From positions 310,001-374,000 of the forward strand of contig NZ_LWLB01000023.1 of NCBI RefSeq assembly GCF_001905145.1: DNA of 64,000 bases, given 5' to 3'. This DNA comes from Nocardiopsis sp. TSRI0078. Lineage in GTDB: Bacteria > Actinomycetota > Actinomycetes > Streptosporangiales > Streptosporangiaceae. The notes beneath the pieces were generated by a model. The model saw nothing but the letters and a program-made list of their open reading frames with translations. It had not been told where the DNA came from and did not search any database. The position numbers were made by a program, and so were the translations under genes. Positions 1 to 64,000 of the stretch are shown piece by piece; positions within the stretch are counted from its first letter, which is position 1; each line of letters begins with the position of its first letter.

Positions 1-355
1 CCTCGCGGCCGTTCTCGCGGTGGACCGCGCGGAAGGCGACCGTGCCCTCGTTGTGGAAGGGGGTGCCGCCGGTCGTGGACAGGATCTCCAGGCGCACCCA
101 CTCGGTGCCGGGATCCAGCTCCAGGTGCCGCGGCCGGGTGCCGGGGTGCCAGGTCCGCAGCAGGTGGTCGCGGTCGCCGACGGCGAAGGCGCTGTAGCGC
201 GAGCGCATGAGCTGCTCGGCGGTGGACGCCGGGGCCTCCCCCCGGTGCAGGCGGCCGCAGCAGTCGCGGTAGGCCGCGGACCCGCCGCAGGGGCAGGGTG
301 CGGCGGCGTCGACCGCGGGCGGGGACTGGCGGTGGCGTGTTCTGCGCTGCGACAT
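1..355 (-). CDS. YchJ/UPF0225-like SEC-C motif protein, C-terminus cut by window edge
   Basis: The minus strand reads open from an ATG at 355 to the window edge. The N-terminus has the Cys-rich SEC-C/YchJ signature (CPCGGSAAYRDCCGRLH, residues about 21-37), followed by the YchJ-typical segment AEQLMRSRYSAFAVGD. SEC-C motifs bind zinc; the cellular role of YchJ proteins is unknown. A GGAGG directly abuts the ATG, which is too close for a normal ribosome binding site, so the true start may be slightly different. The C-terminus lies before base 1. Confidence 0.75.
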   Translation of the reverse strand, partial: MSQRRTRHRQSPPAVDAAAPCPCGGSAAYRDCCGRLHRGEAPASTAEQLMRSRYSAFAVGDRDHLLRTWHPGTRPRHLELDPGTEWVRLEILSTTGGTPFHNEGTVAFRAVHRENGRE

Positions 356-459
356 CCTCCCATTGTGGCCTCCCGTGCCCGCGGAACCGGACGGGGCGGC
401 CGCGTCCCGCCGCCGGCCGGCGCCCCCGCCGGGGCACCGGCCGGCGAGCGCCCGGGGCG

Positions 460-1179
460 CTACATCGTGTTCACCACCAGGCCGATGTGCGTGTAGTAGT
501 TCAACGCCCCGAAGAGCAGGAACACGATTCCGGCCAGTCCCCACACCACACCGACCACGGTCCACAGCCGTGACTTCAGGGACCTGAGGGCGAACGGGAA
601 CAGCACCGCGCCCACCCCCACGAGGGCGTAGAGGCCGGAGATGAAGGCCGCCTCCAACCACGGGTAGGCGCTGAACGCCCCGGAGACGGGTTCCTGCGGA
701 GGCGCGGCGAACAGTTGGAAGACCCAGCCCGCCGCGGCGATGCCGAACGACGCCAGCCCCATGCCGAACACCAGCACCGAGACGGGGCCCGCCACCCGGG
801 CGACGTGTGCGGCGGGGTCCTCGTGGCCGTTCAGGGCGTCGCCGCGCTTCCACAGGTACAGGGCCGCGGCCAGCAGCAGCACACCGAACACCAGGCTCGG
901 CTCTCCGAAGATGATGTTGTCGAAGGCGAACCCGCCCGCCGCGAGCGGCCAGGTCAGGGTCATGTGCAGGCCCGTGGCCGTCAACAGCAGGCCCAGCGTT
1001 CCGAAGGCCAGCGCCCACCCGTCCGGCACGATCCGCCGGCCGCTCAGCAGCGCGCGGCCCAGAGCCACCACCAGGATCAGTCCGGCCCCCGCGGCGACCG
1101 CCATCACCGTGTTGTACGTGGGCATCGTCGCCCAGTCGATGCGGATGCCGCCTTCGACTCCGGTCAGAAAATCCCCCAT
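460..1179 (-). CDS. DUF981-family integral membrane protein
   Basis: A 239-residue protein with about six or seven hydrophobic segments spread over its whole length (first at about residues 22-45, last at about 208-230) and no signal peptide. The pattern, including the conserved-looking HMTLTWPL and FGEPSLVFG stretches, fits the DUF981 family of membrane proteins of unknown function. It starts at ATG 1179 and is divergent from the methyltransferases that follow. No enzyme motif was found. The family assignment is from memory of its pattern, so moderately sure. Confidence 0.65.
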   Translation of the reverse strand: MGDFLTGVEGGIRIDWATMPTYNTVMAVAAGAGLILVVALGRALLSGRRIVPDGWALAFGTLGLLLTATGLHMTLTWPLAAGGFAFDNIIFGEPSLVFGVLLLAAALYLWKRGDALNGHEDPAAHVARVAGPVSVLVFGMGLASFGIAAAGWVFQLFAAPPQEPVSGAFSAYPWLEAAFISGLYALVGVGAVLFPFALRSLKSRLWTVVGVVWGLAGIVFLLFGALNYYTHIGLVVNTM

Positions 1180-1548
1180 GTGCCGTGATCCCTCGTTTCA
1201 GCGTCGAAGCGCCCTGCCTGGCGCCGGGCCGGTCCTGTGAAGCTGGACGGTCCTGCAAAATTCGCACGGCGGATCCGGAGGTGTCACACACGAATCGCCG
1301 TTGTCGGGTAACCGGCCTGCGGTTCCCGGCACAAACACGTCCCAGTTCGTCCGGGTTCGTCCCGGCCCGTACCCCGCGGATCCGACCCGCGCCTTCCGGT
1401 CCGAGCGTCCCCGCCCCCGCACGGCCCCGGGGAGGACACCGGCCGAATACGTGCGAACGCCTGTCCCACAGGGCTTTGCGGGTTGCGCACGACACTCGGC
1501 GACCGGGACAATACGCGCACCACGCTCCCGCCGACCGAGAGGCACTCC

Positions 1549-2337
1549 GTGACGGGCACCCCTTCCATCGACACCTCCACGGCCCACTCGGCGCGCGTGC
1601 TCAACTACTGGCTGGGCGGCGGGGACCACCACCCCGTCGACCGCGAACTCGGCGAGCGGATCGCGCGGACCTCCCCGGAGATCGTCGCCCTGGCCCGCGC
1701 GGACCGGGAGTTCCTCGTCCGGGTGGTCACCCACCTGGCCGGGGAGGAGGGCGTCCGGCAGTTCCTGGACATCGGTGCCGGGCTGCCCTCCGCCGACAAC
1801 ACCCACGAGGTGGCCCAGGCCGCGGCCCCCGAGTCGCGGGTGGTCTACGTCGACAACGACCCGATGGTCCTGGCCCACGCCCGCACGCTGCTCACCAGCA
1901 CCCCCGAGGGCAGCACCTACTACATCGACGCCGACCTCACCCAGCCCGACCTCCTGCTGGACCAGGCCCGCGAGCTCCTGGACTTCGACCGGCCGATCGC
2001 GCTGACCGTCATGGGGACCCTGGGCCACTTTCCCGCCGACGGGTCGACCTACGCCCTGGTCCGCGCCTACGTCGACGCGCTGCCCCCGGGAAGCTTCTTC
2101 GCGATGTGCGACAGCACCGACACCAGTCCGCAGATCGTCGAGGCCGCGCGGCGGTGGAACGAGGCCGCGGCCGTGCCCATCCACCTGCGCACGGTCGAGG
2201 AGCTGGAGCGGTTCTTCGACGGTCTGGAGCTGCTGGAGCCCGGCGTGGTCTCCGTCCCGTTCTGGCGCCCCGGCCCCGCGAGCGCGGGCCGTCCCGAGGA
2301 GGTCGCCCAGTACGGCGGCGTCGCCCGCAAGCCCTGA
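1549..2337 (+). CDS. S-adenosyl methyltransferase, DUF574 family (copy 1)
   Basis: A 262-residue protein of the actinobacterial SAM-methyltransferase family often labelled DUF574 (PF04672). Typical family blocks are visible: SARVLNYWLGGGDHHPVDRE near the N-terminus, QFLDIGAGLPSADNTHEVAQ as the SAM-binding glycine loop, and RVVYVDNDPMVLAHAR carrying the acidic residue after strand beta-2. The GTG at 1549 was chosen because GAGAGG lies about 7 bases upstream and the open frame before it lacks family character. It is followed after 38 bp by a paralogue with which it shares an identical 86-bp block. Substrate unknown; such genes are numerous in actinomycetes. Confidence 0.85.
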   Translation: MTGTPSIDTSTAHSARVLNYWLGGGDHHPVDRELGERIARTSPEIVALARADREFLVRVVTHLAGEEGVRQFLDIGAGLPSADNTHEVAQAAAPESRVVYVDNDPMVLAHARTLLTSTPEGSTYYIDADLTQPDLLLDQARELLDFDRPIALTVMGTLGHFPADGSTYALVRAYVDALPPGSFFAMCDSTDTSPQIVEAARRWNEAAAVPIHLRTVEELERFFDGLELLEPGVVSVPFWRPGPASAGRPEEVAQYGGVARKP

Positions 2338-2375
2338 GAAACGCAGACGCACACGATACGGATCGGACCAACGCG

Positions 2376-3188
2376 ATGACCCACTCCCACGACCCCGCTC
2401 CCCCTGCGGGCGTCGACACCACCGTGGCGCACTCCGCACGGGTGTGGAACTACTGGCTCGGCGGCAAGGACCACTACCCCGTCGACCGCGAACTCGGCGA
2501 GCAGATCCTGAGCACCTATCCCAACATCGCCGTCGACGCCCGCGCGGGCCGTGGCTTCCTCTCCCGCGGCATCACCCTCCTGGCCCGTGACGAGGGGATC
2601 CGGCAGTTCCTGGACATCGGCACGGGCCTGCCGACGCACGAGAACACCCACGAGGTGGCCCAGGCCGCGGCCCCCGAGTCGCGGGTGGTCTACGTCGACA
2701 ACGACCCGATGGTCCTGGCCCACGCCCGGGCCCTGCTGGTGAGCAGCGAGGAGGGCGCCACCCAGTTCGTGGACACCGACCTGCGCGACACCGACAGGGT
2801 CCTGGAGGCGGCGGGCGAGCTCCTGGACTTCGACCGCCCCGTGGCGCTCAGCGTCGTGGGCACGCTCGGGCACATCCCCGACCTGGGGGAGGCCCTCGAC
2901 ACCATGAACCGCTACAAGGAGGCCCTCGCCCCGGGGAGCTTCGTGCTGCTGGGCGACCACGTGATGCCCGACGACCCCGGCGCGGCCACGGCGCTGGACC
3001 AGTGGAACGAGGGAGCGGCGCTGGCCTACCGTTCGCACACCCCGGAGGAGTTCGCCTCCTACTTCGACGGCCTGGAGCTGCTCGAACCCGGAATCGTGCC
3101 GGTGACGCTCTGGCGCACGGGGGAGCAGCCCTCGCTCGGCGCCCTTCCCGACATCGCCATGCGGGGAGCGGTCGCCCGCAAGCCCTGA
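2376..3188 (+). CDS. S-adenosyl methyltransferase, DUF574 family (copy 2)
   Basis: A 270-residue paralogue of the preceding gene and probably cotranscribed with it (38 bp apart). It shows the same blocks: HSARVWNYWLGGKDHYPVDR, QFLDIGTGLPTHENTHEVAQ and VVYVDNDPMVLAHARALL. The ATG at 2376 begins MTHSHDP; only a weak GGA lies upstream. The C-terminus (AMRGAVARKP) matches that of copy 1 (QYGGVARKP). Bases 2643-2728 are identical to 1798-1883, which indicates recent duplication or gene conversion. Methyl acceptor unknown. Confidence 0.85.
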   Translation: MTHSHDPAPPAGVDTTVAHSARVWNYWLGGKDHYPVDRELGEQILSTYPNIAVDARAGRGFLSRGITLLARDEGIRQFLDIGTGLPTHENTHEVAQAAAPESRVVYVDNDPMVLAHARALLVSSEEGATQFVDTDLRDTDRVLEAAGELLDFDRPVALSVVGTLGHIPDLGEALDTMNRYKEALAPGSFVLLGDHVMPDDPGAATALDQWNEGAALAYRSHTPEEFASYFDGLELLEPGIVPVTLWRTGEQPSLGALPDIAMRGAVARKP

Positions 3189-3255
3189 GCCCGCGAGGTT
3201 CTCCGGGACGGAGCGGCCCACGGGCGCTCCGTCCCGGCCCCCGGACCCGAAGAAC

Positions 3256-3300
3256 GCGGGCCGCCGACCGGACCCACTCGCTTTCCGGCCGGCGGCCCGC
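3256..3300. terminator. Hairpin terminator between convergent genes
   Basis: A 16-bp stem (3256-3271 pairing with 3285-3300, one mismatch) with a 13-nt loop lies between the convergent methyltransferase and DUF4352 genes. It lacks a clear U-tract, which is usual in very GC-rich actinomycetes, and could serve both strands. Confidence 0.6.
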
Positions 3301-3329
3301 TGGGGACGGCCCCCGTCCGGGCCGTCCGC

Positions 3330-3938
3330 CTATTCGACCTCGGCGGTGTAGGTCTCGCCGAACCCGAGGCTCTCGTTGAACTCCACGCTGGCGGGGGTGA
3401 AGTCGCCCTCGGCGGTGATGACGCCCTCCGCCCGCTGGCCGGGGCTCAGGGTCAGCGTGTCGATCTGCCGCTCGTCCTCGCCCAGGCCCTCAGCGGTGTC
3501 CTTCTTGGTGCCGTCGTCGGCGACGATCGAGAAGGACAGCGGGTTGACGTCGATGTTCTCGTCACTGTTGTTCTCCACAGTGATGTACACACTGGTGAAG
3601 TCCCCGCCGTTGTGCAGGATGCTCGGTGTGAACTCGGTGGCCTCGGCGGTCAGGGCGACCGCCTGGTCCTCCGCGGCCTCCTCCTGCTCCTCCTCGGCGG
3701 GGGCGTCCTCGGCCGCCTCCTGGGGCGTCTCCTCCTCGGTGGCGGCGGGCTCCTGGGCGCCGCCGTCGGAGCCGCCGCCCGACAGCGCGGCCATGCACCC
3801 GCCGAGCAGGAGCAGGACGAGAAGGACACCGAGGCACCCACCGCACCCGAGGCCGAACTTCTTTCCCGTGGACATGCCCTGCCTGGGAGGCACGGGCGGC
3901 ATGGAGTGGCCGTGGGGCGGCTGCTGGGGCTGGGTCAT
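3330..3938 (-). CDS. DUF4352-type membrane-anchored protein
   Basis: A 202-residue protein. Residues 1-30 are Gln/Pro/His-rich and cytoplasmic, followed by one hydrophobic segment containing CGGCLGVLLVLLLLGGCMA, a low-complexity Glu/Ala/Pro linker (about residues 60-95), and a beta-rich extracytoplasmic domain with the DUF4352-like pattern of VYITVENNSDENIDV and LSPGQRAEGVITAEGDF. Such domains are immunoglobulin-like and often sit on actinobacterial cell-surface proteins; function unknown. The gene is transcribed alone from the promoter at about 4065-4097, leaving a leader of about 120 nt. That promoter shares a box with the one at 63457-63489. Confidence 0.75.
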   Translation of the reverse strand: MTQPQQPPHGHSMPPVPPRQGMSTGKKFGLGCGGCLGVLLVLLLLGGCMAALSGGGSDGGAQEPAATEEETPQEAAEDAPAEEEQEEAAEDQAVALTAEATEFTPSILHNGGDFTSVYITVENNSDENIDVNPLSFSIVADDGTKKDTAEGLGEDERQIDTLTLSPGQRAEGVITAEGDFTPASVEFNESLGFGETYTAEVE

Positions 3939-4064
3939 GGTGTGCTCCGGTCTGTGTGTACGGGGGAACCGCGCGCTGGGGGGACGGCGAGCGACGAAGA
4001 GGACGGAACGACATGTTCACGCCCTTATCTCCCGAGGAAGGACACATTCCCTCGGTGGTGCACA

Positions 4065-4097
4065 CAACATACACCATTAACTGTGAACATGGTCAAC
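4065..4097 (-). promoter_or_regulatory. AT-rich promoter with GTTGACCATGTTCACAG box
   Basis: On the minus strand the box GTTGACCATGTTCACAG (4097-4081) is followed 7 bases later by a TGTATGTTG -10-like element (4073-4065). It is a conspicuous AT-rich island in GC-rich DNA, about 125 bp upstream of the DUF4352 gene. The same arrangement recurs at 63457-63489. Promoter function is inferred. Confidence 0.5.
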
Positions 4098-4208
4098 CAT
4101 GAGCGGTGATCTTGTCTCTCCAACGGATCTCCACGAAACTTCCGACGTGGAGCCCGTGTGCCGCCGCGGGATCCCGCGGCGGCACACGTGGAGACCGCGC
4201 GGACGACA

Positions 4209-5168
4209 TCAGCCCTGGTCGGAGCCGTCTGAGGGAAGCGGGAGCCAGGTCCGCGGCTCCGGGGCCCGCCCCTCCTCGCCCGTGAGGACGGAGTGCACAC
4301 CCGTGGCCACCGCCTCGATGGTCTCCACTCCGTACTGCATCCCCGGGCTGTCGTCGGTGAGGACGACGACCTCGTAGTCCCCCGCCGGGGTGCCCCGGAA
4401 GCCGCCCACGCTGTTCACACGCCACACGTCCGTGCCGTCGTAGGGCAGCCAGCCGTTCTTCAAATACACCTCGGCACCCTCGGGCGCCCCGGCGGACACC
4501 CCCCACCCCTGCTTCTCGACCACGTCGCCCATGAGGCCGCGGGCGTAGGAGCGCTCGTCCGCGCCGAGCACGTCGTTGTCCGTGCGCAGCAGGCCGAGCA
4601 GGGTGAGCTGGTCGGCGGCGGTGATCCTCATCAGGCCGACGTAGCCCTCGGGATGCGGCTTCGTGTCGTCCATCCCCGCCAGGTCGAGGAAGCCCTGGAC
4701 GCGCTCGGCGCCGAGCCGGTCGTACAGCTCCCCGGCCGCGTCGTTGTCGGACACGGTGATCATGTCGGTCGCCAGCCCCTTCTCCTCGGCGGTCAGCTCG
4801 CGCCCCTCGTCCATCGCGGTACGCAGCAGCGCGCCGAGGACGACGACCTTGCCGACGCTGGCCGCGTCGAACCCGGCTTCGGGGTCGAGCCCGCAGGTGA
4901 GGTCGCCGCCGTGGGCGAGGACCCCCACAGCGACGCGCCCCTCGCGTCCGTCCGCCTCCCGACGGATCCGCTTGTCGAGGCGCTCCGCGACCTCGGGGTG
5001 CGTCTTCGAGACGCAGACCGGCTCCTGGGCCCCGGCTCCGGGGCCCGTCCCGCTCCCGGCCCGGGCCCCGGCGGCCGCCGGTGTGCCGACCGCCAAAGCG
5101 GCGGCCAGGGCCGCGGCCGCCGCCCGCGCCCTGCCTCGGTACCGGGATCCTGTTCGGTGGATGAGCAT
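4209..5168 (-). CDS. Secreted class A beta-lactamase-fold serine hydrolase
   Basis: A 319-residue protein with a signal peptide (hydrophobic about residues 16-35) and a beta-lactamase-like catalytic domain. The active-site motifs are SVGK (S104-K107), SDN (140-142) and KNG (237-239, in place of KTG). The Omega-loop Glu motif (ExxLN) that deacylates beta-lactams in true class A enzymes is not recognisable before RITAADQLTLLGLL. The protein may therefore be a penicillin-binding or peptidase-like relative and not a resistance enzyme. The ATG at 5168 was preferred over a longer frame because GGAGAGGGAG lies just upstream and the signal peptide starts there. Monocistronic. Confidence 0.75.
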   Translation of the reverse strand: MLIHRTGSRYRGRARAAAAALAAALAVGTPAAAGARAGSGTGPGAGAQEPVCVSKTHPEVAERLDKRIRREADGREGRVAVGVLAHGGDLTCGLDPEAGFDAASVGKVVVLGALLRTAMDEGRELTAEEKGLATDMITVSDNDAAGELYDRLGAERVQGFLDLAGMDDTKPHPEGYVGLMRITAADQLTLLGLLRTDNDVLGADERSYARGLMGDVVEKQGWGVSAGAPEGAEVYLKNGWLPYDGTDVWRVNSVGGFRGTPAGDYEVVVLTDDSPGMQYGVETIEAVATGVHSVLTGEEGRAPEPRTWLPLPSDGSDQG

Positions 5169-5415
5169 GGTGGTGGCTCCCTCTCCTGGGCGGCTCGGTG
5201 ACCGGCCGCCGAACGCCCGCCACCTCGCCCTCGTTCTCTGGCCACCCAAAGCAATCATCCGGGCACCGGCGGCTCCAGGGTGCCGCATCCTCGCGATTCG
5301 CACGCGAAGCACCACAGGAGCACATGAGGAGTGTTATTCCGGACGAACCGCCCACCGGTCGACGCAACGTCCGCGGGCGGGCGCCGGACCGCCGACGGGC
5401 ACCGCGCACGGGAGA

Positions 5416-5449
5416 CCCCGGGCGGTCGCCTGCCTTCGACCGCCCGGGG
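5416..5449 (-). terminator. Hairpin downstream of the alpha/beta hydrolase gene
   Basis: A perfect 13-bp stem (5416-5428 with 5437-5449) with an 8-nt loop lies 30 bp past the hydrolase stop codon at 5479. No T-run follows. The rest of 5169-5478 contains no recognisable gene. Confidence 0.55.
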
Positions 5450-5478
5450 CGCTGGTGGGACCGGTGCTCCCGGTGGCC

Positions 5479-6330
5479 CTACGTGAGGTTCTTCTGCTGC
5501 ACGTCCCACTCGGTGGAGCACAGGCCGCAGTCACTGCCGACGAACTCCTGTCGGGCCTGCTGGTCGCCCTTGAGCCGCCACTTCAGCCAGGCGACGCCCA
5601 CACGGCCGTACTCGCCGCCGTCGGGCTCGCCGAAGGTGCCGAAGTGGCCGACGTCCAGGTGGCCCATGAACGCGGGCAGGCCCCGCGGAAGCCGGCCGTA
5701 GTCGTCGACGGCGTTCTCGTAGGCGATGTCGTCGGGGCCTCCGGTGAAGTAGGCGATGGGGGCGTGCAGGTCGTCCAGCAGGTCGTTGTCGCGGTCGGTC
5801 AGGAGGCCGCTGTTCCACAGCACGGTGGTGTCGATGCGGGGGTCGCCGGCCACCTCGTAGGTCTCCAGGCCGCCGCAGGACTGGCCCATGACCGCGATGC
5901 TGTCGATGTCGATGTGGCCCCGGTACTCGCTGAACCAGCGGTCGTTCTCCGCGACCGCCCAGTCGACGGCCTCGGTGAGCATCTCGGCGTCGGTCCTGCC
6001 GGAGCCGCCCGGACGGCCGTTGGCGATGACGAGGAAGCCGTGCGAGGCGATCTCGGTGAGGAAGTTCTCGAACCACGTGCCGTCGGCGCGGCAGGCGCCG
6101 TTGCCCCAGGCGACGATGGGCAGCTGCTCGTTCTCGGGCAGGTCGACGGGGCGGTAGATGGTGTGGTCGCGCAGGCGGAGGGTGGTGACGTACTCGGCGT
6201 CGTAGGGCCCCGACCCGCCCAGGGTCTCCACGGTGTCGGCGGACGCCGACGACGCCGGGGCCAGGGCGGCGGCCGTGAGCAGGCCGAGGAGGGCCGCTGA
6301 CGCACGTCGCGCCAGATATCGTGCTTTCAT
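5479..6330 (-). CDS. Secreted alpha/beta-hydrolase
   Basis: A 283-residue protein starting at ATG 6330 (GGGGAG about 8 bases upstream). Residues 1-31 form a signal peptide ending near ASSASA. The nucleophile elbow is GQSCGG (Ser151); Asp200/201 or a nearby Asp and His229 (LDVGHFG) are the likely other triad members. An oxyanion-hole region NGACRADGTWFENF follows the first strands, as in chlorophyllase/acetyl-xylan-esterase-like secreted hydrolases. Four Cys in the mature part suggest disulphides. Substrate cannot be read from sequence. The longer open frame upstream of 6330 has no coding character. Confidence 0.75.
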   Translation of the reverse strand: MKARYLARRASAALLGLLTAAALAPASSASADTVETLGGSGPYDAEYVTTLRLRDHTIYRPVDLPENEQLPIVAWGNGACRADGTWFENFLTEIASHGFLVIANGRPGGSGRTDAEMLTEAVDWAVAENDRWFSEYRGHIDIDSIAVMGQSCGGLETYEVAGDPRIDTTVLWNSGLLTDRDNDLLDDLHAPIAYFTGGPDDIAYENAVDDYGRLPRGLPAFMGHLDVGHFGTFGEPDGGEYGRVGVAWLKWRLKGDQQARQEFVGSDCGLCSTEWDVQQKNLT

Positions 6331-6706
6331 TCCATGCTCCCCACGAGGTGTACGGAGAATATCGACGGTCTTTTCCCAGCGCGCTGACCACCGAATATTC
6401 GTCGCGGGGAGCCAGATGTCAATAACACTCCGAAACAACACGTGGTTCCACCGATTACCCGTGCACACCGCCGTTCCCGCACCCGTCGAAGGTGGAAGGA
6501 AGGGTGCTCCCACCCCTTCTGGAAAGGGCTTCGGTGATTCCACCGGCAAAAGCAACGTGCGCGTTCCGGAACCGCTTCCCACCAGGGGCGCGGGAAACGC
6601 GGTGCCGGGAGGGGGGAACACGGTTCCGAAAGGGGCGCCGACCGGCACGGCCGGGCCGCCCCGGTGCCGTCGGCGCCGGGCGGGCGGTACCGGGGCGGCG
6701 GCCCGT
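6331..6706. other. Intergenic region with hairpins
   Basis: No gene recognised. The AT-richer part at about 6395-6445 probably holds the hydrolase promoter. A GC-rich inverted repeat (about 6653-6665 with 6689-6704, imperfect) immediately past the dehydrogenase stop codon is a likely terminator for that gene. Confidence 0.4.
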
Positions 6707-7753
6707 TCAGAGGTCGATGACGGTCTTGATGTCGTCGCCGCCGGGCTCGAACGCCTCGTGCGCGCGGTCCAGGGGCAGCCGCCGGGTGATCATCCCCTCC
6801 AGCCAGGAGTGGTCGGCCCGGGCCAGCGCCTGGGCGGCCATCTCGTAGTGGCGCAGGTTGGCGTTGACGGACCCGACGAGCACGTCGTTCTCCAGGACGA
6901 TCTCGCGGTTGACCGCGCCGGCGTCGATACCGATCGTCCGGCCGCTCGTCGAGATGCCGGTGAGGCAGACGATGCCGTAGGGCGCGTTGTGGGTCATCGC
7001 GTCCAGGATGACCGGGGACGCTCCGGTGGCCTCGATGATGATGTCGATCTCTCTCTCGGCGGCGACGTCGGCGACGCTCCCGGTGTGGTAGGTCGCCCCC
7101 AGGGCGGCCACCAGGTCGGGTTTGGGCCCCGTCTCCACCAGGTCCAGGACGTGCACGTCGAGGCCGCGCTGAACGCCGAGCAGGGCGGCCAGCAGGCCGA
7201 TCGGCCCGGCGCCGGTGACGAGCAGGCGGCGCGGGTCGAACCAGGCCCGGTTCCCGATCCTCTCGATCTGCTCCCACGCCTTGGCGACGACCGTGGTGGG
7301 TTCCATCAGCACGCCGACGCGTTCCAGCGAGGGGTCGAGCCTGACCGCGTAGTCGGCCTCCACCGTCCACTGCTGCGAGCCGTAGCCGTGGATGGCCTTG
7401 ATCCCGCGTTCGGTGAACCGCCCGTTGCGGCACATGTCGAACTCGCCGTGCCCGCACGCGCCGCACGGCACGGGGTCGGGCCGCCGTACGACTCCGACCA
7501 CCAGGTCGCCCGGCGCGAAACCGCTGCCGTCCGGTGCCTCGCGGACCCGGCCCAGGGACTCGTGCCCCAGGACCAGGTGCTCCTCCCCGGGCGGCGCCTC
7601 ACCGTACTCGCCCCGGGCGATCTCGCGGTCGGTACCGCAGACGCCCAGCGCGAGACCGTCGACGAGCAGCTCCCCCGCGCCCGGCACGGGTGCCTCGACC
7701 TCTCCCACCCGTACCGAGTCGGCCTGCGACGGCACCACCGTCAGAGCACGCAT
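6707..7753 (-). CDS. Zinc-type glucose 1-dehydrogenase/alcohol dehydrogenase family protein
   Basis: A 348-residue medium-chain dehydrogenase. The catalytic-domain zinc ligands appear in GVCGTD (Cys) and LGHESLG (His-Glu), a structural-zinc-type Cys group in CGACGHGEFDMC, and the Rossmann motif VTGAGPIG follows. The ending DDIKTVIDL and the MEPTTVVAKAWEQI segment are typical of the glucose dehydrogenase subgroup (GHMP-like C-terminal domain). It probably oxidises a sugar or polyol with NAD(P). An in-frame ATG two codons upstream (7759) is an equally possible start, since GAAGGGG sits 4 bases before it. Divergent from furA. Confidence 0.8.
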   Translation of the reverse strand: MRALTVVPSQADSVRVGEVEAPVPGAGELLVDGLALGVCGTDREIARGEYGEAPPGEEHLVLGHESLGRVREAPDGSGFAPGDLVVGVVRRPDPVPCGACGHGEFDMCRNGRFTERGIKAIHGYGSQQWTVEADYAVRLDPSLERVGVLMEPTTVVAKAWEQIERIGNRAWFDPRRLLVTGAGPIGLLAALLGVQRGLDVHVLDLVETGPKPDLVAALGATYHTGSVADVAAEREIDIIIEATGASPVILDAMTHNAPYGIVCLTGISTSGRTIGIDAGAVNREIVLENDVLVGSVNANLRHYEMAAQALARADHSWLEGMITRRLPLDRAHEAFEPGGDDIKTVIDL

Positions 7754-8103
7754 GATCATCCATCCCCTTCGTCCGAGCCGCTCGTCCACCGCCGGGTGCC
7801 GTGGGCGCCGCCCCGTCGAGCGGACGGCCCGGGCCGGCGTCCGGCCTGGCGCCGGCCGATGCCCCGGGCGGCCCGGAGGAGGCGGAGGCGTTCCCGTACC
7901 CGGCGATTCTGCCAAGCGGCTACCCGGCCGCCGCGTGTGACACACGAGGGACGGAGGACCTGGGCGCGGGCCCGGGCCCGGCCGGAGGACGGGCAGGGCC
8001 GGGGGCGCAGCACGGGCAGGGCGAAAGCGCCGTGGCACAGGGCTTCGAGCCCGCTCCCGGGGCGGGCGGACGTGCGCTCCCCCGAGCCCGGCCGAAGCTT
8101 TGT

Positions 8104-8116
8104 TGGAACTATTCCA
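8104..8116. promoter_or_regulatory. Palindromic FurA-type operator upstream of furA
   Basis: TGGAA-CTA-TTCCA is a perfect 5-bp-arm palindrome ending 22 bp before the furA start codon, in a local AT-rich patch. Fur-family regulators of actinobacterial catalase operons bind such inverted repeats, so autoregulation is inferred. The rest of 7760-8138 shows no gene. Confidence 0.6.
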
Positions 8117-8138
8117 GAAAAGATGCTTCAATGGGCGC

Positions 8139-8558
8139 ATGCACCAGACGGAGACCGAGGTCCTCCTCAGGGAGGCCTCGCTACGCGTGACCCGACCACG
8201 GGTGGCGGTACTGGAGGCGGTCGGGGCTCATCCGCACGCCGACGCCGCAACCGTGCTCCAGGAGGTCCGCGGCCAGCTCGGTGCGGTGTCCACACAAGCG
8301 GTGTACGACGTGCTCAAGGCACTGACGGACGTCGGACTCGTCAGACGGATCGAACCGGAGGGGTCGCCCGCGCGCTACGAGCGGCGGGTGGGCGACAACC
8401 ACCACCACGTGGTCTGCCGCAGCTGCGGCACGATCGCCGACGTGGACTGTGCCACCGGGTCCGCCCCCTGCATGACGGGTTCACAGGACCACGGCTTCGT
8501 CATCGACGAGGTCGAGGTCACCTACTGGGGCATCTGCCCCGTATGCCAGAAGGCCTGA
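8139..8558 (+). CDS. furA: Fur-family redox/metal regulator (FurA/CatR type)
   Basis: A 139-residue Fur-family repressor: winged helix about residues 1-80 (RVTRPRVAVLEAV, TQAVYDVLKAL) followed by a metal-binding dimerisation domain with NHHHVVCRSCG and a second Cys pair in CPVCQKA. The start is ATG 8139; an in-frame upstream ATG would extend over the operator. The gene lies 57 bp upstream of a catalase in the same direction, the classical furA/catR-cat arrangement in which oxidation or metal loss releases the repressor and derepresses both genes. The palindrome at 8104-8116 is the likely operator. Confidence 0.85.
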   Translation: MHQTETEVLLREASLRVTRPRVAVLEAVGAHPHADAATVLQEVRGQLGAVSTQAVYDVLKALTDVGLVRRIEPEGSPARYERRVGDNHHHVVCRSCGTIADVDCATGSAPCMTGSQDHGFVIDEVEVTYWGICPVCQKA

Positions 8559-8615
8559 CGCACGACCGGTGCCCCACCGCGGTACCGAAAGATCCCACCT
8601 TAGGACGAGGAATTC

Positions 8616-10115
8616 ATGTCTCAGGACAACACCCAGCCGCTGACCACGGCCAACGGCGCCCCCGTGGCGGACAACCAGAACAGCCTGACCGCGGGACCGC
8701 GCGGCCCGATGCTGCTGCAGGACCTGTGGTTCCTGGAGAAGCTCGCGCACTTCGACCGTGAGGTCATCCCCGAGCGCCGGATGCACGCCAAGGGCTCCGG
8801 AGCCTTCGGCACCTTCACCGTCACCAAGGACATCACCCGGTACACCAAGGCCGCGATCTTCTCCGAGGTCGGCAAGCAGACCGAGATGTTCGCCCGCTTC
8901 TCCACCGTCGCCGGTGAGCGCGGTGCCGCCGACGCCGAGCGCGACATCCGCGGCTTCGCCCTGCGCTTCTACACCGAGGAGGGCAACTGGGACATCGTCG
9001 GTAACAACACCCCGGTCTTCTTCTTCCGCGACCCGCTGAAGTTCCCCGACCTCAACCGCGCCGTCAAGCGCGACCCGCGCACGAACATGCGCTCGGCGGA
9101 GAACAACTGGGACTTTTGGACCAACCTCCCCGAGGCCCTGCACCAGGTCACCATCGTGATGTCGGACCGCGGCATCCCCGACGGCTACCGCCACATGCAC
9201 GGCTTCGGCTCGCACACCTTCTCGTTCGTCAACGAGGCGGGCGAGCGCTTCTGGGCCAAGTTCCACTTCCGCACCCAGCAGGGCATCAAGAACCTCACGG
9301 ACGAGGAGGCCGCCAAGGTCGTGGCCGAGGACCGCGAGTCGGCCCAGCGCGACCTGTTCGAGGCCATCGAGCGGGGCGAGAACCCCAAGTGGACGTTCTA
9401 CGTCCAGATCATGCCCGAGGCCGAGGCCGCGGACTACCGCTTCCACCCCTTCGACCTGACCAAGGTCTGGTCCAAGAAGGACTACCCGCTGATCGAGGTC
9501 GGCGAGTTCGAGCTCAACCGCAACCCGGAGAACTACTTCGCGGACGTGGAGCAGGCCGCCTTCACCCCGGCCAACATCGTTCCGGGTGTCGGCGTCTCGC
9601 CCGACCGCATGCTGCAGGGGCGCCTGTTCTCCTACGGTGACGCGGCCCGCTACCGCCTGGGCGTCAACCACCACCAGATCCCGGTGAACTACCCGCGCGG
9701 CGCCAAGCTGGTCAACACCTACCACCGCGACGGCGCCATGCGCGTGGACGGCAACCAGGGCGGCGTCCCGGGCATCGAGCCCAACTCCTACGGCCGCTGG
9801 CAGGAGCAGCCCGCCTACGCCGACCCGGCGCTGGCCGTGGGTGGCACGGCCGACCGGTTCGACTACCGCGAGGACGACGACAACTACTTCGAGCAGCCCG
9901 GCGACCTGTTCCGCCTCATGAGCGCGGACGAGCAGCAGCGCCTGTTCGAGAACACCGCCCGCGCGATCGACGGTGCCTCGCAGGCCACCATTGAGCGCCA
10001 CATCGGCAACTGCACGAAGGCCGACCCGGCCTACGGCGAGGGTGTGCGCAAGGCCATCGAGGCCCTGCAGGCGGGCAAGGCCTCCGGGACCGACCCCAAC
10101 TCGGACGCCGTCTGA
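8616..10115 (+). CDS. katA: Monofunctional haem catalase
   Basis: A 499-residue catalase, the length of the small-subunit clade. Visible features are the distal His in [16 protein letters not shown], the conserved VGNNTPVFF block around the distal Asn, and the proximal haem-ligand Tyr signature [14 protein letters not shown]. It disproportionates H2O2 in the cytoplasm. ATG 8616 has GAGGA six bases upstream. It is probably cotranscribed with or coregulated by furA, and a strong intrinsic terminator follows at 10171. Confidence 0.93.
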
Positions 10116-10170
10116 CCAGCGCATGAGGGCCCGATCCGGGCCTGAGGTCCCCATCCGGGCCTGATCCACC

Positions 10171-10210
10171 GAGCCGACGCGGCCCCGACCGCGTCGGCTC
10201 GGCCTGTTTT
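10171..10210 (+). terminator. Intrinsic terminator of the catalase gene
   Basis: A perfect 12-bp stem (10171-10182 with 10189-10200, 6-nt loop) is followed by GGCCTGTTTT, one of the clearest rho-independent terminators in the window. Confidence 0.85.
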
Positions 10211-10245
10211 CGGGACGGGGCGCCGGAGCCCGGCGCCCCGTCCCG
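10211..10245 (-). terminator. Perfect 16-bp hairpin past the ankyrin gene
   Basis: The arms 10211-10226 and 10230-10245 are perfectly complementary with a 3-nt loop, directly after the ankyrin gene stop codon (10255). There is no T-tract on the minus strand. It sits back-to-back with the catalase terminator. Confidence 0.6.
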
Positions 10246-10254
10246 GAACCGGGT

Positions 10255-10632
10255 TCAGGGCAGCAGGTGGGAACGGCCGAACATCTCGGCCGCGGCACGG
10301 GCGCTCGGTGTGCCCGCGTCGAGGTCGGCGCCCGCGGCGACGAACATCGCCACGATGCCCTCCTCCCCCTTGAACAGCGCTCCGGCGACGGGTGTCTGGT
10401 CCCGGTCGTTGCGCAGGTCGATGTCGGCGCCGCGGTCGATCAGGGCGCGGACCGCGGCCTCCTGGCCGTGGTAGGCGGCGAGCATCACCAGGGTGTTGCC
10501 CTGCTCGTCGCGGGTGTCCACGGGCAGGCCGTGGTCGAGGAACTCCAGCAGCTCCTCCGTCCGCCCCTCCCGGGCGAGGTCCATGGCCAGGGCGATGACC
10601 CGGTTGGTCTGCTCCGCTGAGAGTTCGTTCAT
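10255..10632 (-). CDS. Small ankyrin-repeat protein next to catalase
   Basis: A 125-residue soluble protein with about three ankyrin repeats: DEQGNTLVMLAAYHGQEAAV, NDRDQTPVAGALFKGEEGIV and a degenerate C-terminal unit. Ankyrin proteins are encoded next to catalases in several bacteria (for example ankB with katB in Pseudomonas), where they support peroxide resistance. Here the gene is convergent with katA, so not cotranscribed. No export signal. A role in oxidative-stress protection is inference from context. Confidence 0.8.
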   Translation of the reverse strand: MNELSAEQTNRVIALAMDLAREGRTEELLEFLDHGLPVDTRDEQGNTLVMLAAYHGQEAAVRALIDRGADIDLRNDRDQTPVAGALFKGEEGIVAMFVAAGADLDAGTPSARAAAEMFGRSHLLP

Positions 10633-10745
10633 GTGTCCATGCTAGAAGTGCGCTCCCACCTGCGCCAAAAAGCGATCCCCGTCCGGAGCGGCGGCAGGGG
10701 CCGTGCACAGGGCCCGCCGGGAGCGGCCGGAGGTGCCCGGCCGCC

Positions 10746-11102
10746 CTACTCGTGCGTGTGGCTCTGGGGATCCAGCATGAAGACCAGGATCCGGCAGGCG
10801 CCGACGGCCGTGACCGCGTGGGGCACGGACCCCGCCACGTGGACCATCCCGCCGGGGCCGAGGCCGTGGCTCTCGCCCCCGACGTCGAACCGGACCCGGC
10901 CCTCGAGGACCTGGACGATGACCGGTGAGGGGGTCATGTGCTCCCCGAGCTCGGCGCCCTCGTCCAGCGCCAGGTGCATGACACGGGCGTGGTCGTCGGA
11001 GAACAGGCGCGCGGGCGCGGTCTGCCCCTCCTTGAAGGGTCTTCGCTCCCTGAGCTCGTCGATCCCCGTCGCGATCAGTGTCCACCGGGCGTCGTCGGCC
11101 AT
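10746..11102 (-). CDS. Single-domain cupin protein
   Basis: A 118-residue cupin. The two conserved motifs are recognisable: GAELGEHMTPSPVIVQVLEG (motif 1, with a His and a Glu-like position) and PGGMVHVAGSVPHAVTAVG (motif 2, with a His). The C-terminus is His-rich (SHTHE) and may add metal binding. ATG 11102 has GGAGGCGGGG upstream. It is divergent from the acyl-CoA synthetase. Enzymatic or sensor role unknown. Confidence 0.75.
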   Translation of the reverse strand: MADDARWTLIATGIDELRERRPFKEGQTAPARLFSDDHARVMHLALDEGAELGEHMTPSPVIVQVLEGRVRFDVGGESHGLGPGGMVHVAGSVPHAVTAVGACRILVFMLDPQSHTHE

Positions 11103-11297
11103 GCGGTCCCCGCCTCCGTGTCTGCCAGAAGGGCCGCGCACCCGGCCTCCACGGCCTCGGCCGCCGCGGTGCGCGTCACCCTCCATCCAAACCGGCCGGG
11201 GGCCCGGCGGCAAGGAGAACACGGCCCGGTCCGGCACCGGATGCGGCCTGTGGTGTACTTGCTCGCGGCCATCGGAGGCGACGGACGGGAACGGGAC

Positions 11298-12695
11298 ATG
11301 CTGCTGGGTGCCGGCGCGGGCGAGGGGCCCGCGGTGAGGGTCGGTGACGAGGGGCTCGACCGCGAGGGGCTGTGGTCGGCGGCGGCCGCCGTGGCCGGGC
11401 GGATCACGGGTGCCCGCGCCGTCGCCGTGCACGGGGAGGCCTCGCTGTCGACGGTCGTCGCGGTCGTCGGCGGTCTGCTGGCCGGGGTCCCCGTGGTCCC
11501 GGTCCCGGCGGACGCCGCGGCCGCCGAGCGCCGCCACATCGTGCGCGACTCCGGCGCCGAACTGTGGCTGGGGACCCCTCAGGAGGGGACCGACCTGCCC
11601 GCCGTGCCCGTGGACCCGGCGGAGCGCTCCTCCCACACGGTGCCCGAACCCCCGTCCGAGGCCGCCGCCCTGGTCATGTACACCTCCGGGACCACCGGGC
11701 CGCCCAAGGGCGCCGTCCTGTCGCGGCGGGCCGTGGCCGCCGACCTGGACGCGCTCGCCGACGCCTGGGACTGGACGCCCGACGACGTACTGGTCCACGG
11801 CCTGCCCCTGTTCCACGTGCACGGACTGGTCCTGGGCGTGCTGGGGGCGCTGCGCGTGGGCGGCCCGCTGGTGCACACCGTCCGCCCCTCCCCCGCCGCC
11901 TACGCCGCCGCGGCGGAGAAGGAGAAGGGGCGGCTGTTCTTCGGTGTGCCGACCGTGTGGTCGCGCGTGGTCCGCGACCCCGCCAGTGCCCGCGCCCTGT
12001 CCGGGGCCCGGCTGCTGGTGTCGGGCAGCGCCCCGCTCCCCGACACGGTGGCCGACGGCCTGCGGGCGGCCTCCGGCCACCATCCGGTGGAGCGGTACGG
12101 GATGACCGAGACGCTGATCACCGTGGCCGCGCGCGCCGACGCGCCGCGGCGGACCGGCTGGGTGGGCACGGCGCTGGCGGGTCTGGAGACGCGGCTGCGC
12201 GGTGAGCACGGCGAACCCGTCCCCTCCGACGGCGAGAGCATCGGCGAACTGCAGGTGCGCGGCGCCACCCTGTTCGACGGCTACCTCGGGCTTGCCGGGG
12301 CCACGGCGGCGGCGTGGACCGACGACGGCTGGTTCCGCACCGGCGACGCGGCGGTCCGCGACACCGACGGATGGCACCGGATCGCGGGGCGGATGTCGGT
12401 GGACATGATCAAGACCGGCGGCTACCGGGTCGGCGCGGGCGAGGTCGAGGCCGCGCTGCTCGGCCACCCCGCGGTACGCGAGGCCGCCGTGGTGGGCGAG
12501 GCCGACGACGACCTCGGCCAGCGCATCGTCGCCTACCTGGTGGGTGAGGGCATCGATCCGGGGGCCGTCCTCGACTTCGCGACCGCCCGCCTGTCGGTCC
12601 ACAAGCGCCCGCGCGAGGTCCGTGTGGTGGACGCCCTGCCGCGCAACGCCATGGGCAAGGTCCAGAAGAAGCTGCTGGGCGGCGCGCACGGCTGA
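11298..12695 (+). CDS. matB: Malonyl-CoA synthetase-like AMP-dependent ligase
   Basis: A 465-residue ANL-superfamily adenylating enzyme. The P-loop is MYTSGTTGPPKGAVLS; YGMTET and the hinge/C-terminal core VDMIKTGGYRVGAGEVE follow, and the catalytic Lys lies in RNAMGKVQKK. The IKTGGYRVGAGEVE block and overall length closely resemble actinobacterial malonyl-CoA synthetases (MatB), which make malonyl- or methylmalonyl-CoA from the free acid. The start is uncertain: ATG 11298 is preferred because the conserved domain begins there, but ATG 11241 is in frame. It may feed extender units to polyketide pathways; not linked here to a PKS. Confidence 0.75.
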   Translation: MLLGAGAGEGPAVRVGDEGLDREGLWSAAAAVAGRITGARAVAVHGEASLSTVVAVVGGLLAGVPVVPVPADAAAAERRHIVRDSGAELWLGTPQEGTDLPAVPVDPAERSSHTVPEPPSEAAALVMYTSGTTGPPKGAVLSRRAVAADLDALADAWDWTPDDVLVHGLPLFHVHGLVLGVLGALRVGGPLVHTVRPSPAAYAAAAEKEKGRLFFGVPTVWSRVVRDPASARALSGARLLVSGSAPLPDTVADGLRAASGHHPVERYGMTETLITVAARADAPRRTGWVGTALAGLETRLRGEHGEPVPSDGESIGELQVRGATLFDGYLGLAGATAAAWTDDGWFRTGDAAVRDTDGWHRIAGRMSVDMIKTGGYRVGAGEVEAALLGHPAVREAAVVGEADDDLGQRIVAYLVGEGIDPGAVLDFATARLSVHKRPREVRVVDALPRNAMGKVQKKLLGGAHG

Positions 12696-12703
12696 CCTTC
12701 GGG

Positions 12704-13903
12704 TCAGCGGCGCCGCCGGAAGGGCCGGCGGCGGCCGCGGCCCCCGGGCGGGGAGGTGCTCCCCCGCGGCCACGGCAGCCACGGCTCCTTCGGCGGGTGG
12801 GCGACCCTCGGCACGTCCTCCTCGCCCGACAGCGCCTGCGCGGCCCTTTCGGGTTCGAGTCCGGCGAACAGCATGATGTCGGTGGCGACCATCTGCACGG
12901 ACAGGTGGGTGGCCGCGGTCACGGGGTCGCCGGCCGGGTCGTCGCCGAACGGCCGGGCCACGTCGAGCACCAGGTCGACCGCGCGCTGGCGCGCGGCGCG
13001 GTCGCCGAGGTCGTCGGCGAGCACGTCGAGGACGGCGGCCATCTCGCACACCACCGGTGCGATGCGCCGGCGCTCGTCCAGGTCCATGGCGGCCGCGGTC
13101 CGCGCGAGCGACAGGCAGCTCTCCCCGAGGATGATGAGCCGGTCGACCCTCTCGTCCTCGTACCGCAGCGGACCGGGGCTGGTCCACCTCGCGGTGGTCC
13201 ACCGCACGGTGCGGTGGCTGTTCTCCTGGGCGCGGCTGAGGTCGGCCATCGGCCTGCTCAGGGCGCCCAGGCGGTCCACCGTCCGCAGGGAGGGGTCCTC
13301 GTCCTCCTCCAGGGCGCGTCCGGTCGCGTCGAGCAGGCGGACGATCTCCAACAGGGCGGCAGTCTCGATACGGCGCAGCCGGACGGTCGGCCGGGTGGGG
13401 AAGAGCAGCTGGCTCATCACGAGCGCCACACCGGCTCCGATGAGGGCGTCGGTGAGCCTGCTGAGGCCCACCTGGCCGTCGGCGAAGGCCACGGTGAGGA
13501 TCGCACCGGCCGCGGCCTGGGCGAGCACGAGGCGCGCGGCGCCGACGGCGACCGCGATCGTCATCGCCACGCCGATGGCGACCGCCATGGCCACGTAGCC
13601 ACCGCCGGTGAGGATGATCGACAGTTCACCGACGACGATGCCGATGACCACGCCCAGCAGCATCCGCACGGCGTTGGTCCCGCGCTCACCGCCCACGGTG
13701 TTGAGCGCGACGACCGCGGCGATCGGCGCGAAGAACGGGGAGTGGTCGTCGACGAGGCCGCCCGCGATGATCCACGCCGCGGTCGCGGCGACGGCGGCCT
13801 GCAGCACCGACCACTTGTTGTCGGACAGGCGTTGTCGCGCCTGCGAGAACGCGTGGACCACACGCCCCCACCCGGCGCGCAGGGGACCGCTCGGATACCG
13901 CAT
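12704..13903 (-). CDS. FUSC-family (aromatic acid exporter-like) membrane protein
   Basis: A 399-residue protein. The N-terminal half contains about six membrane helices, including the FUSC-type AAWIIAGGLVDDHSPFFAPIA and an AIGVAMTIAVAVGAARLV stretch. The C-terminal half is a soluble helical domain (about residues 190-350) ending in a basic, Pro/Arg-rich tail. FUSC proteins are fusaric-acid-resistance or aromatic-acid exporters; substrate unknown here. It is convergent with the ligase (8 bp between stop codons). Confidence 0.8.
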   Translation of the reverse strand: MRYPSGPLRAGWGRVVHAFSQARQRLSDNKWSVLQAAVAATAAWIIAGGLVDDHSPFFAPIAAVVALNTVGGERGTNAVRMLLGVVIGIVVGELSIILTGGGYVAMAVAIGVAMTIAVAVGAARLVLAQAAAGAILTVAFADGQVGLSRLTDALIGAGVALVMSQLLFPTRPTVRLRRIETAALLEIVRLLDATGRALEEDEDPSLRTVDRLGALSRPMADLSRAQENSHRTVRWTTARWTSPGPLRYEDERVDRLIILGESCLSLARTAAAMDLDERRRIAPVVCEMAAVLDVLADDLGDRAARQRAVDLVLDVARPFGDDPAGDPVTAATHLSVQMVATDIMLFAGLEPERAAQALSGEEDVPRVAHPPKEPWLPWPRGSTSPPGGRGRRRPFRRRR

Positions 13904-14045
13904 GTCCCCTCACCACCCCCGGACTCGGCGGACCGCCGCATGCCCGCGTGGAAACAACTCCCGCCGCCATCGATACCCATAGGGCACGGAAGATCACTCT
14001 CCGCATACAACGGATTCGCCGTTCCGGCCGGGCGGACGCCGCCGT

Positions 14046-14438
14046 CTACCGGGCCCCCTCCCGCGGGGACGCCTTGGCCGCCGCGTCGGCACGCACCGTC
14101 CCGATGACCAGGAGCGCCAGCAGGACGGCGTATCCCACGGCGACTGCGGCCCAGGCGAGGAGGAGGAAGGCGTCGGCCGCCATGGCCGCGAGGGCGGCCG
14201 CGGCCGCGGCCGCCGCCGCGAGGTATCCGCCCCTCACGGCCGCCACCAGCCAGGGACCCGCCGCCAGGTGCCCCTCCCGCCAGGCCCGGTCGGAGGACAG
14301 GGTGGCCCTCGTCCGCAACCCGAGGAAGGCGTTCCTCTCCAGCGCTCCGTCCCTGGTGGCGCTCCTGACGTAGTGTGCCGCTCCCGCGGCGACGACGAGA
14401 CCGAGGACGGCGGCGACGAGACCGATCGCCTCCTCCAT
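14046..14438 (-). CDS. SdpI-like membrane protein
   Basis: A 130-residue protein with three hydrophobic segments. Between the first two lies the SdpI-family hallmark RNAFLGLRTRATLSSDRAWRE (N-x-x-x-G-x-R-T motif). SdpI of Bacillus is an immunity protein against a peptide toxin; in actinobacteria the role is unknown. ATG 14438 was chosen since GGAAGG lies 8 bases upstream; ATG 14444 is too close to it. Confidence 0.75.
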   Translation of the reverse strand: MEEAIGLVAAVLGLVVAAGAAHYVRSATRDGALERNAFLGLRTRATLSSDRAWREGHLAAGPWLVAAVRGGYLAAAAAAAAALAAMAADAFLLLAWAAVAVGYAVLLALLVIGTVRADAAAKASPREGAR

Positions 14439-14623
14439 GAACATGTCCTTCCGATCGCTGTCCCGGCCGGGGAACCACCGTTGCCCCACACCCCTGGTCG
14501 GGACGCGGCGGGGTGCGTACGATCACCATCGGTGAGGGGCGGGGCGCCCCGGCACCGGCCCCGACAGATCCCGCCCTCGCAAGGATCCACACCCTCACAT
14601 CCCCCCTGACCCCCAGGAGAAAC

Positions 14624-15871
14624 GTGCGCAAGAGGATCGGCGTCATCGGCGCCGGAACCGCGGGCCTGCACCTCGGCCTCCACCTGCTGCGGCACGGTGT
14701 GGAGGTCACCCTCTTCACCGAGCGCTCACCGGACGAGCAGCGGCGGTCGAAGGTGCTCAACACCGTCGCCCACCACGCGGTGACCGTGGAACGCGAGCGC
14801 GCCCTCGGCGTGGACCACTGGCCCTCGGAGGAGTACGGCTACCCCGGGCACCAGTACCGGGTGGGCCCCGGCCCGGAGCCCACGGCCTTCGCGGGCGTGT
14901 TCCGCGCCCCCAGCCGGGCCGTGGACTACCGGATCTACCAGCCCCGGCTGACCGAGGACTTCGCCGAGCGCGGCGGGGAACTCGTCCTCGGCCGGCTCTC
15001 GCCCGAGGACCTCCCCTCCCTGGCCTCCCGGTTCGACCTGCTCGTGGTGTGCACCGGACGCGGCCCGTTCGCGCGGATGTTCGACCGCGACCCCGCGCAC
15101 TCGCCCTTCACCCGCCCCCGGCGGGCACTGTGCGCCGGACTGTTCACCGGCATCGACCAGCAGCCCACCCCCAACGTGACCTTCCACGTCTGCCCCGGCG
15201 CGGGCGAGATGATCGAGATCCCCACATGGACCGACCAGGGCCGGGTCATGTCCCTGGTCATCGAGAACCACTACGGCTCCGACCTGGAGGCGCTGGCCGC
15301 CACCCCCTACGAGGAGGACACGAAGGCCTACCGAGAGCTCGCCCTGGGCCTGATCCGCGAGTACTACCCGGCGTGCTTCGAGCGGATCGACCCGGCGGAG
15401 TTCGGCCCCCTGGACGGTCCGCGCGGCATCGTCCAGGGCGCGGTCACCCCGGTGGTGCGCCGTACGCACACGGTTCTGGACGACGGCACCGTCGTGCTCG
15501 CCCTCGGCGACGCGCACGCCACCGTGGACCCCCTGCTCGGGCAGGGGGCCAACATGGCCTCCCACGCCGCGTGGGTGGTCGCCGAGGAGATCGTCCGCCA
15601 GGACGTCTTCGACCGCCGCTTCGTCGAGCACGTGGACCGGCGCAGGCAGGACCGCGTCCTGTCGGCGACGCGCACCACCAACCTGCTCATGGAGAACCTG
15701 GAGACCCTGCCCGAGGACTTCCTGGGCTTCCTCGGGGAGCTGAGCCGCAACCGCTCCCTGGCCGACGAGTTCACCGAGTGGTTCAACTACCCCGAGCGCT
15801 TCTGGGACGACCTGGCCGATCCCCGGCGCACACGGGCCTGGATCGCCCGGCACACCCCGGCTCCCGGATGA
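14624..15871 (+). CDS. FAD-dependent monooxygenase of the styrene/indole monooxygenase (StyA) type
   Basis: A 415-residue flavoprotein. The N-terminus RIGVIGAGTAGLHLGLHLL is the FAD-binding GxGxxG fold, and LALGDAHATVDPLLGQGANM is the second flavin motif (GD...P), with the GQGANMAS wording seen in StyA-like enzymes. StyA relatives epoxidise styrene or oxidise indole using FADH2 from a separate reductase (StyB); no reductase is adjacent. The GTG at 14624 has AGGAGA three bases upstream. It is the last gene before the cobalamin locus and appears independent. Confidence 0.78.
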   Translation: MRKRIGVIGAGTAGLHLGLHLLRHGVEVTLFTERSPDEQRRSKVLNTVAHHAVTVERERALGVDHWPSEEYGYPGHQYRVGPGPEPTAFAGVFRAPSRAVDYRIYQPRLTEDFAERGGELVLGRLSPEDLPSLASRFDLLVVCTGRGPFARMFDRDPAHSPFTRPRRALCAGLFTGIDQQPTPNVTFHVCPGAGEMIEIPTWTDQGRVMSLVIENHYGSDLEALAATPYEEDTKAYRELALGLIREYYPACFERIDPAEFGPLDGPRGIVQGAVTPVVRRTHTVLDDGTVVLALGDAHATVDPLLGQGANMASHAAWVVAEEIVRQDVFDRRFVEHVDRRRQDRVLSATRTTNLLMENLETLPEDFLGFLGELSRNRSLADEFTEWFNYPERFWDDLADPRRTRAWIARHTPAPG

Positions 15872-15940
15872 GGCGCGGTCCGGTCGGCCACGTGACCTCT
15901 CCGCCCCGGAGGGCGCCGGCCGGGCCTTGATACCCTGCCG

Positions 15941-16135
15941 GGGCCAGTCGCACCACGTTCGTTCGTGGTCAGGGAATCCGGTGAGAATCCGGAACTGACG
16001 CGCAGCGGTGAGGGGGACGGGCAGGGTACGTGCGCCACTGGGGCGAGGCCGTGCCGACCTGAGCGTCGACGCGGCCCCGACCCGGGAAGGCACCCTGTCC
16101 GGGCGAACCCGAGTCCGAAGACCTGCTGGCACCTT
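15941..16135 (+). ncRNA. Cobalamin riboswitch upstream of btuFCD
   Basis: Conserved cobalamin-riboswitch elements are readable in order: GGGAATCCGGTGAGAATCCG, then ACTGACGCGCAGCGGTGA (B12 box), GCCACTGGGGC, CGGGAAGGC, and GAGTCCGAAGACCTGCTGGC (16111-16130). It ends about 70 nt before the btuF start codon. It should repress importer synthesis when coenzyme B12 is plentiful. Boundaries are approximate. Confidence 0.93.
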
Positions 16136-16204
16136 CGCGCCGAGCGCGCGGAGGACGACCAAGGCCAGGCTCCGCGTTCGAGCCCCGACATCCAAGGCAC
16201 CCCC

Positions 16205-17245
16205 ATGTTGCGTCACGCGCTCCGCCCCACGGCGTTCCTCCTCGCCTCCTCCCTGTCACTCACCGCCTGCGGCCCGTCCGGGGGCGGGCAGACCGGTGGG
16301 GAGGGGTCCGCCGCCACCGGCGCCTCCCGGACGATCGACAACTGCGGACACCGGGTCGCCCTCGACGCGGCGCCGGAGCGGGTCGTCTCCCTCAACCAGG
16401 GCAGCACGGAGATCCTCCTCTCCCTCGGCCTGGCGGACCGCCTCGTCGGCACCGCCACCTGGACCGACCCGGTCATGGAGGGACTGGAGGAGGCCAACGC
16501 CGGCATCCCGCGGCTGGCCGAGAACAACCCCTCCTTCGAGAGGGTCCTGGAGGCCGAGCCGGACTTCGTGACCGCCTCGTTCGTCTCCACGCTCGGCACG
16601 GGCGGCGTCGCCACCCGGGAGCAGTTCGAGGAGTTGGGCGTGCCCACGTACGTCTCCCCGTCCGACTGCGCCGCGGGCAAGGACAACGACGGCGGAGGGG
16701 ACGGCTCCCGCAGCGAGCCGCTCACCCTCGACACCGTCTACGGCGAGATCCGCGACCTGGCCGGGGTCTTCGGTGTGCAGGAGCGCGGGGAGGAACTCGT
16801 CGCGCGGCTGGAACAGAGGGTGGGCACGGCGACGGACGGTCTGAACGCCTCGGACGTGTCCCTCATGTACTGGTTCGCCAACTCCCAGTCGCCCTACCTC
16901 GCGGGCTGCTGCGGCGCCCCCGGCGTCATCACCCGCGCGGTCGGCGCGGAGAACGCCTTCGCGGACACCCACGACGAGTGGCCCCAGATCAACTGGGAGA
17001 CCGTCGCCGACCGCGACCCGGACGTCATCGTGCTCGGCGACCTGACCCGCGAGTCCCAGACGGCCGAGACCGCCGAGGCGAAGATCGACTTCCTGGAGTC
17101 CAACCCCGCCACCCGCAACCTCACCGCGGTGAGGGAGGAGCGGTACATCCTGCTCAGCGGCCAGGCCATGAACCCCACGATCCGCACGGTCGAGGGGATC
17201 GAGCAGGTCGCCGACGGTCTGCGCGGTCTCGGGCTCGCCCAGTGA
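16205..17245 (+). CDS. btuF: Cobalamin ABC transporter substrate-binding lipoprotein
   Basis: A 346-residue lipoprotein (lipobox LTAC at about residues 17-20) of the BtuF/FhuD class. The domain begins TIDNCGHRVALDAAPERVVSLNQGSTEILLSLG, followed by ADRLVGTATW and, in the second lobe, DRDPDVIVLGDLTRESQ. A Cys pair in AGCCGAPGVI is unusual and may form a disulphide. Its position directly after a cobalamin riboswitch and before a FecCD permease and ATPase identifies corrinoids as the ligand. The GTGA overlap at its end couples it to btuC. Confidence 0.88.
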   Translation: MLRHALRPTAFLLASSLSLTACGPSGGGQTGGEGSAATGASRTIDNCGHRVALDAAPERVVSLNQGSTEILLSLGLADRLVGTATWTDPVMEGLEEANAGIPRLAENNPSFERVLEAEPDFVTASFVSTLGTGGVATREQFEELGVPTYVSPSDCAAGKDNDGGGDGSRSEPLTLDTVYGEIRDLAGVFGVQERGEELVARLEQRVGTATDGLNASDVSLMYWFANSQSPYLAGCCGAPGVITRAVGAENAFADTHDEWPQINWETVADRDPDVIVLGDLTRESQTAETAEAKIDFLESNPATRNLTAVREERYILLSGQAMNPTIRTVEGIEQVADGLRGLGLAQ

Positions 17246-18258
17246 GCGGTGCGCGTCTCGCGCTGCTCGTCTCCGGTGGTCTGGCGGTACTGGCCGTGTC
17301 GGTCTCGGTCGTCGTGACCATCGGCCCCGCCGACATCACCCCGGCCGAGGTCTGGAGGTCGGTCGCCTCCCGCCTCGGCTTCGGTGAGAGCCCCCTGCCG
17401 CCGCTGCGGGAGGGCATCGTGTGGAACCTCCGCATGCCCCGCACCCTGCTCGCCGCGGTGTGCGGGGCGGGGCTGGCCCTGTGCGGCGCGGTCATGCAGT
17501 CCCTGCTCCGCAACCCGCTGGCGGACCCCTTCGTGCTCGGGGTCTCCTCCGGGGCCTCCACCGGGGCGGTCGCCGTGATGGTCCTCGGGTGGGGCGCCGG
17601 AGCGGTGTCGCTGTCGGCGGGGGCCTTCGCCGGGGCCCTGCTCTCCTTCGGGATGGTGATGCTGCTCAGCCACAGCCTGGGCGGGAGCATGGACCGCGTC
17701 GTGCTGTCCGGGGTCGCGGCCATGCAGCTGTTCTCGGCGCTGACCTCGTTCACCGTGCTGACCTCGGCGGACGCCGAGACCACGCGGGGGGTGCTGTTCT
17801 GGCTGCTCGGCTCCCTCAGCGGCGCGGGATGGGCCGACGTGGCGCTGTGCGCGGCGGTGCTGGCAGTCGTGCTCTCCGTCTGCCTGGCCCACACCACCAC
17901 CCTGGACGCCTTCGCCTTCGGCGAGGAGGCCGCGGCGAACCTGGGTGTCCGGGTGGCCCGGGCCCGCCTGCTGCTCCTGAGCGCCACCGCCCTGCTCACC
18001 GCGGTCCTGGTCAGCTCCGCCGGGGCGATCGGCTTCGTGGGCCTGGTCCTGCCGCACGCCGCGCGTGCGCTCACCGGTTCCGCCCACGCCAGGCTCCTGC
18101 CCGTCACCGCGCTGAGCGGGGCCGTCTTCCTGGTGTGGGTGGACACGGTCGCCCGCACCGCGCTGGACCCGCAGGAGATCCCGGTGGGGGTGGTGACCTC
18201 CCTCGTCGGCGTGCCCGCCTTCATCGCCGTGCTGTACCGAACCAGGAGGCAGACGTGA
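17242..18258 (+). CDS. btuC: Cobalamin ABC transporter permease
   Basis: A 338-residue FecCD-type permease with about nine or ten membrane helices. Family signatures include RMPRTLLAAVCGAGLALCGA, MQSLLRNPLADPFVLGVSSG (coupling region) and AGAIGFVGLVLPHAARALTG. The GTG start at 17242 overlaps the btuF stop by GTGA, so translation is coupled. It forms the membrane channel of the BtuCD-F importer and is controlled by the upstream riboswitch. Confidence 0.92.
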   Translation: MSGARLALLVSGGLAVLAVSVSVVVTIGPADITPAEVWRSVASRLGFGESPLPPLREGIVWNLRMPRTLLAAVCGAGLALCGAVMQSLLRNPLADPFVLGVSSGASTGAVAVMVLGWGAGAVSLSAGAFAGALLSFGMVMLLSHSLGGSMDRVVLSGVAAMQLFSALTSFTVLTSADAETTRGVLFWLLGSLSGAGWADVALCAAVLAVVLSVCLAHTTTLDAFAFGEEAAANLGVRVARARLLLLSATALLTAVLVSSAGAIGFVGLVLPHAARALTGSAHARLLPVTALSGAVFLVWVDTVARTALDPQEIPVGVVTSLVGVPAFIAVLYRTRRQT

Positions 18259-19367
18259 ACGACTCCGACCAGGCGGCGGCCCGCGGCCCCGTCCCGACCG
18301 GCGTGCCGCCCTCCGGGGGGCCGGAGGGCGCAGCCGTGCCGGAGGTGCCCGCCGAACACGGCGGGGGAGGCAGTGGGAGGGCCTGGGACCGAAGGGCCTC
18401 CGTTGAGGGCGGTGGAGGAAGACGAAGTGGGAAGGGCTGGGACCGAAGGGCCTCCGTTGAGGGCGGTGGAGGGCGACGGGAAGCAGGAACCGCGCCGGAG
18501 GCGTCCGTCGAGGGCGGTGGAGGGCGACGGGCGGGAGGGCTGCGCGCCGACCGCGTCAGCCGACTCGTCGGCGGCCGGCTCGTCGTCGACGGCGTGACCG
18601 TGGCCCCGCGCCCCGGCGAGACCGTCGGCCTGCTCGGCCCCAACGGCTCCGGGAAGTCCACACTGCTGAGGCTGCTCGCCGGCGTCCTCGCGCCGTCCGC
18701 GGGCGTGGTCACCCTGGACGACCGACCGCTGGCCCGGACCGGGCGCCGCGCCGCGGCACGGCGCATCGCCGCCGTCCAGCAGAACGCGCACACCCAGACC
18801 GAGCTGACGGTCCGCGACGTCGTGGCTCTGGGGCGCGTCCCGCACCGCCGCCCCTGGTCGGTCATGTCCGCCTCCGACCTGCGCGCCGTGGCGGCGGCCC
18901 TGGAACGCACCGGCCTCACCGACCGGGCCGGGCAGTCCTGGCACACGCTGTCCGGCGGCGAGCGCCAGCGCGCCCAGATCGCCCGCGCCCTCACCCAGGA
19001 GCCGAGCGAGCTCCTGCTCGACGAGCCGACCAACCACCTCGACATCCAGTACCAGCTCGACCTGCTGGAGCTGGTCGCGGACCTGCCGGTCACCACCGTG
19101 ATCGCCCTGCACGACCTCAACCTGGCCGCGATGTACTGCGACCGCCTGCTCGTGCTCCGGGAGGGCCGTGCCGTCGCCGAGGGCACGCCCTCCCAGGTGC
19201 TGGTCCCGTCCCTCATCGAGGAGGTCTACGGGGTCCGGGCCGAGGTCACCCCCGGTCCGGGGCACCCGGTGATCCGCTTCCTGCGACGCGGCGCCGAGCC
19301 GCCGTCCCGGTTCGCCGGGCCGGCCCCGGACCGCCCCGCCGGAAGGGAGGCGGAAGCGGCGGGCTAA
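18255..19367 (+). CDS. btuD: Cobalamin ABC transporter ATPase with repeat-bearing N-terminal extension
   Basis: A 370-residue ATPase. Walker A GLLGPNGSGKST is near residue 127, followed by signature LSGGERQRAQIARAL, Walker B ELLLDEPTNHLD and the switch His in VIALHDLN. Usual BtuD/FecE proteins begin a few residues before the first beta strand; this one carries about 95 extra residues. Residues 40-57 and 58-75 are an 18-residue tandem repeat (SGRAWDRRASVEGGGGRR and SGKGWDRRASVEGGGGRR), and a third degenerate copy ends ASVEGGGGRRAGGL. The extension looks disordered and derives from the dispersed repeat described separately. The GTGA overlap with btuC fixes the start at 18255. Confidence 0.9.
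   Translation: MNDSDQAAARGPVPTGVPPSGGPEGAAVPEVPAEHGGGGSGRAWDRRASVEGGGGRRSGKGWDRRASVEGGGGRREAGTAPEASVEGGGGRRAGGLRADRVSRLVGGRLVVDGVTVAPRPGETVGLLGPNGSGKSTLLRLLAGVLAPSAGVVTLDDRPLARTGRRAAARRIAAVQQNAHTQTELTVRDVVALGRVPHRRPWSVMSASDLRAVAAALERTGLTDRAGQSWHTLSGGERQRAQIARALTQEPSELLLDEPTNHLDIQYQLDLLELVADLPVTTVIALHDLNLAAMYCDRLLVLREGRAVAEGTPSQVLVPSLIEEVYGVRAEVTPGPGHPVIRFLRRGAEPPSRFAGPAPDRPAGREAEAAG
18372..18545 (+). repeat. Three short copies of the cob-locus repeat, two as a 54-bp tandem
   Basis: Bases 18372-18425 and 18426-18479 are a 54-bp tandem repeat (two mismatches in the first 47 positions). A diverged third copy spans about 18481-18545, with the shared core CGTCCGTCGAGGGCGGTGG. The unit length is a multiple of three, so the btuD frame is kept. 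Compared with the copies at 23838, 25411 and 37478, these lack a middle section of about 37 bp. Confidence 0.8.
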
Positions 19368-19371
19368 GGTG

Positions 19372-19485
19372 TGGATTCTTCGCTCGTGGCGCAGGAACCC
19401 GGTGCGAGTCCGGGGCGGTTCCGCCACTGTGAGACCCCCGTCACGGGGGTCCAGCCAGACACTGGCCGCGAGCGGTCCGACCGCC
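19372..19485 (+). ncRNA. Cobalamin riboswitch upstream of cobN
   Basis: A compact cobalamin riboswitch: GGAACCCGGTGCGAGTCCGG (from 19394), then GCGGTTCCGCCACTGTGA, a GACCCCCGTCACGGGGGTC hairpin and AGCCAGACACTGGCC. It ends about 35 nt before the cobN start with the ribosome binding site GGGAGG in between, so control of translation initiation is likely. Boundaries are approximate. Confidence 0.93.
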
Positions 19486-19519
19486 GATGGGGCGAGAACC
19501 CCGAGGGAGGAATCCGGCC

Positions 19520-22500
19520 ATGACGGCACGGATCGCACTGCTGTCCACGTCCGACACCGACCTGCTCTCCGCGCGGGCCAGCGGCTCCGCGTACGCGTGG
19601 GCGAACCCGTCCCGCGCCTCCGACGCGGAGCTCACCGGCGCGGTCGGGGGCGCCGACCTCGTGGTGGTGCGGCTGCTCGGCTCCCCGCACGACCTGTGGC
19701 CCGGCCTCGCCGCCGTCCGGGAGCGGGGCACACCGCTGGTCGTCCTCGGCGGCGAGCAGCAGCCCAGCGCCGAGCTGATGGAGCACTCCACCGTCCCGGT
19801 CGGCGTGGCGACCGACGCCCACCGCTATCTCGCGGAGGGCGGACCCGCCAACCTCGGGCGCCTGCACGCCTTCCTGTCGGACACCGTGCTGCTGACCGGC
19901 GAGGGCTTCGACCCGCCGGCGCCCGTCCCGCCGTGGGGCCTCGCCGCCCGTGACGTGCCCCAGAGCACGACACTCCCGCGGGTGGGCATCCTCTACTACC
20001 GCGCCCACGAGGCCAGCGGCAACACCGCGTTCGCGCACGCCCTGGCCGACGCCGTCGACGCGACCGGGCAGGCCGTGGGCGTCCCCGTGTTCGCCGGGTC
20101 GCTGCGCTCCGCGCCCGACGAGCTGTTCGAGGCTCTCGGCGGCTTCGACGCGCTGGTGGTCACCGTCCTCGCGGCGGGCGGCAGCGTGCCCGCGTCCGCG
20201 AGCGCCGGCGGGGACGACGAGGCGTGGGACGTGGAACGGATGGCGGCCCTGGACGTCCCCGTCCTGCAGGGCCTGTGCCTGACCAGCTCCCGCGCCGAGT
20301 GGGAGGCCTCCGACGACGGCGTCACCCCGCTCGACTCGGCGAGCCAGATCGCCATCCCCGAGTTCGACGGCCGGATCATCACCGTGCCGTTCTCCTTCAA
20401 GGAGATCGACCACGACGGGCTGCCCCGCTACGTCGCCGACCCGGAGCGCTGCGCGCGCCTGGCCGGGATCGCGGTCGCCCACGCCCGGCTGCCGCACGTG
20501 CCCCCCGCCGAGAAGCGGCTCGCGGTCGTGCTGTCCGCCTACCCGACCAAGCACTCCCGCATCGGCAACGCCGTCGGGCTCGACACGCCCCGCTCACTGG
20601 TCCGCCTGCTGCGCCGGCTGCGCGCCGAGGGCTACGACCTGGGCGAGCCCGGCGACCTCCCCGGCCTGGACCTGCCCGACGACACCGAGGCCGGCGACGC
20701 GCTGATGCACGCCCTGATCGCGGCGGGCGGCCAGGACGAGGACTGGCTGACCTCCGTCCAGCTCACCGACGCCCAGGTGCGGATCACGCCCGAGGAGTAC
20801 GCCGCCTGGACCGAGGGCCTGCCCGCCTCCCTGAAGGAGGCGATGGCCGAGGCGTGGGGGCCCGCGCCCGGCCGCCTGTACGTGAACGACGCGGGCGAGC
20901 TCGTCCTCGCCGCGCTGCGCGCCGGCAACGTCGTCGTCCTGGTCCAGCCGCCCCGGGGCTTCGGTGAGAACCCGATCGCCATCTACCACGACCCCGACCT
21001 GCCCCCGAGCCACCACTACCTGGCCGCCTACCGCTGGCTGGAACACGGTTTCGGCGCCCACGCCGTCGTCCACCTCGGCAAGCACGGCTCGCTGGAGTGG
21101 CTGCCCGGCAAGAACGCCGCGCCGTCCGCCGCCTGCGGTCCCGACGCGGTGCTCGGCGACCTGCCCTTGGTCTACCCGTTCCTGGTCAACGACCCGGGCG
21201 AGGGCGCCCAGGCCAAGCGGCGCGCCCATGCCACGGTCGTCGACCACCTCATCCCGCCGATGGCCCGAGCGGAGACCTACGGCGACATCGCGCGCCTGGA
21301 GCAGCTGCTCGACGAGCACGCGAACATCGCGGCCATGGACCCGGCCAAGCTGCCCGCCGTCCGGGGCGAGATCTGGTCCCTGATGCGCGCGGCGGAGCTG
21401 CACCGCGACCTCGGCCTGGAGGAGCGGCCGGATGACGAGGAGTTCGACGACTTCCTGCTCCACGTCGACGGCTGGCTGTGCGAGATCAAGGACGCGCAGA
21501 TCCGCGACGGCCTGCACGTGCTCGGCGAGGCGCCGGCGGGCGAGGCCCGGGTGAACCTGGTCCTGGCCGTCCTGCGCGCCGCCCAGGTGTGGGGAGGGGT
21601 CGGTGCGGCGGTGCCCGGCCTGCGGTCCGCCCTCGGCCTGAAGGAGGACGCCCCGACCGGCGAGGTCGACGAGGCGGAGGCGAGCGCCCGCGGCCTCGTC
21701 GAGCGGATGGAGGCGGCGGGCTGGGACCCGGCCGCCGCGGCCGGCCTGCACGAGGACCCCGAGGTGTGCCGCGTCCTGGAGTTCGCCGCCACGCAGGTGG
21801 TGCCCCGTCTGTCCAGTACCACCGACGAGCTCGACCACGTCGTCCACGCCCTGGCGGGCGGCTTCGTCCCGGCGGGCCCGTCCGGCTCCCCGCTGCGCGG
21901 CCTGGTCAACGTGCTGCCGACCGGCCGCAACTTCTACACCGTCGACCCCCGCGCCGTCCCCTCCCGGCTCGCCTGGCAGACCGGGCAGGCCATGGCCGAC
22001 TCCCTGCTGCGCCGCCACCTGGAGGAGACCGGGACCTACCCGGAGTCGGTGGGCCTGTCGGTGTGGGGCACCTCCGCCATGCGCACGTCCGGCGACGACA
22101 TCGCCGAGGTGCTGGCGCTCCTGGGCGTGCGCCCGGAGTGGGACGAGGCCTCCCGCCGGGTCCGCCGGCTCGACGTGGTGCCGCTGGAGGAGCTGGGCCG
22201 CCCGCGCGTGGACGTCACGGTGCGCATCTCCGGCTTCTTCCGCGACGCGTTCCCCCACGTGGTCGCCATGCTGGACGACGCCGTGAACCTGGTCGCCGAC
22301 CTCGACGAGCCGGAGGAGCGCAACTTCGTCCGCGCCCACGCCCGCGCCGACCTGGAGGCGCACGGCGACCGGCGCCGCGCCACCACCCGGATCTTCGGCT
22401 CCGCGCCCGGCTCGTACGGCGCCGGCATCCTCCAGCTCGTGGAGTCCGGCAACTGGCGCGACGACAGCGACCTCGCCGAGGTCTACACGGCCTGGGGCGG

Positions 22501-23110
22501 TTTCGCCTACGGGCGCGGCCTCGACGGCGTCCCGGCCGCCGACGACATGCGCGCCAACTACCGCCGGATCAGGGTCGCGGCGAAGAACGTCGACAGCGCC
22601 GAGCACGACATCGCCGACTCCGACGACTACTTCCAGTACCACGGCGGCATGATCGCCACCGTCCGCGCCCTCACCGGCGCCGAGCCCAAGGCCTACGTCG
22701 GCGACTCCACCGCGCCCGACGCGGTACGCACGCGCACCCTCTCCGAGGAGACCGCCCGCGTGTTCCGGGCCCGGGTGGTCAACCCGCGCTGGATCTCGGC
22801 CATGCGGCGCCACGGCTACAAGGGCGCCTTCGAACTGGCCGCCACCGTCGACTACCTCTTCGGCTTCGACGCCACGGCCGGCGTCGTCCACGACTGGATG
22901 TACGAGAGACTCGCGGCCGAGTACGTGCTCGACTCCGAGACCCAGGAGTTCCTGCGCCGCTCCAACCCGTGGGCGCTGCACGGCATCGTCGAGCGGCTGC
23001 ACGAGGCCGCCCGGCGCGGGCTGTGGGCCGAGCCGGACCCGGCGACGCTGGAGGCCCTCCAGGAGACCTACCTGGAGGTCGAGGGCGACCTGGAGGACCG
23101 GTCCCAGTGA
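19520..23110 (+). CDS. cobN: Cobaltochelatase large subunit CobN
   Basis: A 1196-residue CobN/ChlH-family protein, full length for the family. It begins [19 protein letters not shown] (ATG 19520, GGGAGG nine bases upstream) and contains the family blocks [17 protein letters not shown] and [20 protein letters not shown] and a [15 protein letters not shown] region. It binds hydrogenobyrinic acid a,c-diamide and inserts cobalt with an AAA+/VWA partner, here probably the chelatase at 29524-31647. It is the first gene of a riboswitch-controlled operon and overlaps cobF by GTGA. Confidence 0.95.
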
Positions 23111-23832
23111 GAGTGCGGATCCTCGGCATCGGCATGGGGCCGCGGCACCTGACCCGGGAGGTCGCCGACGCGCTGCGGGGCTGCGACTACGCGGTGGCCG
23201 CCCGCAAACGCGAGGACGACGGGCTGCTCGCCCTGCGCCGGGCCGTCTGCGACGCGCACGGCGTCCCCCTGGTCGCCGTGCCCGACCCGGAGCGCGACCG
23301 CGACGATCCCGCGGACTACGCGGCCGCGGTCGCCGCCTGGCACGAGGCCCGGGTCCGCGCCTACGAGCGGGTGCTCGGCGAGCGCGGCGGCACCGCGGCG
23401 TTCCTGGTCTGGGGGGACCCGGCCCTGTACGACTCCACCCTGCGGATCGTGGAGCGGATCGCCGCGCGGGGGGTCGTTCCGGTGGAACACGACGTGCTCC
23501 CCGGTGTCAGCGCCCCGCAGCTGCTCGCCGCGCGGCACCGGATCGTGCTGCACGAGGTGGGCCGCCCGGTGCACGTCACGCCGGCGCGCAGGCTGCGCGA
23601 GGCCGTGGCCGCCGGGCAGGACAACATCGTCGTCATGCTCGGCGGGCAGCCGGAGTTCACGGGTCTGGAGCACTGGTCGGTCTGGTGGGGGGCCAACCTG
23701 GGCACCGACACGGAGGAGCTGGTCGCCGGACGGGTCGGTCAGGTGCTGCTCGAGATCGCCGCGCGCCGGAGGAGGGCCAGGGCCCAGGCGGGCTGGGTGA
23801 TGGACGTCGCACTGCTGAGGAGGCCGGCGTGA
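23107..23832 (+). CDS. cobF: Precorrin-6A synthase (deacetylating)
   Basis: A 241-residue SAM methyltransferase of the corrin type. [20 protein letters not shown] is the N-terminal glycine loop, [16 protein letters not shown] the GDP motif, and [16 protein letters not shown] the GVS block. CobF methylates C1 of precorrin-5 with loss of the acetyl group as acetate and is a marker of the aerobic pathway. The start at GTG 23107 overlaps the cobN stop, and its own stop overlaps the cobQ start. Confidence 0.92.
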
Positions 23833-26222
23833 GTAGGAAGGACCGCGGCCGGAGGCCGTCCGTTGAGGGTGGTGGCCCACGTGCCGCGCGTAGCGCCCCC
23901 ATGGGCGATGGCGGGCGACGGGTGGGAGGGCTGCTGGTCGCCGGAACCACCTCCGACGCCGGCAAGAGCGTCGTCACCACCGGTCTGTGCCGGGCCTTCG
24001 CACGCCGCGGCGTGCGGGTCGCGCCGTACAAGGCGCAGAACATGTCCAACAACTCCATGGTCTGCCACGGCCCCGACGGCCGCCCGGCGGAGATCGGGCG
24101 GGCCCAGTGGGTGCAGGCGCTGGCCGCCCGCGCCACGCCGGAGCCCGCCATGAACCCCGTGCTCCTCAAGCCGGGCGGCGACCGGCGCAGCCACGCCGTG
24201 CTGCTGGGGCACCCCGCCGGGGACGTGTCCTCGTCGGACTGGGAGGCGGGCCGCCGCCATCTGGCCGAGGCGGCGCACGCCGCCTTCGACGACCTGTCCG
24301 CCCGCTACGACGTGGTCGTCGCCGAGGGGGCGGGCAGCCCCGCCGAGACCAACCTGCGGGCGGGCGACTACGTGAACATGGGCCTGGCCAGGCACGCGGA
24401 CCTGCCCGTGGTGGTCGTCGGCGACATCGACCGGGGCGGCGTCTTCGCCGCGCTGTACGGCACGGTGGGCCTGCTCGAACCCGCCGACCAGGCGCTGATG
24501 GCGGGCTTCGTGGTCAACAAGTTCCGCGGGGACGCCGGACTGCTCCGGCCCGGGCTGGAGGACCTCGAACGCCTCACCGGCCGCCGGGTGTACGGCGTCC
24601 TGCCGTGGGACCCGGGACTGTGGCTGGACTCGGAGGACGCCCTGGACCTGGAGGGCCGCCGGGCGGACGAGGGCGGCGGGCCGCCGCCAGGAGGGGTCCG
24701 GCGGGTGGCCGTGGTGCGCCTGCCCCGGATCAGCAACTTCACCGACGTGGACGCCCTCGGCCTGGAGCCCGGCCTCGACGTCGTCTTCGCCTCCGGGCCG
24801 CGCGACCTCGCCGACGCCGACCTGGTCGTCCTCCCCGGCACCCGGTCCACCCTCGCCGACCTGGCCTGGCTGCGCTCCCGCGGGCTCGACCGGGCGATCG
24901 TCGAGCACGTCCGCCGCGGCAGGCCGCTGCTCGGCGTCTGCGGCGGGTTCCAGATGCTCGGCGGGAGCGTCACCGACCCGGACGGCGTCGAGGCCGGGCC
25001 CGGTGCGTGCGCGGACGGCCTCGGGCTGCTCGACGTACGGACCGAGTTCACCGCCGAGAAGACCCTTCGCCTGCCGTCCGGGAAGGCGCTCGGCGCGCCC
25101 GCGCACGGCTACGAGATCCACCACGGCCGGATCACGGCCGGCGGCGGCGCGGAGGAGTTCCTGGGCGGAGCGCGTTCGGGGAACGTCTTCGGCACCATGT
25201 GGCACGGCAGCCTGGAGGGCGACGCCTTCCGCACCGCCTTCCTCGCCGAGGCGCTCGGCCACGAGCCGTCCGGCGTGCGCTTCGCCGACGCCCGGGAGCG
25301 GCGCCTGGACCTGCTCGCCGACCTCGTGGAGCGGCACCTCGACGTCGACGCGCTGCTCGCCCTCGCCCGCGAGGGAGCCCCGGCGGGTCTGCCCGCGCTG
25401 GCTCCTGGAGGCTCGCCCGTCGCCCACCATCGCCCGGGTGGGCGCTCCGCGCCGGAAACGGGCCACCACCCCCGACCGAGGCCTCCGGCCCAGTCTCCTC
25501 CGGTGAGGCTGCTGCTTCTGGGCGGCACGTCCGAGGCCCGTGAACTGGCGGCCCTGCTGGTCGAGGCGGGCGTCGACGTGACCACGTCGCTGGCCGGGCG
25601 GGTGGCCCGGCCCCGCCTGCCCGTGGGCAGGGTGCGGATCGGCGGCTTCGGAGGGGTGCCCGGGCTGCGCGCGGCGCTCACCGCCTACGACGCGGTGGTG
25701 GACGCCACCCACCCCTTCGCGCTCGGCATGACCGCCAACGCGGCCGCCGCCTGCACCGACCTCCCCCTGCTGCGACTGGAACGGCCCGGCTGGGACCCCG
25801 ACCCGGCCTGGCACTACGCCGACACCCACGAGGCGGCGGCGGAGCTGGCGGCCGGGCTCGGCGGGCGGCCGTTCGTGACGGTCGGCCGCCAGGAGCTGGC
25901 CCGCCTCGTGCCCGCCCTGGGCGGGCGCGCGGTCCTGGCCCGGGTGGTGGACCCTCCCGAACTCGCACTGCCCGCGGACTGGCGTCTGGTGACCAGCCGG
26001 GGGCCGTACACCCTCGACGGTGAACTGGACCTGATGGACGGACACCGCGCGGACGTCCTGGTCACCAAGGACTCCGGCGGCACCTACACCTGGCCGAAGA
26101 TGGAGGCCGCGCGGCTGCTCGGTGTCCCGGTCGTGGTGGTGCGGCGTCCGCCGGGCCCGCCCGGCGTGCCCACCGTCCACGACGTGGCGGCCGCGTTCGA
26201 CTGGGTGAGCGCCCTGGGGTGA
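23829..26222 (+). CDS. cobQ-cobK: CobQ::CobK fusion: cobyric acid synthase plus precorrin-6A reductase
   Basis: One 797-residue reading frame. Residues 1-33 derive from a repeat copy (RRPSVEGGG, then GDGGRRV). CobQ spans about 34-535: the nucleotide motif [30 protein letters not shown], glutaminase Cys in [13 protein letters not shown] and His in MWHGSLEGD. It amidates adenosyl-cobyrinic acid a,c-diamide. Residues about 536-558 are a basic/Pro linker derived from an inverted repeat copy. CobK is 559-797, beginning [16 protein letters not shown], with [14 protein letters not shown] and the ending [10 protein letters not shown] and WPKMEAA; it reduces precorrin-6A. No stop codon lies between the domains. 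A separate CobK made from GTG 25503 cannot be excluded. The N-terminus overlaps cobF by GTGA. Confidence 0.9.
23838..23930 (+). repeat. Cob-locus repeat, full-length copy inside the cobQ N-terminus
   Basis: About 90 bp: GGCCGGAGGCCGTCCGTTGA at 23847-23866, then GGGTGGTGGCCC, a GCGCGTAGCGCCC segment, then GGGCGATGGCGGGCGACGGG. It aligns along nearly its whole length with the reverse complement of 25411-25490 and of about 37478-37565. It lies in frame between the cobF-overlapping GTG start and the conserved CobQ domain. Confidence 0.75.
25411..25490 (-). repeat. Cob-locus repeat, inverted copy joining cobQ to cobK
   Basis: Read on the minus strand: GGCCGGAGGCCTCGGTCGGG, then GGTGGTGGCCCG, CGCGGAGCGCCC and GGGCGATGGTGGGCGACGGG, matching the copy at 23838-23930. 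It occupies exactly the stretch between the last conserved CobQ residues and the first CobK residues and contains no stop in the plus frame. Confidence 0.75.
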
Positions 26223-26242
26223 GGTGCGAGCGGGTGTGGTGA

Positions 26243-26275
26243 GACCGTCCGCCGAGAGCTGTGGAGGGCGGGACC
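26243..26275 (+). repeat. Cob-locus repeat, short intergenic copy after cobK
   Basis: GACCGTCCGCCGAGAGCTGT followed by GGAGGGCGGGAC matches the short form of the repeat in btuD (CGTCCGTCGAGGGCGGTGG then AGGGCGACGGG) with several differences. It is the only copy seen outside a coding region. Confidence 0.5.
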
Positions 26276-26316
26276 GGGGTCGAGGGCCGTCCGGGCGCAC
26301 CCGCACCCGCGTCGAT

Positions 26317-26365
26317 CCTGCTCCTGGCGGCACTGTGGGACGCCGGCAGTGCCGCCAGGAGCAGG
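26317..26365. terminator. Bidirectional terminator between cobQK and cobBC
   Basis: A perfect 19-bp inverted repeat (26317-26335 with 26347-26365, 11-nt loop) lies between the convergent stop codons at 26222 and 26448. It is the longest perfect stem in the window. Confidence 0.85.
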
Positions 26366-26447
26366 AGCAACGGCGCAGGAAGGCTCCTGGTTCACACCCG
26401 CGACATCTCCGGTCGGCGCGCCGGCGGGGACGCCGTCGCCCGGGTGC

Positions 26448-28913
26448 TCAGACGCGGGCGCCGTGCGGCTCCCCCTCCGCCCCGCGTGTCCGGGCGAGGG
26501 CGGAGAGCAGGCGCCGGGTGGTCTCCGGGGGCCGTACGGCCACGCGCACCCAGGCGGCGTCCAGCCCCGGGAAGGTGTCGGCCCGGCGTACGGCGATCCC
26601 CTGTTCCCGAAGCCGCGCGTGGACTCCCTCGCCTGCCCGCACCAGTACGAACGGGGCCCTGGAGGGGACGAACCCGAGTCCCGCCTCCCGCAGCCCGGCC
26701 TCCAGGTCGGCACGCCAGCCGTCGAGCTCCTCGGCCCGGCGCCCCGCTTCCGCGCTCGCTTCGTCGCTCATGCAGGCGACGGTGGCGGCGATCGCGGGCG
26801 CGGACACCGACCACGGCGTCTGAGCCCGGCCCAGCTCGCCCACCGCGGTCTCGTCCCCCACGACGTACCCGGCCCGGATGCCCGGGATCGACCAGTGCTT
26901 GGTGAGGCTGCGCAGCACCACCAGTCCCTCGATCCGCTCGCCCGCCAGGGACTCCGGCTCCCCGGGCAGGGCGTCCATGAAGGCCTCGTCGACCACCACC
27001 AGCCGACCGGGGCGGCACAGCCCGCGCAGCGCCGCCGCCGGGTGCAGGGCACCGGTGGGGTTGGTGGGGTTGCCTACCACCACGAGATCCGCGTCGTCGG
27101 GGACGGTCTGCGCGTCGAACGCGAAACCGTCCCCGGCCGCGCAGAGCACGGTCGTGACGGTGTGCCCGGCCTGCTCCAGCGCGGCGTGCGGCTCGGTGAA
27201 CTGGGGGTGCACCACCACCGGGCGCCGCCACGGCCGCAGCCGCGCGACCAGGGTGAACGCCTCCGCCGCACCCGCCGTCGGCAGGACCTCGGCGGGCCGC
27301 CGGGCGTGCCGACGGGCGATCGCGGCTCGGGCGGGCTCCGGGTCGGGGTAGACGGCGGCGTGGTCCAGGCTCTCGCGCAGGGCCCGGTCGAGCCAGGCGG
27401 GCCGATCCCCCGGGTAGACGTTGACGGCGAGGTCCAGCAGTCCGCCGCGCGCCTCGGCGTCACCGTGGTGGCGGAGCGGATCGGCCACCGGTTCGGTGCC
27501 GGGGACGGTCGTCCGGGTGGTCGGAGAGGGCTTGGCGGGTGCCGTGGCCGGAGCGGCGTGCACGGCCTCGGCGAAACGGGCGGCGATCCGTGGGTGTCCG
27601 GCCCAGTGGACGTGGAGATAGGAGGCGTGCAGCGTCGGAGAGGCGAAGCCCTCCGGTGCGCCTTCGACCTCCCACGCCGGGCCCTCACCGCAGGCACCGG
27701 GGGTGGTCCGGGTGCGGTGGAACTCGTGGCCGGTGACCCTCTCCCCGGCCCGGGTCAGCAGGGTGTCACCGGGCGAGACCGCCTCGGGATAGCGCAGGGT
27801 GAGCCGCTCCGCCATCCGGGCGTGCGCGGGGACGGCCCCGGCCATGGGCGCGCCGTCGAGCGACTCGGCGAGGTAGAGCAGGCCCGCGCACTCGGCGACG
27901 GTCGGCACCCCCTCCCGTACCGCCTCGCGCAACTCGGCCAGCAGGCTCCGGTTGTCGGCGAGCCGACCGGCGTACACCTCGGGAAAGCCTCCGCCGAGGT
28001 AGACGCCCCGGGTGCCGGCGGGCAGTCCGGTGTCGCCCAGCGGATCGAAGCCGACGACCTCGCAGCCGGCGGCGGTGAGCAGTTCCTCGGTCTCCGTGTA
28101 GCGGAAGGTGAAGGCCCGGCCGCCCGCCACCGCGACCACCGGCCGCCGGGACGTCGCGGATGGTGCCTCCAGCGCGTGCGCCGGATCCCAGGGCCGCGCG
28201 TCCAGGGCGGGCGCGGAGCGGGCCAGGGAGAGCAGCGCGTCCAGGTCCACCTGGCGCGCGACGTGCTCTCCGAGCCGCTCGACCGTGTGCGCCGACTCCG
28301 CCCGCTCGGACGCCGGGACGAGCCCGAGGTGCCGTGAGGGACTGGCGATCCGCTCGTCGCGGTGGACCACGCCGAGGACGGGCAGGCGTGTGGCCCGGGT
28401 GATCTCGGCGACGTTGCGCTCCGAGCCCGCCTTGTTGAGGATCACGCCGACGACCTCGACCGCCGGGTCGTACGCGGCCATGCCCGCCACCAGCGCGCCC
28501 ACCGAACGGGACATCCTGGACACGTCCACGACCAGCACCACCGGCGTCCGGGTCAGGGACGCCACGTGCGCGGACGAGGCGAACCCGCCGGTGCCGATCC
28601 GCCCGTCGTGCAGGCCCATCACGCCCTCGACGACGGCGACGTCGGCGCCGCGCGCCCCGTGCAGGAGCAGCGGCGCCACCCGCTCCTCGCCGACCAGGTG
28701 GGGGTCGAGGTTGCGGCCGGGGCGCCCGGTGGCGAGGGCGTGGTAGCCGGGGTCGATGTAGTCGGGTCCCACCTTGTGGCCGCTCACCACGTGCCCGGCC
28801 TCGCGCAGCGCGGCCATCAGCCCGGTCGCGACCGTGGTCTTGCCCTGCCCGGTCATGGGGGCGGCGATCATCAGCCGGGGCAGGGCCGTCGGCCCGGCGG
28901 CCGGGGACGTCAC
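26448..28913 (-). CDS. cobB-cobC: CobB::CobC fusion: cobyrinic acid a,c-diamide synthase plus PLP aminotransferase/decarboxylase
   Basis: An 821-residue fusion. CobB, about residues 1-450, has nucleotide loop IAAPMTGQGKTTVATGLM, KVGPDYIDPGYH, VEGVMGLHDG, and a glutaminase domain with Cys in TVAECAGLLYL and GHEFHRT. It amidates (hydrogeno)byrinic acid at a and c. A Pro/Thr-rich linker (about 452-489) precedes a class I/II aminotransferase fold from GLLDLAVNVYPGDRP, with VVGNPTNPTGAL and the PLP lysine in LRSLTKHWSIPGIRAGY. This is the CobC/CobD-type enzyme that supplies or loads the aminopropanol moiety. GTG 28913 overlaps the cobO stop (GTGA). No internal stop or second start with a good ribosome binding site was seen at the junction. 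Confidence 0.9.
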   Translation of the reverse strand: MTSPAAGPTALPRLMIAAPMTGQGKTTVATGLMAALREAGHVVSGHKVGPDYIDPGYHALATGRPGRNLDPHLVGEERVAPLLLHGARGADVAVVEGVMGLHDGRIGTGGFASSAHVASLTRTPVVLVVDVSRMSRSVGALVAGMAAYDPAVEVVGVILNKAGSERNVAEITRATRLPVLGVVHRDERIASPSRHLGLVPASERAESAHTVERLGEHVARQVDLDALLSLARSAPALDARPWDPAHALEAPSATSRRPVVAVAGGRAFTFRYTETEELLTAAGCEVVGFDPLGDTGLPAGTRGVYLGGGFPEVYAGRLADNRSLLAELREAVREGVPTVAECAGLLYLAESLDGAPMAGAVPAHARMAERLTLRYPEAVSPGDTLLTRAGERVTGHEFHRTRTTPGACGEGPAWEVEGAPEGFASPTLHASYLHVHWAGHPRIAARFAEAVHAAPATAPAKPSPTTRTTVPGTEPVADPLRHHGDAEARGGLLDLAVNVYPGDRPAWLDRALRESLDHAAVYPDPEPARAAIARRHARRPAEVLPTAGAAEAFTLVARLRPWRRPVVVHPQFTEPHAALEQAGHTVTTVLCAAGDGFAFDAQTVPDDADLVVVGNPTNPTGALHPAAALRGLCRPGRLVVVDEAFMDALPGEPESLAGERIEGLVVLRSLTKHWSIPGIRAGYVVGDETAVGELGRAQTPWSVSAPAIAATVACMSDEASAEAGRRAEELDGWRADLEAGLREAGLGFVPSRAPFVLVRAGEGVHARLREQGIAVRRADTFPGLDAAWVRVAVRPPETTRRLLSALARTRGAEGEPHGARV

Positions 28914-29524
28914 CACTCGATCCCCCGCTGGCCCTTGCGGCCGGCGTCCATGGGGTGCTTGACCTTCGCCATCTCGGTGACGAGGTCGGCGGTCTCCACC
29001 AGCCGCGGGTCGGCGCGGCGGCCGGTGATCACCACGTGCTGGCGTCCGGGGCGGTCCACGAGGGCGGCCACGACGTCCTCGACGTCGATCCAGCCCCAGT
29101 TGATCGGGTAGGTGAACTCGTCGAGGATGAGCAGGTCGTGCGTCTGGTCGGCGAGCCGCCGCTTGATCTCCTCCCAGCCCTCGGCCGCGTCCGCGGCGTG
29201 GTCCTCGGCGCTGCCCTTGCGGCGGCTCCACGACCAGCCCGAGCCCATCTTGTGCCACTCCACCGGGCCGCCCTCGCCGGTCTCCTCGTGGAGCCGTCCC
29301 AGGCGTTCCAGCACGGTCTGCTCGCCGATGCGCCACTTCGCCGACTTGACGAACTGGAACACCCCGATCCGCCAGCCCTGGTTCCAGCCGCGCAGCGCGA
29401 GGCCGAACGCGGCGGTCGACTTGCCCTTGCCGTCACCGGTGTGGACGGCGAGCAGCGGCTGGTTGCGGCGCTGCCGCGTGGTGAGCCCGTCGTCGGGAAC
29501 GACGAGCGGTTGTCCCTGAGGCAT
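28910..29524 (-). CDS. cobO: Cob(I)yrinic acid a,c-diamide adenosyltransferase
   Basis: A 204-residue BtuR/CobO-type ATP:corrinoid adenosyltransferase. The P-loop is HTGDGKGKSTAAFGLALR (about residues 28-45), then VFQFVKSAKW and DLLILDEFTYPINWGW, with LVTEMAKVKHPMDAGRKGQ at the end. It transfers the 5'-deoxyadenosyl group from ATP to Co(I). ATG 29524 shares one base with the stop of the upstream chelatase gene (TGATG) and the stop overlaps cobB, so the three are translationally coupled. Confidence 0.93.
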   Translation of the reverse strand: MPQGQPLVVPDDGLTTRQRRNQPLLAVHTGDGKGKSTAAFGLALRGWNQGWRIGVFQFVKSAKWRIGEQTVLERLGRLHEETGEGGPVEWHKMGSGWSWSRRKGSAEDHAADAAEGWEEIKRRLADQTHDLLILDEFTYPINWGWIDVEDVVAALVDRPGRQHVVITGRRADPRLVETADLVTEMAKVKHPMDAGRKGQRGIEW

Positions 29525-31647
29525 CAGGCGGCCCTCTCTCGTACGGCACTGCCCAGTGCGTCGGCGCTGACCTCGCCGACGGGCAGGTGGTCGGCTCCCA
29601 GGTGGGCGGCCAGTCGTGCGGCGAGGCCGAGGCGCAGCGGGCCGGACTCGCCGTCCACCACGACGGTGGTGACGCCCAGCCCGGCGACGTGGTCGGCGGC
29701 GCCCATCGCACGGCCGACGGCGCCCCGTCCGCCGGTAGCCCGGCCGTCGGTGACGACGAGGAGGAGCGGGCGCAGCCGCGGGTCCCTCAGGCGCTCGCGC
29801 CGAAGGACGCGGGCCGCCTCCAGCAGTCCCTCGGCGAGCGGGGTGCGCCCTCCGGCGGGCAGGTCGTCGAGGCGGGCCGCGGCGGCGTCCACGGAGCGGG
29901 TCGGCGGCAGCGTGAGTTCGGCGCCCTGCCCCCGGAAGGTGATCAGGCCGACCTTGTCGCGGCGCCGGTAGGCGTCGAGGAGGAGGGAGAGGATCGCGGT
30001 CTTGACCTCGGTCATGCGCTTGCGCGCGGCCATGGAGCCGGACGCGTCGACGCAGAACAGGACCAGGTTGGTCTCCTGGCCCTCGCGGACCGCGACGCGC
30101 AGGTCGCGGGGGTGGAGGCGCATGCGGCCGCCGTCCCGCGGCCGGGACGCCGCGGCCCGGATGGTCTCGCCCAGGTGGAGCGAGTCGCCGCTTCCCCGGC
30201 CGGGCGGGGCGGAGCCGATCCGGCGGCCCCGCACGCCGACGGCCCGGCTGCGCCTGCCGTCGGCCCCCTCCCCGGATCCCCGCGCGGTGAACAGGCGGGT
30301 CCGGTAGGGGGCGGCGGCCGTGGCCGGAGCCGGGGAGTCGCCGGCCGGGCGGGGCGCCGGGGAGTCGTCGGAGCCGACCGGTTCCCGTTCGGCGGGCGCG
30401 GGGGACGGGCCCTGCTCGTCCGGACCGCCGTTCGGGGCCTCGCCGGGGCCGTCGGCGTTCGGGGCGCCGTCGGGGTCGGAGGGGTCGCCGGACTCTGACG
30501 GGTCGCCTGGACCGCCGGAGCCGGAGGGGTCCCCGGGCCCGGCGGGGTCGTCGGGGCCGCCGGAGTCGTCGGCCCCTCCCGGGCCCGGCGGCTCCGGGGG
30601 GTCGGGCGGCGGTTCCTCCTCGCCCAGGATCCGGTCGAGGAGTTCCTCGTCGAGCCCCGGCGCGTCGAAGGGGTTGCGCCGGCGCCGGTGCGGCAGGGCG
30701 AGCGTGGCGGCGCGGCGGATGTCGGCCCGGGTGACCGAGGTCCGGCCCTGCCAGGCCGCGTGCGCCACCGCCGTGCGCGCGGTGACGATGTCGGCCCGCA
30801 GGCCGTCCACGTCGTAGGCCGCGCACACCTCGGCGATCTTCAGCAGCGCGGCCTGCGACAGCCGCACCCGCCCGAGCGCCTCCCTGGCCGCGGCGATGCG
30901 CTCGGCGAGGGCCTCCTCGGCCTCGCGGTAGCGGGCGGCGAAGGCGGCGGCGTCGGAGTCGTGGGCCATGCGCCTGCGGACCACCTCGGCGCGGGCCGCG
31001 GGCTCGCGCGGCGCGGCGACCTCCACGGTGAGCCCGAACCGGTCGAGGAGCTGGGGCCGCAGCTCGCCCTCCTCGGGGTTCATCGTGCCGATGAGCAGGA
31101 ACCGGGCCGCGTGCTCCACGGAGAACCCGTCGCGTTCCACGGTCACCCGGCCGGTCGCGGCGGCGTCGAGGAGGAGGTCGACCAGGTGGTCGTGGAGCAG
31201 GTTGACCTCGTCGACGTAGAGGAGCCCGCGGTGGGCCCGGGCCAGCAGGCCGGGCTCGTAGGCGACCTTGCCGTGCGTGAGCGCCTGTTCCAGGTGCAGG
31301 GAGCCGAGGACGCGGTCCTCGGTGGCGCCGACGGGCAGTTCGACGAGCCGCACCGGACGGCTCTCCACGGCCGTGCCGGGCTCGAAGGGTCCGTCCGGCG
31401 ACCGCTGCGCCGGATCGGCGGGGTCCACGGAGAACCGGTCGCCCCGGTAGACGTCGACGGGCGGGAGCAGGGAGGCGAGGGCCCGGACGGCGGTGGACTT
31501 GGCCGTGCCCTTCTCGCCGCGCACCAGGACGCCGCCGATCTCCGGCGAGACGCTGGTGAGGACGAGGGAGAGGCCCAGGTCGTCGAGTTCCTCGGCGTCG
31601 CAGCCGACGATCGCGGAGAAGGGGTAGTGCGCCGTGCGCAATGGCAT
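29524..31647 (-). CDS. BchI/BchD-type AAA+ and VWA chelatase subunit, partner of CobN
   Basis: A 707-residue protein combining both small chelatase subunits. The AAA+ domain occupies residues about 1-335: Walker A RGEKGTAKST at 43-52, Walker B GLLYVDEVNLL, and GTMNPEEGELRPQLLDRFGL. A long acidic, Pro/Gly/Asp/Ser-rich linker follows (about 345-455, repeated GDPS-like units). The C-terminal VWA domain has MIDAS motif DASGSM near 533. Actinobacterial B12 loci lack CobS/CobT and use this Mg-chelatase-like protein with CobN for cobalt insertion. ATG 31647 has GGGAG six bases upstream, and a cobalamin riboswitch precedes it. Confidence 0.9.
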   Translation of the reverse strand: MPLRTAHYPFSAIVGCDAEELDDLGLSLVLTSVSPEIGGVLVRGEKGTAKSTAVRALASLLPPVDVYRGDRFSVDPADPAQRSPDGPFEPGTAVESRPVRLVELPVGATEDRVLGSLHLEQALTHGKVAYEPGLLARAHRGLLYVDEVNLLHDHLVDLLLDAAATGRVTVERDGFSVEHAARFLLIGTMNPEEGELRPQLLDRFGLTVEVAAPREPAARAEVVRRRMAHDSDAAAFAARYREAEEALAERIAAAREALGRVRLSQAALLKIAEVCAAYDVDGLRADIVTARTAVAHAAWQGRTSVTRADIRRAATLALPHRRRRNPFDAPGLDEELLDRILGEEEPPPDPPEPPGPGGADDSGGPDDPAGPGDPSGSGGPGDPSESGDPSDPDGAPNADGPGEAPNGGPDEQGPSPAPAEREPVGSDDSPAPRPAGDSPAPATAAAPYRTRLFTARGSGEGADGRRSRAVGVRGRRIGSAPPGRGSGDSLHLGETIRAAASRPRDGGRMRLHPRDLRVAVREGQETNLVLFCVDASGSMAARKRMTEVKTAILSLLLDAYRRRDKVGLITFRGQGAELTLPPTRSVDAAAARLDDLPAGGRTPLAEGLLEAARVLRRERLRDPRLRPLLLVVTDGRATGGRGAVGRAMGAADHVAGLGVTTVVVDGESGPLRLGLAARLAAHLGADHLPVGEVSADALGSAVRERAA

Positions 31648-31689
31648 GTGAGGCTCCCGCTCGTTTCGCCATCGGTAAGGGGCGGGCGC

Positions 31690-31855
31690 GAGGCCGGTCT
31701 TCGGACTTGCCGGGTCCTCCTTCACGGAGGCTCGGTTCACCGCAGCGGGCCTGTGCCGGAATCTCACCGGACTTCCCAGATTCTCCCCTCCCGCCGTCCC
31801 CACCGTTTCCGATGGCTGGGCCGTTGGGGCACCTCGTGCCTGTGGCCGCCACGAT
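31690..31855 (-). ncRNA. Cobalamin riboswitch upstream of the chelatase-cobO-cobBC operon
   Basis: On the minus strand: GGGAAGTCCGGTGAGATTCC, then CACAGGCCCGCTGCGGTGA (B12 box) and CAAGTCCGAAGACCGGCCTC at the 3' end. It lies in the 284-bp divergent gap between the chelatase gene and cobL, ending about 40 nt before the chelatase start. Boundaries are approximate. Confidence 0.93.
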
Positions 31856-31931
31856 AGCTTGGCCTCCTCCCCGCGGCGGAAGCCGGGGGCCCACCTCCAC
31901 CACGAACTCGGCCAAGGCCAGGAAGGTCGCT

Positions 31932-33161
31932 ATGCACTCCCCCAAGGAAACCGGGATCACCGTCGTCGGCATCGGGGCCGACGGCTGGCCCGGGGTGCCG
32001 GAGCGGCTGCGCCGGATCGTCCTGGACGCGGACGCGGTGCTGGGCGGCCGCAGGCACCTGGCGATGCTGCCTGACCTGCCCGGGCAGCGCCGTGAGGCCT
32101 GGCCCTCTCCCCTGCGGGAGGGCCTGCCGTCCCTGCTCGCCTCCCTCGGCGGCGCCTCCGCGGTCGCGCTCGCCTCCGGCGATCCCCTCGTGTCCGGTGT
32201 CGGCACCACGCTGATCGAACTGCTGGGCGCGGACTCCGTTCGGGTGGAGCCCGCCGTCTCCTCGGTCGCCCTGGCCCGCGCCCGGATGGGCTGGCCCGCG
32301 GAGCGGTGCGCGGTGGTGGGCCTGGTCGGGCGCGATCCCCGCCTGCTCCTGCGGGAGCTGGCACCCGGGCACCGTGTCCTGGTGCTCTCCTCGGACGGGG
32401 GCACGCCCGCGGCGGTCGCCGCCCTGCTGTCCGGCGCCGGCTACGGCGCCAGCCGCATGACCGTGCTGGGCGACCTGGGCGCGGACTCGGAGTCACGCAT
32501 GGAGAGCACGGCGGACGGCTGGCTGGCGTCCCCTCCCGGGAGGGCCCCCGCGCTGCACGTGCTGGCCCTGGAGCTCGTCGGCCCGCACCGGTACGGCCTG
32601 GTTCCGGGCCTGCCCGACGCCGCGTTCGAGCACGACGGGCAGCTGACCAAGAGGGACCTGCGCGCCTCGGCGCTGGCCCGGCTGGCGCCCTCCCCCGGGC
32701 AGCACCTGTGGGACGTGGGCGCGGGCGCGGGGTCGGTCGGCATCGAGTGGATGCGGGTCCACCCGGCCTGCACCGCCACCGCGGTGGAGGCACAGGCCGA
32801 ACGGGCCGCGCGGATCGGCCGCAACGCGGGCCGCCTCGGAGTCCCCGGGCTGCGCGTGGTCACCGGCCGCGCGCCGGACGCGCTGGCCGACCTGCCCGCA
32901 CCCGACGCGGTGTTCGTCGGCGGCGGCGCGACCCGGCCCGGCGTTCTCGACACCTGCCTGCGGGCGCTGCGGCCGGGCGGACGGCTCGTGGTGCACGGCG
33001 TGACGCTGGAGACCGAGCACCTGCTCGCGGACGCCTACCGGCGCCACGGAGGGGAGCTGACCCGTGTCGCCGTCGAGAGCACCGCACCCGTCGGCACGTT
33101 CACCGGCTGGACGCCCGCCCGTACGGTCACCCAGTGGTGCCTGGTCGTAGCGGCCCGGTGA
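31932..33161 (+). CDS. cobL: Precorrin-6Y C5,15-methyltransferase (decarboxylating)
   Basis: A 409-residue two-domain enzyme. The N-terminal CbiE-like methyltransferase domain has ITVVGIGADGWPGVPE, VALASGDPLVSGVG and VEPAVSSVALARARM. The C-terminal CbiT-like SAM domain (from about residue 240) has HLWDVGAGAGSVGIEWMR. The bifunctional protein methylates C5 and C15 and decarboxylates the acetate at C12. ATG 31932 has AGGAAGG upstream. It is divergent from the chelatase operon, and whether the riboswitch region also affects it is unknown. Confidence 0.92.
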   Translation: MHSPKETGITVVGIGADGWPGVPERLRRIVLDADAVLGGRRHLAMLPDLPGQRREAWPSPLREGLPSLLASLGGASAVALASGDPLVSGVGTTLIELLGADSVRVEPAVSSVALARARMGWPAERCAVVGLVGRDPRLLLRELAPGHRVLVLSSDGGTPAAVAALLSGAGYGASRMTVLGDLGADSESRMESTADGWLASPPGRAPALHVLALELVGPHRYGLVPGLPDAAFEHDGQLTKRDLRASALARLAPSPGQHLWDVGAGAGSVGIEWMRVHPACTATAVEAQAERAARIGRNAGRLGVPGLRVVTGRAPDALADLPAPDAVFVGGGATRPGVLDTCLRALRPGGRLVVHGVTLETEHLLADAYRRHGGELTRVAVESTAPVGTFTGWTPARTVTQWCLVVAAR

Positions 33162-33370
33162 CACTCGGCGCGAACCGCGCGACGTCCTGGGCGGTCTCTT
33201 CCCGAGAGTTCCACCATTGCCACGCTCTCAGCCCCTCCTCAGCGTTATTCTGGCGATGTGGGGCCCGGACCACCACACTCGGCGGCTTCCTCGACGAGCC
33301 GCTGAACGCCCAGGCCGGAGATCGTGTCCGTGTCGCCATCGCCCGCCACCGGTATCGCCCAGGGGGACAC

Positions 33371-33973
33371 ATGACCGTCGCAGAGCACCATCCGCCGCCC
33401 GAAGCACCGACGTTCCCCATGGGTCCCGAGCTGTTCGAGCGCCTTGCGGAACAGGCGTTCGAGGCCGACCGCGTACGTATGGAGATGTTCAACGGGAAGG
33501 TCTGGGTTCACAAGGTGACAGACGGAGCCCACGCAGGGATCCTCACCTGGATGATGCGCGAATTCATCGCCCACCGCCCCGACCTGGACCTCCTCACCAG
33601 CGGACTGGGTATCAAGATCGACACCTACCGCAACGGTCGCGCCCGCCCCGGCGGTGTCCTTGCTCCGATCGGTCACTTCGACCAGGCGGGAGAGTGGGCC
33701 GACCCGGGCGGCGTCCTGGCCGTCGTCGAGGTCACCTCCTGGGACGCCGACACCCATGCCCGTGACCGTGTCGAGAAGCCCGCCGCCTACGCGGCGACCG
33801 GTATCGGTGTCTACCTGCTGGTGGACCGGGACGCCAACGCCGTGGTGGTGCACAGCCGACCTGTCCGTGGCCAGTACCTGGACCGGAGCACCCACCCTTA
33901 TGGTGAGGCCGTTCCGGTGCCCGGCATCGGGGTCACCCTGGACACCACCGGGCTCAAGCGCTTCACCCGCTGA
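33371..33973 (+). CDS. Uma2-family putative endonuclease (DUF820)
   Basis: A 200-residue protein with the PD-(D/E)xK-like Uma2 fold. Candidate catalytic residues are the Asp of EWADPGGVLAVVEVTSWDAD (Asp, then Glu in VVEVTS) followed by the Lys of RDRVEKPAAYAATG. VYLLVDRDANAVVVHSRP is the typical C-terminal part. Uma2 genes are multicopy in actinomycetes with no established role. AGGGGGAC precedes ATG 33371. It interrupts the cobalamin locus between cobL and the cobG-M operon and has no evident link to it. Confidence 0.8.
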   Translation: MTVAEHHPPPEAPTFPMGPELFERLAEQAFEADRVRMEMFNGKVWVHKVTDGAHAGILTWMMREFIAHRPDLDLLTSGLGIKIDTYRNGRARPGGVLAPIGHFDQAGEWADPGGVLAVVEVTSWDADTHARDRVEKPAAYAATGIGVYLLVDRDANAVVVHSRPVRGQYLDRSTHPYGEAVPVPGIGVTLDTTGLKRFTR

Positions 33974-34006
33974 CGTGGCCGCCACCGATTCGTGGCCTTG
34001 TGGGGG

Positions 34007-34747
34007 TCAGCGGGACCGCGCCGGGTCGTAGAGATAGGACTCGCCGCCGCCCTCGGGGTCGAGCGCCCGTCCCACGAGGATCACCGCCGCCTGCCTGAAC
34101 CCGGCCTCCTCCACCGCGTCGGCGATGGAGGAGACCGTGCCGTGCAGCACCGCCTCGTCCGGCTGGCTGGCCCGGTGGACGACGACGACCGGGCAGTCGC
34201 CGCCGTACTCGGGCTCGATCTGCGCCATCAGCTCCCGCACCCGCCTGATCGCCAGGTGCAGCACCAGCGTGGCCCGGGTCGCCGCGAACGCCGCCAGCGA
34301 CTCCGTGTCCGGCATGGCGGTCGAGCGGGCCCGGGTGCGGGTCAGCACCACCGACTGGGCCACCAGGGGCACGGTCAGCTCCCGCCCCGCCAGCGCCGAG
34401 GCGGCCGCGTACGCGGGCACCCCGGGTGTGACGTCCCACGGGACGCCGTGCGCGTCGAGCCGCCGTGTCTGTTCGGCGAGCGCCGAGTAGAGCGACGGGT
34501 CGCCGGAGGTGAGCCGTACGACGTCCCCGCCCGCGGCGTGCGCGGCGACGAGACGGGCGGTGATGCGGTCCAGGTCCAGGCCCTGGGTGTCCACCAGTTC
34601 GGCGTCGGGAGCGCAGTGGGTGAGGACCTCCGGGTCCAGGTACGTGCCGGGGTAGAGCACCACGTCGGCCCCGGCGAGCATCCGCGTGGCGCGGACCGTC
34701 AGCAGATCGGCGGCGCCGGGCCCCGCCCCCACGAAGTGCACGGTCAC
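34007..34747 (-). CDS. cobM: Precorrin-4 C11-methyltransferase
   Basis: A 246-residue corrin methyltransferase. VHFVGAGPGAADLLTVRA is the N-terminal loop; then VVLYPGTYLDPEVL, VVRLTSGDPSLYSALAEQ and WDVTPGVPAYAAASALAGRE follow, matching CobM/CbiF. It methylates C11 of precorrin-4. GTG 34747 overlaps the cobIJ stop (GTGA). It is the last gene of the cobG-H-IJ-M operon. Confidence 0.93.
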   Translation of the reverse strand: MTVHFVGAGPGAADLLTVRATRMLAGADVVLYPGTYLDPEVLTHCAPDAELVDTQGLDLDRITARLVAAHAAGGDVVRLTSGDPSLYSALAEQTRRLDAHGVPWDVTPGVPAYAAASALAGRELTVPLVAQSVVLTRTRARSTAMPDTESLAAFAATRATLVLHLAIRRVRELMAQIEPEYGGDCPVVVVHRASQPDEAVLHGTVSSIADAVEEAGFRQAAVILVGRALDPEGGGESYLYDPARSR

Positions 34748-36288
34748 GGCTTCACCCACCTCGGGGTCCAGACGCGGCCCGCCCCGGAGACCCGGGTGCC
34801 GGACGCGCCGACGATCAGCAGGCAGCGCATGTCGACGGTGGCCGGGTCGAGTCCGCCCAGGGTGGTCACCGTCAGGGACTCGCCCTCCCGGCCGACGTCC
34901 CGGCCGAGGACGACCACGGTGTCGGGCTCGCGGTGCTCCAGCAGGATCCGGCGGGCGGTGACGATCTGCTCGGTCCGGGACCGGGAGGCCGGGTTGTAGA
35001 CGGCCAGCGCCAGGTCGGCCTCGGCCACGGCGCGCAGCCGCCGCTCGACCACCTCCCACGGTTTGAGGCGGTCCGAGAGGCTCATCACCGCGAAGTCGCC
35101 GCCGATGGGGGCGCCCGCACGGGCCGCGACCGCCTGGACGGCGCTGACGCCCGGCAGCACCCGGACGGGCACGTCCTGGTAGCCGGGGTCCTCGGCCGCC
35201 TCGAACACGGCGGTGGCCATGCCGAAGACACCGGCGTCCCCTCCGGAGACCACGGCGACGCGCTCGCCGTTCCTGGCCAGGTCGAGGGCGAGGCGGGCGC
35301 GCTGGAGCTCGACGGTGTTGCCGGAGGCGTGCCGGGTGAGCCCGGGGCGCTGCGGGACCCGGTTGACGTAGGGGGCGTAGCCCACCACGTGGTCCACCTC
35401 GGCGAGCGCCGCGCAGGCCTCGGGGGTGAGCCAGTGCCCGGGGCCGGGGCCAAGGCCCACGACCAGCAGTTCGGCCGCCGGTCGGACCGGAGCCGGGGAC
35501 TCCGGCTCCGGGGTCGTCGGTTCCGAAGGCGCCGGCTCCGCCGCGCCTGCGTTGCGGGACCGCCTGCCGTTGCGGCTGTCGCCGGTGACCAGCACCAGGG
35601 AGAAGTAGGGCACCGTCTCCGGGTCGACCTCCGCGACCGGCAGTCGCCGCTCCCCGTCCATCGAGGCGCGTTCCACGTACACCGCGTGCTCCAGCCGCCC
35701 GGCCGCCTCCAGGGCGCGGCGGACGGCCGGGAAGGTCCGGCCCAGTTTCATGACCACGGCCGCGTCGGTGTCCGCCAGGCGGCGGGCCAGCTCCGGTTCG
35801 GGCAGGGTGCCGGGCAGCACGGTGAGCACGTCGGTCTGCCGGGCCAGCGGGGCGGCCGCGGCGGCCGTGGCGGCGGAGAACGCCGGGATCCCGGGCACGA
35901 TCTCGGTCTCGTACCGCTCGGACAGCCGGTCGTGCATGTACATGTACGACCCGTAGAACAGGGGGTCCCCCTCGGAGAGCAGGACGACGTCGCGCCCGGC
36001 GTCGAGGTGGGCGGCCAGCCGTGCGGCTGACTCCTCGTAGAAGTCGGCCAGCGCCCCCGCGTAGCCGCCCGGATGGTCGGTCGCGCCGGTGGTCACCGGG
36101 TAGGTGAGCTGCTCCTCGATCACCGCTTCGGGGATCAGGTCCCCGGCGATGCGGCGGGCGTTGGACTCCTTGCCGACTCCGGCGTGGTAGGCGACGACGT
36201 CGGCTCCGGCGATGAGCCCGGCCGCCTTGAGGGTGATCAGCCCGGGGTCTCCGGGTCCGACGCCGACGCCGTGGAAACGACCGGTCAC
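34744..36288 (-). CDS. cobIJ: Bifunctional precorrin-2 C20- and precorrin-3B C17-methyltransferase (CobI::CobJ)
   Basis: A 514-residue fusion. CobI, residues about 1-238: FHGVGVGPGDPGLITLKA, VVLLSEGDPLFYGSYMYM and EIVPGIPAFSAATA. A Pro/Glu/Ser-rich linker (about 239-270) leads to CobJ: LLVVGLGPGPGHWLTPEA, VGYAPYVNRV, VAVVSGGDAGVFGMA and VLPGVSAVQAVAAR. The first half makes precorrin-3A; the second contracts the ring of precorrin-3B. The fusion is known in other actinobacteria (CobIJ of Mycobacterium tuberculosis). GTGA overlaps occur at both ends. Confidence 0.94.
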   Translation of the reverse strand: MTGRFHGVGVGPGDPGLITLKAAGLIAGADVVAYHAGVGKESNARRIAGDLIPEAVIEEQLTYPVTTGATDHPGGYAGALADFYEESAARLAAHLDAGRDVVLLSEGDPLFYGSYMYMHDRLSERYETEIVPGIPAFSAATAAAAAPLARQTDVLTVLPGTLPEPELARRLADTDAAVVMKLGRTFPAVRRALEAAGRLEHAVYVERASMDGERRLPVAEVDPETVPYFSLVLVTGDSRNGRRSRNAGAAEPAPSEPTTPEPESPAPVRPAAELLVVGLGPGPGHWLTPEACAALAEVDHVVGYAPYVNRVPQRPGLTRHASGNTVELQRARLALDLARNGERVAVVSGGDAGVFGMATAVFEAAEDPGYQDVPVRVLPGVSAVQAVAARAGAPIGGDFAVMSLSDRLKPWEVVERRLRAVAEADLALAVYNPASRSRTEQIVTARRILLEHREPDTVVVLGRDVGREGESLTVTTLGGLDPATVDMRCLLIVGASGTRVSGAGRVWTPRWVKP

Positions 36289-36950
36289 TCCTCCTCCTTG
36301 GCGAGTGCGTTGAGGGCCGACGAGGTCATCGCGGAGCCTCCGCGGCGGCCGCGAACGGTCACGTGGGGAATGTCGACGCCGTGTCGGTCGGCGAACTCCG
36401 TCAGCGCCTGCTTGGACTCGGCGGCGCCGATGAAGCCGACCGGGCAGCCGACGATCGCGGCCGGGCGCGGGGCGCCGTCGGCCAGCATCTCCAGCAGGTG
36501 GAAGAGTGCGGTGGGCGCGTTGCCGACGGCGACCACGGCACCGTCGAGCAGCGGCTCCCACAGGGACACCGCGGCCGCGGTGCGGGTGGTGCCCCACTCC
36601 CGGGCCAGGGCGGGGACCCGCTCGTCGCCGAGGAGGCAGAGCACCTCGTTGTCGCTCGGCAGGCGGTTCCTGGTCACACCGGCGGCCACCATGCGCGCGT
36701 CGCACAGGATCGGCGCACCGGCCCGGAGGGCGGCGCGCGCCGCGGGCACCAGACCGGGGTGGACGACCAGGTCGTCGGCGAGGTCGACCTGGCCGGTGCC
36801 GTGGATCATCCGCACGGCGAGCCGTTCGGCGTTGGCGGGCAGGTGGCCGAGCCGGGCCTCACGCCGGATGGTGCTGAAGGAGTCGGCGTAGATGGCGGGG
36901 CCGTCGTCGATGTACTCGTAGTGCCGGTTCGGCCGGCGCGGGATGGTCAC
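36285..36950 (-). CDS. cobH: Precorrin-8X methylmutase
   Basis: A 221-residue CobH/CbiC protein. Family blocks: ADSFSTIRREARLGHLPANA, RMIHGTGQVDLADDLVVHPG with the likely catalytic His50, APILCDARMVAAGVTRNRLP and GNAPTALFHLLEML. It moves the methyl group from C11 to C12, giving hydrogenobyrinic acid. GTG 36950 overlaps the cobG stop, and its stop overlaps cobIJ. Confidence 0.94.
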   Translation of the reverse strand: MTIPRRPNRHYEYIDDGPAIYADSFSTIRREARLGHLPANAERLAVRMIHGTGQVDLADDLVVHPGLVPAARAALRAGAPILCDARMVAAGVTRNRLPSDNEVLCLLGDERVPALAREWGTTRTAAAVSLWEPLLDGAVVAVGNAPTALFHLLEMLADGAPRPAAIVGCPVGFIGAAESKQALTEFADRHGVDIPHVTVRGRRGGSAMTSSALNALAKEEE

Positions 36951-37951
36951 TGTGCTTCTCCGGGAACGAGGACGCCGCGCCAGGGGGTGACGACGAGTTC
37001 GCCGTGTCCGGCGGCGAGCGCCTCCTCGGCGAGTGCTTCGGCGGCGGGCCGGTCCAGGCCCTCGGCGGGTACGGGAACGTGCCGTCCGCCTTCGGGCAGC
37101 GGGCCGTACGGCAACGGCGGGGCGGGGTCCGGCAGCCGTGGATCCGGTGGTGCCGGGTCGGTCAGCGGCGACGGGAGTTCGGCGACGTGCCACGGCGCGG
37201 TGGGTCCGTCGCCGCGCCGCTCCAGGAACGCGTCGGCGAACCGTACGAGACAGGCGGCGGCCTCGTCGAGCCGTGTCAGCGGCCCCCACTCCTCCCCGAT
37301 CCTCAGCTGGGCGACGTGTTCGTCGAGGGCGACGAGCCCCAGGTCGCAGGAGCGGTCGAGCAGGTCGCCGCGGCCGTCGTCCAGGACGAACAGGAAGCGC
37401 CCGGGGAGGGCGGCGCGGTGGGGCGCGGCGCACAGCAGCCCGTCCAGTGCGGCGGCGACGGGGCGCAGGTCGGCCCTTCCGCCCCTCGCCCGCCGCCGCT
37501 CCGGGGAGCGCTCCGCGTCGGACCGGGCCTCCACCCCCACCGGACGGCCTCCGGACGCGGCACCCCCCTCATGCCGAGAGCCCTCCTCCCCGGCGCCCCC
37601 GCCCGTCAGGCCCGTGCACGGGGAGACCATCACGTTGCGGACCAGTTCGTGGGCGGGCGAGGGCAGCAGCCCGGTCTCCTCGATGGCCCGGAGCACCTCA
37701 GGGGCCAGGCGACCGTCACGTCCGGGCAGGGCGCGCAGCTGCACGTTGGCCCGGCCGGTGACGTGGACCCGGCCGGAGCCGTGCTCGTCGGCCACCGCGG
37801 CCAGGGCGCGCAGCGAGCGGGCGGGAAGCCGGCCGCCGACGAGCCGGAGCCGGACCAGCATCCCGTCGTCGGCGGGCCAGGGGCGCAGGGCGCCGGGGCA
37901 GCGGTCGCGCCGGGTGCGCGGCGCGGGGGCTGGGGGTTGTGTCGGGGACAT
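36947..37951 (-). CDS. cobG: CobG-like precorrin-3B synthase lacking its C-terminal Fe-S/siroheme half
   Basis: A 334-residue protein. The N-terminus has the CobG-typical RCPGALRPWPADDGMLVRLR and a ferredoxin-like half-domain ending GRVHVTGRANVQLRAL. After HELVRNVMVSPCTG a repeat-derived insertion follows (about residues 125-160, Arg/Glu-rich), then VAAALDGLLCAAPHRAALPG and FLFVLDDGRGDLLD. The protein ends at the second half-domain (LVVTPWRGVLVPGEAQ). Full-length CobG continues past this point into a Cys-rich part binding the 4Fe-4S cluster (Cx5C and CxxxC pairs); I find none here. It is therefore probably truncated, and its catalytic competence is doubtful. ATG 37951 has GAAGGA five bases upstream, and the stop overlaps cobH. 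First gene after the riboswitch. Confidence 0.8.
   Translation of the reverse strand: MSPTQPPAPAPRTRRDRCPGALRPWPADDGMLVRLRLVGGRLPARSLRALAAVADEHGSGRVHVTGRANVQLRALPGRDGRLAPEVLRAIEETGLLPSPAHELVRNVMVSPCTGLTGGGAGEEGSRHEGGAASGGRPVGVEARSDAERSPERRRARGGRADLRPVAAALDGLLCAAPHRAALPGRFLFVLDDGRGDLLDRSCDLGLVALDEHVAQLRIGEEWGPLTRLDEAAACLVRFADAFLERRGDGPTAPWHVAELPSPLTDPAPPDPRLPDPAPPLPYGPLPEGGRHVPVPAEGLDRPAAEALAEEALAAGHGELVVTPWRGVLVPGEAQ
37478..37565 (-). repeat. Cob-locus repeat copy inside cobG
   Basis: Minus strand: GTCCGGAGGCCGTCCGGTGG, GGGTGGAGGCCCGG, GACGCGGAGCGCTCC and GCGGCGGGCGAGGGGCGG, alignable with the copies at 23838-23930 and 25411-25490. It encodes GGRPVGVEARSDAERSPERR in CobG, a stretch not expected in the family. 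Confidence 0.65.
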
Positions 37952-38009
37952 ACGAGTCCTTCGGGTCAGGGCCCGGTCGCGGGGCCCGCGGACGACCTGG
38001 CGGCCCGTC

Positions 38010-38190
38010 ACCGCCAGTGCCAGCAGGTCTTCGGACTCGGGTTCGACCGGTGCGGGGCGCCTTCCCGGAGCGGTGCTCCAGTGGCTGTCCCGAGGAACGC
38101 GTCCCCGGAGCATGCCCGCCCGTCACCCTCACCGCTGCGCGTCAGTCCCGGATTCCCACCGGGTTCCCTGCCCCACGAGGTGGAGTTCGA
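38010..38190 (-). ncRNA. Cobalamin riboswitch upstream of the cobG-cobH-cobIJ-cobM operon
   Basis: On the minus strand: GGGAACCCGGTGGGAATCCG, then GACTGACGCGCAGCGGTGAG (B12 box), CCACTGGAGCACCG, GGGAAGGCGCC and GAGTCCGAAGACCTGCTGGC. The 3' end is about 60 nt before the cobG start. The rest of 38191-38366 shows no gene. Boundaries are approximate. Confidence 0.93.
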
Positions 38191-38366
38191 CTGGCTCGAC
38201 GAGGGTAGTACCCCGCTCCTTCCCGCCCTGACCCAGGGGTCCTCATCGCCCCGGACGAGGGCACGGCGGGGGCGGGCCGCGGCGCCCTGCCGGGCTCGCG
38301 CACGGCAGCTCCACGGCCCGCCCCCACGGCCGTGCACGGCCGTCGAACGCCTTCGCGAGGATCCGT

Positions 38367-38744
38367 CTACGAGCTGCGGCCGGAGCCCCAGGGGACGGTC
38401 GGCTGGAGCACGGCCTCGGTCAGGGCCTGGGAGCGCAGGTGGGTGATCTTCTGGTACTCGGGGTCGGAGACCATGCGGCTGAACGCCTCCCGGCTGGGGT
38501 AGCGGACGACCAGTACCGCGTCCCAGTCCTGCCCGTCCTCGGCGACCAGGGGCGAGGCGCCGTCACCGGCGTAGACCAGCTCGGCTCCGTACTTCTTCAG
38601 GAAGCGCGCGGCCTGGCGCGAGTACTCCTGGTAGGAGGAGCGGCCATCCGGAGCGAACCGCAGCAGGTTGAGCATGACGACGGGACCGCCCGGGTCCTCG
38701 TTCAGCATGCCCGCGAGAGCGGATCCTGTCGGGTCGACGGCCAT
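38367..38744 (-). CDS. DUF1330-family small protein
   Basis: A 125-residue soluble ferredoxin-like (dimeric alpha/beta barrel) protein. PVVMLNLLRFAPDGRSSYQE and DAVLVVRYPSREAFSRMVSD are the DUF1330 signature blocks; the usual ending (HLRSQALTEAVLQPT) is present. Function unknown; such folds include monooxygenase-like and stress proteins. ATG 38744 has AAGGAG seven bases upstream. A TetR-type palindrome lies about 62 bp upstream. Confidence 0.8.
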   Translation of the reverse strand: MAVDPTGSALAGMLNEDPGGPVVMLNLLRFAPDGRSSYQEYSRQAARFLKKYGAELVYAGDGASPLVAEDGQDWDAVLVVRYPSREAFSRMVSDPEYQKITHLRSQALTEAVLQPTVPWGSGRSS

Positions 38745-38805
38745 CGGTGACTCCTTGGGGGTCGAGGGGTGCGAGAAGCGTGGGCGTACCACGGCCGCCA
38801 TGGTA

Positions 38806-38819
38806 ACCGACTGGTCGGT
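38806..38819. promoter_or_regulatory. TetR-type palindromic operator
   Basis: ACCGAC-TG-GTCGGT, a perfect 14-bp palindrome within TAACCGACTGGTCGGTA. This is the shape commonly bound by TetR-family repressors. It lies upstream of the DUF1330 gene (minus strand). No TetR gene is present in the window, so the regulator would act in trans. Confidence 0.5.
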
Positions 38820-39035
38820 ATGCTCCCTGGGCGGACACGCTCCTGCGACCGGTCGCGCGGTTTCGTCCGAACGGAGAAGGGCCGCGCCGAGCCCATGGCG
38901 CGCCACCACTCCACCGTCCCCGGCCGCTGACCGAACCGCCCCCGCGGATCCGGCCCGCCGCCGGTCTCGCCGCCCGCCACGACCAGGCCTGTGGACAACC
39001 CGGTCCGGCCGCGTCGGCGCGCGCATACTCGGAGA

Positions 39036-39470
39036 ATGCTCTCCTCACGCGCCCGCGCCCTGCTGTCCGCCCTCCTGAACGACCTGCCCGGCAGGCACCA
39101 CATCCTCACCCTGCACACCCGGCACGCGATGAGCACGGCCGTCGCTCGCCGGGGAGAGGGATTCGACGTCGAGCACCCCCCGGTGGTGGAGCGTTTGTGC
39201 GACGCCCTCGCCGACGGCGCCACCGCGGCCGTGGTGCTGCGCAGCCTCACCGACCAGGTCTCCCACACCCTCCCCGACGGGGTCGGCGTCCCCGTCAAAC
39301 TGGTCCGCGGCTGGTCGGTCGTCGACCGGGACATGGTCCCCCTCGACGAGGCACGGATGTTCGACGCCCACTGCACCGACGCCGCGTCGGGCGAGCCCGT
39401 GCCGCCCGAACGGGGTGTCGTGTACGCGGACGCGCCCGCGGTCGACCTCACGGTCTTCCGCGGCGTGTGA
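39036..39470 (+). CDS. Conserved-looking hypothetical protein
   Basis: A 144-residue soluble protein, not recognised. It has a mixed alpha/beta composition, His-rich near the N-terminus (RHHILTLHTRHAMS), then VVERLCDALADGATAAVVLR and ARMFDAHCTDAASGE. Coding third-position bias is strong. ATG 39036 has GGAG only two bases before it; a GTG at 38991 is an alternative start. No neighbour suggests a function. Confidence 0.6.
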   Translation: MLSSRARALLSALLNDLPGRHHILTLHTRHAMSTAVARRGEGFDVEHPPVVERLCDALADGATAAVVLRSLTDQVSHTLPDGVGVPVKLVRGWSVVDRDMVPLDEARMFDAHCTDAASGEPVPPERGVVYADAPAVDLTVFRGV

Positions 39471-39738
39471 GGCCGTGGTGGTCACCTGTGATCGGCCCCC
39501 ACGGCCCTTCCGGTCCTCAGAGGGAACCGGCTCCGGTCAGGGCGCGGGCCAGGCCGGCCGGGGCTCCGCGGCCCCGACTCGCGAGGCGGGGCAACCGGCA
39601 CAGCGGCGGCGCGCCTCATGCCGGTCCCCGGCCACGCGAGCGCCGTCGTGGCCGTGCACGCCCCCGTGGAGCCCCGGTCCTCTGCGGGACTCCGGGCCGT
39701 GGAGCCGTCGGCCCCGCTCCCGTGCCATGCTTGGACCC

Positions 39739-40032
39739 ATGGAGGTCAAGCAGCCAAGGCTGGAGATCGAGTACTGCACCCGGTGCCGGTGGCTCCCGCG
39801 GGCCACATGGATGGCACAGGAGCTGCTGACGACGTTCGAGGCCGAACTCGGCGAGGTCGCGCTCGTCCCGGGCACCGGCGGCGTGTTCGAGGTACGGCTG
39901 GACGGAGAGAGCGTGTGGTCGCGCAGGAGCGACGCCGCCTTCACCGACGCCGCCGAACTCAAGCGCCTCATCCGGGATCGCATCGCACCCGACCGCGCTC
40001 TCGGGCACTCCGAGCAGGCCCCGGACCGTTAG
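39739..40032 (+). CDS. SelT/SelW/SelH (Rdx) family thioredoxin-like protein
   Basis: A 97-residue protein with the Rdx-family redox motif Cys13-x-x-Cys16 (IEYCTRCRWLPRA) in the thioredoxin-like position, followed by ELLTTFEAELGEVALVPGTG and a GVFEVRLDGESVWSRR hairpin. Bacterial members use Cys in place of selenocysteine and are thought to act in thiol redox reactions. ATG 39739 was chosen; ATG 39727 is an alternative four codons upstream. Confidence 0.85.
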   Translation: MEVKQPRLEIEYCTRCRWLPRATWMAQELLTTFEAELGEVALVPGTGGVFEVRLDGESVWSRRSDAAFTDAAELKRLIRDRIAPDRALGHSEQAPDR

Positions 40033-40140
40033 GTGGCCGTCCCCGCGGCGAGCGGCGCCGCCACCGCGCCCGAGTCCGTGTTCCCACGAAGGGGACCGGG
40101 TCCCTCCACGGACGCGGAAGGACCCGGCGACGGACGCGGT

Positions 40141-40587
40141 TCAGGCGGTGTCGTGCGCGGGGCGGGCGGAGCCGTGGGTTCCGCCGTCGCGCAGGCGGAC
40201 GAGGAGGGTGTCCAGGGCCCAGGTGCCCGGCCCCAGGACGGCGATGAGCAGGAAGGCCCAGCAGTACATGGCCGCGGGTTCGCCGCCGTTGTCGAGCGGC
40301 AGCAGTCCCTCGGGCTGGTGGACCACGAAGTAGGCGTAGGCCATCGATCCCGAGGCGACCACGGCGCTGACGCGGGTGGCCAGTCCCGCCAGGACCAGGG
40401 CGCCGCAGACCAGTTGGATGAGCGCGGCCCACCAGGAGGGCCAGGTGCCGAGTTCGACGGCGAGCCCGGTACCGCGGTTGCCGCCGAGCACGCCGAACAG
40501 GGAGGCGGTGCCGTGCAGGAGGAAGAGGAAACCGGTGACCATGCGGAAGAGGGACAGCACCGGTCCTCGGAGTCGGTCGGAAGTCAT
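40141..40587 (-). CDS. DoxX-family membrane protein
   Basis: A 148-residue protein with four membrane helices. Family signatures: SLFRMVTGFLFLLHGTASLF at the start, WAALIQLVCGALVLAGLATR, and a MAYAYFVVHQPEG loop with ending GPGTWALDTLL. DoxX proteins are linked to quinone or thiol redox. ATG 40587 has GAGGTGA upstream. It follows the copper/Nod19-like gene by 75 bp in the same direction, with a hairpin in between. Confidence 0.85.
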   Translation of the reverse strand: MTSDRLRGPVLSLFRMVTGFLFLLHGTASLFGVLGGNRGTGLAVELGTWPSWWAALIQLVCGALVLAGLATRVSAVVASGSMAYAYFVVHQPEGLLPLDNGGEPAAMYCWAFLLIAVLGPGTWALDTLLVRLRDGGTHGSARPAHDTA

Positions 40588-40636
40588 GGGGTCACCTCGC
40601 GGGGTCGGTGAGCGGGGGACCGGGGCGGACCGCGGG

Positions 40637-40662
40637 CCCGCCCCGGTGGTGGACGGGGCGGG
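40637..40662 (-). terminator. Hairpin past the Nod19-like gene
   Basis: A 9-bp GC stem (40637-40645 with 40654-40662, 8-nt loop) directly follows the stop codon at 40663; it is a likely terminator or attenuator before doxX. Confidence 0.5.
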
Positions 40663-41622
40663 TCACCGCTCGGTGATCCAGCCGACCATGATCCCCATGA
40701 CGCCGTCGTGCGAGTGCCCGGTGAGCTCGTAGCGGCTCGTGACCCTCAGGTAGTCGCCCCGGCGGATCGTGGCGATCGGGTCGCCTCCGCAGGGCGGCAT
40801 GTCCGAGATCTCGGTGTGCCCGTGGTGGTCGACGAACTCGGGGCTGCCGCCCTCCTCGGCGTCGATGTGGCACAGCGTCGTCCTCCTGCTGAGGTTCTCC
40901 AGCCACAGGGCGGTGCCGCCGTGGTGGAGGTGGCCGCGCACGTGCACCAGGTCACCGGAGACCGTCGACCGCCACAGCCGCGACTCCTCGCTGACGCCCT
41001 CGGGTGCCTCGTACTCGCTGCCCGAGCAGCCGCCCACGTCCAGCCAGAGCGGGGTGACCGGCGTGATGTCGGAGCCGGCCGCGGGCTCGTGGGTGAAGGT
41101 GAAGTGGACGTAGACCGTCTTCTCCTCGTGGCCGTGGTTCATCAGGTCGTAGTTGAGCATCCACCGGTCGCCGGAGTCGACCTCGGCCCCGTACCCGGAC
41201 GGCAGGACGCTCTCCACACGCTCGTTCCCGGTGGCGAACACCCGCTGGGGGCCTCTGCACACGGTGTCGCGCTCCCGGGAGTTGAACAGCACCGCGTGGT
41301 GCAGCATGGGCCCGGTGTCGATGTTGGCGTTCGCCCCGTCCGCGTAGGCCAGATCGGGCTCGAATCCGGTGATGTGGCAGTCCTCGCACGGCTTCTCCAC
41401 GTCCAGGAGGAAACCACCGGTGTGGCCGTGGTCCTCCGCGGTCGCCGCGGGAATGGTGAAGGGGCCGTACCGAACGGTCGTGGCCTCGGCTGCGGACCGG
41501 GCCTCGGTCCGCTCGGCCGCGGCGGGGGCGGCGGTGGCGGGGTCGGGGCTCGCGGGGGTCAACGCGGCCCCCGCCGCCAGCGCCGCGGCGGCCGAGACGA
41601 GGGCGAGTCTTCGCAGGTACAT
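40663..41622 (-). CDS. Secreted Nod19-like/copper-monooxygenase-fold protein
   Basis: A 319-residue exported protein: signal peptide about residues 1-32, then a beta-rich domain. His/Cys clusters recall the peptidylglycine/dopamine monooxygenase fold and the plant SURNod19 family: EKPCEDCHITGFEPDLAYAD, GPMLHHAVLFNSRERDTVC, LMNHGHEEKTVYVHFTF, VRGHLHHGGTALWL and LTGHSHDGVMG. These could bind copper. Function unproven. ATG 41622 has AAGGAG seven bases upstream. The family call is tentative; export and metal-ligand-like clusters are seen directly. Confidence 0.65.
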   Translation of the reverse strand: MYLRRLALVSAAAALAAGAALTPASPDPATAAPAAAERTEARSAAEATTVRYGPFTIPAATAEDHGHTGGFLLDVEKPCEDCHITGFEPDLAYADGANANIDTGPMLHHAVLFNSRERDTVCRGPQRVFATGNERVESVLPSGYGAEVDSGDRWMLNYDLMNHGHEEKTVYVHFTFTHEPAAGSDITPVTPLWLDVGGCSGSEYEAPEGVSEESRLWRSTVSGDLVHVRGHLHHGGTALWLENLSRRTTLCHIDAEEGGSPEFVDHHGHTEISDMPPCGGDPIATIRRGDYLRVTSRYELTGHSHDGVMGIMVGWITER

Positions 41623-42218
41623 GGTGTTCTCCTTGACACGTCGGATGCGGATCGGCGCGGATCGGAGGCAGAGCGCAGTGCCGTACCGGCAACGCATGCT
41701 CCGCTCCGCGGTGGAGGAGGCATCGGGAAAAGGGCGGTCCGGCTCCGGCCGCATACGGGATCGGCTTTCCGCCCCGCGGCACGGGCGCGTTCCCAGATCA
41801 GGGGAAATTCCGTTCACGGCGCCGCGTGTTCTTCCGCGTGGAAGGGCACGGTCAGGCGTTGTCGCGGCGAACGCGAACGGAGGAAGGGTGAGCGGTCGAC
41901 ACCTGTGTCGGCCTTGTGCGCAATTCCGTTCCACGACCGGTGGGCCGCGTGGAATACGCCCGGTCCACTACTGTGTACTCAGTGTGGTCTATGGACGAGA
42001 GTGAATCCTGAAACCCTTTGTGTCAACGGGGTACGGGAAAACCGAAGGGTATCGGGTCCCACGGACCGTATTCCAGCTGGTGTTTTGCGAATCCATTCAG
42101 AGTGACACTGGTGGTGTCACCGATTCCGGTCATCGGTCGCGGAGAACGGAACGGCTGCGGGACCCGGCGGCACGGACGGCATGGCAGGGGCGGTTCCCTC
42201 CGGCATGGGGCGGGTCAT
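41623..42218. other. 600-bp non-coding region with palindrome
   Basis: No gene recognised. AT-richer than its surroundings (about 41930-42120), so probably a promoter zone. GTGACAC-TGGTG-GTGTCAC at 42102-42120 is a perfect 7-bp-arm inverted repeat, possibly an operator of the ancestral DUF421 gene that follows. Confidence 0.4.
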
Positions 42219-42440
42219 GGGTCCGGCCTACTGGAAAGTCTCTTCGGGGTCCCGTTCGACAGGCTGCTGCTGATCCTCGTCTCCACGGTCGGCATCTTCG
42301 CCACCGTCCTCACCTACACGCGCATCGCGGGGCTGCGCAGCTTCTCCAAGATGTCCAGCTTCGACTTCGCCATGACCGTCGCCGTCGGATCACTCGTGGC
42401 GACGGTCGCGGTGGCGCAGGTGCCGCTGCTCGAAGGCATG
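42219..42440 (+). pseudogene. Truncated 5' copy of a DUF421/YetF gene
   Basis: This 222-bp segment aligns without gaps to 51204-51425, the start of the intact DUF421 gene at 51213. From 42264 on there are about four mismatches in 180 bases. The ATG of the intact gene is CTA here (42228-42230), and similarity stops abruptly after the codons for LLEGM, where IS-like sequence begins. The remaining frame runs in from upstream without a plausible start. A duplicated remnant, encoding only the first membrane helices. Confidence 0.8.
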
Positions 42441-42589
42441 GTGTGTCCTGCGTTTTTCTGAGTCGGGTTCTCTGGATCCTGGGACCATGTGACCCTTGAA
42501 GGAGGACATCGTGGGACGTCGTGGATACCCCAGCGAGTTCCGGCGCAAGGTCTTGGACCTGGTCCAGGCCGTCCCAGTCGGCGACCGTC
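42441..42589 (+). mobile_element. Remnant of an IS3-type insertion sequence (left end and OrfA start)
   Basis: Directly after the truncated DUF421 copy, a GGAGGA ribosome binding site (42500) and GTG 42511 begin a frame reading GRRGYPSEFRRKVLDLVQAV, the N-terminus of IS3-family OrfA transposases. After about 26 codons it stops at the end of the minus-strand UbiA gene. The IS is thus cut off at about 42589 by a second junction. Not functional. Confidence 0.7.
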
Positions 42590-43435
42590 TCAGTTCAGCT
42601 GCATGCCTGCGGTCAGCAGCAGCGCCACGTCGATCAGCGCGACCAGCAGCACCGCGTGGAAGGCGGCCGGTGATCCCGGTCGGCGGCCCATGACCAGCCC
42701 GACGGCAATGACCAGCACGGCGGTCGGCAATGCCACCAGACCCGTCCCGGAGACCGCACCGGGCGGACCGAGTACCAGCAGCATCGAGGCGGCCAGAACC
42801 AGCGATGCGGCCGCCACGTGGCTTCCGGTGGCACCCAGCCGGTGCGGCAATCCGCGCACGCCGGTGGCCAGGTCATCGTCGATATCAGGCAGTACGTTGG
42901 CGAAATGTGCCGCGCAACCCAGCGATGCCGAGGCGAGCACCAGCCACGCAGGCGGCAGCGGCGCTCCTGGCAGGCCGAGCACGACGAACACCGGCAGCAG
43001 CCCGAAGGACACCGCATAGGGAAGCACCGACAGCGCGCTGGCTTTGACGCCGAGATCGTAGGCCCACGCGGAGCCCAGTGCAGCCAGGTGCGCCGCCGTC
43101 GCGAGCACCCCGGAGGGCAACGACAGAACCACCGCTGCCAACGCTGAGACCAGCACGCCGACGAGCACCACGGAGCGGGGGAGTTCGCCGGTGGCCACCG
43201 GTTTGTCGGCTCGACCCACCCGGATATCGCGCGGCGCGTCCACCAGGTCGTTGAGCCAGCCCACGGACAGCTGCCCGGCCAGCACCGCGGCGGCCACGGT
43301 CATCAGATCCTCGGCCGCCCTGCCGGAGGTCGCCGCCAGCCCGGTGGCGACTGCGGTGACCGTCAGTGCGGGGAACGGGTGCGAGGCTCGGACCAGCGCC
43401 AACGGCATCGCTGCGAGGTGCTGCATGGAGGCCAT
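42590..43435 (-). CDS. UbiA-family prenyltransferase
   Basis: A 281-residue integral membrane prenyltransferase with about eight or nine helices and both Asp-rich Mg-diphosphate motifs: NDLVDAPRD (62-70) and LPDIDDDLATG (about 187-197). It transfers a prenyl chain to an aromatic or quinone-like acceptor. It is divergent from the methyltransferase with only 17 bp between start codons; ATG 43426 is an alternative start. Next to a type III PKS it probably prenylates the PKS product or a derived ring. The stop codon lies right at the junction with the IS remnant. Confidence 0.85.
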   Translation of the reverse strand: MASMQHLAAMPLALVRASHPFPALTVTAVATGLAATSGRAAEDLMTVAAAVLAGQLSVGWLNDLVDAPRDIRVGRADKPVATGELPRSVVLVGVLVSALAAVVLSLPSGVLATAAHLAALGSAWAYDLGVKASALSVLPYAVSFGLLPVFVVLGLPGAPLPPAWLVLASASLGCAAHFANVLPDIDDDLATGVRGLPHRLGATGSHVAAASLVLAASMLLVLGPPGAVSGTGLVALPTAVLVIAVGLVMGRRPGSPAAFHAVLLVALIDVALLLTAGMQLN

Positions 43436-43452
43436 TGTGTCAGCCTGGGCTC

Positions 43453-44169
43453 ATGACACCCATCGACCCGCCTGTACGGCGCAACGATCCGGAACTCTAT
43501 GAGATCCTCGCCGACCAGTGGTGGCAGCCTCGAGGAGCTTTCGCGATGCTGCACTGGCTGGCCGCCGCCCGTGGTGCGCTGGTGCCCCCTGCGCCGCGGC
43601 CCGGCGCGGTGCTGGTGGACCTCGGCTGCGGCGCCGGCCTGCTGGCACCGCACCTGGTCGGCAAGGGGTATCGGCATATCGGGGTGGACCGATCGCCGAG
43701 TGCGCTGCGGCAGGCCTGCGAACACGGTGTGCAGGGCGTGCTGGGTGACGTGCTCGCCACTCCGCTGTCCGATGGCTGCGCGGACGTCGTCGCTGCCGGG
43801 GAGATCCTCGAGCACGTCACCGACCTGCCGAGGGCAGTGGCGGAGGCATGCCGTCTGCTGCGCCCCGGCGGTCTGCTCGTACTGGACACCCTGGCGGCCA
43901 CCGTGCTGTGCCGCTGGGTGGCGATTGGCATCGCCGAGCGTGTGCCGGGACTCGCCCCCAAGGGCGTACACGACCCCGCGCTGCTGGTCGACCGTGCACT
44001 CCTGGTCGACGAATGTGCCCGCTCTGGTGTACGCGTGGCGTTGCGGGGTATCCGTCCCTCGATGATCGACCTGCTGAGCTGGGCTTTCGGACGTGGGAGC
44101 TTTGTGCGGATGGTCCCGGTGGCGAGCACGGCGGTGCTGTTTCAGGGGTGTGGCCGCAAGGAGGAGTGA
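43453..44169 (+). CDS. UbiG-like class I SAM methyltransferase
   Basis: A 238-residue methyltransferase. NDPELYEILADQWWQPRGAF at the start and the SAM loop VLVDLGCGAGLLAPHLVGKG, then VAAGEILEHVTDLP and RLLRPGGLLVLDTL, match UbiG/COQ3-type O-methyltransferases of polyprenyl-hydroxyquinones. It is the first gene of a plus-strand operon with the acyl-CoA dehydrogenase (stop TGA immediately followed by ATG) and the PKS. It probably O-methylates the ring of the product. Confidence 0.85.
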   Translation: MTPIDPPVRRNDPELYEILADQWWQPRGAFAMLHWLAAARGALVPPAPRPGAVLVDLGCGAGLLAPHLVGKGYRHIGVDRSPSALRQACEHGVQGVLGDVLATPLSDGCADVVAAGEILEHVTDLPRAVAEACRLLRPGGLLVLDTLAATVLCRWVAIGIAERVPGLAPKGVHDPALLVDRALLVDECARSGVRVALRGIRPSMIDLLSWAFGRGSFVRMVPVASTAVLFQGCGRKEE

Positions 44170-45381
44170 ATGGCGTTGTCTTCTGTTTTCCCCCTCACCG
44201 AGCCGGTTTCCGATCCGGGGGCCGCACGCGCCCTGGCCCGTGACCTGGCGCCCCGCCTGGCCGCGAGGGCCGCGGCCCACGACGCGTCGGGGGCGTTCCC
44301 CGAGGCGGATTTCGAGGATCTGCGTGCATCCGGGTTGCTCGGTCTGATGGCGCCCGCGCGGCTCGGTGGATGCGGGGCCTCCTTCGCTGACTACACGGCT
44401 GTCGCGATCGAGCTCGCCCGCGGGTCGGGTGCCACCGCGCTGATCTTCAACATGCACTCATCGGTGACCGGCGCGTTGGCGCACACCCCCGACGAGCTGG
44501 TCCGGGAACTGGGCGCCCCCGACAGCTTCTTCGCCGCACGCGACCGGCTCCTCGCCGAGGCGGCCTCGGGCGCCCTGTACGCCGTCGCCATGAGTGAGCG
44601 CGGCACCGGTCCACGGCTGTCGCGTACCTCCACCGTCTACCGCAGGACCGACGGAGGATTCCGCATCACGGGAAGCAAGACTTTCGTCTCCGGGGCCGGG
44701 CACGTCGACGCCTACCTGGTGACGGCCAAGGACGCCGAGGCCCCGGAGACCAGAGTGTCCTACTTCCTGGTGCCGGCGGGTAGCGGCACACGAGTGGAGT
44801 CCACGTGGGACTCCATGGGCATGCGGGCCACCGGAAGCCACGACGTCCACCTCGACGCCGAGGTCGGTCCGGACGCGCTGCTCGGCGGCATCGAGGGGTT
44901 GACACTGCTGCTGGCCGAGGTCATGCCGCAGTGGCTGGTGGCCTCCTACGCCGCGGTCTACGTCGGCGTGGCGCGTGCGGCGCTCGATGCGGGCAGCGCC
45001 CACCTCAGGGAACGAGGACTCCACACGCTGCCGACCGTGCGGTCACGTATCGGCCGGGCTGATACCGCCGTCGCCGCCGCGGCACTGGTCGTCACCGAGG
45101 CCGCCCGCCGAGTGACCGAGCAGCCAGGAACACCGGAGACCAACCGCTGGGTGTGGCGGGCCAAACTGACCGCGGGCGACACCGCGGCCGAAGTGGCTTC
45201 CTCCGTCATCGAGGCTGCGGGAGCCTCAGCCACCCGACGCGGACATCCCCTGGAGCGGATCTACCGCGACGCCCGCTGCGGCGCACTGCAGCCCGCCACC
45301 TCGGACGTCTGCGCCGACTGGCTGGGCGTCGCGGCCCTGGACGGCGACCCCGACCATGACACAGAGGTGCCGCGGTGGTGA
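44170..45381 (+). CDS. Acyl-CoA dehydrogenase family protein
   Basis: A 403-residue acyl-CoA dehydrogenase-fold flavoprotein. Blocks: DFEDLRASGLLGLMAPARLG, YAVAMSERGTGPRLSRTSTV, GFRITGSKTFVSGAGHVDAY and WDSMGMRATGSHDVHLDAEV. The catalytic Glu was not located with certainty, so a hydroxylase-like (flavin monooxygenase) role as in some biosynthetic clusters is possible. AGGAGG precedes ATG 44170. It lies between the methyltransferase and the PKS and overlaps the latter, so a role in making or oxidising the polyketide or its starter is inferred. Confidence 0.82.
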   Translation: MALSSVFPLTEPVSDPGAARALARDLAPRLAARAAAHDASGAFPEADFEDLRASGLLGLMAPARLGGCGASFADYTAVAIELARGSGATALIFNMHSSVTGALAHTPDELVRELGAPDSFFAARDRLLAEAASGALYAVAMSERGTGPRLSRTSTVYRRTDGGFRITGSKTFVSGAGHVDAYLVTAKDAEAPETRVSYFLVPAGSGTRVESTWDSMGMRATGSHDVHLDAEVGPDALLGGIEGLTLLLAEVMPQWLVASYAAVYVGVARAALDAGSAHLRERGLHTLPTVRSRIGRADTAVAAAALVVTEAARRVTEQPGTPETNRWVWRAKLTAGDTAAEVASSVIEAAGASATRRGHPLERIYRDARCGALQPATSDVCADWLGVAALDGDPDHDTEVPRW

Positions 45382-46475
45382 CCGCCACGATCGCCGGACT
45401 GGGCTCGGCGCTGCCCGACACCACTGACCAGCAGGTGCTGTGGGACGGGTTCTTCCGCCAGCACTTCGCCTCGAGTCGGATCGCCCAGCAAATCTTCGCC
45501 GGCGCGGGCGTCCGTCGCCGGCATACCGTTGCCGACCCCCTCAGCGAAGACCTCTCGGGCTGGTCGACCGCTGCCCGGATGCGGCGCTACGCGGAGGAGG
45601 CCCAGCCCCTGGGGTACCGGGCCGTTGCGGCCGCCATGGCCGACGCCGGCGTCACCGCCGACGACATCGGGCTGTTCACGGTCGCCTCCTGCACCGGCTA
45701 CAGCACCCCCGGACTCGACATCCAGCTGGCCGCGTCACTGGGAATGCGACCGGACGTGCAGCGGTTGCTCATCGGACACATGGGGTGCTATGCGGCACTG
45801 CCCGCGCTGGGCAGTACCGCGGATTTCGTGGTGGCCCGCGGTCGGACCGCCGTACTGCTCTGCCTCGAACTCACCTCGCTGCACCTGCAGCCGCCAACGA
45901 CGGACCCGCAACAGGTGGTCTCCCACGCCCTGTTCGGCGATGCCGCCGTGGCCCTCGTGCTGCGGCCGCAGGCCGAGGTCGCCCTGGGCGCCCGCGCGCC
46001 CCGACTGGAGCTGGTGGACATCGCAGCGCTCACCGACTCCGGCACCAGCGACCACATGACCTGGCAGATCACCGACTTCGGCTTTCGTATGGAGCTGTCC
46101 CCGCGGGTGCCCGATGTGCTGGCCGAGCACGTGCGGCCAGTGGTCAAGGACCTGCTGGCCCGCAACGGACTCGATCTGCCTGATGTGCGGGCGTGGGCGG
46201 TGCACCCCGGCGGCCCGCGCATCCTGGACACCGTCCAGGGCCAGCTGGACCTATCCGAACACGCGCTGGCGGCTTCCCGCACCGTGCTCTCCGAACACGG
46301 CAACTGCTCATCGGCGACCCTGCCGCTGGTCCTGGGCGAGCTGGTCGGCAGCGGTGCGCTGCATAAGGGTGGTCCGGTGGTGGCGATGGCCTTCGGGCCG
46401 GGACTGACCCTCTACACGGCCCTGCTCCGTGCCGCCCCCGGGCCCCGGGGCACGGCTGTTCCGTCCGCCTTGTGA
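45375..46475 (+). CDS. Type III polyketide synthase (chalcone/alkylresorcinol synthase family)
   Basis: A 366-residue type III PKS. The catalytic triad is readable: Cys138 in LIGHMGCYAALPALG, His277 in WAVHPGGPRILD and Asn310 in SEHGNCSSATLPLVL; SCTGYSTPGLD is the conserved N-terminal-half block. Such homodimeric enzymes condense malonyl-CoA units on an acyl-CoA starter and cyclise to pyrones, resorcinols or quinone precursors. GTG 45375 (AGAGG seven bases upstream) overlaps the dehydrogenase stop; GTG 45378 is the alternative. Neighbouring UbiA and UbiG-like genes suggest a prenylated, methylated alkyl-aromatic or quinone product. Confidence 0.9.
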   Translation: MVTATIAGLGSALPDTTDQQVLWDGFFRQHFASSRIAQQIFAGAGVRRRHTVADPLSEDLSGWSTAARMRRYAEEAQPLGYRAVAAAMADAGVTADDIGLFTVASCTGYSTPGLDIQLAASLGMRPDVQRLLIGHMGCYAALPALGSTADFVVARGRTAVLLCLELTSLHLQPPTTDPQQVVSHALFGDAAVALVLRPQAEVALGARAPRLELVDIAALTDSGTSDHMTWQITDFGFRMELSPRVPDVLAEHVRPVVKDLLARNGLDLPDVRAWAVHPGGPRILDTVQGQLDLSEHALAASRTVLSEHGNCSSATLPLVLGELVGSGALHKGGPVVAMAFGPGLTLYTALLRAAPGPRGTAVPSAL

Positions 46476-46553
46476 GCGTGTGGTCCCGAGGAGAACGAGG
46501 AGGACCGGACGACTCGGTGCCGACCGGGAGGACACCCCGATTCGCCAGGCCCT

Positions 46554-46591
46554 CGCTCGGGTCCCGGGACCCGGGACCCGGGACCCGAGCG
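46554..46591. terminator. Bidirectional terminator between PKS and SDR genes
   Basis: A perfect 15-bp stem (46554-46568 with 46577-46591) made of iterated GGGACCC units, sitting between two convergent genes and touching the SDR stop codon. No T-tract. Confidence 0.7.
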
Positions 46592-47581
46592 TCACCGCGC
46601 TCTTCGGCCCGCCACCGACTTCCATGCGGTGATGCCGGCCGCCGCCGCTCCCGCGACCACGGCGACCCTGCCCAGGAGACGCCGCCGTGCCTGACGCCAT
46701 TCGCCGCTGACCGCTTCGGCCCCGGGCCGCGGCGTGAAGACGGTCCCGGCCCCGGCGGGGACCTGTCCCCTGCGCAGCGCCCCCTGGTCCATCACCGGTC
46801 CGACCGCCCTGTCGTACAACCATGGCAGCGCCGCGTGTACCCAGGACGCGGCCTGGTGGGTCCGGCCCACGACGATTGTCCTCCGGGGACGCTCGACAGC
46901 GCCGACGATCGCCGCGGCCACCCGCGTGGGATCACCGACCGGGGGCACCGGCCCGATCTCGCGGCCGGTGTAGTTGGCCGCCTGGCGGTAGATCGGGGTG
47001 TCGAACGAGCCCGGAAGAATGGTGCACACATCGATCCCGTCGCTGCTGTGCAGTTCCTGGCGGAGTACCTCCGAGAACCCGAGCAGGCCGAATTTGCTGG
47101 TGACATACGGCGAGAGGTACGGCGAGCCCATCCTTCCGTACAACGACGCGACATTGATGAGGACGCCGGCGCCCTGCATGCGAAACTGCGGTAGGACCGC
47201 TCGAGCCCCGTACACCTGCCCGAAAAGGTTCGTCTGGATGACGTGCCCGAAGACCTCTGACGGGGTCTGCTCGAAGGTGCCGTAGCTCAGCACCGAGGCG
47301 TTGTTGACCCAGACGCCGATACGGCCGAAGCGCTCGACCGCGGCGCGGACAAGGGCTTGCACGGCGTCTTCATCGCCGACGTCGGTGGGCACCGCGAGTG
47401 TCGTGCCGCCTCGCCGCTCGCACTCCCGCGCCGTCTCCTCCAGGCTCTGCCCACTGCGGGCGGCGAGAACGAGACTGGCCCCGCGCTCAGCGAAGGCATG
47501 AGCGGTCGCTCGGCCGATACCGCTCGAGGCGCCGGTCACGACGACCACATCGCCGGGGCCGAATCTCTTGGCGCGAACCAT
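46592..47581 (-). CDS. Short-chain dehydrogenase/reductase with C-terminal membrane segment
   Basis: A 329-residue classical SDR: NAD(P)-binding VVVVTGASSGIGRATAHAFA, VWVNNASVLSYG, Ser of VLINVASLYG and the YxxxK pair in SPYVTSKFGLLG. The C-terminal 80 residues are an extension ending in a hydrophobic Ala-rich segment (LLGRVAVVAGAAAAGITA), suggesting membrane attachment. Substrate unknown. Convergent to the PKS operon, so association with that cluster is only positional. Confidence 0.88.
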   Translation of the reverse strand: MVRAKRFGPGDVVVVTGASSGIGRATAHAFAERGASLVLAARSGQSLEETARECERRGGTTLAVPTDVGDEDAVQALVRAAVERFGRIGVWVNNASVLSYGTFEQTPSEVFGHVIQTNLFGQVYGARAVLPQFRMQGAGVLINVASLYGRMGSPYLSPYVTSKFGLLGFSEVLRQELHSSDGIDVCTILPGSFDTPIYRQAANYTGREIGPVPPVGDPTRVAAAIVGAVERPRRTIVVGRTHQAASWVHAALPWLYDRAVGPVMDQGALRRGQVPAGAGTVFTPRPGAEAVSGEWRQARRRLLGRVAVVAGAAAAGITAWKSVAGRRAR

Positions 47582-47721
47582 GGGTTGAGCACCGCCTTAC
47601 TGCAGCCGTCCTGCCTCTTCTGCGTTGAGCGCACCTCATGCCGCTCCGACGAACGCTCCGCACCACGCCAGACGACCATCGCCCGCGCCCGCGGAGGTCG
47701 GTCCCCGTCCGCGGCGCGGCA

Positions 47722-47889
47722 CTAGGACGGACGGGCGGGGTCCAGGAAGCGGTCGAAGACCATCTCCGTGGCCGAGGCTTGGACGAACTTCTGAAAAGCC
47801 GTCATCACCAGGGTCCCAGCCAGGCCCGCGAGAACGCCCCGTCCGACGGCTGAGGCCAGGCTCAGCCTCTTTCCGCTCACAGTGCGCAT
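47722..47889 (-). CDS. Small membrane protein or N-terminal fragment
   Basis: A 55-residue frame from ATG 47889 with one hydrophobic segment (AVGRGVLAGLAGTLVMTAF). The wording resembles the N-terminus of longer DUF1440/YagU-like membrane proteins that often neighbour SDR genes, so this may be a truncated remnant. It precedes the SDR by 140 bp in the same direction. Weak support. Confidence 0.35.
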   Translation of the reverse strand: MRTVSGKRLSLASAVGRGVLAGLAGTLVMTAFQKFVQASATEMVFDRFLDPARPS

Positions 47890-48476
47890 GTCGTCGTCAC
47901 TACCCAGACCATGTGCAGGGATACCTCCCCGCACTGCCACGATGGACCCTCTTCCAAAGAGCGGACATCCCACGGACGGCCGGGCTGATGCGGACCGCCG
48001 GACCGTGGGCATGCGTCCGCGTGAGGAAGCCCGTACGGTCCGCACCATGACCTGCTCCCGCTTCGGTGCGTGTGCTGTGTGTTCCAGCGGCAGACCATGC
48101 CCGACTCCGGCGTGTGTCCTGGCTTTGCCGAAATCTGCGTCGCTCCCCCGCACCGTGGCATATCGGGTGATGGTCCCATCCGTGCGCTGCATACCCCGCT
48201 CGGGAAGTACACACGGATGCGTTCAGCCGGGGAGGCGATGTTCATGGATGATGAAGAATGCGTACGCGGCCACCAGTTTTCTCGGATTCCGACCCTTTCG
48301 GAGTGCCCATCCCTCACGAAGTGCCCGATAAACGATCGTCGATTCAAGGGGTCGATGCATTCACCCCTGCCAGATAGAACCGCAGGAAATCGTGATCCGT
48401 CTTTTCCCTCCTGATACGAACACGCGTCGGCCTCTCCCAACAGCGACGGACCGGGCGACGAACCGGCTGAGAAGCC
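47890..48476. other. 587-bp region without recognisable gene
   Basis: Lower coding bias on all frames than in neighbouring genes, several stop codons, and no family motif seen. Probably regulatory or decayed DNA within the inserted segment. Confidence 0.4.
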
Positions 48477-49718
48477 TCACAGCAGCGGCCGCAAGGGCGC
48501 CAGCACGAGTTCGCCGAACCTGGCGAGGAGCGGTCGGTCGTCCCACTCCTCCTCGGTCAGTTCCCGGCAGTTGGTGAGGTCGTTGGCGAAGACCTCCTCC
48601 ATGTGCCGGGCCACGCCCTCGTCGAAGATCTCGATGTTGATCTCGTAGTTGCCGGTCAGGCTGAGCCGGTCCACGTTCGTGGTGCCGACCGTGGACCACT
48701 GGCCGTCCACCGTCAGGGTCTTGGCGTGCACCATCGCGTCCTGGTAGAGCCACAGCCGCACTCCGCCGCGCAATAGCGTCGAGTACTGGCTGCGGGAGAT
48801 CTGGTCCACGATGACGTGGTTGGACTCCTCGGGGACGAGCACGTTCACGTCCGCGCCACGGCCGGCGGCATCGATGAGCGCTCGTTGAAGCTTCTGGTCG
48901 GGGAGGAAGTAGGCCTGGGTGAACAGCACCCTCTCCTTGGCCCGGTCGATCGCCTCCAGGAACATCGCCCGGATGGGGTAGATCAGCATTTCGGGCACGT
49001 TGCGGTGGAGCCGCAGGTGCGAATCCCAGGCGGCCTCCCCCAACCTGTCCAGCTCGGGGCGGTGGTTCCTGTTCCAGAAGTCGGCGAAGGCGTTCTCCAG
49101 CTCCCACACCGCCGGCCCGGTCAGCCGCAGGTGGGTGTCGCGCCAGTTGGTGGCGTAGAGCGATCCCACGTTGTACCCGCCGGAGAACCCCACCTCGCCG
49201 TCGACGGTGAGGATCTTGCGGTGGTCCCGGCCGGACTTGCGGATGTTCAACAGCAGCACACCGGGACGGAAGACCGGATACCGCAGCACGTGGACGCTGG
49301 GCGGGAAGCGGAAGAAGGACCGGGGCACCACCAGGTTCGCGAAGCCGTCGTAGACCACGTACACCTCGACACCCCGCTCGGCGGCCTCGATGAGGGTCTC
49401 CTTGAACCGTTGGCCCACCTGGTCGTCCTTGACGATGTAGGAATCGAACAGCACACGGTGCCGGGCCCCGCGGATCGCCGCGAGCATGTCCTCGAAGAGG
49501 TCCTCGCCATAGGTGTAGACGGTGACGCGGGTCCCCGAGTCGCCCACCGGCAGCTCCGCCGGTGCCGTACGGGGAAAGACCACCCGGCGGGGACGTATCT
49601 TCCGGCGCCAGTGGTTGACGCCCATGGAAACGGCCGCCACGGCGACCTGGGCGCCCACCAAGCCGATGGATCCCCACTTGACCACGGACCTGAGTGTTGC
49701 GTGTGTGGAGCGTTGCAC
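48477..49718 (-). CDS. Phospholipase D/cardiolipin synthase-like protein
   Basis: A 413-residue protein with an N-terminal hydrophobic anchor (about 14-32) and two HKD motifs: GRDHRKILTVDGEVGFSGG (His166-Lys168) and MVHAKTLTVDGQWSTVGTTN (His331-Lys333). The two-HKD layout and FSGGYNVG/VGTTNVDRLS endings match cardiolipin synthase-type phosphatidyltransferases acting at the membrane. GTG 49718 has GGGAGG five bases upstream. Monocistronic. Confidence 0.88.
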   Translation of the reverse strand: MQRSTHATLRSVVKWGSIGLVGAQVAVAAVSMGVNHWRRKIRPRRVVFPRTAPAELPVGDSGTRVTVYTYGEDLFEDMLAAIRGARHRVLFDSYIVKDDQVGQRFKETLIEAAERGVEVYVVYDGFANLVVPRSFFRFPPSVHVLRYPVFRPGVLLLNIRKSGRDHRKILTVDGEVGFSGGYNVGSLYATNWRDTHLRLTGPAVWELENAFADFWNRNHRPELDRLGEAAWDSHLRLHRNVPEMLIYPIRAMFLEAIDRAKERVLFTQAYFLPDQKLQRALIDAAGRGADVNVLVPEESNHVIVDQISRSQYSTLLRGGVRLWLYQDAMVHAKTLTVDGQWSTVGTTNVDRLSLTGNYEINIEIFDEGVARHMEEVFANDLTNCRELTEEEWDDRPLLARFGELVLAPLRPLL

Positions 49719-50001
49719 AGTCGCCTCCCAAGCGGGACGTCCGCGGTGCCGGAAGTATCCATCCCGCAGACCACCGTTTCCGGTGCGAATATTGGGCTGT
49801 CTCCGCGCTGACCGGCGTGGTGGCCAACGGCAGGGGGTCGGCGGGAGTCGGCGTTCGGGCGGGCCTCAGCGATCAGTCCGCCTCGGAAGCGTCCAGACGC
49901 TTCATGCCCGTTCGGTCCGTTCGGTCCGTTCGCCACCGCGTTCCCTTTTCCGCTGGCCCGGGGGCGTGACGGCCACTCGCCGCCTCCTCTGTACCTGTGG
50001 G

Positions 50002-50379
50002 TCATCCCCTCTCCTGTGTCGACCTCTCGGCGGCCGTGCGGGGCCGCTGCCACGGCCACCGGTTCTCCAGTTCGACCTCCAGGGAGAAGCTGAGGAAGGT
50101 ACGGATCAGCACGATCCCGGCGAGCACACCGACGCTGCGGAAGGTCGGCTCGATCGCGACCGTACGGATGATGTCACCGGCCACGAGGAACTCCAGGCCC
50201 AGCAGGATCGCCCGTCCCACTCCGTGGCGGTAGGGCCGGTAGATCCCGGCCAGGGGCGTGCGCTGGACGAGTCGGTACAGGAACACAGCGGTCGCCGCGA
50301 CCGTGCCGACGACGATCACCGCGACACCGGCCACCTCGATCGCCGTTCCCACGGCCTCGACCACCTCGGCGACGCCCAT
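50002..50379 (-). CDS. DUF1622 membrane protein
   Basis: A 125-residue protein with two or three hydrophobic helices: VGTAIEVAGVAVIVVGTVAA, AILLGLEFLVAGDIIRTVAI and GVLAGIVLIRTFLSFSLEVE. The wording GLEFLVAGDIIRT and LIRTFLSFSLEVE is characteristic of DUF1622, function unknown. ATG 50379 has GGAGG five bases upstream. Like DUF421 proteins, these are often found among envelope-stress genes; that is context only. Confidence 0.85.
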   Translation of the reverse strand: MGVAEVVEAVGTAIEVAGVAVIVVGTVAATAVFLYRLVQRTPLAGIYRPYRHGVGRAILLGLEFLVAGDIIRTVAIEPTFRSVGVLAGIVLIRTFLSFSLEVELENRWPWQRPRTAAERSTQERG

Positions 50380-50955
50380 GGGTTCCTCCCCCCGTCGTGG
50401 GCCCGTGCTCAGTCCCTGTGCTCGAGATACCGATGCGGCCCACATACTCCGACGTGGGACCGTCACCCGGCTCAGGTTGCGACACGTGACACCACGTCTG
50501 CCCATAACCCATGACGTTCATGCCGTCGCATCCGGCGCAGGATGCAGGCCCAGCGGGATGGGCGGCCCCAGTGACCTCCGTGGTCCGACCTCCCGGCCGG
50601 AGCGCTGCCGGCCGACCACGGAGCCCTCCGTCTCCGGACCTCCTCTCATCCCGAACAGCGGTACTCGGAGAGGACCGGAATCGGAGAGTCTCTCCGTTCC
50701 CGGGCACGAAGGCGGGGCGCGCGGATCAGGCGACAACGGGCAGGACCGCAAGAGTGAGACAACGCTGGCCAGGGACGGCAGGGCATGGCTTCCGGCCGCC
50801 ACGACCATGCCCGAGGTCAGGTCGCCACCCACTCCGGCCACGGTGATGGCCACATCCACCAGCCCTTGGTCCCTGGCAAGTGGTGACCTTCAGCGGCTCT
50901 CGTTCCGCGCGGCTTCGCAGGTCCTTCCCGACTGTTCCGGAGTCTGATCGAACGA
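50380..50955. other. Non-coding or decayed stretch
   Basis: No convincing gene. A minus-strand frame at 50518-50859 starts MDVAITVAGVGGDLTSGMVV but becomes low-complexity; I could not assign it. The flanking IS remnant suggests decay. Confidence 0.35.
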
Positions 50956-51060
50956 CACCCCGACCTGGTCGGCGGTACGGGCGATCGCCCCGTCGCGTGT
51001 GGCCGCGTCCCTGCGGGCCTCCACCGCCATCCGGATCATTCGTTCGCGCAGGGCACGCAG
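50956..51060 (-). mobile_element. Remnant of IS3-family transposase OrfA
   Basis: The minus strand here reads RALRERMIRMAVEARRDAAT then RDGAIARTADQVGV, the helix-turn-helix start of common actinobacterial IS3-family OrfA proteins. No start, no downstream OrfB, and the sequence degenerates on both sides. It is of a different OrfA type from the remnant at 42441-42589. Confidence 0.65.
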
Positions 51061-51212
51061 GCCCCTGATCCCGAACAGGGATCGCGCGACGCGTGGTCGA
51101 ATACGGACACCGGGGGTCGCGAACCGGCCTCGGGGGAATCGTGTGCGACCACGCGCCCCCGGACCAGCCAGTACCACCGCTTTCCCCGGGGAAGGGCGGG
51201 TAGGGGTCCGGC

Positions 51213-51752
51213 ATGCTGGAAAACCTCTTCGCCGTCCCGCTCAGCGGGTTGCTGCTGATCCTCGTCTCCACGGTCGGCATCTTCGCCACCGTCATCACCT
51301 ACACGCGCATCGCGGGTCTGCGCAGCTTCTCCAAGATGTCCAGCTTCGACTTCGCCATGACCGTCGCCGTCGGATCACTCGTGGCGACGGTCGCGGTGGC
51401 GCAGGTGTCGCTGCTCGAAGGCATGACGGCCCTGGCCGTGCTCTACCTGCTGCAGGTCGCCATCGCCCTGCTGCGCCGCCTCGCCCCGTTCAAGCAGGCG
51501 GTCGACAACACGCCTCTGCTGCTCATGTCCGAAGGCACGATGCTCAGGGACAACATGAGGAGATCCCGGATCACCGAGGACGACATCAAGTCGAAACTCC
51601 GCAGCTCCAACGTCAGGAGCATGGACTCGGTCCGCGCGGTCGTGCTGGAGACGACCGGGGACATCAGCGTGCTGCACGGACCGGGCGAACTGGACCTCTC
51701 ACTTTTCCAGGACGTACAGGACGCAAGGAGGATCGGGAAGGGCGACATGTGA
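51213..51752 (+). CDS. DUF421/YetF-family membrane protein
   Basis: A 179-residue protein: three membrane helices (about residues 8-28, 38-60, 65-88), with TRIAGLRSFSKMSSFDFAMT typical of DUF421, followed by the cytoplasmic YetF-like domain (LLMSEGTMLRDNMRRSRITE, DDIKSKLRSSNVRSMDSVRA and VVLETTGDISVL). Function unknown; linked to envelope or stress responses in other bacteria. AGGGG precedes ATG 51213. Its first 71 codons are duplicated almost identically at 42228-42440. Confidence 0.88.
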   Translation: MLENLFAVPLSGLLLILVSTVGIFATVITYTRIAGLRSFSKMSSFDFAMTVAVGSLVATVAVAQVSLLEGMTALAVLYLLQVAIALLRRLAPFKQAVDNTPLLLMSEGTMLRDNMRRSRITEDDIKSKLRSSNVRSMDSVRAVVLETTGDISVLHGPGELDLSLFQDVQDARRIGKGDM

Positions 51753-51988
51753 CCCGTCGTAGTCCGCCGGGAAAAGCACGGTCGGGATCGTCGGCAGGCC
51801 GCCGGAGCCCTTGGGGAACGGATACCGTTCACCGGCCTCCTACGGTCATGCCAGCGGTCTCTTCCGGTATCGGAGGAATTCCCTGTTCTGGTGGTGGACG
51901 CCGGCGTATTCGCAGACCGGATCCTCCGTGGTGTCGAGAGCGCCAGGGCTGCGGGGACGCCCCGGTACAGCCTCGAGGGAAGGAACAC

Positions 51989-52657
51989 GTGGCGAAGGAC
52001 CAGCACACCATCACCCGGGACCAGTGGCGGCAGGCCGAACTGCTCTGGGACTTCCACCGGATGCACCACCGGCTGCGGCCGTGCGACGTGGCGATCGGCC
52101 TCGGCAGCCATGACCTCGGCGTCGCGATCCGCTCCGCCGAGCTGTACCACGCCGGGCTCTTCCCGACCCTGGTGTTCACCGGCGGCAACAGCCCCTCCAC
52201 CACAGCGGTGTTCCCGCGCGGAGAGGCCGTGCACTTTCGCGAACACGCCCTCGGTCTCGGTGTCCCCGACTCCGCGATCCTGCTGGAGCCGGAGGCCTCG
52301 AACACCGGCCAGAACATCGCCCTCTCCCGCCAGATCCTGGCCGATGCCGGTATCGTCCCCGCCACCGTGCTGCTGGTCTGCATGCCCTACATGGAGCGGC
52401 GCTCCTTCGCCACCGCCCGGAAGCTGTGGCCAGAGGTCGAGGTGACGTGTGCCTCGCAACCGCTGGAGCTCGACGACTACGCCGCAGGCATCGGCGACGC
52501 GGGACTCGTCATCGACATGATCGTCGGCGACCTCCAGCGGGTGATGGAGTACCCCGGGCGCGGGTTCGCCATCGAGCAGGAGGTCCCCCGGCGGGTGCGC
52601 GCCGCCTACGAGTCACTCGTCGCCTCCGGGTTCGACGGCCACCTGATCCGGGCCTGA
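51989..52657 (+). CDS. YdcF-family (DUF218) protein
   Basis: A 222-residue soluble DUF218/YdcF protein: DVAIGLGSHDLGVAIRSAEL, PTLVFTGGNSPSTTAVFPRG with the family Gly-Gly loop, ILLEPEASNTGQNIALSRQI and VLLVCMPYMERRSFATARKL. YdcF binds S-adenosylmethionine in E. coli; the role is unknown. GTG 51989 is preceded by GAGGGAAGGA. No signal peptide. Monocistronic. Confidence 0.85.
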   Translation: MAKDQHTITRDQWRQAELLWDFHRMHHRLRPCDVAIGLGSHDLGVAIRSAELYHAGLFPTLVFTGGNSPSTTAVFPRGEAVHFREHALGLGVPDSAILLEPEASNTGQNIALSRQILADAGIVPATVLLVCMPYMERRSFATARKLWPEVEVTCASQPLELDDYAAGIGDAGLVIDMIVGDLQRVMEYPGRGFAIEQEVPRRVRAAYESLVASGFDGHLIRA

Positions 52658-52721
52658 CTCCTCGCCACCGGGCCGAAGGGCCACCCGCCCGGGCGGACCC
52701 CGGTGAACGCCGTCCGCACCC

Positions 52722-53372
52722 TCATCCTCCTGGCACGCAACGGTGCTCCCCCGCGCGTCGACGGGTGTGCTCGATCAGGACGGCCACCAGGTCGGCGAGT
52801 GCGAGCGCGCCCTCGGGGTGGTTCGCGTGGCGCGGCAGGCGCCGCAGGGGTCCGACCTGGTCGAGCGCGATTCCCGCGCGGGCCAGGACGAAGGACAGCG
52901 CCAGGAACGCCGACCGTGCGTTGCCGTCGGTGAAGGGGTGGAAGAAGCAGACGTCGAGGTAGGCGCGGGCCGCGCGTGCGGGGAGAGCGGGGTCGAGACC
53001 ACCGCTCTGGACCAGGCAGGTGTCGAGGAGGCCGCGCAGGTCCGGACCGGTACCGTAGCGCTCGCGGCCCTGTTTGGCGAAGGCTGGCGCGCCGCGGAAC
53101 GGCGCGTCGGGTACGTCCAGGACCGACCGCTGCCAGGAGCTGAGCAGATCGAAGGTCAAAGGGGCCCCGGAGGCGGCGTCGGCCCTGGCCCGCGCGAGTG
53201 CGGCGAGCATCCCAGCGGCGCGCTCCGGTGAGCGTGCGCCGTCAAAGGCGCGGATGTCGTGGGCCGCCCCGTCCCGGGCGGGGACGACCGGGCTACTGTC
53301 GACGGCGCGGGTCCGCTCCCAGGGCACGGTGTCGCGGATGGTGAGCCAGATACGCAGGTGGTCCGTGCTCAC
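52722..53372 (-). CDS. Fic-family protein with HPFTDGNAR active site
   Basis: A 216-residue Fic-domain protein. The core motif is HPFTDGNAR (His145-Arg153), matching HPFx(D/E)GNGR except Ala in place of the last Gly. Fic proteins transfer AMP or related groups from nucleotides to target hydroxyls. No obvious inhibitory (S/T)xxxE(G/N) helix was found in the protein. GTG 53372 overlaps the stop of the upstream gene (GTGA), so the two are coupled; the partner could be a target or regulator. Similar pairs occur in streptomycetes to my recollection. Confidence 0.82.
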   Translation of the reverse strand: MSTDHLRIWLTIRDTVPWERTRAVDSSPVVPARDGAAHDIRAFDGARSPERAAGMLAALARARADAASGAPLTFDLLSSWQRSVLDVPDAPFRGAPAFAKQGRERYGTGPDLRGLLDTCLVQSGGLDPALPARAARAYLDVCFFHPFTDGNARSAFLALSFVLARAGIALDQVGPLRRLPRHANHPEGALALADLVAVLIEHTRRRAGEHRCVPGG

Positions 53373-54055
53373 TGGCTCTCCTCCTCCCACGGTGAGCCGG
53401 CCAGACGTTCGGCTACCTCCCGTACGACGGGGTTCCCCGGTGCGATCCAGCTCTCGAACCGTCCGTCGACGGCCCTGTCCACCCACTCCTCAGCCGTGTC
53501 CTGCGGCACGTCCCACCTGGTCAGGTACCAGGTAAGGACCAGTTCGCAGTGCACGTACCAGGTCTCGTCCGCACGCGTGCGGTCCAGGACACGGGTGATC
53601 AGGAGGACGGCGGCGCGTTCCCAGGCGTGCTCGCGGTCGGTTGCGCCGACCGGGTGGTGCTCGAACAACTCGGCCAGTTCCTCCAGCCACCTCCGCCACT
53701 CGCACAGCGCGTTCGCGACCCGTTCGAGGGTCTCCTCGGGAGTGGTGATCGAGTGCTTGGGACAGCACCAGCTGTCCACGGGGCCTCCCATCCCAGGACG
53801 TGACCACTGCCAGCCGGTGCTCCACCGCCCGAATCGCCCGACCAGCGCCCTCGTCATCCCCTGTGTCCAGGCATTCCCCACCTCACGGGCCCATGCGATG
53901 TGCGCCCAGACGTCCGCGCCCGCGGGAGGGACCGGGACATCGGCGGCGGGCGGCAGCGCGATCACCTCCGCTGACGCGGACGCATGGTCGAAGGGGTGTG
54001 TGCGGGGATCGGCCTCGCTCCAGCGAAGGTCGAAGGGAAAGAGTTCGGAGCTCAT
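53369..54055 (-). CDS. Hypothetical protein translationally coupled to Fic protein
   Basis: A 228-residue soluble protein rich in Trp (more than ten) and acidic residues, not assigned to a family. ATG 54055 begins MSSELFPFDLRW. Central AWTQGMTRALVGRFGRWSTG and a Cys pair in DSWCCPKHSITTPEE are distinctive. The stop overlaps the fic start by GTGA. It could be a regulator, antitoxin-like partner or substrate of the Fic enzyme; this is inference from coupling only. Confidence 0.7.
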   Translation of the reverse strand: MSSELFPFDLRWSEADPRTHPFDHASASAEVIALPPAADVPVPPAGADVWAHIAWAREVGNAWTQGMTRALVGRFGRWSTGWQWSRPGMGGPVDSWCCPKHSITTPEETLERVANALCEWRRWLEELAELFEHHPVGATDREHAWERAAVLLITRVLDRTRADETWYVHCELVLTWYLTRWDVPQDTAEEWVDRAVDGRFESWIAPGNPVVREVAERLAGSPWEEESQ

Positions 54056-54145
54056 GTACCGAGCGTGCCGCACCCCGGCCTTGGACGAGCAGGTGCCCGT
54101 GACCGTGTGCGCGGGGCCGGGCGGAGGGGCTGTCCGGGATCCGGC

Positions 54146-54505
54146 TCAGGCCTGGACCAGCGACGCCGGGGTCGGCGGGGCGGTGAGCAGTTCCTCGGGC
54201 GCCGTCAGGTGCCAGGCCTCCAGGGTGAGCTCGCTGAGCTCGTCCAGATCGATCCCGTCGAGGTGGACGACCACCCAGCCGAACCCGCCCGCGGTGAACT
54301 GCACCTCGAACACCTCGGGCCGCTCGGCCACGAGGGCGGCCTGCTCCAGAAGGGTCTGCTTCAACCCCACGGTGGCGGTGTCCGGCCACAGGTAGCCGAA
54401 GGGCCTGCCGCGCACACGGAAGGTCGTGTACCGCTCCGACTCCTTGTGCTCGCACTCCGGCAGCGCGTTCACCAACCGCAGAAACCGCTCGATCCCAACA
54501 CCCAT
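54146..54505 (-). CDS. MmcQ/YjbR-family DNA-binding-like protein
   Basis: A 119-residue protein of the MmcQ/YjbR (CyaY-like fold) type: RFLRLVNALPECEHKESERY, TTFRVRGRPFGYLWPDTATV and GGFGWVVVHLDGIDLDELSE are the family blocks. Family function is unknown, with DNA binding suggested by fold. The start at ATG 54505 lacks a clear ribosome binding site; ATG 54523 is an alternative. Confidence 0.78.
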   Translation of the reverse strand: MGVGIERFLRLVNALPECEHKESERYTTFRVRGRPFGYLWPDTATVGLKQTLLEQAALVAERPEVFEVQFTAGGFGWVVVHLDGIDLDELSELTLEAWHLTAPEELLTAPPTPASLVQA

Positions 54506-54628
54506 GGGAGAAGACAACCACACGCCGCCGACAGGGCGGCACGCGGCGGGCGCCGCCGCCGTCGGCGCCGTGACCGAATCCGTGCGTGTGCCGGTGAACC
54601 CCGTGCTCAGGCGGGAGAAGCCACGGGA

Positions 54629-55192
54629 TCAGACCAGCGCCGCGACCACCGCCTGTTCGTCGCCCCAGCGGGCGAGAAGCCGCGGCCTTCCCTCGGGCTC
54701 ACCGCCCAGGACGTGGGGAAGCAGCACCCGCCCCTCCCGAGCCGGTCCGGTGCCGTCACCACCGGAGCCGGACTCCCTGGAGATCAGAACCTGCTGCGGC
54801 CTGCGCTCCAGGAGACGGCCGTCCTCCCAGATCTCCAGCTCCGCCTGCTCCTGCTCGCCCGTCAGGGCCCGCCGGAAGCACGCGAGGGCCACCTCGTCCT
54901 CGGTGCCGTCGTAGACCCAGCGCGTTCCCAGGACGGAGTGCTCCGTGGTGCCGACGAGGTGGTCGTCGTGACCGGGCAGGGGCGCGCCCCGGTAGGTCAG
55001 CGGCACCTGGAGCAGGCGGTCCCCTCGCCGGAGCAGGAACACCTCCACCCCGACCTCTCCCTCGGGATCGTCGAACCTGTACGCGCCGAGCACCTCGTCG
55101 GGCCCCTGGCCCGCCCACGGCCGGCGGTCCAGCCAGGAACTGATCAGCTCGGGTTTGCTCGGTGTGAGGGTGGCCTTGTAGATGATCGCCAT
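54629..55192 (-). CDS. Maltokinase N-terminal cap-like domain protein
   Basis: A 187-residue protein starting MAIIYKATLTPSKPELISSW (ATG 55192). SWLDRRPWAGQGPDEVLGAY, VGVEVFLLRRGDRLLQVPLT and GTTEHSVLGTRWVYDGTEDE match the stand-alone cap domain found at the N-terminus of maltokinases and in small actinobacterial proteins. No kinase domain follows. Function unknown. Confidence 0.8.
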   Translation of the reverse strand: MAIIYKATLTPSKPELISSWLDRRPWAGQGPDEVLGAYRFDDPEGEVGVEVFLLRRGDRLLQVPLTYRGAPLPGHDDHLVGTTEHSVLGTRWVYDGTEDEVALACFRRALTGEQEQAELEIWEDGRLLERRPQQVLISRESGSGGDGTGPAREGRVLLPHVLGGEPEGRPRLLARWGDEQAVVAALV

Positions 55193-55385
55193 GGGCACCA
55201 GTATCCGGCACCGCGGGCGGAGCGCGGGGCGGGCGTCGCGGTCGCGGGGCGGGGCCGTCCGGGGCGCGGCCGGGTCACGTCCGCCCATGGACCCGGCGTG
55301 GCGGGCCCGTCATGCTTGACCGGCCTCCGCGGATTCTCCACGATGGACGGCATCCGTCGTTTCCACAACGGTTCGAGAGGATCCC

Positions 55386-56129
55386 TTGATCACTCCGGAA
55401 GTCGCCGACGGCGTCCACCTCGTCTCCCACGCCCACGTCAACTGCTACCTCATCGAGGACGAGGACGGCGTGACCCTCGTGGACGCGGGCCTGCCGAGCA
55501 TGTGGTCCATGGTCCTGCGGGCCCTGGAGACGCGGGGGCGGCGACCGGACGAGGTCAGGGCGCTGGTACTGACCCACGGCCACTTCGACCACGTGGGTTT
55601 CGCCGTGCGCGCGCACCGGGAATGGAACGTGCCCGTGCTGGTCCACCCGCAGGACGCCTACCTGGCGGCCCACCCCTACCGGTACACGCCCCAGCGCAAC
55701 CGCCTCCTCTACCCGTTCACCCACCCCCGGTCCCTACCGCTGCTGGGCCGGATGGCCGCGGCCGGGGCACTGACCGTCAAGGGGGTGGGCGACGTCGAGC
55801 CGCTGACGACCAGGACCGCCCTACCAGTGCCCGGCCACCCCGTCGCCGTGCACACCCCCGGGCACACCGACGGGCACTGCATCCTCCACCTGCCCGACCG
55901 CGACACCGTCATCAGCGGTGACGCCCTGGTCACCCTCGATCCCTACACCGGCCGGGCGGAACCGCAGATCGTGGCCTCCGCGGCCACCAAGGACACCCAC
56001 CAGGCCCTGGCCTCCCTGGACACGGTCGCCGGCACGGGCGCCACCACGGTGCTGCCCGGCCACGGGGAGCCCTGGACCCAAGGCGCGGAGGCCGCGGTGC
56101 GCCGCGCACTCGAGGTCGGAGAGCACTGA
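55386..56129 (+). CDS. Metallo-beta-lactamase-fold hydrolase (TTG start)
   Basis: A 247-residue MBL-fold protein with zinc ligands HGHFDH (His64, His66, Asp68, His69), HTPGHTDGHC, the bridging Asp in ISGDALVTL, and the final His in LPGHGEPW. This is the glyoxalase II/quorum-lactonase-like layout; substrate unknown. Translation starts at TTG 55386, supported by GAGAGG five bases upstream and by MITPEVADGVHLVSHAHVN being the expected first strand. Cytoplasmic. Confidence 0.87.
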   Translation: MITPEVADGVHLVSHAHVNCYLIEDEDGVTLVDAGLPSMWSMVLRALETRGRRPDEVRALVLTHGHFDHVGFAVRAHREWNVPVLVHPQDAYLAAHPYRYTPQRNRLLYPFTHPRSLPLLGRMAAAGALTVKGVGDVEPLTTRTALPVPGHPVAVHTPGHTDGHCILHLPDRDTVISGDALVTLDPYTGRAEPQIVASAATKDTHQALASLDTVAGTGATTVLPGHGEPWTQGAEAAVRRALEVGEH

Positions 56130-56391
56130 GACGCGGTTCTCCAGCTCGGTCCGCCGTCACCCACCCTCCAAGGCACCGGATACGCCTCACGAACCACGGC
56201 TCCGCCGTCGCCGTGACCGGACCGGGTGTTCCGGAGTGGTCGCGTACGGTCCCGCGCCTGAATACGAGCCATGACGGGAGTACGAACACAGAACCCCCGG
56301 CGGTCACGAAGCGCGGTGGCTCCGTGGCCGCCGGGGCCTGCGCCCGCGTCACCTTTCCCCGGACGCTACCGGCGTCTACCCGTACGACCTC

Positions 56392-57228
56392 CTAGCGGGT
56401 GAAGTCGTCCGGCCCTCGGGTGGGACCGTGGTAGAACTCGTGGTCCGGCTCGTTCTCGGGCACGGGCGGGTAGGTGGGACCGTCCTCGCCCGGCTCCTGA
56501 CGGGCGGCGAGGGCGATGCCCTGGGCCCGCATCGTCCGGGCGACCCTGTTGCGCAGTTCGGGGAGCATCGAGTACAGCACGTTGCCGGGGCAGGCGGTGG
56601 CGTTGAAGTCCCGGTGGCCCAGGATCGCTCCGTGCGGGTTGAGCCCGTAGGCCGCGCACAGCCACGCCAGGGTCGTCACCAGTGAGTCGGTCAGGGCCCC
56701 GGTCGGGCCCACGCTCGTGTACAGGCCCTCGTTCTCGATACCGATGCAGGTGCTGTTGTTGTTGGCCACGTGGGCGCCCACGACGTGGTGGCCCGCCGCG
56801 ATGGATTCCGGGGTGCGGTCGCGGCCCTCCATGACGTGGCCGCCGCGGCTGATGGTCAGCTGCTGTCCGGTGTCGGCCCAGCCGTTGGTGTCCATGTGGT
56901 GGTTCTGGATCGACCTGGACAGGCGCAGGGCGTGGTCGAGTGTGTAGTCGGTGGTGTTGGGCGTCGCGGTGTGGTGGACCACGATGTAGCGCGGTGGGGT
57001 GGCCAGAACCTGGATGGGGCTGCTCGGTGGGCGGGCGCCCCAGGCGCCCCGCCAGTACAGGTACGGCCTGACCGCCTGGACGGAGGTGCTCGTGTTGGCC
57101 GCCTGGGCGGAGGCGCTCGTGGCGCCGACCGCACTGAGGGCTCCGCCGAGGGCGGCGGCACCTGAGGTGATGACGGCTCCGCGCAGGATGCTGCGCCTGT
57201 CCGGACCTGACCGGTGGGTGTTGGTCAT
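56392..57228 (-). CDS. Tat-exported N-acetylmuramoyl-L-alanine amidase/PGRP-like protein
   Basis: A 278-residue protein. The twin-arginine signal DRRSILRGAVITSGAAALGG lies at about 10-29 with cleavage near ATSASA. The amidase_2/PGRP zinc ligands are visible: His in YIVVHHTATPNTTDY, and His and Cys in GHRDFNATACPGNVL; CIGIENEG is the conserved Glu block. It cleaves peptide side chains from peptidoglycan outside the membrane. The C-terminal 40 residues are Pro/Glu-rich. AAAAGGA precedes ATG 57228. Monocistronic. Confidence 0.9.
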   Translation of the reverse strand: MTNTHRSGPDRRSILRGAVITSGAAALGGALSAVGATSASAQAANTSTSVQAVRPYLYWRGAWGARPPSSPIQVLATPPRYIVVHHTATPNTTDYTLDHALRLSRSIQNHHMDTNGWADTGQQLTISRGGHVMEGRDRTPESIAAGHHVVGAHVANNNSTCIGIENEGLYTSVGPTGALTDSLVTTLAWLCAAYGLNPHGAILGHRDFNATACPGNVLYSMLPELRNRVARTMRAQGIALAARQEPGEDGPTYPPVPENEPDHEFYHGPTRGPDDFTR

Positions 57229-58132
57229 GGGAGTCCTTTTGTGTCTCGCAGGGTTACTCGCCAGTTCATGAAAAAACACGAACCCCATGGCGGGCAAAGG
57301 GTCATATCGTTTTTTCCTGTGGCCGATTCCGGCCAGGGAATCAGCACACGACCCTGATAGCCAAGTGCAGTTTGATGTTGTAAGGACGACAGAGGAAACG
57401 AAAGGCGCAATCCTGCTTCGCGCCGTCTTCCCTGGTGCGTCAAGGAGGCGCCGGCACTGCTCCTGCGAACCCGAACGATTCCTGGTACGCGAACGGAACC
57501 GCGCCCTTGTCCCAGGCCGCGGGAAAGGGCTCGGCGCTGTCTGTCGGCGGGGTGATCGCTGGTCGTACCAGGCACTCATCTCATGTGGGCTCTCGGCGGA
57601 CCGCGGATCCGTGACCGCGACCGGATCGGTGTACCTGGCCACTCGCGAGGTCACACGCCTGCTGGACGCGGCCTTCCCCGACATGGCACAGCGCTTCAGG
57701 CAGGCCGCTCCATGAACCCAGCGGCGAACCCCGTACGCGTAAGGGCTGGGCGGGACGGAACGGTTCCAGGGGAGCCGCCCCGCCGCCGCCATGTCGTTTC
57801 GTCCCAGTTCCTCCGTAGTCGTTCACGGCGGCCTCCCTCCAGCGCGTGGAGGCCGGGGCTCGGGGCCGTACGCGTCGCGGAATGCGCGGCGGCCTCCGTC
57901 TCACGTGAAAGCGGATGCCCGTCCCCGGCCAACGCCCTTGCGCGGGATTGCTTCGGGTACACGGACGCGATGGCGTATCCGCTTCTTCGGGGAGTTTGGA
58001 GTAACAGCGCCGACTCGGTCCTGTGAGCCGAGGACGAGGGCGTCGCCCGGGGTATTCTGCGCGCCGACCCGGCTCCGCGTAGTGTGGGGTGTTCGTCGTT
58101 CCTCGGATACCGCAAGGGAAAGGCTGCGCACA
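57229..58132. other. 900-bp gene-poor region
   Basis: No gene could be supported. AT-richer than average near 57240-57320, where the amidase promoter is expected. The open frames here lack motifs, consistent third-position bias and ribosome binding sites. Confidence 0.4.
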
Positions 58133-58471
58133 ATGACAACGGTCGAGGTGGACTGGGTCGACGTCGAGGAGCGCCTTCCGCACGAAGGCGCTGCCGTGTT
58201 GGGGGCCGTGACCTGCCGCTACCGGGACGGGAAGGATGTCTGGTTGGTTCTCCCGATGCACTTTCGGCGCATCCATCCGGATGAGAGCACGGGCGCTGAG
58301 ATCAGGAACGTCTTCATCGACGCGGACGACGTGCTGCGCAAGCCCTACGGCGGCGACACGGAGGAGCAGGTCACGCATTGGGTGGAGTATCCGTGCCTTC
58401 CCGGAACCTCCGTGCGCCAAATCGTCGGTGACGACGTGCACAGCGCCATAGCCGCCGCCAGGCAGGACTGA
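58133..58471 (+). CDS. Small DUF551-like protein
   Basis: A 112-residue soluble acidic protein. Its start, DWVDVEERLPHEGAAVLGAV, resembles the WIxVxERLP opening of DUF551 proteins that are common in phages and mobile DNA; the rest (HFRRIHPDESTGAEIRNVFI) is not recognised. ATG 58133 has AAGGGAAAGG upstream. Function unknown. Confidence 0.6.
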   Translation: MTTVEVDWVDVEERLPHEGAAVLGAVTCRYRDGKDVWLVLPMHFRRIHPDESTGAEIRNVFIDADDVLRKPYGGDTEEQVTHWVEYPCLPGTSVRQIVGDDVHSAIAAARQD

Positions 58472-58538
58472 ACAGGCGAAACAGGAACCTGCTGCGACTG
58501 GCTGCCTGCACAGCAGCTGCCCGCGCACCGGCCTCGGC

Positions 58539-58724
58539 GTGCCGGTGCGGAGGGAGGTGCGGGGGGAAGTCGTCCGCGGTCACATGCGGCTTGCCGAACC
58601 GGACGAGGCCGGGAAGGTGCTGTGGGCCGCCCCGGAGCCGCTACCGTCGAACACCAACGCCCACCCCTCCGAGAGCGTCCGCGCCCGGCTCGACGGCGTG
58701 GGGTTCACCCCTCACGGGCGGTGA
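58539..58724 (+). pseudogene. Possible C-terminal remnant of a Nudix hydrolase
   Basis: A 61-codon frame ending MRLAEPDEAGKVLWAAPEPL then PSNTNAHPSESVRARLDGVG, which reads like the last third of Nudix proteins (EPDKC..LxWxPLDxLPxN). No Nudix box precedes it in any frame. Tentative. Confidence 0.3.
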
Positions 58725-58728
58725 TCCC

Positions 58729-59268
58729 TCAGGCCGCCGGGATACGTACCAGGGTGTCGTAGGTGTCGGTGGTGCGCTCCAGCTCCACACCGAGCCCACG
58801 GGCCCACGCGTCCAGTTCGGCCTGCACGGTCAGACCGTCGCTGTCGTCGTCGACGACCAGTTCCAGTTCGAGGAACGCGCCCACGCCCTCGACCAGGTCG
58901 ACGCACACCTCGATCCGTCCGGCCCTCCCCGTGCGCCGGTGCTTGACGATACGCACGTTCGGTTCGAACCCCATGGCCAGGACGGCGCCGTGCATCTGCT
59001 CCCGGTCCGCGACGGTGGTCTCGTACTCGGCGCACTCCATGGGGTTGGCCAGCGGGGTCTTGGTCGTGAACACGTGCATACCGCCGTCCAGGCTGCGCAG
59101 GCGGGCGAAGGTGTGGCCGACCTTGCCCATCTCGGGCCGCCAACCCGCGGGGGCGTAGGCCTGGTCGTCCTGGAAGACCGGGTCGCCCAGCTCCACCCCG
59201 GCGGCCTGGAGCGCGACCAGAAGCGTTTCCAGATCCGCCACCCGGTACTTCGTCTCGATCTCCCGCAT
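58729..59268 (-). CDS. CYTH-domain protein (class IV adenylate cyclase/thiamine triphosphatase-like)
   Basis: A 179-residue CYTH protein. The signature ExExK is Glu3-Ile-Glu5-Thr-Lys7; then LRSLDGGMHVFTTKTPLANP (strand with Lys), ECAEYETTV, IVKHRRTGRAGRIEVCVDLV and GVGAFLELELVVDDD complete the triphosphate tunnel. Such enzymes hydrolyse or cyclise triphosphates. ATG 59268 with AGGGGGCC upstream. It is downstream of the four-gene minus-strand run but separated by 441 bp. Confidence 0.85.
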   Translation of the reverse strand: MREIETKYRVADLETLLVALQAAGVELGDPVFQDDQAYAPAGWRPEMGKVGHTFARLRSLDGGMHVFTTKTPLANPMECAEYETTVADREQMHGAVLAMGFEPNVRIVKHRRTGRAGRIEVCVDLVEGVGAFLELELVVDDDSDGLTVQAELDAWARGLGVELERTTDTYDTLVRIPAA

Positions 59269-59709
59269 CAGAGGCCCCCTGCGTCTCGGTGTCGTCGTCC
59301 TCACGGAGCGTATCGAGAGCACGACACGGGTGGCGGCGGTATGGCGAATTCGGGGGCCGCCGTCCCGGTAGCGGCCTCGGATCCGGCCCGGCAACGCCTG
59401 TACGTCTCATACCGAAGGCCGCGCCGGGCCCCGGTCCGGCACGGCCTCCTGGAGGGTGCTGCATGCGCGGGCCGCTACAGCAGGCCCGCGATGAGGTGAG
59501 GAGCGAGAGCTCCGGCGAATGGTGGCGGGGGGGTGTCGGCGTTGCCCTTCGTGTGGCCTTGAAGGACTGCGTTGGTGCAGGTCCCGAATCGGGCGCGGGC
59601 TTCCCGCGCCGTCACCGCAGACGCGCCCCCAGGGTCTTTCACACATCGCATACCTGACCATGTCCGGCTGCCGGCGCCGCGTATGGCCATGGCCTCCGGC
59701 ATACGTGCA
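59269..59709. other. 441-bp region without gene
   Basis: No gene or strong hairpin recognised. It separates the CYTH gene from the nuclease operon and may carry the CYTH promoter. Confidence 0.35.
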
Positions 59710-60636
59710 TCAACCCTCGGCCCCCGGGGAGAGGGCTTCGATCTGGAGGGCGAGGTTCTGTGCCTGCACCAGGGAACCGAGCGCCTCGTTCTGCTGGGGA
59801 TGAGCGGCCTGGGCCTCGGCTGCCTGGTTTGCGATCGCGTCGAACTCGGCGGCCGCACGCCGGTCCTGCTCTTCCAGCTCGGCGGCTCGTACCTTGTCGG
59901 CGTAGGACTCCAACATGCGGATACGCGCCTCGACTTCCGCGACGTCCTCCGCCAGAACGGCACGAGCGCGCTCGGCCGCCTGCCGGCTGCGCTCCCCCGG
60001 GACGGGCGTGCTGTCGATTCTGTGCCGGATCCTGGTCTGTTGGGCCAGGCTCTGGGCCAGGGACCATTCGACGTCGGCCAGGACCACCCGGTTGCGGACC
60101 TCGTCCAGAAGCAGCCCCTGCCGGTGCAACGACGAACCGAGTACGGCGTCCACCGCCCGCTGGGCACGGCCGAACAGCGCGTTCGAGGTGTGGTCGAGCA
60201 TGTCGGAGGTCACATACCGCCCCCGAAACCCGGTAACGAGATGTGCGGGGTCCTGAGCACGGGCACGTTCCACCACCCGGGCGGCCCGACGTTGGAGGAA
60301 GTACCACAGCACGATAGCGACGACAGGCGCAAGAAGACCGATGGCCCAAAGTGCCTCGATCGAGTTCTCCAGGAGGAGGATCAGTACGGCTCCGGCTACG
60401 AGGAAGAAGACCGTTATCGGGGTCCCGCCATCGAGGAGCTTCTTCGGTGCCCCGGGGTACTCTCGCCCGACCCTCTCCTGAGGCGATCGCTGTTCGAGCG
60501 CACAGCGCAGAACCCGGGCCTGGTCCGCACCGATCTCGGGATGCAGGGCGACACGCCGGGAGTCAGCCGGCTTGAATCCATGTTCATCCGAAATCTTGCT
60601 GCTCTCCCGTTCTCCCACCGCGGAAGAGGGCGGCAC
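59710..60636 (-). CDS. Membrane/coiled-coil protein, paralogue of the gene at 61868
   Basis: A 308-residue protein. The N-terminal about 70 residues are charged, followed by two adjacent membrane helices (PITVFFLVAGAVLILLLENS and WAIGLLAPVVAIVLWYFLQR) and then a helical cytoplasmic domain to the end. Blocks shared with the paralogue include DPAHL, RAQRAVDAVLGSSLHRQGLL, RVVLADVEWSLAQSL, RHRIDSTPVPGERSRQAAER and a C-terminal coiled coil (about 215-260). Family unknown to me beyond being conserved in actinobacteria. It follows the nuclease gene by 21 bp, so cotranscription is likely. GTG 60636 is the best available start though it lacks a clear ribosome binding site. Confidence 0.72.
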   Translation of the reverse strand: MPPSSAVGERESSKISDEHGFKPADSRRVALHPEIGADQARVLRCALEQRSPQERVGREYPGAPKKLLDGGTPITVFFLVAGAVLILLLENSIEALWAIGLLAPVVAIVLWYFLQRRAARVVERARAQDPAHLVTGFRGRYVTSDMLDHTSNALFGRAQRAVDAVLGSSLHRQGLLLDEVRNRVVLADVEWSLAQSLAQQTRIRHRIDSTPVPGERSRQAAERARAVLAEDVAEVEARIRMLESYADKVRAAELEEQDRRAAAEFDAIANQAAEAQAAHPQQNEALGSLVQAQNLALQIEALSPGAEG

Positions 60637-60657
60637 GGTGGCCGTGCCGCCCGGGTC

Positions 60658-61740
60658 TCATCCCAGGTAGTTGCGCACCGACTCGCGGATCTTCTCCGCG
60701 TGGAGGTAGATCTCGTCGACGGAGCCCAGTGGGTGGCGGGTCTCGTTCTTCTCAGCGTCGAAGGTGCCGAGATACTTCTTCGACCTGGCGTTGAAGTGCA
60801 GGCGCGCGATCGGCTTGCGGTTGTTGTCGTCCAGTAGGACGGCGAAGTAGCTCTTGGAGTCCCGCTGCGAGATCCGCTGGGGCTTGACCTCACTGCACGC
60901 GATCGCCTTGACGACCTGGTAGCCCTCCAGCTCCTCCAGGGTGGTCTCGATGCCCGTGCCGCGCTCCAGGTCCTCCTCCGCCACGTCCTCGCTGCTGACC
61001 GGGTCCGCCTCGGCCTGCGGGCGGGTGGACTCCAGAGCCTTCTTCAGCCGGACGTTGACCTGGTCGTCGAGGAAGGCCGAGGCGGCCTCTCGGACGAGCG
61101 GCGTGAACTGCTCGCGCGCCCGCCTGGTGAAGGCCTTGTCATAGACGCGTCCGGCGAAGAACTTCACCCAGTCGGCGTCGGGCTCCTGGAACTGCTCGGC
61201 CAGCGTGCGCTTGATCGCTCCGATGTACTTGAGCTTCTCCGCGGCGTCGATGACCGAGTTCAGGTCGAAGGAGGCCTTGGTCAGCTTGTGCAGCTCGGGC
61301 AGGAGGCTCTCGTCGACGTCGCCCAGGTCGAGCACCATGAACGGCCTGGAGTCCATGCGGTTCGGCGCTTCGAGGTCGGTGTAGAAGCGGTACTCCACCC
61401 CGTTGGTGAGGACCGCGATCCTCGCGTTGGTGACGGAGAAGTACCGGTAGAGCTGTGAGGCGTGTTCGACCCTCAACTCACCGTTCGACTTCTTACACTC
61501 GATGAGCATCTGCACCTCGTTTTCGTGCATGATGGCATAGTCGACCTTCTCCCCCTTCTTCACCCCGACATCGGCGGTGAATTCGGGAACCACCTCGCGC
61601 GGATCGAAGACGTCGTATCCGAGGACCGTCGCGATGAAGGGCATGACGAACGCGTTCTTCGCCGCCTCCTCGGTCTGGGTCATCTCGCGCTGCTTCTGCA
61701 CCTTGGCGCTGAGCGCGGAAACCTTCTCTTCGAATTCCAC
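60658..61740 (-). CDS. Solitary type I restriction HsdR-N-like PD-(D/E)xK nuclease
   Basis: A 360-residue protein. The first 100 residues match the HsdR N-terminal nuclease domain: MTQTEEAAKNAFVMPFIATV, LGYDVFDPREVVPEFTADVG and the catalytic residues Asp67 (KVDYAI), Glu81 and Lys83 (MLIECKKSNGE), with Q95LYRYF as the QxxxY motif. Middle part is helical; the C-terminal 100 residues (AIACSEVKPQRISQRDSKSY, FNARSKKYLGTFDAEKNETR) form a separate beta-rich domain. No helicase motor, HsdM or HsdS is nearby. GTG 61740 has GAAGGG five bases upstream. A perfect palindrome at 61763-61780 overlaps its probable promoter. Confidence 0.85.
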   Translation of the reverse strand: MEFEEKVSALSAKVQKQREMTQTEEAAKNAFVMPFIATVLGYDVFDPREVVPEFTADVGVKKGEKVDYAIMHENEVQMLIECKKSNGELRVEHASQLYRYFSVTNARIAVLTNGVEYRFYTDLEAPNRMDSRPFMVLDLGDVDESLLPELHKLTKASFDLNSVIDAAEKLKYIGAIKRTLAEQFQEPDADWVKFFAGRVYDKAFTRRAREQFTPLVREAASAFLDDQVNVRLKKALESTRPQAEADPVSSEDVAEEDLERGTGIETTLEELEGYQVVKAIACSEVKPQRISQRDSKSYFAVLLDDNNRKPIARLHFNARSKKYLGTFDAEKNETRHPLGSVDEIYLHAEKIRESVRNYLG

Positions 61741-61762
61741 AAAGACCCTTCTACGACAATAC

Positions 61763-61780
61763 TGTCAGGGAACCCTGACA
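61763..61780. promoter_or_regulatory. 18-bp palindromic operator upstream of the nuclease gene
   Basis: TGTCAGGG-AA-CCCTGACA has perfect 8-bp arms with a 2-bp centre, 22 bp before the nuclease start codon. On the minus strand it overlaps TTGTCA and lies just upstream of TATTGT, so it may sit over a promoter. As a hairpin it would be short; the absence of a T-tract argues against a terminator. Confidence 0.6.
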
Positions 61781-61867
61781 AGGGACAAAGGCCGGCAGCC
61801 ATGGGTCGACACATTCGTTATCACGACCGGGGCGCTCTGACGGCCGCTGAGCCTCCGGTCGAAGAAC

Positions 61868-62710
61868 TCACGTATCGAGCGCGGCAGGCCCTTCCCGGGA
61901 GGCGAGGAGGCCTGCGATGTGCTGCCCGGTGTCACGGGCACGCGACAGTGAGTCCAGGGACTCGGAGTCGACCTTGGCCGCCGCGTGGATCCAGGGGTCC
62001 TCCACCCGTATGTCGTCCAGACGCAGGGCGTGGGCCCGGTCGACCAGTTCCCTCTCCGCCTCGACGACCTGGTCGGCCATCCGGACGATGGTGTCGATCT
62101 GGCGCACGGTCTCCTCCTGTTCCCTGTCCAGGGAGGCCAGGGCGCGTGCGGCGGCCTGGCGGCTGCGGTCACCCGAGACCGGGACCGCCCCGATGCGGTG
62201 GCGCCGTTCGGACTGGCTCAGGACCTGTCGGGCGATGCTCCACTCGACATCGTTCAGCACCACCTCCTCCTGCGCCCGGTCGTTGAGGATGCCCCTCTCG
62301 TGCAGGGGCGAGCCCAGGATGCGTGCGACCGCACGCTGGGCCCGCACCAGCAGGTCGCGCTCTCGCGCGTGCAGGTGCGCGGGGTCGACACAGCGTTCCG
62401 CGTTCTCCTGGAGGAGGCGTTCCAGGAGGCCCTCCCTGTGGGACAGCCAGATCGAAGTACCGCCTTTGCCGACCACGGCCATCAGCACGAAAACCCCGAT
62501 GGCGACAGCCGGATCATCCGTTGCGAAGAGAATGCCCATGAAGACGAAAAGCGCCGCCCCGGCCCCTATCCAGTCGAACTCCTTGCTGGACTTCCTCATC
62601 TGTCGGCGCTGCTCCTCCCACTCCTCGGGGGTTCTCCGCAGAGCCAGGAGGGTGTGCTCCGGGAGTGCGGGGTCGATGCTGAGCCTGGACGGTGTGGCGT
62701 TCTCGGACAC
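61868..62710 (-). CDS. Membrane/coiled-coil protein, paralogue of the gene at 59710
   Basis: A 280-residue protein. An N-terminal charged region of about 60 residues (RRTPEEWEEQRRQMRKSSKE) precedes two membrane helices (WIGAGAALFVFMGILFAT and AVAIGVFVLMAVVGKGG). The helical domain shares RAQRAVARILGSPLHERGIL, EVVLNDVEWSIARQVL and RHRIGAVPVSGDRSRQAAAR with the 59710 protein. The C-terminus is coiled-coil (about 195-235). GTG 62710 has AAGGAGG six bases upstream. It lies 34 bp downstream of the zinc-ribbon-like gene. Function unknown; the topology suggests a membrane sensor or scaffold with a cytoplasmic helical tail. Confidence 0.75.
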   Translation of the reverse strand: MSENATPSRLSIDPALPEHTLLALRRTPEEWEEQRRQMRKSSKEFDWIGAGAALFVFMGILFATDDPAVAIGVFVLMAVVGKGGTSIWLSHREGLLERLLQENAERCVDPAHLHARERDLLVRAQRAVARILGSPLHERGILNDRAQEEVVLNDVEWSIARQVLSQSERRHRIGAVPVSGDRSRQAAARALASLDREQEETVRQIDTIVRMADQVVEAERELVDRAHALRLDDIRVEDPWIHAAAKVDSESLDSLSRARDTGQHIAGLLASREGPAALDT

Positions 62711-62744
62711 GGACTGCCTCCTTGGGATGTTCCGGACAGGGGGT

Positions 62745-63314
62745 CTAGCGGCACGGGCGCCCGTGCCGCCGGGCCAGGGCCTCCGCACGGAGCCGCCGAA
62801 AGTCGTCCATCGTTACCCTGATCCGCCGTCCCACCTGGGCGAGAAGCCGCCGCTCCTCCCCCAGGGCGCGCTCGCAGATCTCCAGCGTCCGCTCCGGATG
62901 CCTGGCCAGGAACCCGTTCGCCCGGGTGCGCATCCTGTTCAGCTCGGGAACGTCGATGGGTCTGGGCCCGGGGGTGAACCTCTCCGTACGGAGCCCGGAC
63001 CTGCCACCCGACGGCCTCGCCCCGCCCGGGGACCCGCCGCCCCGACCGGGGCGGACCACCTTCCACCCCGGGTCGACCGGCAGGGGCTCACGGGGCCGAG
63101 GAGCACGCGGCGCCTCCCTGCCCCAGTGCCTGCGGCAGCGCAACTCCCGGTTGGTACCCCCGAAGTCGTGCTCCTGGTCGGGGCGCTCCCAGAGGACGGA
63201 CATGCTCGCGTTCTCGTCCGTGCATCCCGGATACCCGCAGCGGTTTCCGGTGTGGCCGGTGCCGACCGCGCGGGGGACGCGTCGGCCGGACTTCGAGGAA
63301 TCGTACTTCGTCAC
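62745..63314 (-). CDS. Zinc-ribbon-like Cys/His protein, first gene of the operon
   Basis: A 189-residue basic protein. The N-terminal half has a Cys/His cluster (NRCGYPGCTDENASMS, then RCRRHWGR) of a treble-clef or zinc-ribbon type; the middle is Pro/Gly/Arg-rich and probably disordered. The C-terminus is helical (RTRANGFLARHPERTLEICE, then VGRRIRVTMDDFRRLRAEAL). GTG 63314 was chosen; no strong ribosome binding site. Transcribed from the AT-rich promoter at about 63457-63489. Nucleic-acid binding is a guess from basicity and zinc ligands. Confidence 0.6.
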   Translation of the reverse strand: MTKYDSSKSGRRVPRAVGTGHTGNRCGYPGCTDENASMSVLWERPDQEHDFGGTNRELRCRRHWGREAPRAPRPREPLPVDPGWKVVRPGRGGGSPGGARPSGGRSGLRTERFTPGPRPIDVPELNRMRTRANGFLARHPERTLEICERALGEERRLLAQVGRRIRVTMDDFRRLRAEALARRHGRPCR

Positions 63315-63456
63315 CGCGTCCTCCGATCCGCAGTGACAGGGACCGTGTCCCCTCCGGGACCGGAGCCCTGCCTGAAGGCAACCTCCGGGTCGCATGACCC
63401 CGGAGGCCTGCGCCGCCGCCCGAACCTCGCGATCTCACTACGACGTCGCTTCATCA

Positions 63457-63489
63457 AGCATACACACTAAGTCTGTGAATATAGTTAAC
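63457..63489 (-). promoter_or_regulatory. AT-rich promoter with GTTAACTATATTCACAG box
   Basis: On the minus strand GTTAACTATATTCACAG (63489-63473) is followed 8 bases later by a TGTATGCTT -10-like element (63464-63456). It is nearly the same element and layout as at 4065-4097. It lies about 145 bp upstream of the zinc-ribbon-like gene. The remaining 63490-63879 contains no recognised gene. Confidence 0.5.
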
Positions 63490-63879
63490 AATCAAGTTTC
63501 GGCCGTCGGCGCGGCACCCCGACGAGTCCCGGTGCCCCACGGCACCGAACGAACCCCTTCTCCACGCTCAACGGCGCTCCTCGCGAACTCCGTACTGCTT
63601 GCGGCACCCGGTCCTGGTCACTCGCCCACCGCCACAAGGGCCGGTACCCGCCCTGGCGGGCGGTGGTCGTCCACGGACGCGCCCCGGGTGCACTCGGAGG
63701 AGGTCCTGTCGAGGTCGACGCTGTAGGCCATCAGCCCGGGACCCCTGACTGACCACCTACGGCGCTCCTACGACACCGCGGTGCGTGCGTAACCGGACCC
63801 GCGCGATACCGGTCCCCCAGAGCCCCTGCGCACCGCCGGCGGGGCCGGGCCACGCACGGAGGGGCTATAGGAGTTCTCT

Positions 63880-64000
63880 ATGGCATCCACTCACATTTAC
63901 TCTTTGCGTCTCATTCTTTTCTGGGCGTACCGTAAAAATATCGACGGGGCGCCCACTGCGGTTCATTCGAATATTCGCGCGCTGCGCACGTCGATCCTTC
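63880..64000 (+). CDS. Possible start of a gene continuing beyond the window
   Basis: ATG 63880 with AGGAG about seven bases upstream opens a frame of 40 codons without stop to the window end (MASTHIYSLRLILFWAYRKN onward). Third-position GC is only about 60 percent, far below the surrounding genes, so it is either recently acquired DNA or a non-coding AT-rich promoter zone. Confidence 0.35.
   Translation, partial: MASTHIYSLRLILFWAYRKNIDGAPTAVHSNIRALRTSIL

Follow-up and report, generated by a model that had tools for sequence, protein, structure and literature searches.

The window analyzed here, that is, the whole 64,000-nt stretch at positions 310,001-374,000 of the forward strand of contig NZ_LWLB01000023.1 from Nocardiopsis sp. 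TSRI0078 (GCF_001905145.1), carries a cobalamin locus in which several genes contain copies of a short GC-rich repeat (table 1). The array of short copies, whose cores are spaced 54 and 51 nt apart, extends the N-terminus of an ABC transporter ATPase that begins at a GTG homologous to the start codon of array-less relatives. A sequence-only reading of this DNA had placed three tandem short copies at 18372-18545, a forward copy near 23838-23930, and inverted copies near 25411-25490 and 37478-37565, all of which were recovered, the last one in a diverged form; it had also correctly located the supported copies of the window within open cob/btu frames and distinguished long from short forms, the difference being one whole hairpin. 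A further short copy proposed at 26243-26275 was not recovered, as it gave no covariance match at E 0.01 and was absent from the 53 BLAST matches (E <= 10) in its own genome. Since a simple search of the window for 15-mers, allowing 3 mismatches, found 9 occurrences when 9.22 were expected, and thus no excess over chance, the case rests on covariance and on genome-wide copies rather than on the window alone.

Table 1. Repeat copies and associated features in the window (window coordinates).
Feature	Position	Strand	Details
Short copy 1, tandem array	18378..18425 (approximate ends)	+	core at 18395
Short copy 2, tandem array	18432..18479 (approximate ends)	+	core at 18449; 54 nt past copy 1
Short copy 3, tandem array	18481..18538	+	42.6 bits; core at 18500, 0 mismatches; full 3' end GACGGGCGGG
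BtuD/FecE-type ABC transporter ATPase gene	18255..19367	+	array in its N-terminal extension
Empty site, cobN variable linker (~30 nt)	19946..19974	+	filled in four relatives
Uninterrupted CobQ-repeat-CobK frame	23829..26222	+	
Long copy, cobQ codon 3-4, beside overlapping cobF stop	23834..23929	+	83.3 bits (covariance)
Hairpin 1 of cobQ-start copy	23845..23859	+	GCGGCC-GGA-GGCCGT, C-GNA-G loop; covariation
Core CCGTTGAGGGTGGTGG of cobQ-start copy, GTGG head at its end	23860..23875	+	conserved
Hairpin 2 of cobQ-start copy	23876..23905	+	CCCA...GCGC-GTA-GCGC...TGGG; lacking in short copies
Long copy, cobQ/cobK junction, antisense to genes	25409..25502	-	91.8 bits (covariance)
cobG-like gene with insert, precorrin-3B synthase	36947..38113	-	below curated cut-off
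Diverged long copy, in frame within cobG, after MVSPxTG stretch	37475..37569	-	30.5 bits

The unit of this repeat is a hairpin, with a stem free in sequence and a C-GNA-G loop that is mostly fixed, and then a conserved G-rich core, YCNGTTGAGGGYGGTGG-YGGGHGACGGGHGGGC. Short copies (~50 nt) consist of this one hairpin, with compensating stem changes around the loop, and of the core, whereas long copies (~87 nt) have a second hairpin preceded by a GTAG-like head; in Nocardiopsis, this second hairpin with its GT(A/G)G head often sits within the core, giving the long form. Across 109 distinct copies, 102 cells were changed on both sides of a stem versus 21.5 in shuffles and 2-7 in slid controls, in an alignment that was fitted to the structure of the model and leans towards it. 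The C-GNA-G loop was found at hairpin 1 in 88 of these 109 copies (2 being without a core match and 3 without a stem), and GTAG or GTGG directly precedes hairpin 2 in 62 of 76 long copies; short copies have the head with no palindrome after it. When five individual copies were folded as DNA on both strands (n = 10), only one fold in ten showed a clear gain in stability over shuffles (z -2.79). A G-quadruplex (G4) pattern was present on one strand of 18/21 short copies and of 74/109 copies, versus 4.4 and 15.6, respectively, in mononucleotide shuffles. The two ends of the repeat differ (a purine leader versus GGGYGGGC), and the arrays that we observed run head-to-tail, for example as the ten 54-nt units of genome G024. 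In 76 of 78 cases, the tandem spacing measured 48-55 or 74-89 nt.

The family had been thought to be confined to the cobalamin locus, which proved wrong: copies lie on numerous further contigs of this genome, which has 21 matches to model R1 at E <= 0.01, and at that threshold R1 hits each of the 40 Nocardiopsis genomes searched, between 2 and at least 106 times per genome (counts near 106 being lower bounds). The locus is copy-rich, as 3 of the best 15 of 16 own-genome matches at E <= 0.001 fall in a 19-kb stretch; the remaining one of the 16 is probably the cobG copy (E 6.2e-4). Outside Nocardiopsis, short relatives of the repeat are present in sister genera, where the pairing of hairpin 1 is kept with other stem sequences, and in genus g87, which we infer to be Streptomyces and in which the best stem reaches at least 5 bp at 19 of 34 cores versus 7.5% in shuffled flanks. 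The core itself is conserved from Nocardiopsis to g87, being found at <= 1 mismatch in 181 of 295 genomes, with 0 for the reversed-pattern control among the rows listed. Across 76 named non-Nocardiopsis loci and one Streptomyces fungicidicus stretch, a scan for the core returned none at <= 2 mismatches, and hence no named Streptomyces copy in those loci; viral contigs had 0 exact cores, and two plasmid blastn searches, run with the BLAST low-complexity filter on, gave no match. A limited search of open-licence papers found no literature on this Nocardiopsis repeat.

The proposal of a palindromic element residing within genes without breaking their frame is supported by presence/absence at orthologous sites, by cobN and cobG inserts in multiples of three, and by covarying hairpins; in-gene copies indeed occur in lengths that fit the frame. 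The cobN linker measures 30 nt in most genomes (24 of 30); four genomes with a scored copy exceed this length by 54, 84, 90, and 174 nt, and the other two by 3 and 33 nt; a 90-nt difference separates G041, which has a copy, from G050, which has none, within flanks that are ~96% identical. At the cobQ start, all 30 lengths equal 1 mod 3. At cobQ/cobK, the seven genomes with a long copy (+76 to +157, all 1 mod 3) all display one CobQ-CobK ORF, from which a single CobQ-CobK protein would be made, and the two genomes with a short copy (+45 and +51) both keep the overlapping stop/start. At cobG, four genomes with no scored copy (G006, G007, G015, and G045) differ from the commonest length by non-multiples of three, and their length anchors look shifted. 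Relatives do not share all copies: on a 27-genome tree, the four sites (A-D) require a minimum of 6, 5, 3, and 3 changes of state, presence being defined as an R1/R2 match, with remnants recognized by eye (G002 at A and D, G005 at C) scored absent, as was G014 at D, a locus outside the sequences compared. Some copies are common to relatives by descent. Because sites A-D were chosen for their copies in the window's genome or in G041, we do not claim a hotspot. Orientation is constant at each of four cob sites among the genomes with a copy (7, 9, 4, and 3; read by eye), a pattern equally compatible with repeated insertion and with old single insertions that later underwent recurrent loss and short/long change.

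That copies lie mostly inside coding frames holds for the cobalamin locus and fails for the family, of which 13 of 78 arrays score as inside genes versus 817 of 1,362 random positions, although the zero-length gaps of this control reach the "inside" score more readily than arrays spanning 58-370 nt. Rather than a random sample, the 78 arrays represent the available loci (mainly G000, G010, G041, and best-scoring copies); they include two duplicate rows (L153, the same place in G004 as L038, and L140, identical in sequence to part of the L059 cobN pair), whose removal leaves 76 distinct arrays with 12 inside, as well as orthologous rows (L033/L035; L034, L139, and the window copy; L172/L193). 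Gene context was called by an in-house codon score, for which 30 ORFs served as training set and which misses some cases, given that the copies at 18360 and 23838 of the window, L039, and L139 are in coding frames by homology and not scored as inside. In-gene copies occur on both strands and in several frames, with an uneven use (8 of the 15 in-gene rows read sense frame 2) that might point to selection acting on the peptide. Where only one flank is a gene, 19 cases face gene 3' ends and 16 face 5' ends (hand count); a role as terminator was rejected, as a 3'-end preference was not seen.

On the basis of the structure revealed by covariation, the dispersal, the orthologous presence/absence, the head-to-tail arrays, and the frame-fitting in-gene lengths, we consider it likely that the copies form a non-autonomous, dispersed palindromic repeat family that behaves like REPs, MIRUs (mycobacterial interspersed repetitive units), and RPEs (Rickettsia palindromic elements). 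Weighing against this reading are the failure of Y1_Tnp and RT searches to identify a mobilizing gene, the lack of target-site duplications in 60 copies taken as isolated, the constant orientation at the cob sites, the single stable fold in ten, the uneven frame use, and the four deviating cobG lengths. RPEs are short palindromic repeats of about 150 bp, in ten families, that lie in frame in unrelated genes and are read as an extra peptide (PMC10969869). The Nocardiopsis repeat is likewise inserted in frame within unrelated genes but, as far as a comparison by description only can tell, differs in its copies of ~50 or ~87 nt, mostly outside genes and in tandem arrays; the likeness to Rickettsia elements drawn in the initial reading thus stands for behavior and not for the bulk of the family. 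MIRUs lie at operon gene junctions with overlapping stop/start, with unit sizes near 53 and 77. They are 40-100 bp long, scattered, and found in tandem with differing copy number (PMC2734929). By description only, the Nocardiopsis repeat resembles them in being actinobacterial, within 40-100 bp, and both dispersed and tandem; R1 gave no match with an E-value under 0.088 in a set of 76 non-Nocardiopsis loci that includes mycobacterial ones, although these need not contain a MIRU. Unlike in MITEs, the two ends of the repeat differ and no target-site duplication was found in 60 copies taken as isolated, although old MITEs can lose such duplications (PMC10969869); an excess of shared 5-8-mers at copy ends resembled, on inspection, tandem neighbors.

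The copies might instead be functional sites, bound by a protein or forming G-quadruplexes in nucleoid organization or expression, and kept by selection rather than by selfish spread. The conservation of the core up to g87, the G4 enrichment, and the regular tandem spacings would agree with this, as would the 52-nt repeats of Bacillus and other Firmicutes, which are constant in size, form arrays of species-specific sequence with fixed short motifs, and, in Bacillus, were proposed to serve protein-DNA complexes (PMC8161180). The Nocardiopsis unit shares with them a size near 52 and fixed short motifs, but has one core common to several genera and frequent single copies. We nevertheless regard such a role as unlikely, since match numbers run from 2 to more than 100 inside a single genus, close relatives disagree at orthologous sites, cases with one gene flank are split nearly evenly between 3' and 5' ends, and both orientations occur.

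It is also quite unlikely that the copies are genuine REPs mobilized by a RAYT (Y1 transposase). REPs associate a head with an imperfect palindrome, at high copy number and with compensatory stem changes (PMC2817692), and the long form reproduces these features, its GTAG or GTGG head before hairpin 2 recalling the REP layout. However, no RAYT partner was found, an extra hairpin-plus-core part stands in front, the short form bears the head and lacks the palindrome, and the arrays observed run head-to-tail rather than in the alternating orientation of REP/BIME. Profile searches for Y1_Tnp and RT identified no mobilizing gene for the repeat. Y1_Tnp (PF01797), present in 13 of 40 Nocardiopsis genomes, had no match at E <= 0.001 in G000, G041, G010, G050, and G054, four of the five copy-richest genomes being without it, and no copy lay within ~1.5 kb of the 10 Y1 matches checked among the 27 listed (best E 0.13). 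A RAYT mover is thereby rejected as far as PF01797 can detect, which leaves room for a divergent, sub-threshold Y1 protein. An RT-based mover was likewise rejected, as RT occurs in 12 of 40 genomes with no visible relation to copy number and is absent from G000, G048, G050, and G054, three of the five copy-richest genomes being without it.

Minisatellites arising from replication slippage and recombination only, without transposition, would account for the many head-to-tail arrays and for length changes between species at one site, but are very improbable given the single copies at many unrelated sites, which slippage does not explain, and the single copy facing an empty site in a relative with near-identical flanks. 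As to ordinary GC-rich, codon-biased Gly/Arg coding sequence without a boundary, which in-gene copies read in frame in a GC-rich host might evoke, it is refuted by the defined ends, the covarying stems, the majority of copies outside genes, and their presence on both strands and in several frames.

Returning to a dispersed, non-autonomous repeat family, an enzyme acting in trans would make new copies by recognizing hairpin and core on one DNA strand. Most in-gene insertions would be lost; an insertion that falls in a variable linker, at a gene end, or on a stop/start overlap would survive as long as it stays open, and would then be translated as a linker peptide. At cobQ/cobK, the repeat would thereby have merged two overlapping genes into a single reading frame. 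More tentatively, the family may be part of an undescribed actinobacterial mobile-repeat superfamily of Nocardiopsis, its relatives, and Streptomyces, with a GNA-loop hairpin of free sequence and a G-quadruplex-like core, which would move through single-stranded DNA by an enzyme other than a known Y1 transposase and act as a source of linkers and gene fusions. Because a free stem with a fixed loop and a fixed core makes a distinctive recognition signal, it should be possible to find the enzyme or protein responsible for the repeat. A GC-rich group rich in antibiotic producers gains here a dispersed palindromic repeat whose presence/absence can be read base by base, and one operon offers a natural series, from the overlap, through the overlap kept with a short copy, to the single frame with a long copy, that informs on repeat effects at gene borders and on the constraint exerted by translational coupling. 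Finally, two short copies (L042 in G008 and L053 in G006) lie within frames that we take, from motifs recognized by eye, to be putatively tnpB-like; they first looked like IS605/TnpB ends and are read instead as insertions into the gene.

The GC-rich, hairpin-forming repeat recurs among the btu/cob genes that occupy 15-38 kb of the window, where copies read from the sequence near 18372-18545, 23838, 25411 and 37478 were recovered with the boundaries tabulated here; a further short copy, proposed at 26243-26275, was left without support. The same single btu/cob locus carries four cobalamin riboswitches, and a cluster of imperfect tandem repeats (unit length 18-45 nt) lies at 30224-30576 (e.g., two 45-nt units at 30477-30565).

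Repeat copies and cobalamin riboswitches of the btu/cob locus (window coordinates)
Feature	Position	Strand
Tandem array, three short copies	18372-18545	
Repeat copy	23834-23929	
Repeat copy	25409-25502	
Repeat copy	37475-37569	
Cobalamin riboswitch	15928-16144	+
Cobalamin riboswitch	19370-19484	+
Cobalamin riboswitch	31675-31806	-
Cobalamin riboswitch	38005-38210	-

The four top-scoring CobQ loci in the public genome set all belong to Nocardiopsis, placing the window's genome in this genus. By BLAST, many contigs of this genome hold relatives of the 23838 copy. A first sample of 41 genomes gave matches to it in 27, namely this one, all 24 other Nocardiopsis and 2 of 16 outside the genus (one weak match each). 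R1, a covariance model built from 12 long copies, was then found in 40/40 Nocardiopsis genomes (this one and 39 others; E <= 0.01), with 21 matches here, 2-3 each in G017, G047, G052, G053, and G055, and at least 101-106 each in G041, G010, G048, G050, and G054. Family-wide, 20 of 200 genomes were positive (E <= 0.001), 11 being Nocardiopsis and 9 belonging to five other genera; the 17 stretches taken from these nine hold 21 matches, which in four of the genera can be recognised clearly as short copies whose stems differ yet pair, and three stretches (L227-L229), including both from the fifth genus, align poorly. Class-wide, 18 of 296 genomes were positive, eight of which belong to other families and have a single weak match apiece; on inspection, the matches of five of these eight, all from one genus (g87), are short copies whose hairpin is paired, and the other three were not convincing as copies. 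An exact core pattern occurs in 5 of 396 phylum-wide genomes, this one and four of g87 (reversed control, 0 of 396), and with one mismatch in 181 of 295 g87 genomes (reversed control, none). Since g87 comprises at least 295 species, with genomes of 4.8-12.4 Mb, and the single g87 protein tested had its best plasmid-collection match in Streptomyces fungicidicus (84.6% over 100%), we infer that g87 is Streptomyces; a core scan allowing up to 2 mismatches in 76 named non-Nocardiopsis loci and one S. fungicidicus stretch returned no named Streptomyces copy.

Copies consist of hairpin 1, a conserved core, and a G-rich 3' end, with hairpin 2 sitting within the core of long copies. In an alignment of 116 matches (109 distinct) that was fitted to the model and includes related, nonindependent copies, 96.8% of cells were paired in the named structure versus 85.0% in shuffles, and 102 cells were changed on both sides versus 21.5, such changes touching 11 of 13 pairs; sliding the partners by 1-3 columns gave 2-7 such cells. 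A separate raw-sequence count found the triloop C-GNA-G in hairpin 1 of 88 of 109 distinct copies (two having no core match and three no stem), hairpin 2 loops being more mixed (36/76); in g87 the stem sequence is highly variable, the core constant, and a GNA loop present in 20/34. G-T wobbles (18) and A-C mismatches (14) are similarly numerous, favouring neither strand as the one that folds. GTAG or GTGG immediately precedes hairpin 2 in 62 of 76 long copies. On the core strand, a four-tract G-quadruplex pattern occurs in 18/21 short copies (shuffled mean 4.4) and 74/109 copies overall (15.6), and never on the opposite strand in either set. A purine-rich leader of ~8 nt marks one end and GGGYGGGC the other, beyond which composition equals background; the target-site duplications that the sequence-only reading had proposed to define were searched for at the copy ends and none was found. 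The 78 distinct tandem spacings fall at 48-55 nt (36), 74-89 nt (40), and 121-124 nt (two).

Counting as inside a gene only arrays flanked on both sides by the same open frame, 13 of 78 arrays were inside, 8 where two coding frames meet, 35 next to a single coding frame, 21 next to none, and one in phase but stop-containing; two rows duplicate a copy and four not scored as inside are coding by homology, which leaves the picture unchanged. Across 40 loci of G010 and G041, genes contained 817 of 1,362 random positions and 3 of the 41 arrays present there. Eight of the 15 in-gene rows (L140 duplicating part of L059) are read in sense frame 2 and two in sense frame 0; three are read in antisense frame 2 and two in antisense frame 1. 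A TGA in the core closes one sense frame. In two species, short copies also lie within tnpB-like frames, at comparable positions (L042 ~1494-1553, G008; L053 ~158-217, G006).

Orthologous positions were compared over 30 loci per site. The cobN linker (site C) measures 30 nt in 24 genomes, 33 in G043, and 63 in G005, and is longer by multiples of three in G012 (+54), G019 (+84), G041 (+90), and G002 (+174); the 90-nt difference between G041 and G050 is set in flanks ~96% identical. In cobG (site D), where 15 nt is commonest (13 genomes), a copy or visible remnant accompanies lengths of +69 (G019), +96 (G048), and +120 (this genome), with a decayed, unscored remnant in G002 (+75); the copy-free G006, G007, G015, and G045 differ by non-multiples of three, probably through shifted anchors. 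At the cobQ start (site A), seven of 30 genomes have scored copies and all 30 lengths equal 1 mod 3.

The cobQ/cobK junction (site B) is 59 nt long in 12 of 30 genomes, where the TGA that ends cobQ overlaps the start of cobK, and carries copies in nine. Two are short (+45, +51) and keep the overlap; seven are long (+76, +82, +85 in four genomes, +157), all 1 mod 3, and all seven genomes show a single CobQ-CobK reading frame, as does G011 with no scored copy. Because the cobK start codon persists in it, this frame specifies only a putative single protein. Of the 30 junction lengths, 29 are 0 or 1 mod 3, and in G016 (2 mod 3) an earlier stop ends cobQ. The cobQ frame of G014 continues for 491 aa and that of G049 to the locus end, with the CobK motif unmatched in both; their junctions (L292, L299) hold a long, different linker, >370 nt beyond most relatives, with no scored repeat. 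Placement at operon junctions is also a point of likeness to MIRU.

On a tree of 27 genomes from cobN and cobQ segments, the minimum changes are 6, 5, 3, and 3 for sites A-D. The site B copy is common by descent to this genome, G002, G019, and G012; some other copies differ between near relatives. Scored copies share one orientation at each site (7, 9, 4, and 3 copies at A-D), and an old insertion that was later lost repeatedly and switched between short and long forms is therefore as possible as repeated insertion.

Among known repeat kinds (see also PMC8161180), it behaves like RPE in in-frame insertion (PMC10969869), like MIRU in size and tandem copies (PMC2734929), and like REP in a palindrome with a GTAG head (PMC2817692). 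The Nocardiopsis repeat lacks one tested defining feature of REP and one of MITEs, and we file it as a variant among dispersed palindromic repeats; searches of open-licence papers yielded none on it.

As for candidate movers, the Y1 transposase (PF01797) was found in 13 of 40 Nocardiopsis genomes; four of the five copy-richest and the genome holding the window gave no match, and no repeat copy lay within ~1.5 kb of the ten Y1 loci examined among 27 listed matches. Reverse transcriptase was found in 12 of 40, and not in three of the five copy-richest. The mover may be a divergent enzyme below the detection threshold, or its activity may be past. G007 and G015 have 22 and 10 reverse transcriptase matches; many of these score identically, a pattern expected of multi-copy group II introns.
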